From the NCBI GenBank assembly GCA_024734495.1, contig JALMQS010000075.1:5254832-5318831 (forward strand): a DNA stretch of 64,000 nucleotides, read 5' to 3'. Both the position numbers and the translations under genes were made by a program. A model generated the notes under the pieces. It saw only the letters and a program-made list of their open reading frames with translations. It had not been told where the DNA came from and did no database searches. Shown here in pieces: positions 1-64,000 of the stretch. This DNA is from Forficula auricularia (taxonomy: Eukaryota > Arthropoda > Insecta > Dermaptera > Forficulidae). The number at the start of each line of letters is the position of its first letter. Within the stretch, counting starts at the first letter, position 1.

Positions 1-174
1 TCACTGACGTAATTTTTTAAAAAGTGATGTCTAATAATAAAATTTCCATTCGTGTAGAATACATTTTCAGGATCAAATAAAGTTTTGTAAGTTTCCTTCT
101 TTTTTTTCTAATTATTTCAAATTTTCCCGTTTCTCTGCGCCATCCTGTATATATGTAAATAGTATATATATAAT

Positions 175-225
175 TTAATTTGATAGAAACTATAATTTCT
201 AAGACTTTACCTTCATCTTTAGTCT
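175..225 (-). ncRNA. Decayed hammerhead-like motif
   Basis: On the minus strand GATGAAGG, a short loop and GAAATTATAG follow the order of a hammerhead core, but the leading CUGANGA is broken. It faces the relic at 395-447, as expected for two arms of an old inverted element. Family membership is inferred from similarity to 36940-36990. Confidence 0.3.
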
Positions 226-394
226 TTCTAATGAGAAATATTATATCTGTTCTGAATTGATTGGATGTAAATTCATTTTCCAAGTAATCTATTTATTTCA
301 TTTTCAAACAAATACTATTATGTACTTACAAATTGAATTTGCATTCAATAGAGTACTTGTGCCCGTGAAAAAGAACAGATAAATTATTTATAAT

Positions 395-447
395 TGAAAA
401 CACTGAAGTTAAAGGCCAAGCCTTCGAAATTATTGTCTATAATACAA
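395..447 (+). ncRNA. Decayed hammerhead ribozyme-like motif
   Basis: CTGAAGT (403-409), a stem II AAGGC/GCCTT closed by CAA, GAAA at 426-429 and a GTC at 435-437 occur in hammerhead order. The seventh core base is T instead of A, so activity is unlikely. Confidence 0.45.
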
Positions 448-1570
448 AATTATATATATTCATTTATATCAGATATATATCCAAGTTCTTTTGTTAGTTT
501 TTTAAAAAAGAACATGCAAACAATTTGAAGGGATTTTTGAATCGAAAGGGATGTTGGATTGCACTGGATAACTTTAAAATCTGAGTTCGAATAGGAATTT
601 AATATTTTGTCTTTCAATCACTTGAAATTTATATTTTATTTAATAAGAATCAATTCAAAAGATTTAATGTTCTTTTTGTATTTTTCATTTAGAATTCACA
701 AATAGTCTATAAAGTTGTAGACACACACGATAAGATAAAGTTACATTGAAAGTTGTAGTTTAAGTATTCAAAAATATGCACTATTTATAATAACAAGGGG
801 TTACTGAGGATGATGCAGTTTTTAAATACGGGTTAACCGTTTTGATTTATCACTAAAATGGATAAATTTCCAGGAGGGGTTCGATTAAAAGATGTAATTG
901 TGGTGCGGGTTAACCGCTTCGTATTGATCACTTAATAAATCGAAACTAGAATGGTCAAGGGGCTGTGGCTAAGACTATCAATGAGGCGACTCTGAAGCGA
1001 GCTCATGGCTCAGAGGCCTCTTACACAGGAAAGAAGAACTGTTTAGCTTGCAGTTTTGATGATGTCATTAAAACCAGTGGTGTAGCTAAGGGGATGCGAC
1101 CCCCGCCACTATTTTTAGCGCCCCTTCCGCTCTCCCTATTTACATGTATCCAAAATCAAAAAGGGGGAAAAAACAAGAAATCTAGAAAAATTAGTATCTT
1201 TTTAAGTTTTTTATTTATATGTTTGGTGAACCTCTCTTTAAGTCGGTAAATGGTTTAACCAAAGAAAAAGTAACAAATTATTTTTTCATGAGTAAGCTGA
1301 GTATACGCCGTACAGCCGCATTTTTTCCATCTTAGCAATATATGCGACTTTGATATTAAGTGGACCATGTCAACCTGGCCTAAACAATAATTATTTTGAT
1401 TTTCCACTGGATTCATCCAAAAGAAGAAAATTTAATACTAATTGGTACTATACCGATAGAACAGAAGGTCAGGCTAGAGATTGGTTGATATATTCCCCAA
1501 GATGAAATCGATTATTTTGTTATTACTGCTGGCTAATGTGTGTTAGTGTAGTGTAGTGTTGCGCGCTGAA

Positions 1571-2480
1571 CAGTGGTGTAGCCAGGGGGGGGGGGTCTAT
1601 CTTTAGTGCCCACCTTCTCTCACTATTTACATGTAAACAAAATCAAAAAAGAGAAAATCAAAAAACTTGGCAAAATGAGTAGATTTCTTTATTTACTTTA
1701 TTGGTTTTCATAATTTATTTACTCGCTTCAGTTTGAGTTTATTATATTATATACACCGCACCGTTGAGAAATAATTTTAAAACAAAATATTATTATTTAT
1801 ATCCAAACGCCTCCCACTCGATCGAGAACCCAAAAGTCGAAAATAATTTTCTTCTTCACTCCAGGGCGCAACCACAATGAGGACGCGTCGAAATTAAATT
1901 AAATTAGGGAACGAATAAAAGATTTTTATATTATAGACAAAAGGATCAGCCGGGATTCGAACCGGAATCTTCGCATGTGCGCTGCGATGCCTTTATAAGA
2001 GCCTTAGCTTAATTAGTCAAGCCAACTACAGAGCTGCGAAAAATGAACGAGGAAGAGATTAAAAGATTAAATAAAAATGAAATTCCAAATTCATATAGAC
2101 ATTAGGTAGTTTTTTTTAAAAAGCTCTTATAAAGGCATCTCGCAGCGCACATGCGAAGATCCCGTGTTCGAATCCCGGCTGATCCTTTTGTCTATAATAT
2201 ACAAATCTTTTCTTCGTTCCCTAATTTAATTTAATTTAATTATTATTTATTCATTGTATTATTTAAAATATGTTTTGCTTTGTTCAAGATAGAATATATT
2301 TTTCGTTGGTCAACTCTATAAATAAAATTGTGAAAACGCATTTTGTTTTTTTAATGCACACCGTACCTACCCAGGAAAAAGAAAAAAATCGCTTAATTCA
2401 AGTAATTTTGGTCGGGGTAACAATTTGCGCTCTCAGAGCAGTTTTGCCCCTCCCGCCCCAAAAGTCTGGCTACGCCACTG
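1571..2480. mobile_element. TIR element with CAGTGGYGTAGCCAG ends
   Basis: The ends CAGTGGTGTAGCCAG (1571) and CTGGCTACGCCACTG (ending 2480) are inverted repeats. Similar ends occur alone near 1075 and 28840, so this is a dispersed family. No transposase frame is present, so the copy is non-autonomous. A tRNA-like fold-back repeat (1905-2225) sits inside. I did not find a convincing target duplication. Confidence 0.6.
1905..2225. repeat. tRNA-derived fold-back repeat
   Basis: Two inverted arms (about 1905-2000 and 2130-2225) each contain a tRNA T-arm/acceptor end: GGTTCGAATCCCGG followed by CTGATCC. The left arm reads on the minus strand and the right arm on the plus strand. The same unit recurs at 50961, 51322 and 62333. 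The adjoining sequence at 1800-1900 is also shared with 51115-51250 and 62180-62290. It is a tRNA-derived repeat, not a working tRNA gene. Confidence 0.6.
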
Positions 2481-2813
2481 ATTAAAACTGCAACCTAGGG
2501 CTTTTCGAATACTCAACTTATATAGGTGTATTATTATTTGCATTAAGCAGAGAACACCCTATTGATTTCCTCTTAAAATTCAACAACTGTGCTACTCGCG
2601 GCAAAATAATCTTTTCAAATCAACTTCAATAAAGACTATTTATCAGGTACCGAAAATTGCAACGCGATTGTGAATTATGAAACGTATCGAAAAAAATTCA
2701 TAATAAATAAATGAATAATATCAATTCTAGAGGGCAAATGCCTCCCCTTTGCTGCCTCATGTATCTATAGATAAATATTGATTGTATTTGGATGTTATTC
2801 TAGTTGAAGAACA

Positions 2814-5800
2814 TCTAAAAGATCTCTACCAAGAGGCCGGAGTGCTTCATTATTGGCTGGTTGTAAGATATTGTAGCAGTCTCCTTCATCACACTGTTGA
2901 TAGTATAAGTCCGTTTATTACAACAGTTCTTGTAAATTCAAAACAGGTAAGCTCAATACGAATCTCTTTCTCATTTGTTTTAAAATAATACAAAAAAAAT
3001 CAATTAATTTCCAGATAACAGTTGGTGTGATTGGCCATCAGGAAACAGTTTTTGATAGGCCATTAACCCCGAGCGAGATTCAAACTGTTGTCTATTCAAC
3101 AATTCAACCCTATGATATTATTCAGGCTGTTTTGCAACAGGAAGTTGTCTTATACTGTGGACGGCTCATTGCAACCAATCCAGATGTCTTCAAAGGCATT
3201 CTTAAAATTAGAGTCGGGTATTATATATTGAATTTCTTCTTTTTTGAAACTGAGGATTGAATGGAAGGCAGTCCAAGGATAATTAAAAAGATGAATCCCA
3301 ATAACAGAAGATTTTTTACAACCAGGGATGTAGTGAAAAATTGTGAGAGGTACAAATTAAGCGTTCTGGCACTTCTTTTTTTAGCACTGTATCCCTGGTT
3401 ACAACCTTTTCTTTTTAAACTTTTGAACCGACGTTTTGTCGTCCTTCAGGGTCTATAATAATTAAATGGAATTGGCCTTTATATATATAATTTTGTTTTT
3501 AATTTCTACCATTTTATGAATGAATTTTTTATTCTTTTAACTTCAAGGGCTATTTGTCAGACAATAATAATCCCGAAAAATTATATTAGAAGTATTTTTG
3601 GAGTCCGGATGGTAGATATTAATGCAGATTTGATGGGGAGGTAGTCCAAGGATAATGAAAAATACAATTCCCAATTGGAATTTTAATTTTTCTTTTTTCA
3701 AAAATCGACTTTTTGGGGGATTTCTCCCCTTCAGCGTTCAAAGTATCAATGAAGTAAGCATGTAACAATTTTCCTTCTTATCTCCTTTATCAGTGCTTTT
3801 TGGTGTTGTAGAGTATTTTTTGAAATGCCATCATCAATGGAATATTCGATTCAATCTTCAGTTTTTTATCTTATATATTATACATGTATTAAAACAAAAT
3901 AATCTAGAACACGTTTATTTTCAGCCAAACGTTTCGGGAGAATTTCTCCCTTTTTCAATGATAATATTTTCAAAAAAAGAAAAAAAAGTTGCTTTATCTA
4001 AAATTTAGAAAGCAACACTCAAATTTTAGAGAAAGCAACTTTTTTCTTCTTTTTTTACTTTATCCAATGCGAAGCATGGGAGAAAGTATTGGAATCGCTC
4101 TCGAGGCAAGCGCGACTTCAAAGGGTCCTCAGGTAAAGACTACGGAACCCATAGACTCAATTAAGGTCACAAATTGAAGTATTCAATGAGATTGAATTTT
4201 AGCACGTGACGGTTTTGCCAAAAATTACCTGGAATCTCGTCGAGAGGCCAAAAAGTGCCATTTTTTTTGGAAGTGCGTGCGGATAGATGATGGATGGATG
4301 GATGTGTGTGTGTTATCGTTTTTTTCGTCCACGATTTTTTCCACACCTTTGCGCTGATTGAAATGAAATTGAAAACCTACCATTAGTTTAACAAAATGAA
4401 GCGCTGATTAGTTTTTGGTACATATCGGTCCACAAACATTAGTACTTTATTTCAGTACTTTTTTTAGTTTTTTCTAAATATCTTGAAAATGACTTAACCA
4501 ATTTTGATGAAATTTAATATCCTAATTAAGTACCTTGGGGACCACAAAAAAGGTTAAATAAAGTTTTTAGTAAAATTATATTTTAATGTACTTTACTCAA
4601 GAACATATTAATATTTCAAATGAATTTGGATAAAGTTTAGCAACGATCCGTTGCAGTTTATTTCTAAATATTTTGAAAATGACTAAACCAATTTTGATGA
4701 AATTTAATATTGTAATTAAGTACCTTGAGGACCTCAAAAAGGTCACATAAAGTTTTTTTTGTAAAATTATATTTTAAAGTACTTTACCCTGGAAAATGAT
4801 AGTACATTGGATAAAGTTTAGCAACGATCCGTTGCAGTTTATTTAAATTTTACCATTGAAAAAATTGGAGAAATTCTCCCGAAACGTTTGGCTGAAAATA
4901 AACGTGTTCTAGATTGTTTTGTAAAAGATTTGTATTTTTAAATATTTTAAATACAATCAATAAATAATTTTTTCTTTTAAATATATACATAATTATTTAT
5001 ATATCAATCCGTCTCCGAGAAAAACGTCTAATATATTAATAATTTTTTTTTCCTTTTTTTTTCTAGTTGGGTTTTAGAAGCAATCAAATTATATTTAAAA
5101 TTAAATTCAGAAAAGAAGCCAATTGAAAGTCAAAGTCCGTTTCAAGTGAGACAATTAGTCCATAAAATTCTCTCTGTAAGAGATTGGGCTTCTGATGAAG
5201 GGTATGTAGACAATATTATATACATTTATAAAGTTCTCTTTTGTTTTATTTTAATTAAAAATATTTAATTTAGTTTAACGCCTCTTGAGAAAAGACAACT
5301 GGAAGGATGTCTATGCCGCGTGCCGGCCAACTTTTATTCCCAGGTGTGGGACATTTTGTCCCGGACCCCGGAAGGCATTCAAGTGAGGGATCATCGGCTG
5401 CCTCAACATCCAACCTTATCTAATATGACCAAATCGGAATTGAATTTTGCTCTCCTTGTGGAACAAATGCTTAATAATATTGATATCCCAGAATATAGGC
5501 AAATTGTTGTTGAAGTAAGTCAAATGAGATTTCCATAAATCGACTCTAATCTAATTTCAATATTTTCTTATTATTATTAATAATAATAAGTTACTTAAAA
5601 ATAAAATATAGATTGTTTCTTTGTACAGGTTTTCCGAAAAAGAATGACAACATTTTGTGATTTTATAACTTTTTATTTAAGGGTCTAGAACAGGAGTCCC
5701 CAAACTACGGCCCGTGGGCCGAATCAGGCCCTTGAAACTCTTCCATCAGGCCCGCGGTAGCCGCTACTATAGCCGCTACTACTCACAAATATTCACTATA

Positions 5801-8096
5801 TTAAATATTAATGCCATATAATAGCATATTATTAATATAATTTTCGTATAATATGTTATATCCGGCCCGCCAATAGTTTTCAACGAGGGGTGAACCGCGA
5901 CCTAATATGCTGTACACCTACTTCCACTTGTACTTCCAAATATTTCCAAGTACTTCCAAAATATTTCAATTCCAAATATTTCCAAGTACTTCCAAAGATT
6001 CCCATGTACTTCCAAACATTTCCAAGCACTTTCACATATTTTCAAGTACTTCCAAAATACTTCCAAAGAGGTGTACACCTACTTCCAATCGCGGATCACC
6101 CCTCGGTTTTCAATGTTCACATGTGGCCCTATCTCTTAAAATGTTTGCGGACCCCTGGTCAAGAATGTTAATTTTTTAACAAAAATTCTCAAAAAGTTTG
6201 TTAATAAGTGTCTATATGAGCACCATTTCTAGCGCGGTACACATTTAAGCGGTATTCTGTTTATATCCACGTTCGGGGAATTATGACTCGAAGCGACAAT
6301 CTCCACTATCATTCCAAGCAAATGGTTTAAATCCCGGAGTTTCACAGCAGAAACAATGTTCTTTACATGGCCCCAGAAAGAGGAATCCAGCGGCTTGAGA
6401 TCTGGACTTGGCGGGGGCCAGGAAATAGGCCCTGTTATCATACCAAGCTCCTAATTTTTTTTTATTATGGGATTTATAAAATGGATCAATATTATAAGTT
6501 TTTTTTTGTTGGTTGTGTTGTATATTTAATCATTTTAATTTTTTGAACCTTCTACCCTATTCTGGACCACCTTGAACTTCATATAATTATATATAATACT
6601 AGCTGCAAGGCACGCCCCCTGGACCCACACCCCGAAACCCACCCAGCACCCCCGCCCCACACCACCACCCACCTCGGACTTCCACCCCTGTACCACCCCA
6701 CTACGCCTCTGGACCATCACCCAAACCGCCCACTCGACCAACCCTGCACCACCACCCCCGCCTCCTGGACTTCACCCCCACCCTACTCCGCCTCACTCCA
6801 CCCCCGGACCCTCATACCACACCCCGCCCCATCCCTCCACCCCTGCACCCACCCTCCGCACCCATTTTTTGCATTTCTAGCCTTTTACCCACAGGTTATG
6901 TACACAAAATTTGGTTGAGTTTGGTCCAAGAACAAGAATTTTCATATTTTGACCCTCCCACCTTTTTGGGTGGTTTTGGGGAAAATAATAAAAATAAAAG
7001 CTGTTAGAAATCACATCCCCTACAACTTTGCTCATAATAAAATTTGCCGTAGAGTTAATAGTTTAGGAGTTATTTGATAATTTTCATTCGTGCCCCCCCC
7101 CCCAACCCCCTTTTGGGGTCAAAATATCAAAACGTTATATAGCTATAAACGTAAGTTAGAAGAAATCTGTTTCAAATATGAAATTTCATAATAATCCCTT
7201 AAGCCGTTTTTACGTGAATCGTTTTCGTTCGTAACTTTGCTTGAAACTTGTGCAACCAAAATTTGGCATGATTTGGACCAATGTACAGACAAAACCTTAA
7301 TTTTATATAAAGGATATTATTTAACGGGTTATAGTGGTGTTTCACAAGAAAATAAAATTAAAAAAATTAAAAAATCTTTTAAATTATTTTGGAGATTTTT
7401 TATTTATCTCTATACATATTTCGGGCTATGAACCCTTCATCAGGAGGTTAAACAGAACACTGAATATAAAAATTTTACATTGTGAGTTTTAATTTTTTTT
7501 AATTTTATTTCCTCTTTGTGAAACACCACTATAACCCGTTAAATAATAATTCCTTTGTTTAATATGTTTCACTATAAACCAACACCGCTTTCCCTAAACT
7601 TTATTAATTTTATATATATATATATATATATTATTTAATCTAATAAAACTGTATATTTCATTTACAGCTTCTTTGCATTATTTCTACAATCTTATTAAGA
7701 AATCCTGAACTTTCTTTTCAAAATTATTTGAATCTGGATTATTTAGTGGAAGAGGCAAATTCAATGTATTGTAAAGTAAGTAGATTTATTCTCGTGTATC
7801 ACACGACTTTCACTTAAGACCTTAAAATATTTAATAAAAAATTACTTTTGTTTCTATTAAAGTTTCTTTGGTATATTTATTTGATTTGAACCATAAACTA
7901 ACATGTTTTTCTTTTTTAATTTCAGGATAATAAAATTAATTCATCGAAAGATTATAACTCGTTTCTCTCTTCGAACTACTGTGTGACAACTGGCTATTTA
8001 GCGCGTGCTGTGGTCAATAATGTCCTTCAAGGTGGTCAATTGACAACTGATAATGAGGATGATATTGACCAAGGAGAACCCTGTCGAATTGCTTAA
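2814..8096 (+). CDS. PHKB: Phosphorylase b kinase regulatory subunit (beta-type), 3' six exons
   Basis: C-terminal part of a phosphorylase kinase alpha/beta regulatory subunit, the scaffold of the kinase that activates glycogen phosphorylase in the cytosol. Exons I place: 2814-2946, 3015-3217, 5067-5201, 5274-5514, 7668-7775 and 7926-8096 (stop TAA 8094-8096), all with AG/GT borders and matching phases. Recognisable stretches are [62 protein letters not shown] and YRQIVVE, which match the beta subunit better than alpha. The protein ends GEPCRIA, a CaaX-like box; family C-termini are farnesylated. The intron after 5514 is 2.2 kb and holds nested hAT elements and a Helitron. A polyadenylation signal AATAAA lies at 8271-8276. 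The start of the first exon (2814) rests on the TTCTAG acceptor just before it; the N-terminal two thirds lie outside the window. Confidence 0.9.
3415..3452 (-). ncRNA. Decayed hammerhead-like motif
   Basis: The minus strand reads CTGAAGGACGACAAAACGTC then GGTTC. It keeps the 5' CTGAAG and the ACGTCGGTT 3' end of the family seen intact at 36197-36251, but part of stem II and the GAAA are lost. Confidence 0.4.
3690..3742 (-). ncRNA. Decayed hammerhead-like motif
   Basis: The minus strand has CTGAAGGGGAGAAATCCCCC followed by AAAAAGTCG: a perfect stem II hairpin, but the CUGAAGA core is shortened and GAAA is altered. It belongs to the GTCGG-type family. Confidence 0.4.
3895..4945. mobile_element. 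Inverted-repeat element with degenerate hammerhead arms
   Basis: Arms at about 3895-3962 and 4846-4945 are inverted copies sharing ATTCTCCCGAAACGTTTGGC and AACGTGTTCTAGA. Each arm has a stem II hairpin (GGGAGAAATTCTCCC or similar) then GAAACGTTTGG, but TTGAAAA replaces the CUGANGA core. The interior (4061-4860) is a separate dispersed repeat whose second copy is at 59610-60180. Lies in a PHKB intron. Confidence 0.55.
4061..4860 (+). repeat. Dispersed repeat (second copy at 59610-60180 and 60655-60740)
   Basis: Long near-identical match to 59610-60180, starting TTTACTTTATCCAATGCGAA and including AGCACGTGACGGTTTTGCCA. It contains two internal direct repeats of about 135 bp (near 4450-4585 and 4660-4790). 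No open frame; class unknown. Confidence 0.6.
5691..6157. mobile_element. hAT-type MITE
   Basis: Ends CAGGAGTCCCCAAACTACGG and GGACCCCTG are the inverted ends of a widespread hAT family. It is flanked by GTCTAGAA (5683-5690) and GTCAAGAA (6158-6165), an 8-bp target duplication with one mismatch. A second copy of this family lies at 10045-10612. It is interrupted by a second, smaller hAT at 5884-6105. Confidence 0.8.
5884..6105. mobile_element. Nested hAT-type MITE with internal minisatellite
   Basis: A 222-bp insert with ends CGAGGGGTGAACCGCG and the inverse CGCGGATCACCCCTCG, flanked by perfect 8-bp GTTTTCAA duplications (5876-5883, 6106-6113). It is absent from the sister host copy at 10045-10612. 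Its interior is an array of about 11-nt units of the type ACTTCCAAAAT/ATTTCCAAGT. Confidence 0.85.
7310..7603 (-). mobile_element. Hammerhead inverted-repeat element with 13-bp TSD
   Basis: A 294-bp unit inserted into the Helitron, flanked by TTAATTTTATATA at 7297-7309 and 7604-7616. Inverted arms run from the left end and up to about 7552 (ATTATTTAACGGGTTATAGT and complement), followed by a unique tail (7553-7603) containing CAACACCGCTTTCCCTAAAC, which resembles the tail of the 295-bp copy at 56506-56800. An intact hammerhead core lies in the left arm. The TSD is AT-rich but agrees in length with those of five other copies. Confidence 0.75.
7396..7453 (-). ncRNA. Hammerhead ribozyme, intact core
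   Basis: Minus strand: CTGATGA (7443-7437), stem II GGG/CCC around TTCATAG, GAAA (7422-7419), a short palindromic stem III, then AUA as the NUH site with predicted cleavage after 7411. Stem I pairs CUC before the core with GAG after the cleavage site, then further A-U pairs. It is antisense to the PHKB transcript. Confidence 0.75.
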
Positions 8097-8443
8097 TAAT
8101 TTTCCTAAAGTATATCATTGCATAGATATATTTTAATTTTCATTACATATATTATATATATATTTACATATTATCTCCATTAAGTTTTGTTGTTTTTATT
8201 TTGTTTTTAATTGTAATGTATTATAAAATGTATAACTATCTAAGTAAATTCTATATTATATTTTCGAAGAAATAAAATTTTGTTATAAATATCCGAAACA
8301 GTTTAAGTATTTATTTTTTGTGGGTGAATGTGAATGTTGAATGAAACAAAGTGAAAATATTATTAAATAGATATGAAACGGATAAATTATTAGTTGGAAA
8401 TGAGAAAAATAAAGTTTGGGGTAGGTTTTAGGGATGCTTTTAA

Positions 8444-9128
8444 GGTAGTTGATTCGCGACAATACTAGCAAAAATTTAATGCTAGCGTATATAGAACAGA
8501 CAATAAGGATTCTTAGTTCATAAGCCCAAAACTTGTTGCTGTTTATGTACCAATTCTAGCCAATCCCGTGGTTGTTTGACAAATTTGGCACCATTGTAAG
8601 AGTTTGAATATTTTTATATTAAATACATTTTAAATTTCTATAAAAATCGTTTTATTTTTAAATGTAATCAACCCCTACGTTACACTTTATGAAAATTATA
8701 ATTTTGAAAAAATCTAGCGCATGCTTCTTTCGCTGGTTAAATAAATGCGCTGTTGCCAAATTGTTTTTAGTGTAAATTTTTTTTATACATTTTTCATTAT
8801 TTATTCCTTATTATCTCAGAAACTGTGTTGTAACTATGAATCAAAATTGTCTTAAAATATGTATTATTTATTGTTTAATGTTGGTTTATTTTTTATGACA
8901 ATGGTAAGAAGGGTTTCTTAATTATAATTAAATATATGTAAACTTTCCGATATCCCGTATAGTGCAATGTATAAGAGTGAAAAACTCTTATCTTTGGAAT
9001 TTAATATCTCCGCAACTATATTGTTCATAAATTTCGTTTTGCCACCAAACGATGCAGAAGTATTTAAATAATAATCTGTCTAAATTTCAAAAAAATCCTA
9101 AGAAAACGTATTTGGCGGAACAACTACC
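8444..9128. mobile_element. TTAA-flanked 'GGTAGTTG' DNA transposon MITE, copy A
   Basis: Inverted ends GGTAGTTG...CAACTACC are flanked by TTAA (8440-8443 and 9129-9132). Sister copies at 31251-31943 and 41632-42229 share AATACTAGCAAAA, AAGCCCAAAACTT and TTCGTTTTGCCACCAA. The TTAA target suggests a piggyBac-like mobiliser. No transposase frame is seen. Confidence 0.75.
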
Positions 9129-9159
9129 TTAAACTTAGAATCACATAAATTAATTTACC

Positions 9160-9690
9160 CCTTTATTTTTTATACTTTGTGATTTGGAATTGACCTAGAA
9201 TCTGCTAGAAATTGTTTAAGTGAAATGCTAAATTAATGATAATTACCCACCTTTGAGAGTGAAGGGTTATTGAAATAAATCAATTCACACAATTTTCGGG
9301 ATTAGTGCGTTAGAATTGCCCTCTAGAATCAGGTAGATATTATCCTTCTATGTGAAATGTTAAATTTAGAATGTTACCACTTTCAGGGAATAAAGGGTTG
9401 ACCATAAAAATTAATTCACTCCAAATTTGGGATCAGTGCATTAGAATCAGGTAGAAATCATCCTTTTATGTGAAATGTTAAATTAAGGGTCGCTACCTCT
9501 TTTAGGGGATGAAGGGGTGATCATAAAAATTAATTCAGCTTATATTCGTGCTTAGTTTTTTTGGAAATGCATCCTTACAATTAAAATGCTAAATTAAGGG
9601 TAGTTACCCCTTTTGGGGATGAAATGTTAATCACAAAAATCAACTGCACTTAATTTGTCCTTAATATATTTTTTTCCTTTGACCGTTCTC
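9160..9690. repeat. Tandem repeat, about 4 units of 110-130 bp
   Basis: Units share GTGAAATGTTAAATTAAGGG and AGGGGATGAAGGGGTGATCA, with key positions near 9220, 9350, 9470 and 9583. Spacing shrinks from about 130 to 112 bp and the units diverge. Lies between the convergent PHKB and FKBP6-like 3' ends. Confidence 0.65.
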
Positions 9691-9779
9691 ATCTAAAAAC
9701 CACTGATGTTTGCTTAACCTCTCTGATTGGTACTTTCTACATGCATTTTTGGTGATCCAAAAGAGATATTTATATATAT

Positions 9780-10022
9780 AAAAACTCTGCCTAACCCGGT
9801 CCCAAAAAAAGAGGAGGGCTCCCAGTAAGGTTAGCTCCCTACTAGGGTAAAATCCCAGTTGCTCACAGAACTAAAGACAAGCCTCGGAATTAGATTGATG
9901 ACACGGAAACGACCACTGCCTGGACAAGGACAAAGAATAAACCAGCAGGCAAGAGAAGCAGAGGTCGACCTAAAAAACGCTGGCAGGACGAGTTAGAATA
10001 AACAGACCATAGGTCTATTAAG
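9780..10022 (+). mobile_element. LINE 3' fragment
   Basis: A broken frame reading KRSRGRPKKRWQDE, the C-terminal motif common in RTE-like/endonuclease-reverse transcriptase LINEs, is followed by an AGAAGAAGAT-rich tail. Heavily truncated. Confidence 0.5.
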
Positions 10023-10044
10023 AAGAAGATATATATAAAATAAA

Positions 10045-10612
10045 TCGGGTTTCCCCAAACTACGGCCCGCGAGCCAAATCCGGCCCTTAAAATTTTTAAA
10101 TCCTGGCCGCGGCTACAACAGAATTAATTCACAAATATTCATTATATTAAATATTAATGTCATATAATAGCGTATTATTAATATGATTTTCGTATAATAT
10201 GTTATATCCGACCCGCCCATAGTTTTCAATGTTCACATCATAGAGTAATATAGAGTGGAAGGCTACCGTATATAGAAAAAGCGCTCTCTAGCGACTGCAC
10301 TCTTAGTTCTTAAAAGCTATCAAAAGACCATAGAACATTCAAAGCCTTTGTCATAGATAAAAGATAGATACCCTTTATGTTATATAAATATATATATATA
10401 AGCTTATTTTTTTACTCTTGATAATGTCACCAAAATTTTCCCCGAAGAGAGCGGTTTCCGCCATTTTATTGCCCAATGGTTTTGCCCTGGACTCGCCAGA
10501 GAGCTCTGTAACTCGTATACGCTAAAATACATTGGCTCCTTATGGAGCCTTCCACTCTATTTTACTCTATGGTTCACATATGGCCCTATCTTTAAAAAGT
10601 TTAAGGACCCCT
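10045..10612. mobile_element. hAT-type MITE, second copy, interrupted
   Basis: Same family as 5691-6157: TTTCCCCAAACTACGGCCCG at the left and AAGGACCCCTG at the right. Split by a different hAT insertion at 10239-10571. The outer target duplication is not clear. Confidence 0.7.
10239..10571. mobile_element. Nested hAT-type MITE
   Basis: A 333-bp insert with inverted ends CATAGAGTAATATAGAGTGG and CCACTCTATTTTACTCTATG. It is flanked by perfect 8-bp GTTCACAT copies (10231-10238 and 10572-10579). The sister host copy at 5691-6157 has the empty site. Confidence 0.85.
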
Positions 10613-10639
10613 GGGCTAAATGGTTAAGGCCAGAAGCCA

Positions 10640-11440
10640 GAAAAAAAAATGAAATTTCTAAGATTTCCCTCTTTCGTTAGCCACCCGAGATTACCGATTA
10701 ATTTAAAGGAATTAATGGATTAAGGATTAAAACAAAATAACAAACATCTTTTTGATAGGAAGTGTTTATTTAAAAATATATAAAAATAGATATAATAATA
10801 TATAGGAATAGATAAAAAAATTTCATTTATAAATCATATCTGTTATTAATTAACAAATGATTTAATAACAATAATAATAATACTTTGCAATAAAAAAATA
10901 GTGTTTTTTTTTAAATCTCCAAAATAAAAATAATTCTGCACATTTTTTGATTTTTCTAGTTTATAAAATCAAACTTAAAGGAAGAAGAAATTAAAGTCGT
11001 CCTTTAAAATACTATTAGGAACTTATCATAACCGAGAAAAAGACTAAATTGCGTTTTTTGTTAGACTCCAGGGCAGGACTGAGCGAGGGTGCTGACGTCA
11101 TAGCTCTAGTTATTTGTTTATTTAAATTGCCAAGAGGCAACCTTTGCAGGAAAGCGTGCAATAAATAGCCCAACGGAAAACGCTATCAGATCAAATGAAT
11201 GATTTTAGTACAAGTTGCCATATTGATAATATAATTGTATATATGTAATAGAAAGATATATAATTGTATATACGTAATTGTAAAGAAATTCAGCCAGGTT
11301 TTTTTACTCAGAGTATTTCAGTAAGTGTAATATTTCGTTGAGAGAATATTTGGCATCCTTGGAAGAATTGAGAGTTTTATTTTATTTTCGACAAGTAAAT
11401 CAGAGTCTCTCAACAAAATACTACGCTTGGGGAGATAGTC
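10640..11440. other. AT-rich intergenic DNA, nothing recognised
   Basis: Low-complexity A/T stretches only. No exon, RNA gene or clear repeat end was recognised. Confidence 0.4.
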
Positions 11441-11445
11441 TAAGT

Positions 11446-11762
11446 CAGTGATTCACTGTGCCGCTGAACTTTAGTGTGCCGCAAGATTCTTGAAGTGTGC
11501 CGCCACTGCTAGGCCCGAATTGAAATTTTTTTTTACATTTCTTTATCAATTGACCCTACATTTATCCAAATATTTATTTGATCATTTGAACTAAAGAGGA
11601 AGTAGCATTTTACAGGATACAGAAAATCCTATGATAATTTTATAGGTAAATAAATCAATAAACCAAATAAAATTCTATTAATTTATTTTATTGTTAGTGT
11701 GCCGTCAAATTTTTAAATTATTAAAAGTTTGCCGTGACTAAAAAAAGGTTGAGAATCAACTG
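11446..11762. mobile_element. hAT-type MITE
   Basis: Inverted ends CAGTGATTC and GAATCAACTG, with internal GTGTGCCGC repeats typical of one hAT family. Flanked by GTCTAAGT (11438-11445) and GTCTAAGC (11763-11770), an 8-bp duplication with one mismatch. No transposase. Confidence 0.75.
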
Positions 11763-11869
11763 GTCTAAGCAAAAATCATCTCTGACTCCTAAGCTAAAAT
11801 GAAAGGATAAATTGAAAAATCTTATTGAGTAATGTATAATAATAAATAAATAGAAATCTTTTATCAAAA

Positions 11870-12090
11870 ATATTCTGAAAATTATTATGTGAAATTCAAA
11901 CATTTCGGGAGAAATTCAATGAAAATTAAAAAAAAAAATAGTTGTTTTAAGAAAAGAATATAAAGCAACTATTGTTTCAAATTTCATAAAGTTTTCATTG
12001 ATAAGGGGAGAATTTCTCCTGAAATGTTTAGATTTCAAATAAACGTTTTCAGATTGTATTTTTATAAAAGATTTGTATTTATTTATTAAG
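11870..12090 (+). mobile_element. Inverted element with degenerate hammerhead (TTGATAA type)
   Basis: A left arm near 11885-11915 (minus) and right arm 11985-12080 share TTTCTCC and GAAATGTTT. The right arm reads TTGATAAGGGGAGAATTTCT then CCTGAAATGTTTAG, a hammerhead layout with the CUGANGA core changed to UUGAUAA. It ends in AAGATTTGTATTTA, as do 4920 and 58470. Confidence 0.5.
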
Positions 12091-12131
12091 TGATATTTAT
12101 AAATATAGTGGAGAATTTTGATTAATAATAA

Positions 12132-15100
12132 TTATTCTTTGGAGATTATTATGTTGGAGGGATTCTCCTCGCAATAACAAAATGTCAGATTCAATTCGGT
12201 AGCCTTGTCTTTGATCATTTTAAGTTCTTCATGAGTCAATCCTTTAGGGAGGATAAGTTTTTGGCCTTGTTGCAGTTCTTTGAAACTTTGCGTGAGATAA
12301 TTTAGTAAAGAATTATTCGTTGCTTCCTCCTAAATAAAAAATAAAAAACACACAGATGAGAAGAGTTCATATTAAGAGATGGAGGATTGCTATGGAATAT
12401 TTTAGAAGGCGAAGGGTGTAAGAAAAGTGTAAGATCTTGGAATATTTTCACCTGAAAATGAAAGATAAAGGATATGGGGCTCTTAGAGAAGTGAAAGAGT
12501 TGTGTAGAGGATGAAAGTTTGGTCGAACCAGCCTTAGAACTGTATATTCAGTTTATATGTTGTTGGATGTTGGTGAAGATCGTGGCTGTGATCAATTTGT
12601 AGTGGGTTGAAGGAGTTATTCAGTCAAAGCAAGGATGCACCCGCGGGTACAAGAATAGAGAGGTTTCGGCCTGAATTTATCGGGCCATCTTTAGTTTATT
12701 GTTAATTATACACATATTACCATAAATAGATGTGATTGTTCCTGGTTTTGTCAACAATAAGAAATTTAACTCCATATTTTGATTCATCTGCTTGTTGCTC
12801 TTTTACTCGTTCTTTAAATCTCAGGATGGATGGTGAGTATAAGAATAAATAATTATATTATTTATTATAAGAGGTTTTTACTTTATTTATTTTTGGTTTA
12901 CAATGGTGGCCAAAATTTTTCACATTGTTTCGGCATTCTCTGCCTTCATCAGAACCTTAAAAATAAGCTGTCGTGTTCTGATGTGGCCATCCACTTATAC
13001 ACCATACTACCATAAAACCTGGCCCCCCACTTATATTTAATACTAGCTGCAAGGCCCGCCTTCGACGGCCCTCTTGCTAGCCAGGGGGCACGCTCCCTGG
13101 ATCCCCAACCCACGAACCCTACTCCCACCCACCGACCGCCCACCAGCACCTCCCGCCCCCAGCACCTCCCACCCCCGTGCCCAACCACCGCCCCCATCCC
13201 ACCACCCCGCACCACCCCACTACGCCCCTGGACCCTCGCCTGAACCCCCCCACTCCACTCTGCACCACCCTACCCCCAACACCCCGGGCCCCACCCACCC
13301 CGCACCACCCCACTAAGCCTCTGGATCCTCACCTGAACCCTCACTCCTCACTGCACCACCCCACCCCGCACCCACCCCGGTCCACCCCATTACGCCTCTG
13401 GACCCTCAACTAAACCCTCCACTCCACCCTGCACCCCCCACGGCCCACACCCAGTTTTTTTTTCATTTCTAGCCTTCTAGTATACAAAATTTTGTTAAGT
13501 TGTCTCTAAGGGCCGGTTGTATGTCGCAAAGTAAATGCTTTTTACCACTAACAAACGGTAGATGGTAAATGGAGCCACTGGGATGGCCAATCAGATGACA
13601 GGCACTGAAAGTGGCTCCATTTAGTGGTAAAAAGCATTTACTTTGCGACATACAACCGGCCCTAAGGGTATGAATTTTCATTTTTGATCCCCCCCCCCCC
13701 ATTTTGGTTGGTTAGTTTTTGCATTTATAGCCTTCTATTCTAGGAGCCTCATCTTTTTTTTTTTTTAATGCAATCGAATGCAAGAAGGGGCGCACCAGTA
13801 GAGATGCAGCCACTATGGATCTCGAAAGACCCTTGAATTACCGAAGAGAAGGGAAAGTTGATTAAGTGAGAGGGTGTAGACGTACTCTAGGTGTTTATGC
13901 ACTCGGGTTTTGAAGGTTTGAAGATTATAAGTGCTGGGAAAGATGGAGGCTAGGAGAGAGTTCCAGTTCCTTGAAGTCATGGGGATATACACGTATTGGC
14001 GAATGAAGTGGTCCGGCACTTTTCTAATTTGACCGCGAAAGAGTGTTGGGAGTCGGCAAAACGCGTGCTACGCGCAAAGCATGCTTTGGGGGAATTACTG
14101 ATTTCAACTCATCTGAGCATCTGCCTGTCTCTGATCTTGAGCTCCAGCACACTAAATATATGAAGTTAAATTTCTTATTGTTGACAAAACCAGGAACAAT
14201 CACATGTACTTATGGTAATATCAGTATAAAACACAACAAACTGAAGATGGCCCGATAAATACAGGTCGAAACGTCTTTATTCTAGGAATTTTATTGGACC
14301 CGGTGCATCCTTGCTTTAGCTGAATAATTTCTTCTATTCAGTCTATATTTGAAAAGATTTTCTTTCCAAGAGAGTGGTTGGTTTTTAAAAAGAGAATCAA
14401 TTATTATTATAATAAATAAAATGTTTACCTGCTCTTGAGTGGATTCGATATCTTTGTCATCGTTTTCGTTATCAGGAGATATTTTTGAATTTTTATTAAA
14501 ACTACCAAATATATTACGAGCAAAATTTTGAGTATCTTTTTTGTATTTTATCTGCTCAGATTCAAGCTAAAATAAATAATAAAAAAAAATTAATTAGGCT
14601 ATTTATATTGTTGTTTGGAAGTCACTGCTTGTTAAATTATTATTTAATATTATTGCAAAAATTTATTCTTTGAAATCAAATTGATTCTTGTATTTTGTTG
14701 ATAAAAAATAAAATTTGATATAATTTGTCTTAAGGAGGTTCGGGACAGCTTATCTATCTGGTTGATATCTTTTGAATTTCTGCAGAGTGACAACTTCTGC
14801 CTACTAAATTTTTTAATAAAAAAAAATTGTTATTAATGAGGTTAATTTCGAATAAAAATCTTTGTTTTGATAATATTAATAAAAAGAATATTGAGATAAA
14901 TTTTTTCTCATTATAAAAACATTTATTTAACACAAAAGCGATCAAGAAATAGAGTTGGAATTCTACACTAGTGTTTTTTGTTATATTCTGTTGGCTGCAA
15001 ATAACTTTTTTTTTTTTTTACATTTACGAATAACTAATTAACTAGACTGTCAAATCTATTGAAAAATGTATCATTCGATTCATAAAAGTTGAATTATTGA

Positions 15101-18100
15101 TCTATATAAATTTGTTGAAAATGCTATAATTTGTATAGAAGTTATAGCCCTTTTAAAAGCTCGGTCCATTTACTTCCATGTTAAAAGGACAATTTTCAAT
15201 AATTTATTTCTCGAGAATGGGACAGACGATCAAATTCAAATTTCGGGAATACATATTTAATACATCAATGATTTGATAGTAAAAATTCGAGAATTTTCTT
15301 ATAAAAATGATAAACAGTCACGAACCTCCTTAATTTGTTGATTTATATTAAAAACATTATTTATAAATCTATTTATTTGTTTGTTTTTATGAAGTAGTGT
15401 AAAACAAAGGCGAGATTAATTTTTCTCTCTTTTTTACGTACACATATTCATATAGAGAAATCAATGAGGTTGTTCTCTGCTTGAATGCAAATAAACAGAC
15501 ATAGCATCTAAATATTTGGTGTAGGGTAGCGATTTTCACAATTTTCAAAAAAATACCCCTAACTCGAAAATTATCAGTATGTATTATTTTATTTATTATT
15601 ATCATTTCCGTCCATAATTTGTATTAATTTGAAAGTTTATAATAGAAAAATAAGGACAAATTCTTATGTGTGACTTTTTTATTTATCAGCACCAACGTTT
15701 CGTCGACTTTTGCCGACTTCTTCAGGGCTTCAAATAGTCACGTCACACATTCGTCTAAATTTTTTTATCTTCGTTACCATTGAAGACCATTAGAAAAATA
15801 AATTTCAAAAAATATTTGGCACATTCACATAAATATATGTGTGACATGACTATTTGAAGACCTGAAGAAGTCGACGAAACCTTGGCTGATAAATAAAAAA
15901 GTCACACATAAAAACTTATCCTTATTTTCCTATTATAAACTTTCAAATTATTTTATTTTGGCCTATCTTCTCCCTGTCACCGGATTAACGCTGAGTTTTG
16001 AAATACCCTGTATAAGTTGTGAATTTCGAGTTTACGAGCTACAATGCTCTGAAAAATAGGCACTCGAGCAGTCTGTATCGAGACTATGTTAATAAGGATT
16101 CAGTTTTAGTTTTGAACGGAACCCAAAAAATGACCATTATCAGGCAATGATTTTTATTTACTAGAATTGCTTACTGACTTTGATGATAACAAAATAGAAA
16201 TTATTGGAAATTTACCTTCTTAAGAAGTGTGTTGACATCTTTATTTTGTGGATCAAGTTGGTAAGCTTTACTCAGAAACTTTTTGGCCACTGGGAAATCA
16301 CCTAAAGTGATTAATGCTTTGGCATGACTAAAAACAAAACAAACAAAAATATTTAAATAAACATTTTAGAGATGTGCAAAATAGTTTATTAAAAGTATTT
16401 AAATTCAAAATGCAAATGCTTAGTTATTAGGTTATTACTTTACAATACAGGGTATGGTCAAGTATTGTAATCGTGCATGAAAAAAGTGTTTTTTTCCTTC
16501 TTTTTTTCGAAATATCTCAAAAACGGCTGAAACTATTTTGATTAAAAAAATTGAGCGAAACCATGGCATATCGCTCTACAAAAAAGCCCTAATAAATGAA
16601 CATCGAAAAAATTATATTTTTCGAGATAATAATTTTGTCAAAATGTCTGTTAAATTGTTAGTCTGTCTGTTAGTCAGTCTGTGCGTTACCAAATTTTTGT
16701 GGACTAGCTAGCTCAAAAACTAGTGTGAATATCAAAACCAAATTTCACACGTAGTTTTGGTCCATTGAGAGTAAATTAAAGCGCTGATTAGATTTTGGTG
16801 CATATCGACCCAAAATTGAGGGGGGGTTAAAAATTAAAAATCTAGGCCATTTGAGCAAACTCAACCAAATTTTGTATACATAATCAGTGGAACCCTAGAA
16901 GACTAAAAATGCAACAACTAACCAGCCAAAGTGTGGGGGGGGGGTCAAAAGATGAAAATATATGCCCTTATGCCAAACTCAACCAAATGTTGTAGGTATA
17001 CATAATCAGTGGGCACCCAGGAGTCTAAAAATGCAAAAACTACCCCCCCCCTACATGATTATAAATAATTTTATTAAATTTAAGAGAGGGGCCAGGGTGT
17101 ATGGTAAAGTCAAGTGGATGGCCACATCAGAACGTGTCAATTTATTTTTTATTTCAAATACAAATACAAAATGCAAAATACCTTATTTTACTGATTCTAA
17201 CACCATTATTTATTCAAAGAGTTCATCTTTCATGTTCCGTCTATGTGGCCTCATAATCATTTCACCAAACGAAAATAGTCATTCAACAGGTGAAGAACTT
17301 GGTAAGCAAGTATAATATTTAAGGAAGAGTTTTTTTTACATTTGGATATCTGTTCAAGGATTCTAAAGTAATGTCTTCGTCTTTTAAATATTGTAGTTAT
17401 TTCCAGGTCTATTGTAGTATTAGCATTTTGAATACAATTTTACAAATTAGTCAAAGGTCAGCAAACAAAGATCGATAACGGTTGAATTTTTATGAATTAA
17501 AAAATTTCACAAAAACCATTTTGTATTTTGCATAAATCTTTATTACTCGACCTGCTTAGAAGCACAAGTCCTCGGTGGCTAGGTCAACAAAACATCGATA
17601 CAAATTAACCACAGAAATTAATAAACATAAATACAAATCAATTAAAAGAAATTAACAATTAACAAACAAGAAAAAGAAAAAAAATAGAAATGTATGCACA
17701 TTAACAAATAACATGATCATAGATTTCCATCAAAAGTCAAAACGTAATTTAAATAATTCCGCGCAAAAACCCGATACCAGGAGCAAACGGCGCATTAGCC
17801 ATTTCTTATTTTCCGATTGTTGAAATTTTGCACGAATCATCACAATAATAGAACTCCCCTATAGATTTTCAGAGGTTTTTCCCACCTGTCTATACTATTA
17901 TTATTTTTTATTGATTAATTTATGGGGAAAACTCCAAGATGTTCGTTTTTTGCAACGAAATATTTATGAATAGTGGATTATTGTGTGATGAACCAACAGT
18001 AAGTAACTTTTTCATATCATTCTCTAGTGCAAAAGTGAACTATAATGTGACATGGCTCTTTCTTGAAGAGAATAATCTTCTGGGAAACAAGTTAATTTAG

Positions 18101-21100
18101 CGAATGTTTTCTACATTTGATTCAATCGCGAATCAACTGTAGGGAATTTTTGTCAAATATTGAGTGAAAATAATATTTGAACTTATATATTTCTAACTTG
18201 AAATAATGACCTTAAATAAATTTTTTATAATTTTTCTAACTAATATAACAAAGAATAATTGCTATATCAATGAGAATTGTTTTGACCGAGCTTATTTGAA
18301 AAAGATATTTATCACGAGACTACTGCGGATTATGCTATTGAAGTCTGTGGAGTCTTAAGTCTGGACCAAGAGAGAAAAAAATATGTGATCCACTTAGCTA
18401 CAATCCAACGTCATTTCGCGTAAGACCCGCACCCAAAGATACCTTCGACCCCTACCCAGCCTATAAAATCCCCTCTTCTTCTTCTTCTTCTTTTCTCGAT
18501 GGAGGGGCCTACCCAGGCCTTTAGGAGATGCATCTCTTTGGTGTAACTCCTTCTCTCATCAATTTCATTAAAAAAAATATATATATATTATAATAAATCT
18601 TGATCAATAAATTATTATTGATATATCGATAAATATTAAAATAATTTTTTTCTAAAATATTCTTGGATGGCTTTATTTATAGACCAAGATCCCAGCGACC
18701 CTAGCAGACCTACGTCAAAAGTATAAAGCCTAAGATTTTTTCTATGGGTGGGTATGGGTACTATAGTTGGCTAAATGGGCACCTAGGTTCCCGAGGCCAA
18801 TAAAAAAAAAAAAAAAAAATAGGTACTATAGTAAGTTATAACGTATGGGTATTAGCTAACATGGATCAGGTGGGCTTTGGAATATAGGGGTTAGCCGAAG
18901 AGGTGAAAAAATGGGTTAATCTACGACGTGGATTAACCCATTTTTTCACCTCCTTTGGTAAGTGATATCTGCCAAAGCCCCTGACCCAAGTTAGCTAATA
19001 CCCATACGTTATAACCTACTATAGTACCTAGCCATAGAAAAAAACTTAGGCTTTATACTTTGACGTAGGTCTGAGGTCGCTGGGATCTTGGTCTATTAGC
19101 TTTCAGTATCAAAATTGGTAACAAAACAGAATTTTATAAAAATTTGCAGCAAAATTTGATGAAAATAGATCATGTACTGACTATAATGGCTGTTATCTAT
19201 GTTTGTATGCATATACAATGAATGAGAGATGAATTAGTTTTCCCGAAACGTTTGAAATTTAATTAAAAATTTCAACTGATAGATTTTGTCTTATAAAAAA
19301 AATGGTAATTTTGTAAATAATAGAATAGAAGATAAATAATAATACATACTTGTAATAGGCTTTGATGCTATTTCGGTCATAATAGATTGCTTGTCTACTC
19401 ATGGAACAAGCCAAACCTGGACGAGATTGAAGATTATAAACCACAGCCAGATTATTATAAAGTTTAACTAAAAGTTTCGAATATTTCTCTTCCTCCTCTT
19501 CAGATGCTAAATTTACACCATTTAAAATTTCCAAAGCTTTGCGATATCTATAAATAAATACAAAATATATGTGTATACCTATATAAATATATAATAAATT
19601 AATAAAATTTCTTAAAAATAAAATTCATTAATTTTTTTTTAGGAGTTCTAGGCAATTGGAGACATAGATAATCATCATTTTTTAGTTTGTTAGATTTTTA
19701 TTAAATTTGCATATCAGAGAAACGTTTCCTCAAGTGTGACGTCATCAGCAATTTCGTTTTAAAAAGGAACATTTTATTTTATTAAAGGAATTGTAGGGAG
19801 TTGGACTTGACTTTAAATTAAATACAAAGTTTTTTATTTAAATAGGTCAAACGTTTCGTTGATAGTTCGCAACTTCTTCAGTGGCTCATTTATTTAACTT
19901 ATTTGTCTGGGGTTTTGACTAAGAGAAAAACCATTTTCAAACAGTATCCTTACGAATCCCTCAATTTTATCAAATAATATAAAACATAAACCTTTTAAAA
20001 CAATGTAATTATTTCCCGTCAAGTATAATTAAAAGAATCAAATTGAACAAAGAATTTTTACTTTACCATACAGGTGTAATCGTGCACGAAAAAAGTGGTT
20101 TTTTTCCTTCTTGTTTTCGAAATATCTCAAAAACGGCTGAAACTATTTTGATTAAAAAAATTGAGCGAAACCATGGCATTTCGCTCTACAAAAAAGCTCT
20201 AATAAGTGAACATCGAAAAAATTATTTTTTCGAGATAATAATTGTTTTGTCAAAATGTCTGTTTGTCTGGTTGTCTGCGCGTTACCAAATTTTTGTGGAC
20301 GAGCTATCTCAAAAACTAAGTAGTGTGAATATCGAAACCAAATTTCACATGTAGTTTTGGTCCATTGAGATTAAGAGCTGATTAGATTGTATGGTAAAGT
20401 CAAGTGGATGGCCACATCAGAACACGTCAGTTTATTTTTTTTTGTTCATTTTGATTCTTTTAATTATTGACAGGAAACAATTAATTTGTTTTAAAAGGTT
20501 TATGTTTTATATTATTTGATAAAATTGAGTGATTTGTAAGGATACTGTTTGAAAATGGTTCCTCTCTTAGTCAAAACCCCAGACAAATAAGTTTAATAAA
20601 TGAGCCACTGAAGAAGTTGCAAACCAGCAACGATTTTTTATAATGTAATTTTTTTTTATTTTATTTACTATAATTATAAAAATTAAAAATAAATAATAAA
20701 ATTAATTATTTTATTTTGTAAAAATTACTTAGAATGATGATGTCCAAAGTAAATAAAGGAAATAATATTTTTTCTGTGAAATCCATAATAAACAAATTAA
20801 AACAATAAAATTAGTTTTATGAATAAAAGCGAGTTTTTAATTTAAAAAAAAATGTTTTTTTTTCAAAATTATAAAGTCTAGAGGATGTAAATTTTCGCCA
20901 CAATATTAACTTTTCATCAAAGATCAAAAATTTGCAGTCCCTTCTGACATGCAATAGATAGATAGATATTTTTATTTGTTCAGAACAAATTTGTTATACA
21001 AAATAGTTGTGCATTATTTTCCAGATCATTATAAGAAATAAATGAAAAAACTATTACTATAAAATTGATACAGACAAGATAATCAAATCGGAGTACACTC

Positions 21101-24100
21101 TGATGTACAAACTGTTGGATTATGGACAGGGCATTATTCTTGCGGTTCAAAAACCATTAAAGAAGGCGAGAATTATACACCAGACCAGATTGGTTAATGC
21201 CAGATTATATACTTCAGCTTAAACGGAAATGTATACAAGATAAACCCAGAAGAACTGTGTAATTTATGCAATATCTTTAAAAAAGAAAATTTGTACCATC
21301 TAATATGTGAATGCCCGATCTAGGAGGGCCTGAGAGAGCAATTTCCTAGACAACCCAATGAGCGACAGATGTATGAACAGGTATTGAACCCTTTTACGGA
21401 CCATGATGTTAACCGACTATATTACTATTTGGAAGGGGCCTTAAAATTACTGTATAAAATTCAAAATAGGTGGTTTCTATCCGGCCGAACTTTAGTCTAG
21501 CCAATAGAAACTATACGGGTGCCGGCTAGCATTTTCTGCTTGTCGACACATATCACTTGTAAAAAATACCTCTTGCGCTCAACCTTCTGTTTTGTTTCGT
21601 TCCATTCGTTAAGAAAAAATATCCAAAAGCTCTGATTGATTTAAACACTATTTGACCGTGCTACTCAATTGGAAAACTCTCTTTTGGACTACGATTTTAT
21701 TGGATTGATACACATTTGAAGGACCCACGCGAGACTCTGAAAATTTCTAACGGATTTAATATTACAACACGAACCAGGGACAGATACTTATTTATAAGGA
21801 ACAAAGCGAACCATAGGATATTCTTTTATCATTGCACCAGGTGAACCTCATTATTTATGTAAATATATCTCATCTCATTAAATATCATCAAAATATAAAA
21901 AGGCCTTTTTTATTAAAAAATACAGTCCACAACCTTTTCTTCATCTCTGAGCTAGTAACAAATTCTAAATCTATACAATTACGATCATTTTTGTCATTAA
22001 TGAGTGATTTTTGACTTGCTTTCCGGTGATGAAATGATTAATTTAAGCATTATTCTGTATTTTTGTTTATTATTTGTTATTTTCTATTGGACTTATTTCT
22101 TTGTTTATTTCTGTATATTCTGTTACTTATATTGGAAACAATAAGAGTGTGTCTTCTGCTGGAATTATAAATTTTGTTTATTTATAACGAGACTATAGTT
22201 TCAGGGCTTTGCCCTCTTCATCAGTTTATTACGATTGATGAAGAGGGCAAAGCCCTCGAAACTATAGTCTCGTTATAAATAAATAAAATTTATAATTCCA
22301 GCAGAAGACACACTCTTTTATTGCCTCCTTCAATATATAAAAATTCTGCTACTCTCGTCAGAAAAACTTTCAATTTAACTGTTACTTATATTTATTTATT
22401 TTGGATTTTTTGAACATTTATATTACATTGATTTATTTTTCGAATTTTTGTACATTTTGGATTTCTGTACACTTTCTGACATGCAATAAAACATCTAATA
22501 GGATTTTTTTATTCGATCTTTAAATTTTAGGTAATGTAAAATTGTATTTATATAGAAAAAAATCATGTGTAAACACCATGGAGAGCAAAAATTCCTCAAA
22601 AAAAAAATAATTAAATTAAATAATGGACAAAATTTCCTATATATAAAATTGTATTAAAATATAAAAATAAGAAAAGATTAAAAAAAAATCGAAAATTAAG
22701 AAAAGTACTTTTTAATTGCGAGAACTTTGTTACGTCGGGAGAAAAATCCATTTCCAAGAGTATTGAGATCTTTAGCCATTGCATAAATTTCTTCAAATGA
22801 AAATTTCTTGATATCATTAACGGGAAGATTCAATTTCTCAACTGAATCTAATTTGATAATGTCAACCAGTTCGATGTGGAATAATAATTGAGAATCTGAA
22901 ACAAATAGAAATAAATTAATGTTGGGCAAATCACACAACTTATTTATATAACAAACCAATGTTGAAATTAAATATCTATGGAGTGGATGTGAAGAATTGC
23001 TTGTTAAACAAGTAGTATACCACCTCTATGCGCTCGTGCTCGTTTGACAAATCTGCCAACACTGTCCGAGCTTGTATATATATTTTATGATAGAAATTTC
23101 AGATAAAGTACATTATAAAGGGAGATTTATAAAACAAAAAGTTCTTAATAAGCCATTGAAAGCTGTTGCGACAATGGCTGAAGCGAAAAAAAAATTACTA
23201 AAGTTAACCCACTTTTTAGGTAATATAATGGGTGAAGTAAAAAGTTCTGAGCCTTTCAGCTTGATGGATTTTAATGAGCCATGCTCGGTAACTTCTTCCT
23301 TCTCATTACGATGTATGCGTCGCATCTTGTCATTCTAAACTGCGACTTTTTTTTTTTGGCTTTAGAGAACTATGTCCATACAGCCACGCAATTAATGATT
23401 CTATAATTTAAAGTGAAAAATGATGGTACAATTGAAGAAAGAAAAAAACTGTTAAATATGTATCTAATTTATAGCTCAATTTTGCAGCTGATGAAAAAAA
23501 GGCTACTTTATGTAAAATTTCTTCCTCTTCTAAAGCTAGCAGATTCGTAATATTAAAAGGCGCAGTCAAGCCAGAGGCAAATAAATAATTTAATAACTTG
23601 TTCGATTCTCTTTTAAATTTAGTACAATTAAAAATTAGATGGTTGGCAGATCCTTCATCTAGGTTGCAGTAAATGCACATCGGGCTGTCAAAAATGCCTA
23701 TTTTGAATAGATGTGCTGGAAAGCGTCCATGGTTAAACATTAGTCTAACTAATGTAGTATAGGCATTTCGACCCAGATGCACATCATCAAGCCAATGCTT
23801 CTTTGGAATGTTAGGGTAAACTGCGACTTAAAGGGGACATAACGTTTTAAAAAAAGTTATTTGAGAGTTTTGTGTTTGGTGAAGCCAGTTCTGTGTTAGA
23901 GCGTTCCAAAATGGAGGTAAAAAAAGAGAAAATTCGATACATTCTTCAGTACCACTACGACCAAGGGGAAAAAGCGGAGCAGGCGGCCAAAAAATGTGTG
24001 CTGTTTATGGACCCAATACAGTATCGAATGCAACAGCAAAGCGGTGGTTCCAACGATTCCGTTCTGGTAATATGGACGTCGAAGATGAGACACGCTCTGG

Positions 24101-27100
24101 TAGGCCAATCGTCGAAAATGTCGATAAAATAATGGAAATCATCGAGTCCGACCGGCATGCGAGCACTTATTCCATTGCCCAGGAACTGAAGATTAGCCAG
24201 AAATCCGTTTGGAACCATTTGCATAAGGCTGGTCTCAAGAAGAAGCTCGATCTATGGATGCCACACGAATTGACGCAAAAGAAACTTTTGGACCGAATTG
24301 ATGCCTGCGATTCTTTGCTAAAGCGTAACGAAATCGACCCATTTTTGAAGCGGATGGTGACTGGCGATGAAAAATGGGTCACATACGAGAACAACAGGCG
24401 AAAAAGATCGTGGTCCAAGCATGGTGAACCGGCCCAAACGATCGCCAAGCCCGGATTAACGGCCAAGAAGGTTTTACTGTGTGTTTGGTGGAATTGGAGA
24501 GGAATCATCCACTATGAGCTACTCCCATCTGGCCAATCACTCAATTCGGACCGATATTGTCAACAACTGACAAGATTGAAGCAGGCGATCGACAAGAAGC
24601 GGCCAGAATTGGCCAATAGGAAGGGTGTTGTGTTCCATCAAGTGAACGCCAGGGCGCACACATCTTTAACGACGCGCCAGAAGCTCCGAGAGCTTGGATG
24701 GGAGGTTATATCGCACCCGCCGTATAGCCCAGACCTGGCACCAAGCGATTATCACCTTTTCAAACATTTACAAAATTTTCTCGATGGTAAAAAACTGGCC
24801 TCAAGAGAGGCTTGTGAAAATGAGCTTGTCAAGTTTTTTACCAATAGGGACGAGGACTTCTTCAATCGCGGAATTATGAAATTGCCTTCAAAATGGAGAA
24901 AAGTTATTGAACAAAACGGCGCATATTTGATCTAAATCGGAAAATCCTAACTATGTTAATTTCATCGTCGAAATAAAGAGAAAAAAGGCTCAGAACTTTT
25001 TACTTCACCTATTATATGCGTTGTTGCCAGCTTGTTTTTAGTGTAAATTTTTCTTCATTATTTATTCATTATTATCTCAGAAACTGTGTTGTAACTATGA
25101 ATTAAAATTGCCTTAAAATATGTATTAGTTATTGTTTAATGTTGGTTTAGTTTTTTATAATAATGGTAAGAAGGGTTTTTTAATTATAATTAAATATGTA
25201 TGTAAACTTTCTGGTATCCCTTATAGTGCAATGTATAAGAGTCTGAAAAACTCTGACTTTGGAATTTAATATCTCCTATATTGTTCATAAATTTCGTTTT
25301 GCCACCAATCGATGCAGAAGTATTTAAATAATAATCTATCTAAATTTCAAAAAAATCCTAAGAAAACCCATATGGTGAAACAACTACCTTAACAAGCTTT
25401 TGAGAATGATACCCCACACATCCTCTAGGATAAAAAATTTTGCATTCACTTTGAGGAGGTTCAATTTTTGAGATAAACATTTTAAAACTATTTATTATTG
25501 TTATTAAATAAATACAACTAATTTAAAATATTTACCTGGAGGGATTCTTGGTGGACATCCCAATTCTCCAAAACCCAAACTGGGATGAATTAAAAAGATG
25601 GAGATTTCATTCTTCCTCATTGATTGAATGGCCATAGCCAGTCCTGGCAACACTTCGCCATCTTTTAAATTGACCTTTTGTGGCCTTCCTCTTAAATATG
25701 TAGAATCATACGGCTCGTCATGATATTCCAGGAATAAATTGTATTGTACACTGACGCAAGATTCTTCAGGAACAACGTCACCAAAACCACAGCGTTTCAC
25801 CTTGAAAAAGTTAATTATTAACATTGAAATGGTAACAATAGTAACAAAAAATATGATGTTATAATAATTATAGGTATGAATTAAATTTTTTTATTATATT
25901 TTGGCTATTGTGGACTAATGAATAAATTGGAAAATTTTTTGAATGTAGGCCAGTGGAATTAATCCAGGGAAAAGGAAGAAGTATTCAACTAAGATTGTAC
26001 AAAAGAAACTTAATCCCTCTTTTTTCGAGTTATTAAAAGCAATTTTCTTTATCCAATATGACTTAATAATAATAAAAAAGGTACCGTTGTAAAGGCCAAA
26101 GAAAGGTTGAGCTTTAAGGCAGTATGATTTTCATTAAAATTAGTCTATTATTTTTCTAAGTATTGTAATTTGAATGGACAACTAGGAAAAATGAAAAAGA
26201 TTGGAATTTGGATATTCTTGAAATGAAACATAAAAAAAGATAAAAAATCAATGCAAAAACTTTATTTTATCATTATTCAATATTTGGTATTGCCTCCTCT
26301 GGCTCTTATCTATCTATCTATCTATCTACTCTTATTAAAGGAGCAAAAATTGTATATTTATTATTGTTTGTATATATATTTGTATCTTGGTTCTATTTTG
26401 AAAACGACTCTACGGATTTTGATCAAATTCACGGGTTAGGGGGTTTTTGGGGTGACAATTCGATCTGTCACGGTCTCATCGTCGACAAAATTGTTTTTGA
26501 TGGGTTTTTTCGTAATCAAATTAATTATTCTCAGGTAGACAAATCCCATTCTTAGGGTTTTAAAAAAGGTTACTCTTTTTCTTTTGTACCCAGACAGACA
26601 ATGGGTCGGGTTAATCCTTTATTCTCAAAGGCCTTGAAGAAGTATTGTGATTGTGGATTTTAACCTCTACTGAAAAACGTGGAGGAATCGACTTAAAATC
26701 AAAAAGACTAAATTCTTTTTTGGTAAACAACTCAAGGTTATTCCTCTAGTAGTAGATAAGAATCGATCGTTATTTTTGATTTTAAGCCGATTCCTCCATG
26801 TCTTCAGCAATGGTTACCAATCGAAGTGTAAAAAACCTAATCTAGAATTGTTATTCCTCAAGTATTAGATGAGAATCAATCGTTATTTTTTATTTTAACT
26901 CGATTCCTCTATTTATTCAGCAATGGTTACCAATAAAAATCGAAACGTCACAAATCCAATGTAGAATTGTTATTCCTCAAGTATTAGATGAGAATCAATC
27001 GCTATTTTTGATTTTAAGTCGATTCCTCTGTCTTCAGCAAAGGTAACGGATAAGAAAGACCAAGAGAGAATGAAAAAGATATGATCCAGCAGTCATTTCA

Positions 27101-29276
27101 CGATTAGCCCGCATGACGCTTTTTATATCAAACACTGATATGGATCACCATGGATGGACTGGGAGATTGAAATATAACATCTCAGATTACAAATTCAATT
27201 GGTGGTCAATATCAGTGTTTGTTTGATATAAAAAGCGTCATGCGGGCTAAGCGCGAAATGATGCTGGATCATAGCTAGTGGATCATATCTTTTTCATTCT
27301 CTCTTGGTCCAGACTTAAGACTCAGCAGACTCCAATAGCCTCAACCAGCAGTAGTCTCGCGATATATATCTTGTTTAAAAAGCGCAATCAAAAGCAATTC
27401 TCGTTAATATGTTAATTATTCTTTGATATATTAATGAGAAAATTATAAATTTATCTATATAAATAAAGTTAAGCTTAAGTGATACGTTGAAGGATCTCCG
27501 AAAGTTCTTCACCGATTTCTTTGAAATTTTCACACAACATTCCATTCAAATAACAGGTGTACCGGAAAGTCATTACCGGTTTTTCTAACAGATGTCGCTA
27601 GGCTTAAGTATGCAATGTTATGATTTGACACATATGCATTTTATTCTACTGACATCAAGCTTCAAAGCTATACATGTTATATTTTGCGAAAGTAACACCT
27701 TCATAGATTTATACTTCTTTGAAAATGTCAAGTTTCATGCCTGAAAACGTGCATTTGCGGCACGCATTACTTTTCTTATTTAATCAAAAGAAAAAAGCCG
27801 CTGAAAGTCATCGTTTGCTGGTAGAAACTTACGGTGAGCATGCTTTAACCTTAAAAACATGTGAGGTGTGGTTTCGAAAATTCAAAAGTGGTGATTTCGA
27901 TGTGCAAGATAAAGAACGTTCTGGTAGACCAAAAAAGTTTGAAGATGCGAAACTACAGGAGTTATTGGATGAAGACCCAACCCAAACTCAAAAACAATTG
28001 AAAAAACAATACACCGACAACAAATGATCAATTTGAACCACGCATTGATCGAAAAACGTCCAGAATGGGCCCGAAGACACGGTAAAGTGATTTTACAACA
28101 CGATAACGCGCCGTCTCATAAAGCAAAACCGGTCAAGGAAGCGTTGAAAGCACTTGGGTGGGACATATTATCGCACCCGCCGTACTCTCCAGACCTTGCC
28201 CCGTCCGACTATCAACTTTTCGCATCGATGGGACACGCGCTTGCAGAGCAGCACTTCGCCAATTTCGAAGAAGTTAGAAAATGGCTCGATGAATGGTTTT
28301 GCTCAAAGGACAAACAGTTTTTTTGGGATGGCATCCATAAATTGCCAGAAAGATGGGCAAGATGTATAGAATCAAATGGCCAATACTTTGAATAAATAAA
28401 TTTTCCATTTTCTTAAAAGTTAAGTAGTTTTTTTTCGAAAAAACCGGTAATGACTTTCCGGTACACCTAGTACACGAGTGTTTTTATAGATATCCCACCT
28501 GTGGCATGTAAAAAATATTTTTTCGAGGAAACATCGCCAGCGCCTCTCTGGGGGTAAAAGCAAACAAACAAGATGGCCGATTTGGTTTAGGCGTGAAGAG
28601 TTAGTCACAGCAATGCGTGGTCGGGTCAGCTATTATCTATATAAATTTTAGCCATAAAACAAGACGATCCCCGCCAGGGGCTAGGTGACGCCAGGCCAAA
28701 GGCCCGGGAGTCAGCTAGTATGAAATATATTTAATTACGGTTAGTTTGACATAAGAAAGGGTTTGTCGTTGCCGTTACTCATCCCATGAGCCCTGCCCTT
28801 GGGGGGGAGCCCCAAAATCTCCCCGTGGCTACGCCTCTGACAGACAGGCACAAATGCCCTTTAGTAGTATGTGATATATGTTTCTAAAGTTACCTTTTTT
28901 TAATAAATCCATCCTCAGTCATATTAACCATTTTAGAAGCTAATTTTTGAAAGGGAGTTTTTCCCAAATTCCCCGAATCCTCATCGTCATCATCGTCAAA
29001 ATTCAGACAATCCAAATTGATGGAATCAATCGTTGCTTCTTTATCAATAAAATTCGCTTCTATAATTTTATTTGTATTTGGAGCAATTTTAAAGCATGTC
29101 GACTTTTTCGTTACAAGTTCGCTGGTTTTTTTTTTTCATTTAGAATATTAAAAGATGAATTAAATTATAATAAAAAAGATTGAAAATTAAAACGCATTAA
29201 AATACCTTAAAGAAAGTGTTCCTTCTATTTTAGAAACGAGTTCATCTTCCTCGTCACTTGGAACGTAGTTTTCCAT
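12132..29276 (-). CDS. FKBP6: FKBP6/Shutdown-like FKBP-TPR co-chaperone
   Basis: Eight exons (transcript order): 29276-29206, 29121-28894, 25800-25536, 22895-22709, 19547-19350, 16327-16216, 14566-14429, 12329-12132; start ATG 29276, stop TAA ending 12132; about 465 aa, close to Drosophila Shutdown. An acidic N-terminus (DDDDDEDSG) is followed by an FKBP domain (about residues 100-190) and TPR repeats (about 215-350: NNLAVVYNLQ, SMSRQAIYYD, LITLGDFPVAKKFLSKAYQLD). In animals this protein acts with Hsp90 in piRNA loading in the germ line. The FKBP pocket is degenerate: the usual Trp is replaced (LPGLAMAI) and the YG of the Tyr loop is FG, so it is probably not a working prolyl isomerase. Phases match at every junction except exon 2/3, where one extra A in the A-run (28895-28901) would be needed to keep frame. 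Introns hold a mariner nest, a Helitron and many hammerhead elements. Confidence 0.88.
12655..12705 (-). ncRNA. Degenerate hammerhead (left arm)
   Basis: Minus strand: CTAAAGA instead of CTGAAGA, perfect stem II GGCC/GGCC, GAAAC, then CTC in place of GTC. Mutated at an essential core base. Confidence 0.5.
13043..13500 (-). mobile_element. Helitron 3' part, C-rich interior
   Basis: CTAG at 13043-13046 with GGCCTTGCAG before it on the minus strand is the Helitron 3' end. A C-rich array (13080-13445) follows, with units like CACCCCACTACGCCTCTGGA. Proline-rich open frames here are compositional artefacts. Truncated on the right. Confidence 0.6.
13510..13662. mobile_element. PIF/Harbinger-like palindromic MITE
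   Basis: Long inverted ends starting GGGCCGGTTGTATGTCGCAA, flanked by TAA on both sides (13507-13509 and 13663-13665), the TWA target type of PIF/Harbinger. A half copy lies at 61111-61215. Confidence 0.75.
13757..14105 (-). mobile_element. 5'-truncated LINE fragment
   Basis: Minus-strand remnant of a reverse transcriptase C-terminus ([20 protein letters not shown] and onward), ending in TGCATTCGATTGCATT and a poly-A tail (poly-T at 13757-13768). Same family as 37589-38435 and 52990-53669. Confidence 0.75.
14231..14285 (+). ncRNA. Hammerhead ribozyme, intact core
   Basis: CTGAAGA 14241-14247, stem II GGCC/GGTC, GAAA 14268-14271, then CGTC with predicted cleavage after 14275. Stem III is the minimal ACGU palindrome. 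Stem I pairs AAA with TTT, then further A-U pairs. Antisense to the host gene. Confidence 0.7.
14580..15630. other. AT-rich intron, little recognised
   Basis: Intron 6 of the FKBP6-like gene. Near 15462-15500 a decayed hammerhead-element end (TTCTCTGCTTGAATGCAAAT) is visible; otherwise nothing is supported. Confidence 0.35.
15682..15735 (-). ncRNA. Hammerhead ribozyme, intact core
   Basis: Minus: CTGAAGA (15725-15719), stem II GUCG/CGAC with loop GCAAAAGU, GAAAC (15701-15697), GUU as the NUH site (15696-15694). Stem III is the ACGU palindrome. On the sense strand of the FKBP6-like gene. Confidence 0.7.
15848..15897 (+). ncRNA. Degenerate hammerhead (right arm)
   Basis: CTGAAGAAGTCGACGAAACC: core CTGAAGA and GAAAC remain, but the stem II loop is deleted and GTT has become CTT. 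Confidence 0.5.
16437..17135 (+). repeat. Dispersed repeat, Helitron-like
   Basis: Shared with 20060-20435 (plus) and 45308-45905 (minus): ATTGAGCGAAACCATGGCAT, TTTTTGTGGAC and GGATGGCCACATCAGAAC. The segment CTCAACCAAATTTTGTATAC also occurs inside Helitrons at 29940 and 45450. Non-coding; class probably Helitron-derived but unproven. Confidence 0.5.
17320..18230. other. AT-rich intron, nothing recognised
   Basis: No exon or clear repeat end seen in this part of the FKBP6-like intron 5. Confidence 0.35.
18237..18570 (+). repeat. Composite repeat and LINE 3' tail
   Basis: 18237-18400 is an inverted match to 27290-27420 (TTAAGTCTGGACCAAGAGAG). 18415-18570 matches, in opposite orientation, the LINE 3' UTR at 46793-46920 (GATACCTTCGACCCC, CCAGGCCTTTAGG), ending in an A-rich tail. 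Confidence 0.55.
18679..19096. mobile_element. Near-perfect palindromic MITE
   Basis: About 205-bp inverted arms centred near 18935, ends TAGACCAAGATCCCAGCGAC and complement. One arm has a short insertion ending in a poly-A run (18768-18820). No coding capacity. Super-family not identified. Confidence 0.7.
19840..19895 (-). ncRNA. Hammerhead ribozyme, intact core
   Basis: Minus: CTGAAGA (19881-19875), stem II GUUG/CAAC with loop CGAACUAU, GAAAC (19857-19853), GUU (19852-19850). Stem I pairs partially with mismatches. Sense strand of the FKBP6-like intron. Confidence 0.7.
20060..20435 (+). repeat. Dispersed repeat, Helitron-like
   Basis: Shorter copy of the repeat at 16437-17135 (AAAAACGGCTGAAACTATTT, GGATGGCCACATCAGAACAC). 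Confidence 0.5.
20590..20640 (+). ncRNA. Degenerate hammerhead (right arm)
   Basis: CTGAAGA and stem II GUUGC/GCAAC are kept, but GAAAC has become GATTT, destroying the core. Confidence 0.5.
21040..21480 (+). mobile_element. LINE fragment (reverse transcriptase C-terminus), broken
   Basis: A stop-interrupted frame includes LCNLCNIFKKENLYHLICEC, the Cys/His zinc-knuckle tail of Jockey-like LINE reverse transcriptases. Several stops and shifts. In intron 4 of the FKBP6-like gene. Confidence 0.6.
22182..22234 (-). ncRNA. Hammerhead ribozyme, near-intact core
   Basis: Minus: CTGATGA (22224-22218), stem II AGGGC/GCCCT with loop AAA, GAAAC, loop TATA, GTC (22193-22191). One base is missing before GAAA relative to the 34255 copy. 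Sense strand of the FKBP6-like gene. Confidence 0.65.
22235..22290 (+). ncRNA. Degenerate hammerhead (right arm)
   Basis: Same as the left arm but TTGATGA replaces CTGATGA; the essential core C is lost. Confidence 0.55.
23349..23817 (-). mobile_element. 5'-truncated LINE nested in mariner
   Basis: Flanked by a perfect 12-bp duplication AAACTGCGACTT (23337-23348 and 23818-23829), with the poly-A tail (poly-T, from 23349) at its left. The minus strand encodes the C-terminus of a Jockey/R1-like reverse transcriptase: LMFNHGRFPAHLFKIGIFDS then a C-x2-C-x8-H-x4-C knuckle. The insertion is 469 bp. Confidence 0.85.
23911..24935 (+). pseudogene. mariner transposase, frameshifted and active-site mutant
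   Basis: Starts at ATG 23911 (MEVKKEKIRYILQ). The frame is lost by one base at the A-run 23989-23994, then continues from 23994 to the stop at 24935. Helix-turn-helix regions come first, then the catalytic domain with TGDEKW (first Asp) and SPDLAPSDYHLF (third Asp). The second catalytic Asp of the usual HQDNAR box is Val (HQVNAR). Both lesions make it non-functional. Length otherwise normal for mariner, about 340 aa. Confidence 0.9.
25820..26300. other. AT-rich intron, nothing recognised
   Basis: Intron 2 of the FKBP6-like gene. No exon or clear repeat end was found. A short TCTA microsatellite follows at 26308-26330. Confidence 0.35.
26640..27045. repeat. Tandem repeat, about 113-bp units
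   Basis: Three to four units share GAATCGATCGTTATTTTTGA, TCGATTCCTCCATGTCTTCA and AATGGTTACCAA. The same array occurs at 60240-60610, inside another repeat, so the block is mobile or spread with a carrier. Confidence 0.7.
27058..27312. repeat. Inverted repeat (fold-back) with tRNA-like segment
   Basis: Arms GACCAAGAGAGAATGAAAAA ... TTTTTCATTCTCTCTTGGTC and GCCCGCATGACGCTTTTTAT with its complement. The segment GCGGGCTAAGCGCGAAATGA resembles 44060-44140, which has tRNA-like character. Confidence 0.55.
27553..28470 (+). mobile_element. mariner transposon with internal deletion
   Basis: Inverted ends CAGGTGTACCGGAAAGTCAT and complement, TA duplications at 27551-27552 and 28471-28472. The 918 bp is about 0.4 kb short of full length. 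Confidence 0.85.
27725..28395 (+). pseudogene. mariner transposase remnant, catalytic core deleted
   Basis: The N-terminal DNA-binding part (SFMPENVHLRHALLFLFNQK, then KTCEVWFRKFKSGDFDVQDK) is joined by deletion near 27995-28020 to the C-terminal part (LQHDNAPSHKAKPV, YSPDLAPSDYQLF). The first catalytic Asp region is gone; the second and third remain. Confidence 0.88.
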
Positions 29277-29478
29277 TATTAGTTGTTGTTTTTTTTTTTT
29301 ATTATTAAGAATTAATTGTAGATAGTTTAGAATATAAAAAATTTCTTGTATGAAATTCGAGAAAATGGTGGTTTGAATTTTAACAGAGCAGATTGGCAAT
29401 TTTAATGAAAAATAAATTTATCGAATGAAGAGTCCTCTAGGGAGAAAATTTAGCACTAATCGAAACACAGAAATCAAA

Positions 29479-30550
29479 TCTATATAAATAAAATTAAGGT
29501 TTTGTCTGTACATTGGTCCAAATCACGCCAAATTTTGGTTGCGCACGTTTCAAGCAAAGTTATGAACGAAAACACCCTCAACAAAATTCCTGTCTGTCTG
29601 TATGTTTCCGTGGTTTCCGCGAAAAGTTGCTCGCGATTCACGTAAAAACGGCTGAAGGGATTATTATGAAATTTCATATTTGCATCAGATGTCTTCTAAC
29701 TTACGTTTATAGCTATATAACGTTTTGATATTTTGACCCCAAAAGGGGGTTTGGGGGGCGCACGAATGAAAATTATCAAATAACTCCTAAACTATTAACT
29801 CTACGGCAAATTTTATTATAAGCAAAGTTGTAGGGGATGTGATTTCTGACAACTTTTGTTTAAAAAAATTCCCCCAAAAAACCACCCAAAAAGGGGGGAG
29901 GGTGAAAAAAATGTAAATTCTTGCCTTTGGAGCAAACTCAACCAAATTTTGTATACATAATCTGTGGGCCTCTAGAGAGCTAGAAATGCAAAAACTAACC
30001 ACCCAAAATGGGGGGAGGGTCAAAAAATGAAAATTCTTGCTCTTGGTACCAAACTTAACCAAATTTTGTATACATAATCTGTGGGTCACTAGAAGCCTAG
30101 AAATGCAAAAAGTGGGTGCGGGGGTTGAATTGAGTGAGGGTGGGTTAGGGTATGATATGGGGTGGAATGGGGGTGGGCGGGTGAGGGAGTGAGGCGGATT
30201 AGGGTGGGGGTGCAGAGGGTAGTGCGGGGTGGAGTCCAGGGGACTAGGAGGGGGTGTGGTGCGGGGGTGCAGGGCACGCTGTGGCGTGCGGGGGTGGTGG
30301 TGCAGGCTTCGTGGAGTGGGGGTTCAGGTGAGGCTCCAGAGGCGTAGTGGGGTGGTACGGGGGTAGGTGCTGGATGGAGTGTTGGGGTGGTGGTGTGGGG
30401 GCGGGGTTGGGCACGGGTGCATGGTGTTGGGGTGGGGGTGCTTGTGGGTTTCGGGGGGTGTGGTGGATAGGAGTGGGGTGTGAGGGTGGGGATCCAGGGG
30501 CGTACCCCTGGCTGGGCAAGAGGGCCGCCGAAGGCGGGCCTTACAGCTAG
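29479..30550 (+). mobile_element. Helitron, complete non-autonomous copy
   Basis: Begins TCTATATAAATAAAATTAAG after A (29478) and ends GGCGGGCCTTACAGCTAG before T, with a GGCC/GGGCC-type hairpin near the 3' end. It holds the CTGTCTGTCTGTATG box and a G-rich array (30112-30480). No Rep/helicase. Lies just upstream of the FKBP6-like start codon (29276). Confidence 0.75.
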
Positions 30551-30709
30551 TTTATATAAAAAATTGATAATAATATACATGTTTTCTTTTAATAAAATAT
30601 TTTGATTAATAAAGAATAAATGAGAGTGTCTTCTGCTTGATATATAAGGTGGCCAAGTGCGAGTGAGATTCCCATCCATAGAGCACTGCACGGACACTAG
30701 GGGTTCTGT

Positions 30710-31000
30710 AGCAAAAACAGGAAAAAACGGTACCGAGTATGATTCTTAAAGTCGTCTCGTAGTCTAACATAATTTTAAAGGATGAATTCAACCATATTGT
30801 ATTTAATAGGAAGAGCGTAATTTCTTTTTAGGGAAGTATTTGGCATTACAGTTTTTCGAGTTATCAAAAATGGGGAAAAACGGTACTCTTTATGAGCCTT
30901 CAAAGTCGTCTTACAGTGTGCCTCAATTAGCATGATTTTAAAAGACAAATTCAACAGTATTTAACTCAATGAGAGCGTAATTTCTTTTTTGGGAGGATCT
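30710..31000. repeat. Two-unit tandem repeat, about 165 bp
   Basis: AAAAACGGTAC, AAAGTCGTC, TTCAAC and GAGCGTAATTTCTTTTT recur about 165 bp apart (30722 and 30887). Confidence 0.55.
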
Positions 31001-31250
31001 TTCAAATTTTTTTTCTGAGACTTTTTTTGCAATCTATTTACCAAATTTCAACTTAGATTTTTGAAGCTATAGAAGCTGCTGGCAGCAAGTCAACGAAGTC
31101 TTCAAAATTAGAATTGCCTTTTCGCTAAGAATAGCCATAATTCAATTCATCTCTATATCTAAAAATTGAAATTTCTATTTATCTTTGCAGAATTTTCTAA
31201 TTTCCTAAGTATTTATTTATTTATAAATTTATTTGTTCCTTCGTCTTTAA

Positions 31251-31943
31251 GGTAGTTGTTTTTCGCGACAATACTAGCAAAATGTTAATGGCCGAGTATT
31301 TAGAACAGACAATAAGGAATCATAAATCGTAAGCCCAAAACTTTTTGCTGTTTATGTACCACTACTAGCCAATCCCGTGCTCGTTTGATAAATCTGGCAA
31401 CATTTCCGAGCTTGAATATTTATACCTTAGAAATTTCAGTTAAAGTACATTTAAGGGAGATTTATAAAACAAAAAGTTCTTAATACTATAAGCGATTGAA
31501 AGCTGTTGCGACAATATGGCTGAAGCGAATAAACGTCAAAAAAGTACTAAAGTTAACCCACTTTTTAGGTTAAATACATGCGTTGTTGCCAGCTTGTTTT
31601 TAGTGTAAATTTTTCATTATCTCAGAAACTGTGTTGTAATTATGAATTAAAATTTTCTTAAAAATGTATTAGTTATTGTTTAATGTTGGTTTAGTTTTTT
31701 ATAAAAATGGTCAGAAGGGTTTCTTAATTATAATTAAATATGTATGTAAACTTTCCGATATCTCGTATAGTAGTATAATGTATAAGAGTCTGAAAAACTC
31801 TATCTTTGGAATTTAATATCTCCGGAACTATAATATTCATAAATTTCGTTTTGCCACCAATGGATTTACAGCAAGTATTTAAATAATAATATATCTAAAT
31901 TTCAAAAGAATCCTAAGAAAACCCATATAATGAAACAACTAAC
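31251..31943. mobile_element. TTAA-family 'GGTAGTTG' element, copy B
   Basis: Ends GGTAGTTG and CAACTAAC, with TTAA at 31247-31250 and 31944-31947. The uninterrupted equivalent of copy D. No coding frame. Confidence 0.75.
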
Positions 31944-32744
31944 TTAAACCAATTTCTAAATATTTCTTGCGTCTAATCAGTTCTGTCTAGGTTTCTAGGA
32001 TATAATCTTGACTACGGTGTTGCATCTTATTGCATTCATGAAGAAAAAAAAGTATACATGCCCTTAACATTAATCATAGTATCTAAAAAACGTGTTAAGA
32101 TAAAAAGGTACGGGAAGTACATGATTCCCTAATAAAAATTCTTCGAGCCAAAAGTCAAAATTTAGAAATATCTAAGCCCAAAAAGATAGGAAAAGTTCAA
32201 ATTCAGCTGAGATAGCTGCTAAATCAAAAAGACGATTTAAAGAAAATTTCTAAAGGGACTGAAAGTTTTGAAAATCTCAAAGATGAGTGATGAAGTGTAA
32301 ATTTTCAAATGAGCTTTAAAATATCGAAAATGCAATCTAATAAACTTGAAATTAAATATTAATTTATGACACTTATTTAAAAATATGTCAGAATTCAAAA
32401 TGAGCCCAAATTTCGACCAAGAATCAAAAAAATTGTATTGAAAAAAATAAATAATTTTATATCTCAATAATCTTGTTAGCTGTTTTATTTTATATGCATT
32501 TAGATGAAAATGTTTTAAGTATTAAAAAAAATAGCTTTTTAATTAGAAAATATAATATATTCTATATCAATGTTTTATTTTTTTATTTTATTAATGAAAA
32601 GTACATTCAATAAATTTTTAGTAAAAGAAACCATTGAAATAGAATTAAATAAAAAAAAAAATACATTATAGTTAAAAAGAAATAAATTTCCTTTAATATT
32701 CTTAAAAAAAAGAATATCCATAATATTTAGATGACAATTTTTTA

Positions 32745-35700
32745 TTAAGATGATGAAGATGATTGTTTTTGTTTCTTTTTCTCTGCTTCATCTTCTTTTT
32801 CTTTTTCTATTTCCACAACATACTCTTCAATTGTATCTGAATCAAGCATCTAAAAAAAATATACAAGATTAAAAATTCAAATATTAAGAGAAATATTAAA
32901 AAAAAAAAAAAAGAATATTTAAGCTAGGCAATCTAGTGGAGGAAGATTTAAAAATATTATAGTGTTTTTTGTTGGATTAGCTCCAGTGTACATTGAAGGG
33001 ACTTTTTTTTGGCTTTTCGGCCTTTCTAACTATAAGCCAATTTACTTACGATACTAATTAATTATTTTTAAAATTTGTCTCTACCTCCCCCGGGGTCAGG
33101 TTTTAGCCGGATGCCTCGAGTCGGATTCGAACCCGGGTCCATGGTTAGCAGGCTGACATGGTAACCCCTTTTTTTTTCATAATGTCTTTTTTATTGAGCA
33201 AATTTGATACAATATATATACAGTTTCGTCCCAAGACATGTGAGATTTTTATTTACAGAGGGGAATGAAAAAATCGTACATTGCCCTGCAAATTCACCGA
33301 TATGGCTAATCGTAAATTTATTTATACTGTAATCATTTGGGAAATTTTAGTCTATTGATTATTAGGTAGAGTATCAGGGGTTTTTGGTTATTTTTTATCT
33401 GGGAAAATGCTCAGGAAAAAACCCAGTTGACATGCTAACCCCTAGCCTACCCGACCCCCCATTGAAAGGACTTGGTTTGTGTTTATTTAAGATTCTATAC
33501 TTAGGTGCACTTGATGCATTAAATCGCTTAATGGAAAACGCTATCAGAAAAAAATTATTTCACGGCCATTCAGAGGTTGTCCATCTTGGTCAGATCTATA
33601 CATTTTCAGGCCTACTTAAGCATTAAAAAATGTGAATTTCGAGAATAACTAACTACTCTTAAGAAAAAATAAGATAATTTTCTTGTTTTATTCAGGAAGT
33701 TTGGGCTTTCAATTCTTAAGGGTGTTTCAAGTGATTTTAGATATATACTATGCTAATTCATCTGATGATGGTGATATAATTGTCATTTCTAATTTCAACA
33801 TTGGTCATCTAGAGCAGCGATTCTTAACAGGGGGGCCGCGAAAATATTATAATTTTTTAAGTTTTTATATCTTTACAAATAAAAAAAGCCCTATAGCCCT
33901 AATTATGTATTAAGAAATATAATGCCATTCTATCCAGAGATGCCTACTGATGGACATTCTGAAAGAATTCCTGTCTTCAGACTCTGTCATTGTTACAATG
34001 AGTTGGCACAAAAATTGGTTAACCCTTTGGAATTTTCTTTGGAAATTAATAAGGTAGCAGCTTTATTCAAGAAGCCCACAGTTATTTATGAATAATTAAT
34101 GTAATGCTGATCTATAATTATGTAATATATGATGATGATGTATGTAATGAGTATTGAAGGAGACAATAAAAGAGTGTGTCTTCTGCTGGAATTATAAATT
34201 TTATTTATTTATAACGAGACTAGTTTCGTTCATAAATTAATTCCTGTGAATCCATTGTAATAGACTGATGAAGAGGGCAAAGCCCTCGAAACTATAGTCT
34301 CGTTATAAATAAATAAAATTTATAATTCCAGCAGAAGACACACTCTTTTATTGTCTCCTTCAATATATAAAAAATTCTGCTACTCTCGGCACAAAAACTT
34401 TCAATTTAGTAATGAGTATTGTTAATGTATAATTTTATAATTTTGTAAACTGAGGCTTTTAGCAGTTGAAAAAAATGAATAAATAAATTAATTAATAAAT
34501 ATATATATTTCTTGGTGTGTTTTTTTTGATCCCCTACCTAAGCACAGTGTATAATATTTCTCGTAGTTTTTTGCCCTGACCCTACAAATGTTTAAAAAAC
34601 AATAGATTATAAAAGTGGTTGCTGTACCTGCATGGGTTTATCTCTTCGCATGACTGCAATTTCAAGATTTTTCCTTCCTGATTGCACCACTTCCAGTAAA
34701 GCTCGGATTGCTAATTTTACTGCGCCTTTCTCTGTTTGCACACTTTCATTTGTATAATATTTTTCCAAAAATTCCCGAACAGTTTTCGCACTTCGGCCAG
34801 TCGCGTTTGCTTTCCATTCGTAGTAAATACCAGATGGTTCGGTTTGATAGAGATGTGGAATACCATCATAGTCAAAGCCAGCAAGCAGGCAAGAAATACC
34901 AAATGGACGTCGACCATTGCTTTGAGTGTATTTTTGTTTTAAACCTAAAAGAAAGAAAAATCATTAAAAAAAATAATAAAAATAAAATGAGAGGAGTCTT
35001 CTGTTTTTTAAATAAAATAATTTTTAATTATTTCTAGAGACTATAGATTTGACGAAGGCATTGCCTTCATCATCAGTCTATCACAAATATTTCAAATTAG
35101 TTACAAATTAAGATTTATACATTGAAAATTTTGAAAAATATATAATGTCTTTTTCTTCATGTTTCCTCTTGGGAGATTAGAATGTAACTCCCAGAGAACA
35201 TGAAAAAGAGACATTATATGTTTTCAAAATTTTCAATGTATAAGTCTCCCAATTTGTAACTAATTTGAAATATTTGTGATAGACTGATGATGAAGGCAAT
35301 GCTTCGAAAACTATAGTCTCTAGAAATAATTAAAAATTATTTTATTTAAAAAAGCAGAAACTCTCTCTATTTTATTGTGCAACAAAATAAAAACAATTCT
35401 GTTACCATCGACAGTGAATCTTTTATTCAACTAATAAAAATAAAAATAATTTTATAAAATAGTTGATTCTTCAGCTTATTTGTGATGAATGCTTTTTTAC
35501 GAAGGAATGCAGTCAATTGTAGTTCTTGAAGAGAAAATCAATGACTGTGTCCTTTGCTTGATACAAATAAACAAATACCTATATACAGTGTTGTAGTCGA
35601 AAAATTAGCAGAAGGTATACGCTATAAACCGAGAAGGGGTATTTAATAAATGACGATACTCTAATTTAAAATAAAATGTACATCCTGCTTGATGATTTAT

Positions 35701-38700
35701 TTGAAACCACAGCCCTGCCTATATATTATATAAATGAATATAATTTTATTTGATAGAGACTCTAGTTTCAAAGGCTTGATGTTTTAATTGAAAATATGAA
35801 TAAACCACTCCATGAGAAGGTACTCATTCACAGAAAACAAATACCATAAGTTAGACAGTTGTTTATTTTCGTCTTGAATTGACAATAGTAAAATTAAATT
35901 TTATAATCTTTGATATTGAATATCCATATTTGAAGGCCTCGAAGAAAGGAAGCAACTTGTATTTATAAAAAATATTAAAATTACATATATCAACAAAATT
36001 CTTCTACATGTAAATTTTATAAGTATTTCAATATATTTCATTTACGAGTTTTTAAATGTTTAGTAAAGGTATCTTTTTTGAGTACATATGTAACAATGAA
36101 GGAAACAAATAAAATGCTTCTTTCCTCTCTCCACAAAAGTTTTAAACACTGCTATGGAGAGAGGAAGGAAGCATTTTATTTGTTTCCTTCATTGACCCTT
36201 TGAAACCCTGAAGAAGGAGAGAAGAGTCCTCCGAAACGTCGGTTTGAAAGGAAAGGAGTCCAATAAATTTGCACATAAAGGTATGTTATGTGTGTTAAAT
36301 TATTCTTTCCTCACTGGACCCTGGGCTGCCTTACGTTATTTTCAATTAAATGAGAATTTAGATGCGATTTCCAATATAAAAAATTAAACTTGCCCTATAA
36401 AATCATTGAGAAAATATTCAAATTAAAAACAAAGATAATAAAGAAAATTGAATTTATTTTTTATTTAGGAAACAAATCAAAGATTTTAGTAGAAATATTT
36501 TTACATTGCATATCAGAGGGTTTCGTCCCCTTGGGAATCGAACCCAAGCGCTAACTAAGCTTGCCGGGCTGTTAGCCAAACCCTTAAGACAAATCTCTCT
36601 CCGATATGCAACATATATAAGAAATAAAGCTACAAATTTTTCACTCCCTTCAACTCGAATGAAATAGTAAAAAATTAGGCTAAACTGAAAAAAAAGTCCC
36701 AAGGGGACGAAACCCTCTGATATGCAATGCAAAAATATTTCTACTAAAATCTTTGATTTGTTTCCTAAATAAAAATAAATTCACTTTTCATTTTTATATA
36801 ATTTGGTTGATTTTTGGAAAATTCCATCTTTTTTCAAAAAAGAAACTCAAAAAGATGCTTAAATCTTTACATTAATCATTTAAAGATAATAAAATTTTAG
36901 TTAGACTTTTGTTTTTTAGAAAATAAATATAATATTTATAGGAAAGACTCAAGATGAAGGTCAAGTCTTTGAAATTATAATATCTATCCAATAGGTATAT
37001 GTTTATTTATATCAGAGAACACCCTCTTTGATTTCCTCTATGAAATCGACAACTCTGCTACACTCGACAAGAAAATGTTTTCAAATTATATTTTTCTTTA
37101 AATCCCCTCCTCAGAGAAGGGAAATAAATTGAATGAATTCCTTCGTAAAAAAACATCTTCATAGTTAAAAAAAAAAAAATGTTTAATTTTAGAAGGTAAA
37201 TTAAATAAAATACCTGCAATATATCTTGTGATATATTCAAGAGTGACGGGATCTTCTACGGTAAGTTTGTGAGATTGGCATTCAATCTGGGCACGATTAA
37301 TTAAAATTCTTGCGTCAGCAGTTAAACCTTTAATAAAAAATAAATAAAGCATATTATCATTAGAGATGAATAGTAATAACCTAATAATTCTAGAAAAAAT
37401 AAATTAAAATAAAGTTGAAGGAGATAATAAAAGAGTGTGTCTTCTGCTGGAATTATAAATTTTATTTATAAAGAGACTATAGTTTCGAGGGGCTTTGCCC
37501 TCTTCATCAGTCTATAACAATTGATTCACAGGAATTAATGTATGAATGGAAAGCGAAAATTTCCAGCAGTAGACACATTCTTTTATTGAACTGAATAAAT
37601 GGGGCTCTCAAAATTTAGTTAACTTTAATTCAAACAAGACTCAATGCTGTCTAATTTCTAGGCGCGAAAATAAAGATTTCCCTGATATTCACTTCGATTC
37701 GAATACCCTGAAAATGTGTGACAGCCTATCCATGTTGGGCGTCTCTGTCGCATCTGACCTGTCTTGGAATGAACACATCTCCTCTGTAGCGAAATCTACA
37801 GCAAGGAAGATTGGCCTCTTATTCAGGTCCAAGCGATTTTACAAACCCCCACAACTTCTCACCATCTACAAGGCCCAAATCCGCCCCTGTCTCGAATACG
37901 GCTCTCATCTATGGAGAGGAGCCTCAAAATATTCTCTTGCTACCCTTGATGCAATTCAGAAACGAGCCGTCAGGCTAATTGACCCTCACCGACTCCCTCG
38001 ACTGGCTGGCTCACCGAAGAAATGTCTCCGCCCTTTCCCTTTTCTATAGATACTATCACGGCAGGTGCTCTGATGAGATAAAATCAATAATTCCCCCCAA
38101 AGCATGCTTTGCACGTAGCACGCGTTTTGCCGACTCCCAACACTCTTTTCGCGGTCAAATTAGAAAAGTGCCGGACCACTTCATTCGCCAATTCATATAT
38201 CCCCAAGACTTCAAGGAACTGGAACTCTCTCCCAGCCTCCATCTTTCCCAGCACTTATAATCTTCAAACCTTCAAAACCGGAGTGCATAGACACCTACGT
38301 CTACACCCTCTCACTTAATCAACTTTCCCTTCTCTTCGGTAATGCAAGGGTCTTTCGAGATCCATAGGGGCTGCATCTTTACTGGTACACCCCTTCTTGC
38401 ATTCGATTGCATTAAAAAAAAAAAAAAAAAAAAAAATTGTCTCCTTCAATATATAAAATTTCTGCTACCCTCAGCACAAAAATCTTTCAATTTAATTTAA
38501 AATAAAGTTGTATAAATCTTTAAGTTTTTAAGTTTTACAAAAAGATGACTTCTAAAACATGATCGATATTAAAATAAGAATAAAAATAGAATAAAGAACA
38601 AAAAGATGCAGCTCCTATCGATCTTGAGACCCTTGCATGTTAAAGCCACGAGTGGGGTCCCAACCAACCCCTAGAGGTTCTTATCACGATGCGAGAATTA

Positions 38701-40818
38701 GTTCTGGCTTACAAGTGTTGTAACCTTTATGCATCAATATAAATAAATAAAAAATATTTATACAAATTAAATTATGGTAATAATAATTGAATAATAATAT
38801 AAATAATATAAGAATGCAGGACCCCCCCCCCCAAACCATCCATAAATTTCGGAACCTAAGGTTGATGAATATGATAGTATTTTCTAGAGAAAATTTCGTT
38901 TAATCTTTTTTTATATTTTATTTATTTGATGTATTTTTATGCAAAACAATAAGTATATTTTGCTATCTAGGAGCATCGATAAGGCGACTTCCTTGAAAGC
39001 AAAGCAACCAGAGTAGCCAAAATTGTATGCACAACTCAAAGTGGCCAACAAGCCCAAGATTGAATAATTTTTTTAATAATGATATTAATAAAAGAAGAAT
39101 TTGCCCCAAAAATGAACAAGCTCTTTAGTTCGGAGTGGAGCCTTGTATGAAAAGAAAAGAAATTTTAGGGAATGGGTAGGATTTTAAGGTATCTGTGGAT
39201 ACCGGTCTATAAATCATAGGGATAAATGAATTGGCTAATGTGTTTGTTCGGATATTATCTAATTTAATCGTGAAGTTGTGTTGAATGTTTGAAAATCGAG
39301 AGGGGCCTCCAAGCATACTCTTGCCACACTGGATGCAATTCAGAAGAGAGCAATTAAGCTAATAGGAGACCCGGCTCTAACCAACTCACTCGACTCCCTA
39401 GCTCACCGAAGAACCGTTTCTGCCCTTTCCCTGTACTACAGATACTATCATATCATGTCTGTTCAGTAGAGCTGAAATCACTTATCCCCCCCTAAAGCCC
39501 TTTTTACGAGAAACACGCGGTTTTCGACCGCTCAGCACCCCTTCGCTGTCAAATTGGATAAAAATCAAACAAGCGCTTTCGCTAACTCTTTTATTCCTAT
39601 CACCTCGAGAGACTGGAACTCGCTCCCTGCCACCATCTTTCCCGCGACTTATAACCTTCAGCTATTTAAGACCCATATCCATACCTAAAAACTGATTGTG
39701 AAAGGATTAACGAAAATTTGTAAAAAAAAATTTGTACTTTCTGCTCTCAAATGACTGTTAAAGGCATAAAATTAGCTTCTTACTTGGTACAGTTTATAGT
39801 GGTAATATTGAGCTTCTCTTTCAAATCTTTTGAGTATCTCGCGGGCTGCATAATCACATACTACTAAAGGGCATTTGTGCCTGCCTCTGTAACTGCCTAC
39901 CTACCTACCTATGTCCACCCCCATCCCCACCCCAGGGAGGGGGGTCCAGTGGCCTGCTAAAGGGCATTTGTTCCTGTGTCTGTACCTATATCATCACATA
40001 GGTACTACTAAAGGGCATGTACCTATGTTTGTATGTTTGTATGTCACGCGGATGGGGGTCCAGGGAGCTATTAAGGGGTATTTGTGCCTATGTCTGTACT
40101 TATATATACCTAAGTGAGGCTGGAAGGTGGGGTCCATGGGTGGGGAGTCCAGGGGGCAAGTTTACTGGGTTGGAGAGTGATCAGAGGCGGGGGAGAAGTT
40201 CCGGAGTTGGGGATATGGTCGGTGGGGTGGAGAGTAGTTGGAGATGGAGGAGAGGGAGTGTTCAAGTAATGGGGGGTCCAGTGGGCCCTTTGGCTAACAA
40301 GAGGCCCACAGAAGGCGGGCCTTGCAGCTAGTAATAATAATAATAAAATAGATTTATGACAATTTTCTCGGGAAAAGAGTATTATATTCGTTGATAGCGC
40401 CATCTAATACAAGATAGATTCAGAAATATATGAGGGGGAGTTTTCTGCACCCTAGCCAAGATAGGTAAATTAAATAGATATATTTTAATATAAATAGATA
40501 TATTTAAAAAAATACCTGCAAATGCCATAACGACATGATCATCTAATAAACAAATTTTCCTAACAGTCCTCTCCTCTTGTAATTTCGCGACCGATTTCTT
40601 TTCCACCCCTAAAACAACGACATCGCCGCCGCGAACTCCAACCTAAAAAAAACAAACAAATATTTTGTTTATTGTTTGATAAAAAAATATAAATTAATAA
40701 ATTTCTTTATACTAACCGCAGTTGAACCTTTTCGGACGGCTTCTTGTGCGTATTCTACTTGAAGTAAATGTCCATCGGGGGAGAAAACAGTGATTGCTCT
40801 ATCGTAGCGAGAACCCAT
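32745..40818 (-). CDS. PSMA7: 20S proteasome subunit alpha type-7 (alpha4)
   Basis: Complete gene with five exons: 40818-40717, 40642-40516, 37327-37214, 34944-34628, 32849-32745; phases match throughout; 254 aa, against about 248 in vertebrates. Non-catalytic alpha-ring subunit of the 20S proteasome core. The N-terminal alpha signature [20 protein letters not shown] is present, then [63 protein letters not shown], and the C-terminal charged tail KKKQKQ followed by five Ser. MGSRYDR adds two residues to the common MSYDR start. A minus-strand AATAAA overlaps the 3' UTR just after the stop. Introns 2-4 contain hammerhead elements, a LINE and tRNA-derived repeats. It diverges from SNW1, with start codons 1.8 kb apart. 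Confidence 0.96.
33000..33175 (-). repeat. tRNA-derived SINE
   Basis: Minus strand: TCAGCCTGCTAACCATGGAC then CCGGGTTCGAATCCGAC, matching a tRNA anticodon arm and T-arm (B box GGTTCGAATCC). An A-rich tail GGCCGAAAAGCCAAAAAAAA follows. In the last PSMA7 intron. Confidence 0.65.
33820..33860 (+). mobile_element. Single hAT end
   Basis: CAGCGATTCTTAACAGGGGG after TCTAGAG is the terminal repeat of a hAT family. The other end was not found nearby. Confidence 0.4.
34157..34408 (+). mobile_element. Hammerhead inverted-repeat element with 13-bp TSD
   Basis: A 252-bp unit flanked by perfect GTAATGAGTATTG (34144-34156 and 34409-34421). Starts AAGGAGACAATAAAAGAGTG and ends ACAAAAACTTTCAATTTA. The left-arm ribozyme is truncated, the right-arm one intact. 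In PSMA7 intron 4. Confidence 0.88.
34255..34308 (+). ncRNA. Hammerhead ribozyme, intact core
   Basis: CTGATGA 34265-34271, stem II GAGGGC/GCCCTC with loop AAA, GAAA 34288-34291, C, loop TATA, GTC 34297-34299 (cleavage after 34299). Stem I pairs UUGUAAU(A)GA with UCGUUAUAA, with one bulged A and two G-U pairs. Stem III is the palindrome ACUAUAGU, only two pairs as a monomer. Confidence 0.82.
35030..35095 (-). ncRNA. Degenerate hammerhead (left arm)
   Basis: CTGATGA, stem II GAAGGC/GCCTTC and GTC remain, but GAAA reads CAAA with an altered junction. Confidence 0.5.
35273..35335 (+). ncRNA. Hammerhead ribozyme, near-intact core
   Basis: CTGATGA, stem II GAAG/CTTC, GAAA plus one extra A, then CTATAGTC. 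The extra base may disturb stem III. Confidence 0.5.
36050..36335 (+). mobile_element. Hammerhead element, GTCGG family
   Basis: Inverted CCTCTCTCCACAAAAGTTTT / CTATGGAGAGAGGAAGGAAG arms, a ribozyme, and the tail TTTCCTCACTGGACCCTGGG followed by TTTTCAATTAAATG. Homologous to 63286-63937. No target duplication recognised. Confidence 0.6.
36197..36251 (+). ncRNA. Hammerhead ribozyme, intact core
   Basis: Stem I CCUUUGAAACC/GGUUUGAAAGG (ten pairs around one G-G mismatch), CTGAAGA 36208-36214, stem II GGAG/CTCC, GAAAC then GTC, cleavage after 36240. Stem III is ACGU, which cannot close within one molecule. Confidence 0.82.
36455..36880. repeat. Fold-back repeat with tRNA-like B box
   Basis: Inverted arms AAAGATTTTAGTAGAAATAT and complement (36478 and 36735). 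The left arm contains on the minus strand GCTTGGGTTCGATTCCCAAG, a tRNA T-arm. The tail CAAAAAGATGCTTAAATCTT is shared with 51535-51995. Confidence 0.55.
36940..37080 (+). repeat. Relic hammerhead element end
   Basis: CTCAAGATGAAGGTCAAGTC then TTTGAAATTATAATATC resembles a broken hammerhead. It is followed by the family-type tail GACAACTCTGCTACACTCGA. Confidence 0.4.
37466..37520 (-). ncRNA. Hammerhead ribozyme, near-intact core
   Basis: Minus: CTGATGA (37510-37504), stem II GAGGG/CCCTC with one bulged C, GAAAC, TATA, GTC (37477-37475). On the sense strand of PSMA7 intron 2. Confidence 0.68.
37589..38435 (+). mobile_element. 5'-truncated LINE
   Basis: A frame with [40 protein letters not shown] and [15 protein letters not shown] is the reverse transcriptase thumb/C-terminal region of a Jockey-like LINE. 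It breaks near 37980 into a second frame, then ends in a poly-A tail (38414-38435). ATTG at both sides restores the hammerhead element sequence TTTTATTGTCTCC. Confidence 0.85.
38520..39120. other. AT-rich intron, nothing recognised
   Basis: PSMA7 intron 2. No coding or clear repeat end. A C-run lies at 38822-38831. Confidence 0.35.
39125..39695. mobile_element. LINE fragment with inverted 5' part
   Basis: 39300-39695 (plus) encodes [20 protein letters not shown] and continues to the C-terminus. 39125-39300 is the same protein's later part (NTLANSFIP) on the minus strand. Head-to-head copies of one LINE are typical of twin-priming inversion. Confidence 0.65.
39853..40331 (+). mobile_element. 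Helitron-like element, 3' end
   Basis: Ends GGCCCACAGAAGGCGGGCCT then TGCAGCTAG before T, with the GGCCC/GGGCC hairpin. The body repeats CTACTAAAGGGCATTTGTGC three times and is G-rich. The left border is approximate. Confidence 0.55.
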
Positions 40819-42596
40819 TATTTAGGATTCAACAAAATCAAAAACTAATCAACAAATTTTAATTACAAATATTTAATAAGATCCAAAATGCTGTGTCATA
40901 TAAAGTTTAGAAAATTGTCGGCAGAGAATTATTTGCAGTTTAACGCTGGGGGAAAATGTCAAAGAATATAAAATAAATGACACTGCAATAATTTCAAAAA
41001 TGTATTTTTAAATATAAATAAAATAAAAAAATAAAAAGAATATTAAAATTAAGATATTGATTGTTAAATTAATTTTTATAGATTATTTCAATTGAATATT
41101 ATAAATAAATATAATTATTATTTTAATTTTAAAATTAAAGCGCTACGGATAAATAATGAACTAGTCATGCATCCTAGTAAAAAAAATATTATTTCATTAT
41201 TAAATTTCGCCAAAAATAATTATGATAATGTTTAATAATAATTCAAGATATTAAAATAAAGAATACACAAATAGTAGTGAATTTAATCTACTATAAAAGC
41301 TTAATAAAGTAAAAACAAAATGTCCATTAGTACAGTTGATCGATGAATCTTTTTGTTTGTTGTGCAGTATAAATTAAAAAATTCGTCTACCCAATCGATT
41401 ATAGAGTAGCGTTGAATAGATGTTTTAAAATTCTAATAATAATTGAGATTTATTTTGACCCCTAAGTTGCATGATATGAGTCTACTAAGAATACAACATT
41501 AATAGGACCTTTGACTATATAGTCAAAGAATAGGACAATGGGAGGTCCCTTCCCCTAATTTTGTGTCTTTTTGTATTTAAAGTAGCTTAACGTTAATACT
41601 TTTTACGAAAATTATTTATTTTAATACTTAAGGTAGTTGTTTTGCGACAATACTAGCAAAAAGTTAATGTTAGAGTATATAGAACACACAATAATGATTC
41701 ATAATTCATAAGCCCAAAACTTTTTGCTGTTTATGTACCGATTTTAGCCAATATACAGTGCTCGTTTGATAAATCTGGCACCATTGTAAGAGATTGAATA
41801 TTTTTATATTAAAATAACAGATAAAATACATTTTAAAAGTTAAAAAAATTTCTAGAAAAATCGTTTTGTTATTTTTTAACAAATGTAATCAACGCCTATG
41901 TTACACCTTATGAAAATTATAATTTTGAAAAATCTAGCGCATGCGCTCTTTATACATCTTTCGCTGGTTAAATAAATGCGCTGTTGCCAAATTGTTTTTA
42001 GCGTAAATTTTTTATACATTTTTCATTATTTATTCATTATTATCTCAGAAACTGTGTCTTAACATTAAATATGTATGCAAATTTTCCGATATCCCGTATA
42101 GTGCAATGTATAAGAGTGTGAAAAACTATATTTGATATTTAATATCTCGGGAACTATATATTGTTCATAAATTTCGTTTTGCCACCAATCAATGCAGAAG
42201 TATTTAACCCAATTGGCGGAACAACTACCTTAAATAAGAATTAATTAAAATCGTAATCAGTCATAAAATAAAAATTTGCAGTAAAAACAAAACAAATCAA
42301 TTCAATATTGGCGCTTTTTTATGTTTCCGAATTTTACCAACAGAGGACCATAGAAAATTGTTTAACATATTTAGAGCGTACGTCTCTTTTCTAATCTTTC
42401 TTCCCTTCTAGCCTGAATAAACATTGGATATTGAGCAAAATAACAGCCATTTTACATTATATTGTTTATTAAAAAAATGTTCTTAATCTTTATTTTTCGG
42501 TTATAATTGGATTAAATTATTTTATTGAAGTTGTTTGAATTTAATATATGTTTATATTTTGATAAATAAACTTGAATTGTTTCAACATCGACCAGC
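40819..42596. promoter_or_regulatory. Divergent PSMA7-SNW1 upstream region
   Basis: 1.8 kb between the start codons of two housekeeping genes reading away from each other. It is very AT-rich. A TTAA-family element occupies 41632-42229. Promoter function is inferred from position; no core promoter motif is compelling. Confidence 0.4.
41632..42229. mobile_element. TTAA-family 'GGTAGTTG' element, copy C
   Basis: GGTAGTTG/CAACTACC ends with TTAA at 41628-41631 and 42230-42233. About 600 bp, shorter internally than copies A and B. Confidence 0.75.
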
Positions 42597-45500
42597 ATGT
42601 CGTTATCAAGGTGAGGAAATGTCATTTTACTATATTCTCTGATTTTTTAATACCTCTTTAACATTTCTATATTATCTATATATATTAAATCTATTTATAT
42701 TATATATTATCTATTCCCATAGAAAAGACATTAATTTTTATGTTTATAATAAAAAAATTTGCCGGGTTAACTTAATATTTTTTTATATGGTTTTGTTCAC
42801 ACTTTTTGCATGGAGTAAATAAAACAAGACATTATTCTTTGAAATAAATAATAAAAAAAACGCCGCTACATTAGCTTTATTTTAAAATTAATTTTCATCT
42901 TTATGTTAACGTTTCAAAATTATTAATGGTTAAAATCAAGCAAAACCAAAGGTTAAAAATCTACAAAAAGCCTTATCTAGAGAATAATCAAAAAGTAATA
43001 GTTTTTAGATATTAATTATTTTGTCATATTTATGTGTATTAAAAAATAATATTGTGATGAGAATGATGTTTTGCTTCACCTTGGCTGGATGTCACAGCGT
43101 CTTTTGATAGATAAAAACAATTATTATATCCTCCAAAACACTTGAGATATCAAATTCATTCTTAATTCTCTTTGATAACGAATGGTTAAAGGGAATTTTT
43201 TATAATTTTAGTCTAAATATTTAATTAAACCTGAACTGGTACAAAAATCACCTACAAACGGCCACATCGTCAATTTAAATTAAACTTAATTCTTCTTGAA
43301 GGGATCTTTTGACGTTTTATTTAATGACACTTTTTAAAAATAAATCAAATTAAAAAAAAAAAAACTCCAAACCCAAATTTGTGAATTGCAAAAAATTAAA
43401 AAGTTGCTTTAATGACACTTTTATGTACGATTTAATAATAAGTCTAATAAAGACTTAATCTAAAAAGGGTTTTGATATTTTTATTACATAAACACACACA
43501 TACATATAAAGTATATATGTACCAGGTGTACAGTTTAAAACGGTGCATCGCTCATACTATGCGTTAATTCAACCGAATTTATCGCGCGGAGAATTGTCTG
43601 GGCTCCATATATAAGTATTGGTATAATACATCTTTTGTAAACTTTAATCTTATTCTGAAGAGAGATATCATTATTTTTAAAAATGTACTTTAATCCCCAG
43701 AACTTGCTCCATGATTGACTTTTTCTTCTTTTAATTTCGAGATCCATTTTATTCTTAAACGATATGACCTGTCCCAAATAAATTGCATTTACTTTAGTTT
43801 GTATTGGTGGTAAGTCGTCCTTCATCTTTACATTTATACTGGGACCGTTCGTTATAATTAAAGATTGACATATAAACATTCTAAATAAAATTTATTATTG
43901 AAAAACTGAACAAAATTCATCTGTTTCAATTCCCCAAAGAATCAGACAGATGAGAATTGTAGTAAATTTATAAGAACCATACTATTAGGAAAATAGAAGA
44001 AAACGCGCCTGAGCTAGAGAGTTGAATATATATAAAATTTGATTATAGGATCTGGTCAGGGGATCCATCGCTTAAATGGAAAAGGCATTTGCGGGCTTAA
44101 CGCAGAAGATGTCGGATCATACCCGACTGGGTCCTGTATCTTTTTTCAACTCTTGGTTCAGTATCAAAAACGAGTCTGGTCCCAATTGCACCAAAATAGG
44201 GCAGTGGCCGGATAAAAAGTCTTAACTTTCGCGTTCATCTAACGTTAACATGTAAACATTCTAAATAAAATGTATTATTGAATATCTGAACAAAATTCAT
44301 CTGTTTCGATTCCCCAAAGAATCAGACAGATGGGAATTTGACATATTTATGTTTTGGAATATGCTCTTTTTAAATAAATTATTAACAACTTTGGACACTT
44401 TCTGCTTTGCCGCAATCGCCATCAACTTTCTTATTTTCACTGGAACTACCCAAATATTTTTGCATCATTAGATTAAGTGTTAAAAACTAAGATGATTTTG
44501 TATAATGCACTTGATGTCTAAAATTTATTATTTCTGAGTTATTTTAGATAGTTTGTAAAATCTACCAATTTAGCGTTCATTTTTGAAAATTAATAATAAT
44601 TAAACTATTGTTTGTAGAATTAATTTGATCAAATTAAACTATAAATTAGACATTAAAGAATCTCACTTTATCATAAAAATTCAAATTTTATATCCAGGAT
44701 GACTATAATAATCGTTTATTTCTGAAAATAAAAAAGTTGTTAATACTCAATTTTTTCAAATGGGACATGGCATAAATTTTCAAAAGTTGTTAATGATTTA
44801 TTTAAAAAGAGCATATACCAAAACATAAATATGTCAAACTCCTTTCATGAAAACTTTTAATGAACGAGTTCTGTGGAACACCCTGTATATATTTTTTTTT
44901 ATTCAAGATAATTTTTCTCCAAACAAATCTGTATCATGGGCTATATTCAAAATATTTATTTGTTTATAATTGTTTTTACAACTATATTTTTTTTACATTA
45001 TCGATTGAATAACATAAATTGAAGGCTTGTATTTATTATACATTGTGTCCTTAAAGACTCGACACAGGCAAAATAGATATTTTTAAATATTCAATATGAT
45101 TTCATCATTTATGATTCAAAGGTACAGGTATCTGTGTGATTTTCATTGAATTCATTTGAATTTTGCAATCGCAAATGATGGAAATCATATTGAAAACATT
45201 ATTTATCATTACAATTGAATAAAAAATTGATAATAAATTTCACTTCTTAAAAATAGGTATTTTTGCCTATGTGTCCAAACTTTAGGAGCACCCTTTAGTT
45301 AGATTAATAAGCTGACGTGTTCTGATGTGGCCATCCATTTGACTTTACCATACAACCTGGCCCCTCACTTATATTTATTATTTATAATCATGTAGGGGAG
45401 GGGGGTTAGTTTTTCCATTTTTAGACTTCTGGGGTCCCACTGATTATGTATACAAAATTTGGTTGAGTTTGGTAAATGGCCAAGATTTTCATTTTTTGAC

Positions 45501-48500
45501 CCCCCCCCCCTCCATTTTGGGCCGTTAGTTTTTGCATTTTTAGACTTCTGGCTTCCCGCTGATTATGTATACAAAATTTGGTTGATTTTGCTCAAATGGC
45601 CTAGATTTTTAATTTTTAACCCCCCCTCCTTTAATTTTGGGTCGATATGCACCAAAATCTAATCAGCTCTTAATCTCATTGGACCAAAACTACGTGTGAA
45701 ATTTGATTTCGATATTCACACTAGTTTTTGAGCTAGCTCGCCCACAAAAATTTGGTAACGCACAGACTAACAGACATTTTGACAAAACAATTATTATCTC
45801 GAAAAATATAATTTTAAATATAATGTTCACTTATTAGAGCTTTTTTGTAGACCGAAATGCCATGGTTTCGCTCAATTTTTGACCATACCCTGTATGGTAA
45901 AGTAAAAATTATTATTGTTTAGTGAGATTCTGAGGAAGCCTCGATTAGTGAGCGAAACCCCCGTAAACCAAGCATGTTATATCTGTTCCTAATTCCTAAG
46001 AATAACACTGTTAATTACAACCTGAAACTAACTAGAATAATTTGTTTGTTTTTTTTCAGTATATTACCTGCCCCTACACAGCCCATCTGGGATAGAGACG
46101 ATGAGATTGCCAGTGCCCGCAGGTCCGTTTCCACCCTGGTCATTGCAAATCCTATTGCCCCGCCTTATGGGCAACGTCGAGGATGGGTACCAAGAACCCC
46201 ACAGGTATCAGAGAGAACATCACATTAGGATATTTTTCCTTTCCATTCTTCTAAGTTCAATATACTTAATTCTTTATTTTTTTAACTAAAAGAACTTTAA
46301 TATATTTTTTAGGATTACGCTGATGGAGGAGCTTTTCCAGAAATCCATGTCGCCCAATTTCCTCTTGGAATGGGCAGAGGGGATAAAGAGAGTACTTCAA
46401 ATGCTTTAGCTGTACAATTGGATGCCCAAGGAAAAGTCAAATATGATCTTATTGCTCGTCAAGGACACTCCAAAGATAAAGTAAGTATTATGTTTTTATT
46501 AATGAAAGGATTATAAAATTGTCTATTTATCCAATTTCATAATATTCATTCGCCAACAGGGGGAAGGGAGGGGTATTGCTTAGCGTGATTATTTGTGACA
46601 AGGGGGGACGTTCGCAGTTCAACAATTTTATTTTAATTTTTTTCTTAACTTGTTTTTTTTTTAATTTTATTAAAGGGGGGGTCTAGCTTTTGTGACGTTA
46701 TATTTCTTAAGGGGATTCTAAAAAATGTGACGAAGGGGCTCCAAAAGGCAAAATTTTGCGTGACGTATTTTATGAATGGCCCCCATGTTTTTTTTTTATG
46801 AAAATGATGAGAGGAGTTACACGAAAAAGGTGCAACCCCTAAAGGCCTGGGTTGGCCCCTCCATCTTGAAAAAAAGAAGAAAAAATTTTATGGGTTGGGC
46901 GGGGGTCGAAGGTATCTGTGGATACGGGTCTTAAATAGCTGGAGGTTATAAGTCGCGGGAAAGATGGCGGCAGGGAGCGAGTTCCAGTCTCTGGAGATCA
47001 TAGGGATAAAAGAGTTGGCGAAAGCGCTTGTTCGACTTTTGACAGCGAAGGGGTGCTGAGTGTTTGAAAACCGTGTGTTTCTCGTAAAGACGGCTTTAGG
47101 GGGGATAATTGATTTCAGCTCGACTGAACAGACACCGTGATAGTATCTATAGTACAGGGAAAGGGCAGAAACGGTTCTTCGGTGTGCCAGGGAGTCGAGG
47201 GAGTTGGTTAGAGCCGGGTCTCCTATTAGTTTAATTGCTCGCTTATTAGTTTAGTTTAGTTTAATTGCTTGCTCATTTATTTTAATTGAAAAGATATAAT
47301 TTATCCAGAGTAGCAAAGTTGATGATTCATAAAGAGAAATCAATGTTTTCCTCTGCTTGATGCAAATAAACCTATATATCGATGGCCTAGAATGAAAACC
47401 ACGTTCGTATCTCAAAAAAAACTTAAATAACTTTTATACGTTATTAAATGGATAAGCTCGTATCTTACAATACTTGAGTGTCAAAAAAAAAATAATCCTC
47501 TAAATCAAGAGAGTTTTTGTTAGCCCAAGTTAGGGTTGTAGCAAGGAAACTACGTATATAAGTGGATAGTGGCCAAGCCATAATGTGAAATACTCGTAAA
47601 TCAATGATACGAGGTTTTCACTTGAAAAGATCTATTTTCTAAGGTAACTTTGTGAACTAGCAGAACATTTATTCATTGTAATAATAAAATGTATAATTTT
47701 TTTGAACATTACAATAATTGTACCTTTAGAGGACGTATGTTTTTTTATTAAGAAAACCTTCTATCTCTAACAAGGTTATAAGTAGAGACCGGATTTTTAT
47801 GCAGTAAAAACTGCCAAAATATGCAGTTAAAAATACTGTAATATGCAGTATACGTTGAAATATGCAAAAATATGCAGTAAAAGATACCCAAATAAAAATT
47901 TTTTATGCACTAAAAAATTAAAATTGAAGACAAAAAGGACTATATATTTGAAGGAATGCTATGAAAAGAATAAAATTATAAAGTAAGCTACAGACACCAA
48001 GTGTCAAATATGTACTTTAATTGCGTAAAAAATTGCACAAAATTCTCATTTCATTTAATATATTAGAAAATCTTTAAACTTAAAGAAATACTAGGTGTAC
48101 TTGAATAAAATCAACATAATAAATATAATAATGTTTCAAAAAATGTGATCGAAAAAATACGCGAGGGGGTGGGGGGGGGGTAGTTTTATGTAAAAGAAAG
48201 CGATTGTATTGCTTTTATTTTTTTCTACTAACAAGATCTTCCTATTGACGTACAAATAATAAACTAATAAAGAAATAATGCAAAATTTTTACCGGCTATA
48301 ATCTGATCCCTACACTAATTTACACACACATAAACAGATGAACAATCAATGACCAAAATGGGCTATAGTTCCCGAAGGCCATTAAAAAATAAATAGAAAA
48401 TAATTAAATAATTAAGAAAGAATCTCAAAAATAATTAAAATTTGATTTTAATGTGAATAATTTATTTTTACAAGTATTTTTTTAATTATCTTCAGGATAT

Positions 48501-51500
48501 TATGTCTACCCTCCCTTAAAATTGATTTATACGTTATACGATGAAAAGGAGCAGTCCACATCCACAGACGTAATGGGGGTGAATTTAAAGGAACTTAAAA
48601 CCCCCACTTTTATTTTGAAAGTAAAAGATTGCAAACTTTTCAGCATTTTTGAGTAGAGTATAATATCTAGTCAAGTCAAAGTACAACTAAAAAATAAGAA
48701 ATATAAGTGGATTGTTGTTTTTTAGCTAAGATTTCATCTTTTGTAATCCGTCCAACACTACACTTCGTGTCGTTGAGGTCTATTTTAGTTTTCTTCGAAT
48801 TTAAATTATAGTGTCCTGTTTTATTTCTTCTTTTTTCATTCTTTCTCCGAAAAATTACTTTTAAAACCTCTGTATTTGGCGCGAAATATTCATTTTTATG
48901 CAATATTATTCAAATATGCAATTTTATGCAGTATAAAATTTAACTCACAGAATCCTAGATGCATGATTCGGATAGATAATTGATCTCTTGGGCCGTACGT
49001 GGCGGCAAACAAAATATGCAATTTCATAGGAATCCGGTCTCTAGTTATAAGTGATAAATAGTTGTAACCAAAAATTAAGGTGGAATACCTCGCACCTCAT
49101 TTTGCCTACAAGTTAGAAAACCTTGTAAGTCATAATTAAAAAACAAAATATAAACTTTTTAACATTTGATGGTATTATGCATACTAATACTTATAAAATA
49201 TAACAAATTTAGGTACTGACTTCTGAATAAGTATCATTAATTTTAAATAACTGGTACGTTTTTTGCTTCTTCTGTAAAGTTTGCATTTTTTGAGTTACGT
49301 GGCTATCATTCTAGGCCATCGATATATATTATATATCATGGGTTGAAATACTTAGGTAAATTCGATTTTGTAATAGTGAGCTGGTCACTCAAACGAATTT
49401 ACTTAATAACGGCGAATTCATTTGTTGAATGACCAGCTTACTATAACATGAAAATGAATCTATCTATATCCATTCGTATATTTGAACAGATGAGAAATAA
49501 CAGATAAAATATTTATAATAAAAAAATGTCAAACCTTTGAAACTATAGTCTCTAACAAACAAATTATATATATACTACACACAGGAACTTATCCAGATAT
49601 GCAAATATGGTCAGGGGACAGCTACCCCCCACCACCCTAGACGCAAAGTGTTTCTTAAAAACTTTAATTTAAATAAAAAAATCTATAAATACTTACTGAA
49701 AATTCACCAAAGAAAAGAAAATGGATATTATAATATTAATTTTCTCTCGTATAGTGAGTTTAGTTTTTCTAAATTTCTTATAGTCATTTTATTTGGAATC
49801 CACAGTTCCCTCTTGGTCCTACCCCTCTCCCCAACCAAAAATCTGGATACCCCCTTGTAAATATATATATATGATATGACATGTTTTATCACAGAATATA
49901 CATTTATAAATATATTAGAAAACTTTCGAAAAGCGAGTCCAACTCGCATTTGGCCGTTTTTCGTTCTTATCCTTTTAATAGTTTTTTTTTTACTTAATTA
50001 TATCTTCTTGTTTCTCTTTTTCCAGATTGTCTATTCCAAATTGTCTGATCTTTTACCAGCTGAAGTTGTTTCTGAATGTGATCCCACATTAGAACGCCCG
50101 GATGATGAAACAATCCAGGAAAATACTGAAAAAACTCGATTGGCTCTTGAAAAATTGACACATTCAAAAATTGCGGCTGCAATGCCTGTCAGATGTGCAG
50201 AGAGAACGGTAATTATTACCCATATATTATTTGAATCCATTCATAATTTGTAACAAATGTAAAACCATGTTGGATTTTTTTATGTTTTTAGGGTCCAGCT
50301 CAATATATTCGATATACTCCCAGTCAGCAAGGAGCAGCTTTTAATTCTGGAGCAAAACAGAGAGTAATCCGAATGGTTGAAGCTCAGAAGGATCCCATTG
50401 AACCTCCAAAATTCAAGTAATTATTGTATTTTTATATTTAGCCAGCTTGTCTCTCTACTGGCAATGCCATCTACTCATAAGGACATAGCCGTTACGTTTC
50501 TAGCCAAGATAATAACTCACAAATTCCCCCTATAGACGATCCGAAACAATTCAAAATGAACCCGCCCAATAATAAACCGCATCACATGTTACTTAACTTC
50601 AGTGATCATTTAAAAAAGCCATGAACATGCTCCCATAATCGTTGATTATATTACTCTACATCTGTCAATAATTCTAACAAATAACCCATAAAAATTTTTT
50701 CGTCAAAACATCTTGTAATATTACGTAGAGAGTCTTCAGTGGCTCTCATCCATTTTTCTGGACCAAATCCCTAGCATGTTCACCGTTTTTAAGTATTCCT
50801 TTAGAATGGAGAAGAAAAACCGAGTTAAAATCAACAAATCCCCTCTCTAGTCTTACTTGTTTTGATAGCTCATCACCCGCTAGAAATATATTTAACGAGG
50901 AGAGGATTAAAAAAGAAATTCCATAATTCATATAGACAAAAGGTATTAGTTTGAGTTCGGGGATCAGTAGCTTAGTGGATATAGGAGTTAAACCTCTTAT
51001 GACAAAGCATTGCAGTACATATGCAAAGATCCCGGGTTCGAGCCCCGGCTGATCCTTTTGTCTGTAATAAAAATAATCTTTTCTTCGTTCCCTAAATTTG
51101 AATTTGTTATTAATTGTCTTTACACGGCCTCGTTGTGGTCGCGCCCCGGGTGAAGAGAAAATTATTTTCGATCTTTGGGGTCTGCGATCGATTGGGAGGC
51201 GCTGGAATAATTAATTGTTTAATTAATGAATCAAGGCCTACGCTGCGAAAAATGAACGAGGAGAGGATTAAAAAAGAAATTCCATAATTCATATAGACAA
51301 AAGGTATTAGTTTGGGTTCGGGGATCAGTAGCTTAGTGGATATAGGAGTTAAACCTATTATGACAAAGCATTGCAGTACATATGCAAAGATCCCGGGTTC
51401 GAGCCCCGGCTGATCCTTTTGTCTGTAATAAAAATAATCATTTCTTCGTTCCCTAAATTTAAATTTGTTATATTTTTTATTTTCCTTAACAAATATATAT

Positions 51501-54500
51501 TTTATTAGAGAACGAATTTAATCTTTAGGACAAATTCCAAGATTTTAGTAGAAATATTATTAAATTGCAGCCAAGCGCTGCTCGCCGATTCCTCCTTCGG
51601 GAGGGTCCAGTTTTTGCTTGTCTCAAATGGACATTCGAGTTTCGATTATCCTCGAGAAATGAAAAGGATAATAAATGAGAACTCGGATATTTGAGATCTT
51701 AAGGATTTTATATTCGTATAAAATCCCAATCATAGAGCGATTTCTGGGCCTATATATAATATATTGCGATTCAGAGAGGTTTTTTGTCTCGAGGGTGTGA
51801 GCTGACTGCCCGGAAAGCATGTTAGTTCTCAGGTTCGTCTCCTGAGGGGATGAATCCCCTCTAATATCGCAATTTAATAATATTTGTACTAAAATCTTTG
51901 AATTTGTCCTAAAGATTAAATTCTTTCTTTTAATCTGAACCCGAGTTGATTTTTTGAAAAACATTCCAACTATTTTCAAAAAAAAAGATGCTCAAATCTT
52001 TAGTTTTATATATTTTAGTATTAGTATTAATAATACTTTTTTTTTCTTTAGGATTAATAAGAAAATTCCAAGAGGTCCTCCGTCTCCGCCCGCCCCCGTA
52101 ATGCATTCACCTACCAGAAAAGTAAGCTTTATTCTAAAATTATTTATATAATTATTATTATTATTGTTTATAAGAAAAATTCTTAGATACTCTTATCGAG
52201 TTTCTAGATCACATTTAGAATTTAATTCAAATCAGTCCATCATTTCTGTCTATCCTCTTGATTAAACTTCTCCACCACTCTTCTATATCCGCCCAAATCA
52301 CTTTTTAAACTCCTCCATATGCAGAGCATGAGCAACTTTCCCCGGCTCCACTTTGCACCCTCGGCTCTTTTTCCTTCTTGATCCTTAAGATGTTCTCCAA
52401 TGTTGCTTGTCCCCTATTCTATCTTCAATCCTATTGTCAGTCCACAAACTATTATTTTCAAACACCTCTCCATTTATCACGTTATCCAAAGTTCGAAAAT
52501 TAGTAATAGTAACGAATAAAACCCGTGGCGTCACATGGGAACACTAACTGTCTAAACAACACCTCATTGAGCTTGTTTGGGTACGCATTTTTGAAATGAA
52601 ACTGTAAAGTTCAATAATTGAAAATTTTAGAGTCAAATGAACAATTCTAATTTGCCATCCGGTCTTTGAAGGGTTTCGTATTGTGAACTTTAGCCTTATT
52701 TTTACATAAAGCTTCAGGGTGCAATCACGAGTTTTAAGTCCAAGGACAATTTTACAAATTAAATTAGATAGATGAAAAAAAATTGTATTATAAATGAGGG
52801 AGGTGTTGGAATAGTTAATAAATAGTCGGACCATTTCAGAGCCTTAAAAAATGAATAAAGAAAGAATTCACTATAATTAAATCCGATCTTCATATTGACA
52901 TTGGGCATGGATTTTTGATCTGGGATCTGTGCTCATGTTCTAGAGCGCTTCTTAAACTTTTTTCATTCGTGACCCCATTTTGACTGAGAAGTTAAATAGA
53001 AATGGAATGAACACATCTCTGTGGCGAAATCTGCAGCAAGGAAGATTGGCTTCTATTCAGGTCCAAGCGATTTTACAAACTCCCACAACTTCTCACCATC
53101 TACAAGGCCCAAATCCGCCCCTATCTCGAATACGGCTCTCATCTGTGGAGAGGAGCCTCAAAATATTCTCTTGCTACCCTTGATGGCAATCTAGAAACGA
53201 GCCGTCAGGCTAATTGACGATTCTCACCCTCACCGACTCTCTCGACTCGCTGGCTCATCGAAGAGATGTCTCTGCCCTTCCTGGGTCTATAGATACTATC
53301 ACGGCAGGTGCTCTGGATGAGATGAAATCAATAATTCCCCCCAAAGCATGCTTTGCACGCAGCCACGTTTTGCCGACTCCCAACACTCTTTTGCGGTCAA
53401 ATTGAAAAGTGCCGGACCACTTCATTCGCGAATACATATATCCCCATGACATCAAGGAACTGGAACTCTCTCCCAGCCTCTATCTTTCCCAGCACCTATG
53501 ATCTTCAAACCTTTAAAACCAGGTGTACAGACACCTACGTCTACACCCTCTCACTTAATCAACATCCCTTCTTCGGTAATTGCAAGGGTCTTTCGAGATC
53601 CATAGGGGCTACATCTTTACTGGTGCACCCCTTCTTGCATTCGATTGCATTAAAAAAAAAAAAAAAAAATATGATATAAACCATAATTTTTGCTAGCAAA
53701 TCAAAAATAAATTTATATTGAAGCAAATTTTTATAAACATACCTATTATAATAATTGTATCATTTATTAAAACTACACAATTACAATTATAAAATCTAAA
53801 TAATAATGAAATGGATCTGCTTGTTTCTTATTAAAGTACATGGAGCGGCAATTTCAAAATTATTGGATATTCAATGACAGATATACCTCGAATTTACTAA
53901 ACATTAATTTTTGGCCATTGACCATTGTTGCCCTATATTTCGCGACCCAAAAATTCAGTTTTACGTCCCCAAATGGAGTCGCTACCCATAGTTTAAGAAG
54001 CTCTGGTCTAGAGCCAAATGCACCGAACACTCGGTCCGAATCCCGGTGGATCCTTTTTCTCTATAATACTATTTTATCTTTATTATTCTTTAATTTAAGT
54101 AATTCCTAATGTGCCTGTACTAATTACAGAATTTGGACAAATCTACTTAATTTCCAATTTATCTGTATGTTTTATACCGATCTGAACTATCTGTTCAATA
54201 GTTTTAACTAGATTGGTTTCGTTCTCCTCTCCTCCTATCAATCCCCAACTCAGCCTCAAATAATTATTAATATATTGAAAAATCTGTTTTTTCATTTTCA
54301 CTTATTAGTTTTGTTTTTTGTTTTCAGGTCACTGTGAAAGAACAAAAAGAATGGAAAATTCCCCCATGTATATCAAATTGGAAAAACGCAAAGGTAAATA
54401 TTATTATAATTAAAATATGTGATGTGGCCATTTCATGATATTACCACCCAAATGAGCCCCCAAGAATTTAAAGAGCCTCTGTGGAAAATTTGGTCCAACT

Positions 54501-57500
54501 CTGACAGACAATTTATTTATTTATTTATTCATCTTAGGCTTCACACAAAATTTGGTAACCTACTAGACAAAATAAAAAATATCTCTTGAAATATAAATTT
54601 TTCAATATTCACGATACAAGGTTTTATCGTAGATTTTTTTTTTATCAAACTACATTAGCCGTTTTTGACATGTTTCAAAATACTAAATTTAACCCCATGA
54701 GCATGATTACAATACTTCAACACACCCTTTATAGTAAAGTAAAAAATGAATATTGAATTAAATATATTATTATTTTTTTTAGGGATATACTATTCCTCTG
54801 GATAAACGTCTAGCAGCCGATGGCCGTGGAATGCAACAAGTACATATTAATGAGAATTTCGCTAAACTTGCTGAATCTCTATATATAGCGGATAGAAAGG
54901 CTCGTGAGGCTGTTGAAATGCGGGCTCAATTGGAAAAGAAATTAGCCCAAAAGGAGAAAGAGAAAAAAGAGGAACATTTGCGCGCTCTTGCCCAAAAGGC
55001 TCGGGAAGAACGAGCTGGCATTCGGACACAAGCAGCTTTTGGTTAGTTCTGTTATATGGATATGATTAATTTTATATATGTCGTTTATTATAATAGTGGT
55101 GTAATTCCATGAAAGTGAATTCGAAGATAACGGGCTTTTTACAAATTGATATATAGGGAAATAAAGACAAGTATTCACTCAATTTTTTTTTATTGTTTAG
55201 TACAAATCAAAGATTTTATTTGTTGTAACTTACAAAATAAAACTAAAACTAATTAAATAAATGAACTTAAACTTTTTTCTGGAGATTTAGTTCTGCACTT
55301 TTTAGTTCCCTGAGTAAAGTAGTAGTGCCTTTTATGGGCTTTTAATGCAATATTTGGAATTGCTTCTCTTTTATAATTCAATATATGACTAAATGTGATA
55401 CTATTAAGCAAAAAAATGAAATTTAAAAAACTGCAGTAACACCACTATCTTATCTTATCTTATTATATTAAACGAGCAATGTTTATATATATATATCCGG
55501 TCAGGTTCTCTAAAACGGCTCTAACGATTTGTATGTAGGGGTGCAGGAGGTGGGTTGCAGTGGTGGTGGGGTGTCCGGGGGGAGGGGCGGGGGTGGGGTG
55601 TATTTGGGAGGTGGGGTGAAGTGGTGGGGTCCGGGGGCGAGGGGGGTTTCGGGGATTAATATATAGCTATTAACTGAAGCAAAAAGTTACCGAGCATTGC
55701 TCGGTGGCCCAGGTACTATTATATTAAACGACACATCTAGATTAGAGAGTGGATTTTTAGGCTCTTATTTCATAATAAATAATTCCTTAAAATCGTTTAA
55801 ATAGTCTCTTATAATTCATGAAATTAATAATAAAAAATCATAAAATTTAAACATTTTTAATTCGAACATTTGAGTGTTTTATAATTTTTATTTTATGAAA
55901 AATAGATGCAATTTTTAATAGATTGTAAAAACAACTCGCGGAGGCACCTTAACGACACAATTTTTAATTTAAATAAATACGAAAAAGAAAATCTAAGATC
56001 TCGATAGATATGTTTAAATGATGAGGACATGATATATGATATAATTATGATATTTTTATTTTAAAAAGTTTGACAGACAATATATTTACTTAAATTAGAA
56101 ATTAAATTGAAATTCGAACAAATTTTATTAAAATACTTCTTTAATAATTTCTTTAATATTCAATAATTTTCTAAACTCCTTAGGTTTTTTAAAAGTAGAA
56201 CCATTTATAATCCAAGTTATTTCATTGGATTTAATTGAAATTTTTTATAAATAAGTAGTTAAAAGTCCATTAAATAGTATCTTAAAGCTAAAAAGTATGT
56301 TATAGTAAAATTTTCTCTAATAAATAAAACTCAAAATTGTTAAAATTTCATTTTCGCTGTAGATCTCTAAAAAAAATTGCCAATAGATCCACTCAAAACA
56401 AAAATTATTATAACTAGAGACCGGATTCCTATGCAATTGCATATTTTGTTTGCCGCCACATACGATCCAGGGGATCAATTATCTATCCAAAACATGCATT
56501 TTATAATTATTGGATAAAAAATACTTGGTAGGTTTCACATTAAGATATAAAAATAAAACGAATTTATTTTTGGAGAATCTTAAATCTCGATATATATATT
56601 TCGGGTGACTACCCTATCAGTTACTTTCTGTTGCTCCTGAAGATGGGTTAGTCACCCGAAATATATATATCGAGATTAAAGTCTCTCCAAAAATAAATTC
56701 GTTTTATTTTTATATCTTAATGTGAAACCTACCAAGTATTTTTTATCCAATGATTTTAAAAAATATTTCATCAAGTATCAACACCAAATTCCTTAAAAAC
56801 CATGCATTTTATACTGCATATTTTTGCATATTTGAGTAATTTTGGAAAAAATTGCATATTTGAAGGATCTTTTGCGCCAAATACAATTTTTTTAAAAGAA
56901 AAGCTTGTTAATATAAAAAATAAAACCAATACAATACAATCGTGTCTGTAAAATAAAACTACCCCACCCCCGTATTTTTTCGTTCACATTTTTTGAAAAA
57001 TTATTATATTTATTATCTTGATTTTTATTCAAGTGCATTTATTATTTCTTTGAGTTTAAAGATTTTTTAATATTTATTAAATATGAGAATTTTGTGCAAT
57101 TTTTTACGAAATACAAATGCAAATTTGACATTGGTCTTAATGGCTTACTTTATCATTTTATTTTTTTCATAGCACTCCTTAAAATATATAGACTTTTTGT
57201 CTCCAATTTTAATTTTTTAGTGCAAAAAAAATTTATTTTGCCATCTTTTACTGCATATATTTGCATATTTCAACGTATTCTGCATATTACTTGCATATTT
57301 CAGCATTTTAACTGCATAAAAACCCGCTCTCTATATTTGATATCTAGTTTAAGGATGTATGAGATGAAATACTCTACGTCTCTCATACACCTTTAAAATT
57401 CCTTTTAAATAAATTTTTAACAGTTTATATTTATTTATTTGTTTTTAATAAGATAGATTTCTTTTTATTATTTTTTTGAAAAAGACGAAGAGGCTCGTGA

Positions 57501-60500
57501 AAGAGACCAGATGCGTTATGATCGTCACAAGGACAGGCAACGAGATAGAAATATTGCTCGAGCTGCTCCAGATAAAAGGTAATTGATTAAACAAAAAATG
57601 TTATTTATTGTTTTTATTATATCAATAAATACAAATCTTTTATAAAAAAACAATCTTCAAAAGTTTAATATTTAGATTTCTCCCTTTCTCAATTGAATTT
57701 AACACTAAACCAACCAGCATTGCATGTATAACTATTTCTACCGTGACCGGTCTTTGAAATTACTTATATCTCTTAATATAAAATGAAGATAATAATTATT
57801 TAGGCTGATATAGGCACACAAATAGTGAAATAAAAACTAAAAAAATGTGGTTCGTTGAAAGAGTAATTTATAATACTAGATTTATAAAATATAATAGGCC
57901 GCAACTGTTTGTTCAAGTTACAAGATTATACTGAAGTCGGCTCTGCAATCTTTTCTAGATTTCAATCATTGTAGATAAGAGACCGAAATAAATACATTTT
58001 AATTTTTCTTTCGTATTATCTTATATTTGTAACTATTTTATAATTTCAGAATTGAGTTTTCGAGAGTATTCTATTACAAAAACATATAAATCGTTCAGCC
58101 GGTCAAATGACCCGTCCTGGTTGTTAAAACGGACTACATATTTTTCTCAAAAATCAAATAATCAAAAAAATCGTAAATATTAAAAACACAATTCTATGTA
58201 TATTTTAAGAAAAGTCATGAAGTTTAATGGCGGTATAATAACGTGGTGTTTAGAAAATTTTAAACAAAATTTAAAAACGGTCATTTGACCGGTCGTGGTA
58301 GGTTTAGTGTTAAATATAATAAATTTCAATAAAAAAAAAAAGTTGCTTTATGTAATAATATAATCAACTTCTTTTTCTTCTTTGAAATTTATCTAATTTA
58401 TTGATAAATGGAGTAATTTTCCCGAAACATTTGGGATTTTAATAAGTGTTTGAAGATTGTTTTTTATAAATGATTTGTATTTATTTAGGTAATATATTAA
58501 TTAAGGATTTCGTCTGTCAGCTAGATATGAGATTTTTTGAATATCTATAATTACCAGGTGTACAAGTATGAATGAGGATTTTTTTCTAAAAAACATGTTA
58601 AATTCGAAAGAATTATTAAAAGTGCTTGATTCAAAGTATTCTCCATCGCTTGTTATACATTTTTCCCATCTTTTGAGAAATTTGTGAATACCATGCCAGT
58701 AAAAAACTTCCCCTTTTGCTGCGAACCATTCATCGAGCCATTTTTTTCACATCTTCATACGAACCAGAGCGCTGCTTAGCAAATATGTAACCCATTGATG
58801 CAAACAAGTGGTAATCGGAAGGAGCAAAGTCTGGTGAGTGAGCCACATGGGGTAGAACTTCCCAGCTGAGTGCTTTCGAAGTCTCGAACCGGTTTTTCAG
58901 TATATGATGGAGAAAAATGACCTTATTTTGACCTTTTTGATCGTTTTTTGAGCAGAGAACTGTTCAAACCGATCAATTGTTGTTGGTATTGTTTGGTATT
59001 AACCGTTGTCGTCCAACAACGCTTGAAATTCTGCATCTTCTTACCTTTTTGAAGGTTTTCTGTGTTCCTTGTCTGCAACATTAAAATCACCATTTTTGAA
59101 TCTCCGAAACCATCTTCCACATCTATCTTGCGATGGAGCATGGTCACCATAAGCTTCTCGAAGCATTCAGCAGCAGTTCTGTTCGAATGAAAACAAAAAA
59201 TTTATGCTCTCCGCAAATGCTCTTTATTTGGCACAATTTCGACATATTGAACACAGCAAAACAATACTATGCAAACACTTTTTCCATTTATCACTTATGC
59301 GCGTTTGACACTTGTTGATGGAGCAACAAAATGCCATCTGTGTCAAATCTTTATGCTACACACTGAATTGGTACATCATCTGTTTCTTAAATCCGCATTT
59401 CATACTTGTACACCTAGTATTTAAATCAAAAAACGCATTACTTCAAACTTTTATATTTTTATTTTTATATATTTTTAAGCATAGTTAATGTGCATTACCA
59501 TCATTTTAATGATAATTCGACAAATAAATTATCTAAAATATTTTTAAAGTTTTGCTGATATTGCTTTAAAACTTTAAAGCTTTATTATATATGAATTTTC
59601 TCAATATTTTATTTTTACTTTATCCAATGCAAAGCATGGGTAAAGTATTGTAATCGCTCTCGGGGCAAGCGTGGCTTCAAAGGGTCCTCAGGTAAAGACT
59701 ACGGAACCCATGGATTCAATTAAAGTCACAAATTGTAGTATTCAATTAGGTTGAATTTTAGCACGTGACGGTTTTGCCAAAAATTACAAGGGGTCTCGTC
59801 GAGAGGCCAAAAAGTGCGATTTTTTCATTTAGTGCGTGCGGATGGATGTATGGATGTGATGTTATCGTTTTTGGCCCACGATTTTTTCCACACCGTTGCA
59901 CCGATTGAAATGAAATTGAAAACCTAGCATTCTTTTAACAAAATGAAGCGCTGATTAGTTTTTGGTACATATCGGCCCACAAACATTAGTACTTTATTTC
60001 AGTACTTTTTTAGTTTTTTCTAAATATCTTGAAAATGACTTAACCAATTTTGATGAAATTTAATATCCTAATTAAGTACCTTGGGGACCACAAAAAAGGT
60101 TAAATAAAGTTTTTAGTAAAATTATATTTTAAAGTACTTTACTCTAAAGTAAGATAGTACTTTTTTAAATTCCTTAAAATTTATTCATTTGAACGTTTTA
60201 ATATAGCTCATTTAGCCTCAAGCTTGAGTTGTTTGCCATAAAAGAATTTAGTCTTTTTGATTTTAAGTCTATTCTTCCACGTTTTCAGTAGAGGTTGCCA
60301 TTAATAGTCAAAACATCAAAAATGGAATGCAATAAGGTTATTCCTCTAGTATTAGATAAGAATCGATCGTTATTTTTGATTTTAAGTCGATTCCTCCATG
60401 TCTTCAGCAATGGTTACCAATAATAATCGAAAGGTCAAAAACCTAATGTAGAATTGTTATTCCTCAAGTATTAGATGAGAATCGATGGCTATTTTTGATT

Positions 60501-62079
60501 TTAAGTTGATTCCTCCATGTCTTCAGCAATGGTTACAATAATAACCGAAATGTCAAAAATCCAATGTAGAATGGTTATTCCTCGACTATTAAATGAGAAT
60601 TATTTTTGAATTAATGTTCAATATGAACTACAAATTGCAAGTGATATCTGATTAATAATAAAGGAACAAACATATTAATATTTCAAATGAATTTGGATAA
60701 AGTTTAGCAACGATCCGTTGCAGTTTATTTATTTATTTGTTTATATTACGAATAAGACAAATCGTTTATTGTTTCTCGTCAATACGATATTCTATTGTCT
60801 ATGTTGTATTTTAAGGTAGTTCTTTCACAAATGCAAAAGTTCAACAAGTCTTCGAAACTTGGAATATAACGTCGCCTTAGGGTGTAAACCTGCTAACTCC
60901 ATTTTTTAATCATATATTACATATTAATACCGTTCGAAAGAAAAAGAGATGCAGCATCGTCCAAGTAAAACTCCTACTTAAAATCACTATCTTAAATTGT
61001 AGAAACAAATTTGAAAAATAGTCTTTCCATAACAACAATATTAAATTTTGTTTGTTTTTTCTCTGCCCTGTAAAATTTCCTTGTTGTGAGTTAGCAGGTT
61101 TACACTCTAAGGGCCGGTTGTATGTCGCAAAGTAAATGCTTTTTACCACTAACCAAGGGTAGATGGTAAATGGAGGGGCTGGGATGGCCAATCAGATGAC
61201 AGGAACTTTCAGTGCAACGATAAGTCATTAAAAGCATAATAAACACACTGTTAAAATTTGAAGACGATTTACCACAACAAAAATGACATAAATGCAATTA
61301 AAAATGAAATTTCTTACATATGGTAGATTGGGAAAGGTTGGGAAAATGATCATTATTTTATTTTTTTTCATTGAAGGACTTTCCCCATCTTGATGAAAAA
61401 CTAATATTTGTTAGAATAATATATTCGGAGTAACTTAAAAAAATTGAAATTATTTACCTCGTAGTTTTGATAAAAAATAACAAAAAGTAACAAATTTGGG
61501 CGATTATGTTTAGTGGAGGGGATATAAGATCAATGGCTTGGAAACGATCCATTCATAAAAAGGATATAGTAGTGTAATAAGTACAGTCACGTTAAAAAAC
61601 ATGACCTAAAATTTGTATAGAGTGGTGACGAGGCTAAAACTTTTTGTGTGGATTGTCGCGAAAGAACTACCTTAAATAAGTTTTTTGCTGTAAAACAAAC
61701 CTATAAAAGATATCCGGCTTATATGAAATCCTCTTAATTTATAATGTATTTATAATATAAATTTGGCATGAATTAATTGTAAAATTTTAAATTTTATTTC
61801 TAGATCTAAATTACAACGTGACCGTGAACGAGACATTTCTGAACAAATCGCCCTTGGTGCGCCCGCCAAAACAAATAACGGCGATGTCCAATTTGATCAG
61901 CGACTTTTCAACACAACCAAAGGAATGGATAGCGGCTTCGGAGACGATGAAGGATATAATGTCTATGACAAACCGTGGCGTGATTCGGAATCGCTCGGCG
62001 CTCATATTTATCGGCCGGGCAAAAATGTCGATAAAGAAATATATGGAGATGATTTGGACACAATTATCAAATCTAAAAA
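42597..62079 (+). CDS. SNW1: SNW domain-containing protein 1 (SKIP), 3' end outside window
   Basis: Nuclear spliceosome component and transcription co-regulator. Ten exons: 42597-42610, 46060-46204, 46313-46480, 50026-50208, 50292-50416, 52052-52121, 54328-54393, 54783-55041, 57485-57578, 61804-62079; phases match at every junction. The 14-nt first exon (ATG TCG TTA TCA AG, donor GTGAGG) joins to give MSLSSILPAPTQP, like the known MALTSFLPAPTQ start. Hallmarks: PPYGQRRGWVPR, GDGGAFPEIHVAQ-like DGGAFPEIHVAQFPLGMGR, AAAMPVR, QYIRYTPSQQGAAFNSGAKQ, PRGPPSPPAPVMHSP, the name motif SNWKN (CISNWKNAKG), IPLDKRLAADGRG, HINENFAKLAESLYIADRKA, a Lys/Glu-rich helix, and MDSGFGDDEGYNVYD. About 466 residues are present; the final 70 or so would lie beyond 64000. 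SNRPs are usual partners. Confidence 0.95.
42620..43530. other. SNW1 intron 1, AT-rich, nothing recognised
   Basis: Simple A/T-rich DNA. No exon, RNA gene or repeat end supported. Confidence 0.35.
43535..43890 (-). mobile_element. LINE fragment (RTE-like reverse transcriptase C-terminus)
   Basis: Minus strand AIYLGQVISFKNKMDLEIKR then SQSWSKFWGLKYIF and KVYKRCIIPILIYGAQT match the post-palm region of endonuclease-reverse transcriptase LINEs. Different family from the 37589 copy. Truncated both sides. Confidence 0.75.
43877..44345. repeat. Direct repeats of about 85 bp around a tRNA-like segment
   Basis: CAAAATTCATCTGTTTC and CCCCAAAGAATCAGACAGAT occur at 43877-43960 and 44255-44340. Between them, 44055-44140 contains GCTTAAATGGAAAAGGCATT and a degenerate tRNA B box, as in a SINE. 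Confidence 0.5.
44370..45300. other. SNW1 intron 1, AT-rich, nothing recognised
   Basis: No feature supported; short partly inverted segments around 44770-44830 repeat sequence at 44340-44400. Confidence 0.3.
45308..45905 (-). repeat. Dispersed repeat, Helitron-like, minus copy
   Basis: Inverse of 16437-17135: GTTCTGATGTGGCCATCCA at the left and TTACCATACAGGG-type end at the right, with poly-C runs at 45503 and 45620. Confidence 0.5.
46545..46792. repeat. G-rich repeat with 'GAATGGCCCCC' end
   Basis: Opens with CGCCAACAGGGGGAAGGGAG and ends TTTTATGAATGGCCCCC, with repeated GTGACG boxes. Looks like a DNA-transposon MITE; boundaries not proven. Confidence 0.35.
46793..47250 (-). mobile_element. 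5'-truncated LINE with 3' UTR
   Basis: Minus-strand remnant of the 39125-39695 LINE family: C-terminal reverse transcriptase coding (46905-47250), then a 3' UTR with CCCTCCATC/CAGGCCTTTAGG shared with 18415-18570. In SNW1 intron 3. Confidence 0.65.
47783..49043. mobile_element. hAT element, non-autonomous, perfect 8-bp TSD
   Basis: Ends TAGAGACCGGATT and AATCCGGTCTCTA, flanked by GTTATAAG at 47775-47782 and 49044-49051. The interior repeats AATATGCAGTAAAA. No intact transposase. A second copy, inverted, is at 56415-57333. Confidence 0.85.
49520..49565 (+). ncRNA. Relic hammerhead 3' half
   Basis: CCTTTGAAACTATAGTCTCT keeps GAAAC-TATA-GTC but lacks a proper CUGANGA. Confidence 0.35.
50961..51055 (+). 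repeat. tRNA-like unit
   Basis: 95 nt with acceptor GGATCAG/CTGATCC (7 pairs), A box TAGCTTAGTGG and T-arm CCGGGTTCGAGCCCCGG. The anticodon arm region is long and irregular, so this is a tRNA-derived repeat head, not a trusted tRNA gene. Confidence 0.6.
51322..51416 (+). repeat. tRNA-like unit, second copy
   Basis: Same 95-nt structure as 50961-51055 with one change in the anticodon-arm region (CCTATTATG instead of CCTCTTATG). Confidence 0.6.
51535..51995. repeat. Fold-back repeat with tail
   Basis: Inverted arms AAGATTTTAGTAGAAATATT and complement near 51540 and 51885. The tail AAAAGATGCTCAAATCTTTA is shared with 36455-36880. Confidence 0.5.
52947..54006. mobile_element. hAT element split by a LINE
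   Basis: GCTTCTTAAAC at the left and GTTTAAGAAGC at the right, flanked by TCTAGAGC (52939-52946 and 54007-54014). The interior from about 52990 to 53669 is a later LINE insertion. In SNW1 intron 6. Confidence 0.75.
52990..53669 (+). mobile_element. 5'-truncated LINE
   Basis: Close relative of 37589-38435 (GGTCCAAGCGATTTTACAAA, TCTCACTTAATCAAC), with frame breaks, ending TTCGATTGCATT plus a poly-A tail (53652-53669). Confidence 0.8.
55460..55740 (+). mobile_element. Short Helitron-like element
   Basis: TTATATTAAACGAGCAATG at the left, a G-rich core, and hairpin CCGAGCATTGCTCGG before GGCCCAGGTACTA. ATTATATTAAACGA is repeated on both sides. In SNW1 intron 8. Confidence 0.45.
55750..56400. other. 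SNW1 intron 8, AT-rich, nothing recognised
   Basis: No supported feature. Confidence 0.3.
56590..56625 (-). ncRNA. Degenerate hammerhead (left arm)
   Basis: CTGATAGGGTAGTCACCC then GAAAT: one base short in the core/stem II junction. Confidence 0.5.
56622..56681 (+). ncRNA. Hammerhead ribozyme, intact core
   Basis: CTGAAGA 56637-56643, stem II GGGU/ACCC with loop UAGUC, GAAA 56658-56661, palindromic AU stem III, AUC with cleavage after 56671. Stem I pairs CUC with GAG, then CUUU with AAAG after an internal loop. Sense strand of SNW1 intron 8. Confidence 0.78.
57600..58330. other. SNW1 intron 9, nothing firm
   Basis: Contains TGACCGGTC/GGTCATTTGACCGG-type partly inverted segments (57735-58310: ACTAAACC ... 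GGTTTAGTGTTAA), suggesting an old DNA element, but no boundaries could be set. Confidence 0.3.
58330..58500 (+). mobile_element. Element with TTGATAA-type hammerhead relic
   Basis: TTGATAAATGGAGTAATTTT then CCCGAAACATTTGGG, and the AAGATTG/GATTTGTATTTATTTA tail shared with 4920 and 12060. Core mutated as in those copies. Confidence 0.5.
58554..59417 (-). mobile_element. mariner-like transposon, degraded
   Basis: Ends CCAGGTGTACAAGTATGAAT and complement, TA duplications (58552-58553, 59418-59419). Only 864 bp. The minus strand keeps transposase fragments SPDFAPSDYHLFASMGYIFA and KWLDEWFAAKGEVFYWHGIHK separated by shifts. The N-terminal and first catalytic parts are decayed. Confidence 0.8.
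59610..60180 (+). repeat. Dispersed repeat (copy of 4061-4860)
   Basis: Near-identical to 4061-4600. The remainder of the match resumes at 60655-60740, so the tandem block at 60240-60610 interrupts it. Confidence 0.65.
60240..60610. repeat. Tandem repeat, about 113-bp units (copy of 26640-27045)
   Basis: Three units share TATTTTTGATTTTAAGTCGA and CATGTCTTCAGCAATGGTTA with the 26.7-kb block. Confidence 0.65.
60815..61671. mobile_element. TTAA-family variant element, copy E
   Basis: Ends GGTAGTTCTTTC and GAAAGAACTACC with TTAA at 60811-60814 and 61672-61675. Divergent interior. Contains a half copy of the 13510 PIF-like MITE at 61111-61215. Confidence 0.7.
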
Positions 62080-62169
62080 GTGAGTATTCAATTTTTATTT
62101 ATTTAATACTGAGGTTAGTTTGAAAGACACTGGTCTAAAATTTATTGGAAACTTTTTTTTATTAATTAA

Positions 62170-62480
62170 ACAATTAAATATTCCAGCGCCTCCCAATCGA
62201 TCGCAGACCCCAAAGATCGAAAATAATTTTCTCTTCACCCGGGGCGCGACCACAACGAGGCCGTGTAAAGACAATTAATAACAAATTTTAAATTTAGGGA
62301 ACGAAGAAAAGATTATTTTTATTATAGACAAAAGGATCAGCCGGGGCTCGAATAGCTTAGTGGATATAGGAGCTAAAGCTCTTATGACAAAGCATTGCAA
62401 AGATCCCGGGTTCGAGCCCCGGCTGATCCTTTTGTCTATAATAAAAATAATCTTTTCTTCGTTCGCTAAATTTAAAATTT
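62170..62480. repeat. tRNA-derived composite repeat
   Basis: 62185-62290 matches the spacer at 51115-51240 in reverse (CGCCTCCCAATCGATCGCAG). 62333-62428 is a rearranged tRNA-like unit whose 5' half is an inverted T-arm joined to TAGCTTAGTGGATATAGG. Starts about 90 bp after the last SNW1 exon seen. Confidence 0.6.
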
Positions 62481-62559
62481 TCTTTTTATATTTTTAACCG
62501 ATCTTTGTGAGGATCTTCAATCCTTCAGGGTCTGTCTATAACAATTAAATTAATTATTA

Positions 62560-62605
62560 CTATAGTTTCGAGGGCTTTGCCCTCTTCACCAGTCTATTAC
62601 AATTG
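62560..62605 (-). ncRNA. Degenerate hammerhead
   Basis: CTGGTGA replaces CTGATGA; stem II GAGGGC/GCCCTC, GAAAC and TATAGT remain. Confidence 0.5.
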
Positions 62606-62687
62606 ATTCACAAGAATTAATGTCTACATTTACTGAAGGAGACAATAAAAGAGTGTGTCTTCTGCTGAAATTATACATTTTATTTAT

Positions 62688-62741
62688 TTATAACGAGACT
62701 ATAGTTTCGAGGGCTTTGGCCTCTTCATCAGTCTATTACAA
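62688..62741 (-). ncRNA. Hammerhead ribozyme, intact core
   Basis: Minus: CTGATGA (62731-62725), stem II GAGG/CCTC with one C-C mismatch, GAAAC (62708-62704), TATA, GTC (62699-62697). Confidence 0.7.
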
Positions 62742-62759
62742 TTGATTCACATTAATTAA

Positions 62760-62945
62760 TTGTAATAGACTGGCAAAGCCCTCGAAACTATAGTCTCGTT
62801 ATAAATAAATAAAATGTATAATTCCAGCAGAAGACACACTCTTTATTGTCTCCTTCAGTAAATGTAGACATTAATTCCTGTGAATCAATTGTAATAGACT
62901 GGTGAAGAGGGCAAAGCCCTCAAACTATAGTCTCGTTATAATTAT
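62760..62945 (+). ncRNA. Two degenerate hammerheads
   Basis: 62770-62805 lacks most of CUGAUGA and stem II 5' strand (CTGGCAAAGCCCTCGAAAC). 62895-62940 has CTGGTGA and CAAAC in place of GAAAC. Confidence 0.5.
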
Positions 62946-63378
62946 AATTTATAATTCCAGCAGAAGACACACTATTGTCTCCTTCAATATATAAAAATTC
63001 TGCTACCCTCGGCACAAAAACTTTCAATTTAATTGAGTGGATATTGATGAAGCAGTCCAAAAAAAGAAGATAATTTATACTATCTTTTTATTCATAAACC
63101 GACCTTTTGAGGCTATTCTCTCCTTCAGGGTTTTGAAAAGTCAGTCTTTTTACTTTTTTTTTTTGGTCTGCCCCATCAATATCCACTCGATTTCACTCAT
63201 CAGTCCGTCTCCAAAAATTACTTCAATCTTATTAATAATTTATTTGCAACGAAATTTTCTCTGGAGAGAGACGGACTGGTAGGATTTTAATTGAAAGTAA
63301 TGGACCCAGAGGTAGTGAGGAAAGAAAAAATTAACACATATAAAATAAGGTGTAATTTATTGGAATCCTTCCTCCTTT

Positions 63379-63430
63379 CCTTTCAAACCGACGGTTTCGG
63401 AGGATTTCTCCTTCTTCAGGGTTTCAAAGG
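63379..63430 (-). ncRNA. Hammerhead ribozyme, one extra C
   Basis: Minus: stem I CCUUUGAAACC/GGUUUGAAAGG, CTGAAGA (63419-63413), stem II GGAG/CTCC, GAAACC then GTC. The inserted C in stem III is the only change from the right-arm copy core. Confidence 0.65.
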
Positions 63431-63786
63431 GTCAATGAATGAAACAAATAAAATGCTCTCTTCTCTCCACAGTAGTGTTCAAAAACTTTCTTCATTTGTA
63501 ACAAAAGGCATAGAAAGACAAAATTTTTTTTCCTTCTTTTCTTAATTAGATGGCTAAATGGCTTTTGAATCTAATATATATAGACCAAACCCCTCCCATA
63601 GGTGCGCATCTGTCATGGGAGGGGTTTGGTCTATATATATTAGATTCAAAAGCCATTTAGCCATCTAACTAAGAAAAGAAGGAAAAAAAATTTTGTCTTT
63701 CTATGCCTTCTGTTACAAATGAAGAAAGTTTTTGAACACTACTGTGGAGAGAAGAAGGAAACATTTTATTTGTTTCATTCATTGAC

Positions 63787-63841
63787 CCTTTGAAACCCTG
63801 AAGAAGGAGGGAAAAATCCTCCGAAACGTCGGTTTGAAAGG
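63787..63841 (+). ncRNA. Hammerhead ribozyme, best example
   Basis: Stem I 63787-63797 with 63831-63841 (CCUUUGAAACC/GGUUUGAAAGG, ten pairs and one G-G), core CTGAAGA 63798-63804, stem II GGAGG/CCTCC (five pairs), GAAA 63823-63826, C, GTC 63828-63830 with predicted cleavage after 63830. Confidence 0.85.
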
Positions 63842-64000
63842 AAAGGAGGAAGGATTCCAATAAATTACACCTTATTTTATATGTGTTAATTTTTTCTTTC
63901 CTCACTACCTCTGGGCTGCCTTCCATTACTTTCAATTAATAATTTATCTTTATAAAAGAATTGTACAGTGGTACCTTGAGATACGAATTTAATTCGTTCT

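Follow-up and report, generated by a model that had tools for sequence, protein, structure and literature searches.

Head-to-head units bearing minimal hammerhead ribozymes in an earwig genome resemble short Penelope-like insertions

A 64-kb stretch of the Forficula auricularia genome (contig JALMQS010000075.1; hereafter the window) carries short units in which two copies of a hammerhead-bearing sequence lie head to head (Table 1). Because their 3' ends point outward, their arms are 5'-truncated at the centre, a tail is found on one arm, and the target-site duplications (TSDs) are AT-rich and 11–14 bp long, these units are very probably short 5'-truncated head-to-head ('inverted pseudo-LTR') insertions of several families of Penelope-like elements (PLEs), or else small PLE-dependent non-autonomous derivatives. 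An earlier, sequence-only reading of this DNA had placed them outside any standard MITE class; that they are mobile and are not MITEs holds, whereas the implied novelty is not supported: their anatomy is of a known PLE type. A Pfam search covering 10 of the 27 window ORFs of at least 110 aa found no PLE RT or GIY-YIG ORF.

Table 1. Head-to-head units and related ribozyme sequences in the window (strand in brackets)
Unit	Family	Positions	TSD (left / right copy)	Arms and ribozymes	Tail
U1	F1	7297..7616	TTAATTTTATATA 7297-7309 / 7604-7616	left arm (-) with hammerhead 7399-7455; right arm (+) 5'-truncated, no ribozyme	right arm
U2	F2	12609..14334	none of at least 11 bp	arms 12609-12780 (-) and 14155-14334 (+), 1374 nt of other sequence between; ribozyme 14229-14287 (+), decayed partner in left arm	
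U3	F3	15583..15958	ATTATTTTATTT 15583-15594 / 15947-15958	ribozyme 15682-15737 (-); copy in right arm with 10-nt gap in stem II	left arm
U4	F4	19838..20633	best candidate 10 bp, not counted	hammerhead 19838-19893 (-); arms 19856-20030 and 20462-20633; right 3' end lost	
U5	F5	22120..22392	CTGTTACTTATATT 22120-22133 / 22379-22392	ribozyme sequence in both arms; near-intact 22223-22281 (+)	right arm
U6	F5	34144..34421	GTAATGAGTATTG 34144-34156 / 34409-34421	hammerhead 34253-34311 (+); left copy truncated 11 nt 5' of scissile bond; aligned arms 77/77 identical, 2 gap positions	right arm
U7	F6	34974..35445	TAATAAAAATAAAA 34974-34987 / 35432-35445	near-intact 35272-35330 (+); damaged copy ~35031-35084 (-); 12-nt centre	right arm
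U8	F7	36094..36349	none	hammerhead 36196-36252 (+); left arm a 40-nt piece only	
U37k	F5	37404..38510	TTAAAATAAAGTTG 37404-37417 / 38497-38510	hammerhead 37463-37522 (-); right arm 37561-37588 and 38436-38494, split by ~850 bp of other sequence	
U11	F8	56493..56813	CATGCATTTTATA 56493-56505 / 56801-56813	hammerhead 56625-56683 (+)	right arm
U13	F5	62546..63031	none	head-to-head; hammerhead 62685-62743 (-); each arm a tandem of two ribozyme copies, scissile bonds ~137 nt apart	
U14	F7	63231..63947	ATTAATAATTTAT 63231-63243 / 63935-63947	63378-63431 (-, 1-nt loop in stem III) and 63786-63842 (+); 15-nt centre; arm identity 312/315 besides 15 gap positions	left arm
U17	F10	3894..4922	none of at least 11 bp	relic head-to-head arms 3894-3978 and 4838-4922; stem II and GAAACGTT kept	
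Hammerhead	F9	36936..36994 (+)		near-intact, one core change (CTCAAGA)	
Relic	F9-related	176-234 (-)			
T1a	tRNA-derived	1789..2250	ATTATTATTTAT 1789-1800 / 2239-2250	head-to-head, no hammerhead	left arm, ~90 nt
T2a	tRNA-like	36431..36893	AAAGATAATAAA 36431-36442 / 36882-36893	head-to-head	right arm, 84-111 nt depending on chosen arm end
T2b	tRNA-like, T2a relative	51494..52017	TATATATTTTA 51494-51504 / 52007-52017	head-to-head	right arm, 78 nt
T1b	tRNA-derived	62184..62498 (left edge approximate)	none clear	head-to-head; left arm longer than right	

Results

Scanning the window for the exact core CUGANGA...GAA...UH together with stems I, II and III recovered 11 minimal hammerheads, every one within a head-to-head unit, against a mean and a maximum of zero in 40 dinucleotide shuffles; tolerating a single change per core half raised the count to 21 (shuffle mean 7.2, maximum 15). 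Four of the 10 additional sites (176-234, 22223-22281, 35272-35330 and 36936-36994; scores 7.6–13.6) are near-intact by our own judgement, made from window scores alone, and the other six score 2.0–3.2. A covariance model built from 11 sites, whose match counts include these training sequences, returned 32 matches at E ≤ 1, 25 of them at E ≤ 0.02; the exact-core site at 14233 reached only E 0.81. We thus count about 15 intact or near-intact ribozymes (11 exact-core and four near-intact), where about 13 had first been proposed, and about 11 (E ≤ 0.02) to 17 (E ≤ 1, some possibly by chance) relics, which is not clearly the more than 20 that had been claimed.

Sites were also picked by the letters of the core alone and then checked for a stem II of at least 3 bp. 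Fifteen of 18 such sites fell inside the stretches counted as units, which occupy 8.8 kb of the 64 kb, and stem II was present in 13 of these 15 versus none of the three outside; one of the 13 (12952) sits outside the arms of U2, in the stretch between them, and of the two sites lacking stem II one (19748) adjoins U4. The idea that the motifs are chance matches, or palindrome by-products of AT-rich repeats, might draw on the Rfam hammerhead models, which found no match at E ≤ 1 in the whole window or at E ≤ 10 in 33500-38600, but it is scarcely credible, being already contradicted by the empty shuffles, by the pairing of letters-only sites inside units and not outside them, and by covariation across families.

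Across nine families 61 of 63 stem pairs are kept, which none of 20,000 block permutations equalled. Stems I and II carry compensatory changes between families, and these fit selection for the fold, in line with the long-term selection for ribozyme function that had been suggested. In all 11 exact sites a single additional nucleotide separates A9 from stem II. Stem III is a loopless 4-nt ACGT in F2, F3, F4 and F7, and in F5 and F6 it has 8 nt, ACTATAGT, which can alternatively be read as two base pairs plus a palindromic tetraloop. The arm sequences, once taken to include at least six unrelated families, are not all unrelated, several pairs or groups being linked by sequence identity: 22134/34157 and 34988 are 71–81% alike, 7310 and 56506 are 76% alike, and 15637, 19838 and 63286 have 51–57 nt around the ribozyme in common at 75–78% identity.

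The inverted-repeat arrangement described by the sequence-only reading is borne out as a head-to-head layout in 12 aligned ribozyme-family units and in a 13th seen by blastn. Its rule of one ribozyme in every arm is not confirmed: the right copies at 7310 and 37418 have none, their starts lying 38 and 26 nt, respectively, downstream of the point of cleavage, and several other arms, such as the left one at 36094, are only partial. The insert that splits the right arm of U37k contains a fragment identified by eye as RT-like. Ribozymes in tandem, ~137 nt from one scissile bond to the next, were seen in U13 only; tandem or partial-tandem copies are among the traits of PLEs, and tandem copies are also a feature of retrozymes, small tandem non-autonomous elements that would spread through hammerhead-cut circular RNAs and possibly be moved by PLE proteins. 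This explanation overlaps with ours; retrozymes may depend on PLEs (PMC8969392). Like metazoan retrozymes (PMC7229834), the units are small and non-coding with type I hammerheads, and stem III of F5 and F6 is readable as the weak helix III of the invertebrate and axolotl retrozyme hammerheads described there. We nevertheless consider retrozymes an unlikely explanation, for 12 of the 13 ribozyme-family units are not tandem, four families have an even smaller, loopless stem III, and the elements in that description are direct tandem repeats, not head-to-head.

With arm ends taken exactly as aligned, TSDs of at least 11 bp flank 10 of 19 inverted repeats, whereas chance gives 59 in 5000 random and 11 in 342 mismatched flank pairs (1.2–3.2%), and two unrelated inverted repeats (18820 and 44333) have none under the same test. 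After some arm ends were adjusted, 11 of 17 units have such a TSD and six do not, the chance rates then being 1.4% of 3000 and 5.9% of 272. The 11 TSDs, 11–14 bp long, contain 13 G/C in 141 bases, versus 32% in the window. All 11 TSD units have asymmetric ends (ten by distance, U37k by homology to the F5 tail), the longer arm exceeding the shorter by 30–111 nt with tails of 30–55 nt in the ribozyme units, an asymmetry that is weak evidence alone, as 44 of 60 chance matches of at least 11 bp under the same search rule are also asymmetric by more than 20 nt. The F5 end points are fixed to within a few nucleotides: in three TSD-bearing units the long arms stop 0–2 nt beyond CTTTCAATTTA, and the end points of their short arms, at CTCC(TT), differ by no more than 2 nt. 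The ribozyme lies ~51–146 nt inside the outward end in the six families with measurable ends (F1, F3, F5, F6, F7 and F8). Toward the centre, 24 of 26 arms continue in the 5' direction past the predicted scissile bond; the remaining two fall 26 and 38 nt short of it, and none of the 26 ends exactly there.

These ends bear on two further explanations. A transposase acting on the terminal inverted repeats of non-autonomous DNA transposons that had captured a ribozyme, that is, MITEs, would account for inverted repeats, TSDs and small size, but is very improbable given the one-sided excess in 11 of 11 TSD units, the varying central truncation of the arms, the unfixed TSD length and the internal position of the ribozyme in six of six measurable families. 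Self-priming foldback, in which a single cDNA or an antisense template, folded back on itself, primes the second arm before the hairpin is integrated, was put forward for Penelope on the basis of palindromes found where inverted copies join (PMC3846280), and U7, U13 and U14 are indeed near-symmetric palindromes with 12–15 nt centres and arms 97–99% alike (gaps left out); such centres are not obviously expected from two independently truncated cDNAs. Copying back should, however, yield equal ends, whereas every one of the 11 TSD units has one tailed and one untailed end, the untailed ends of the three F5 units agree to within 2 nt, and the inner ends of U1, U5 and U6 are unequal, and we regard foldback as unlikely.

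Head-to-head units derived from tRNA show the same PLE-type signature (head-to-head, TSD of 11–12 bp, one-sided tail) in three of four cases, or in only two of four with unadjusted arm ends, the T2a TSD being found with blastn or adjusted ends and absent with the ends as first aligned. T2 was compared with a relic at 19640-19780 for a 3' region in common with a resident PLE; of 583 other segments of the window, 8 reached the local score of that comparison, and the best shuffle scored higher.

Discussion

If the units are PLE insertions, an RT-GIY-YIG protein would bind RNA whose minimal hammerhead lies close to the pLTR/ORF junction and would make a staggered cut in AT-rich DNA. Both cut strands would then prime reverse transcription, at two internal start sites on the 3' side of the ribozyme, ~51–104 and 99–146 nt beyond the cleavage site. 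The two cDNAs would run inward, stop at variable 5' points and be joined, which would leave 3'-outward arms and an 11–14 bp TSD, one arm coming from the near site (untailed) and the other from the far site (tailed). The PLE protein, priming on both strands and the use of one start site per strand are what we infer from these insertion products. Selection probably acts on the source elements, because whole-unit transcripts are predicted to be mostly self-paired and the arms were copied from RNA uncleaved at the ribozyme site.

Inverted head-to-head pLTRs, a one-sided 31-bp tail and TSDs, the latter of 8–10 bp in the rotifer examples, have been described for PLEs (PMC3846280). Our units resemble Penelope of Drosophila virilis and the Penelope families of Adineta vaga in that description in their head-to-head pLTRs, optional one-sided tail and TSD, and also in their AT-rich targets, 5' truncation and palindromic inner junctions; they differ in that no PLE ORF was found in the units, in TSDs of 11–14 and not 8–10 bp, and in the presence of several families within one 64-kb stretch. 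Hammerheads, usually minimal, are reported in all available PLEs (PMC6155905), and those here match PLE minimal hammerheads (Cervera and de la Pena 2014 and Lunse et al. 2017, both as cited in other papers) in CUGANGA, stem II and GAAA and in a stem III that is no more than a short palindrome, possibly working as a dimer. They may differ from these in the extra nucleotide next to A9; a viroid hammerhead with an additional nucleotide in its core is known (De la Pena and Flores 2001, as cited in PMC6155905).

In Poseidon of Anolis carolinensis (PAc; PMC11167929), likewise, the ribozyme is followed closely downstream by two internal RT start sites, which bound a tail of 30–40 nt; the commonest start lies 111–118 into the ORF, and the ribozyme cuts at 26. 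Both strands are cleaved and extended, at AT-rich sites, uncleaved RNA is the main template, and no difference between strands in start-site use is reported. PAc is a full-length element tested in vitro, whereas the insertion products here suggest that both start sites serve in one insertion. It is tempting, though at somewhat less than even confidence, to propose that both are used every time, one per cut strand, which would give each two-headed insertion a tail at one end and none at the other, and that the same machinery moves the ribozyme-less T1 and T2 SINEs. The literature surveyed, at listing and abstract level, held no report of a PLE as a SINE mover, and the PLE literature surveyed, at passage and listing level, none of one site per strand; both ideas go beyond the PLE descriptions covered there. 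The ribozyme units look to be of a known kind, and the insertion signature on tRNA-derived repeats may be new.

Short units of this sort look like natural records of single PLE insertion events and are consistent with initiation on both strands from two fixed internal sites, and the arms that read through the ribozyme show that the copied RNA was uncleaved there. Whether one site is used per strand can be tested in any genome by counting end types, and if the tRNA-derived units do share the machinery, PLEs would join LINEs as partners of SINEs.

Hammerhead detection

A descriptor scan in which A9 may be followed by one more base and stem I may contain an internal loop finds 11 sites in the window with an exact hammerhead core and stems I, II and III, and none in 40 dinucleotide shuffles; stricter settings, which rule out the additional base and ask for a stem I of 3 contiguous base pairs, return zero exact sites. 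Viral contigs scanned with the pattern gave no match. All 11 exact sites carry the additional base, placed between A9 and stem II, and their stem III is a palindrome or near-palindrome of 4-10 nt that is loopless in 10 of the 11, the site at 63378 having a 1-nt loop. With one change tolerated per core half the scan found 21 sites, whereas the shuffles averaged 7.2 and reached at most 15; because of this background just four high-scoring sites among the ten extra ones are counted as near-intact. A covariance model trained on 11 sites (R1, stem II only, under which the exact site 14233 scores poorly) gave 25 matches at E <= 0.02, training sequences included.

The 8-nt stem III of ribozyme families F5 and F6, ACTATAGT, is equally readable as two base pairs and a palindromic tetraloop, the form in which PMC7229834 describes the hammerheads of retrozymes. 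Because of this fit a retrozyme identity for the units, while improbable, gains some weight.

Rfam matches to miRNAs all lie below the gathering scores and were taken as generic hairpin matches; they overlie hairpin-forming arms at 22183-22277, 36094-36194, 63525-63689 and elsewhere, and serve as a warning for the automatic miRNA annotation of such units.

Conservation of the fold

The sequence-only reading had suggested, from diverse sequences with a conserved architecture, long-term selection for ribozyme function in the mobile cycle, to be checked by compensatory changes in stems I and II. These are found: in a table of nine family representatives by seven variable pairs drawn from the three stems, 61 of 63 cells hold standard pairs, a level reached in 0 of 20,000 trials in which the 3' strands were block-permuted among families. 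All four Watson-Crick combinations occur at pair 10.3-11.3 (G-C, C-G, T-A, A-T) and likewise at the second pair of stem I (T-A, A-T, C-G, G-C). As the representatives were drawn from a scan already demanding some pairing, a second and less circular test used sites picked by core letters alone. Fifteen of these 18 sites lie inside unit stretches, and stem II reaches at least 3 bp in 13 of the 15 and in none of the three outside; one of the 13, at 12952, sits between the arms of unit U2, outside either arm. Covariation says that the fold has apparently been conserved in the source elements, and to that extent the proposal of selection stands, but use of the ribozyme by the inserted units is not implied. 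In whole-unit transcripts (six units, both strands) 71-93% of bases are predicted to be paired; arm-to-arm hairpins would give such pairing and would compete with the ribozyme.

Anatomy of the units

Aligned unit by unit, the arms of the 13 ribozyme-family units have the copies' 3' ends on the outside and their 5' ends facing each other at the centre. Arm-to-arm identity, gaps excluded, runs from 149/169 up to 77/77, a spread that suggests insertions of rather different ages. The two arms frequently differ in where their 5' ends lie: in U6 the left copy ends 11 nt 5' of the scissile bond and the right copy continues for 71 nt, and in U1 and U37k one copy begins 38 nt and 26 nt downstream of it, respectively. 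U7, U13 and U14 are near-symmetric, with centres of 12-15 nt. The predicted scissile bond is crossed by 24 of 26 arms (24 tabulated arms plus the right arms of U1 and U37k), and no arm ends at it; the right arm of U4 and the left arm of U8 were excluded because their 3' or ribozyme portions are missing, as were the tRNA-derived units, which have no ribozyme.

Target-site duplications and tails

Target-site duplications (TSDs) were sought as the longest direct repeat with at least one copy no more than 16 nt from its arm end; the copy at the opposite end could be as far as about 130 nt away. With some arm ends adjusted, 11 of 17 units (13 ribozyme-family and four tRNA-derived) have a TSD of 11-14 bp; among 3000 randomly chosen flank pairs 1.4% reach this length, and among 272 mismatched unit flanks 5.9%. 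The ends of U1, U5, U6 and T2a were shifted after candidate duplications had been seen, which biases this version toward the favoured reading. If the ends are kept as the alignments give them, and two unrelated inverted repeats (18820-19030 and 44333-44842) are added, 10 of 19 have a TSD of 11-14 bp (chance, 59/5000 random and 11/342 mismatched flank pairs); T2a loses its duplication and neither unrelated repeat has one of at least 11 bp. A TSD of at least 11 bp was not found for U17, U2, U4 (10 bp), U8, U13 or T1b. A blastn inventory of all inverted repeats, which fused or overlooked many units, served solely as a second definition of the T2a arms.

In ten of the eleven TSD units the duplication is directly adjacent to one arm and 30-111 nt beyond the end of the other, and none of the eleven is symmetric, though the rule would accept symmetry; for U37k, whose right end was derived by matching sequence that includes the F5 tail, asymmetry was judged by homology. 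Since 44 of 60 chance matches under the rule are also asymmetric, the asymmetry would mean little by itself; it counts because the TSDs are themselves improbable by chance. The tail, the extra 3' sequence on one arm, measures 30-55 nt where the unit belongs to a ribozyme family and 78-111 nt where it is tRNA-derived (84 or 111 nt in T2a, depending on the arm end chosen). Three long arms of family F5, those of U5, U6 and U37k, terminate 0-2 nt past CTTTCAATTTA, an end point that U13, which has no TSD, also reaches. By eye, the short arms of U6 and U37k stop at CTCCTT, where a duplication starting CAA comes next in each, the short arm of U5 stops 2 nt before this point, and a CTTTCAA motif stands at an end in F3, F5 and F7. 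The asymmetric ends and varying TSD length make a MITE identity very unlikely.

tRNA-derived units

The bodies of families T1 and T2 resemble tRNAs, and a hammerhead was found in neither family. Rfam calls tRNAs at 50961 and 51322, within T1 copies; T2 we take to be tRNA-like from a by-eye reading of its GGTTCGATTCC box against the consensus. Two loci of each family are head-to-head, and three of these four units have a long tail on a single arm together with a TSD of 11-12 bp (two of four with unadjusted ends), T1b having unequal arms and no TSD; two further T1 copies are single and direct. The T1 tail ends near GGGAGGCG. Ordinary LINE-driven SINE insertion is not known to produce two outward 3' ends, which suggests that the head-to-head T1 and T2 units were mobilised by the machinery of Penelope-like elements (PLEs). 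A tail common to T2 and the ribozyme relic at 19640-19780, which would have given T2 a 3' region in common with a PLE, was not significant and is kept as a lead only.

Other content of the window

The window is A+T-rich (G+C 32%), and Pfam on selected ORFs identifies mariner transposase, FKBP and proteasome domains, which mark it as animal DNA, probably of an insect. None of the 10 ORFs given to Pfam, out of 27 of at least 110 aa, yielded a PLE gene; ORFs between the arms of U17 and of U2 were checked by eye. The longer jockey-like frame, which had no Pfam match, interrupts U37k and so gives a relative age.

Features of the window and their coordinates
Feature	Coordinates	Remarks
T1 copies, direct and head-to-head	50961-51056, 51322-51417, 62251-62509, 1821-2248	tRNA-derived SINE
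T2 head-to-head units	36431-36893 (T2a), 51494-52017 (T2b)	PLE-like TSDs and tails
Mariner-type element	23223-25017	inverted termini 34 bp; 350-codon transposase frame
Mariner-type element	27555-28468	inverted termini 30 bp
Proline-rich frames	13040-13480, 6547-7007, 29787-30745	G+C-rich; alike by eye, perhaps a single repeat family
Frames like a jockey-type reverse transcriptase end	37589-38435, 13813-14067	named by eye
Degenerate tandem-like repeats	9160-9640	around gtgaaatgttaaatta

Discussion

The closest parallels are with PLEs. For Penelope in Adineta rotifers, PMC3846280 describes inverted pseudo-LTRs at the bounds, most commonly head-to-head, an optional 31-bp tail on one of them, TSDs of 8-10 bp, and palindromes at the junction that its authors explain by self-priming. 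Hammerheads, usually without helix III, are conserved across all available PLEs according to PMC6155905; PMC7761336 adds that they may self-cleave as dimers and describes their role in the PLE cycle as unknown.

The mechanism we favour is a staggered cut in the target DNA with reverse transcription primed on each of its two strands. The two internal start sites 3' of the ribozyme may be used together, one per strand, a step beyond the passages of the PLE papers cited here. The self-priming model, in its simple foldback form, would put a tail on both arms. Each of the eleven TSD units instead has a tail at one end only, and the untailed F5 ends recur at an almost identical point. In favour of the self-priming model, which is less likely, stand the near-symmetric centres of U7, U13 and U14, for which two-strand priming does not account; alternatively, both cDNAs may there have reached a common RNA 5' end.

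Two-strand priming has a biochemical counterpart in the anole PLE, whose protein, according to PMC11167929, cuts and extends both DNA strands in vitro with a preference for AT-rich sites, reverse transcription starting at two internal sites so that the intervening sequence forms the tail. The commonest start is given there as 111-118 bases into the ORF and the ribozyme cut as 26, from which we calculate a distance of 85-92 nt past the scissile bond, compared with end points here at about 51-104 and 99-146 nt (U1 and U3 hand-corrected for the TSD). The same paper names unprocessed RNA as the dominant template, and here 24 of 26 arms cross the predicted scissile bond. Such read-through arms are an independent hint, in a genome, that uncleaved RNA serves as the template.
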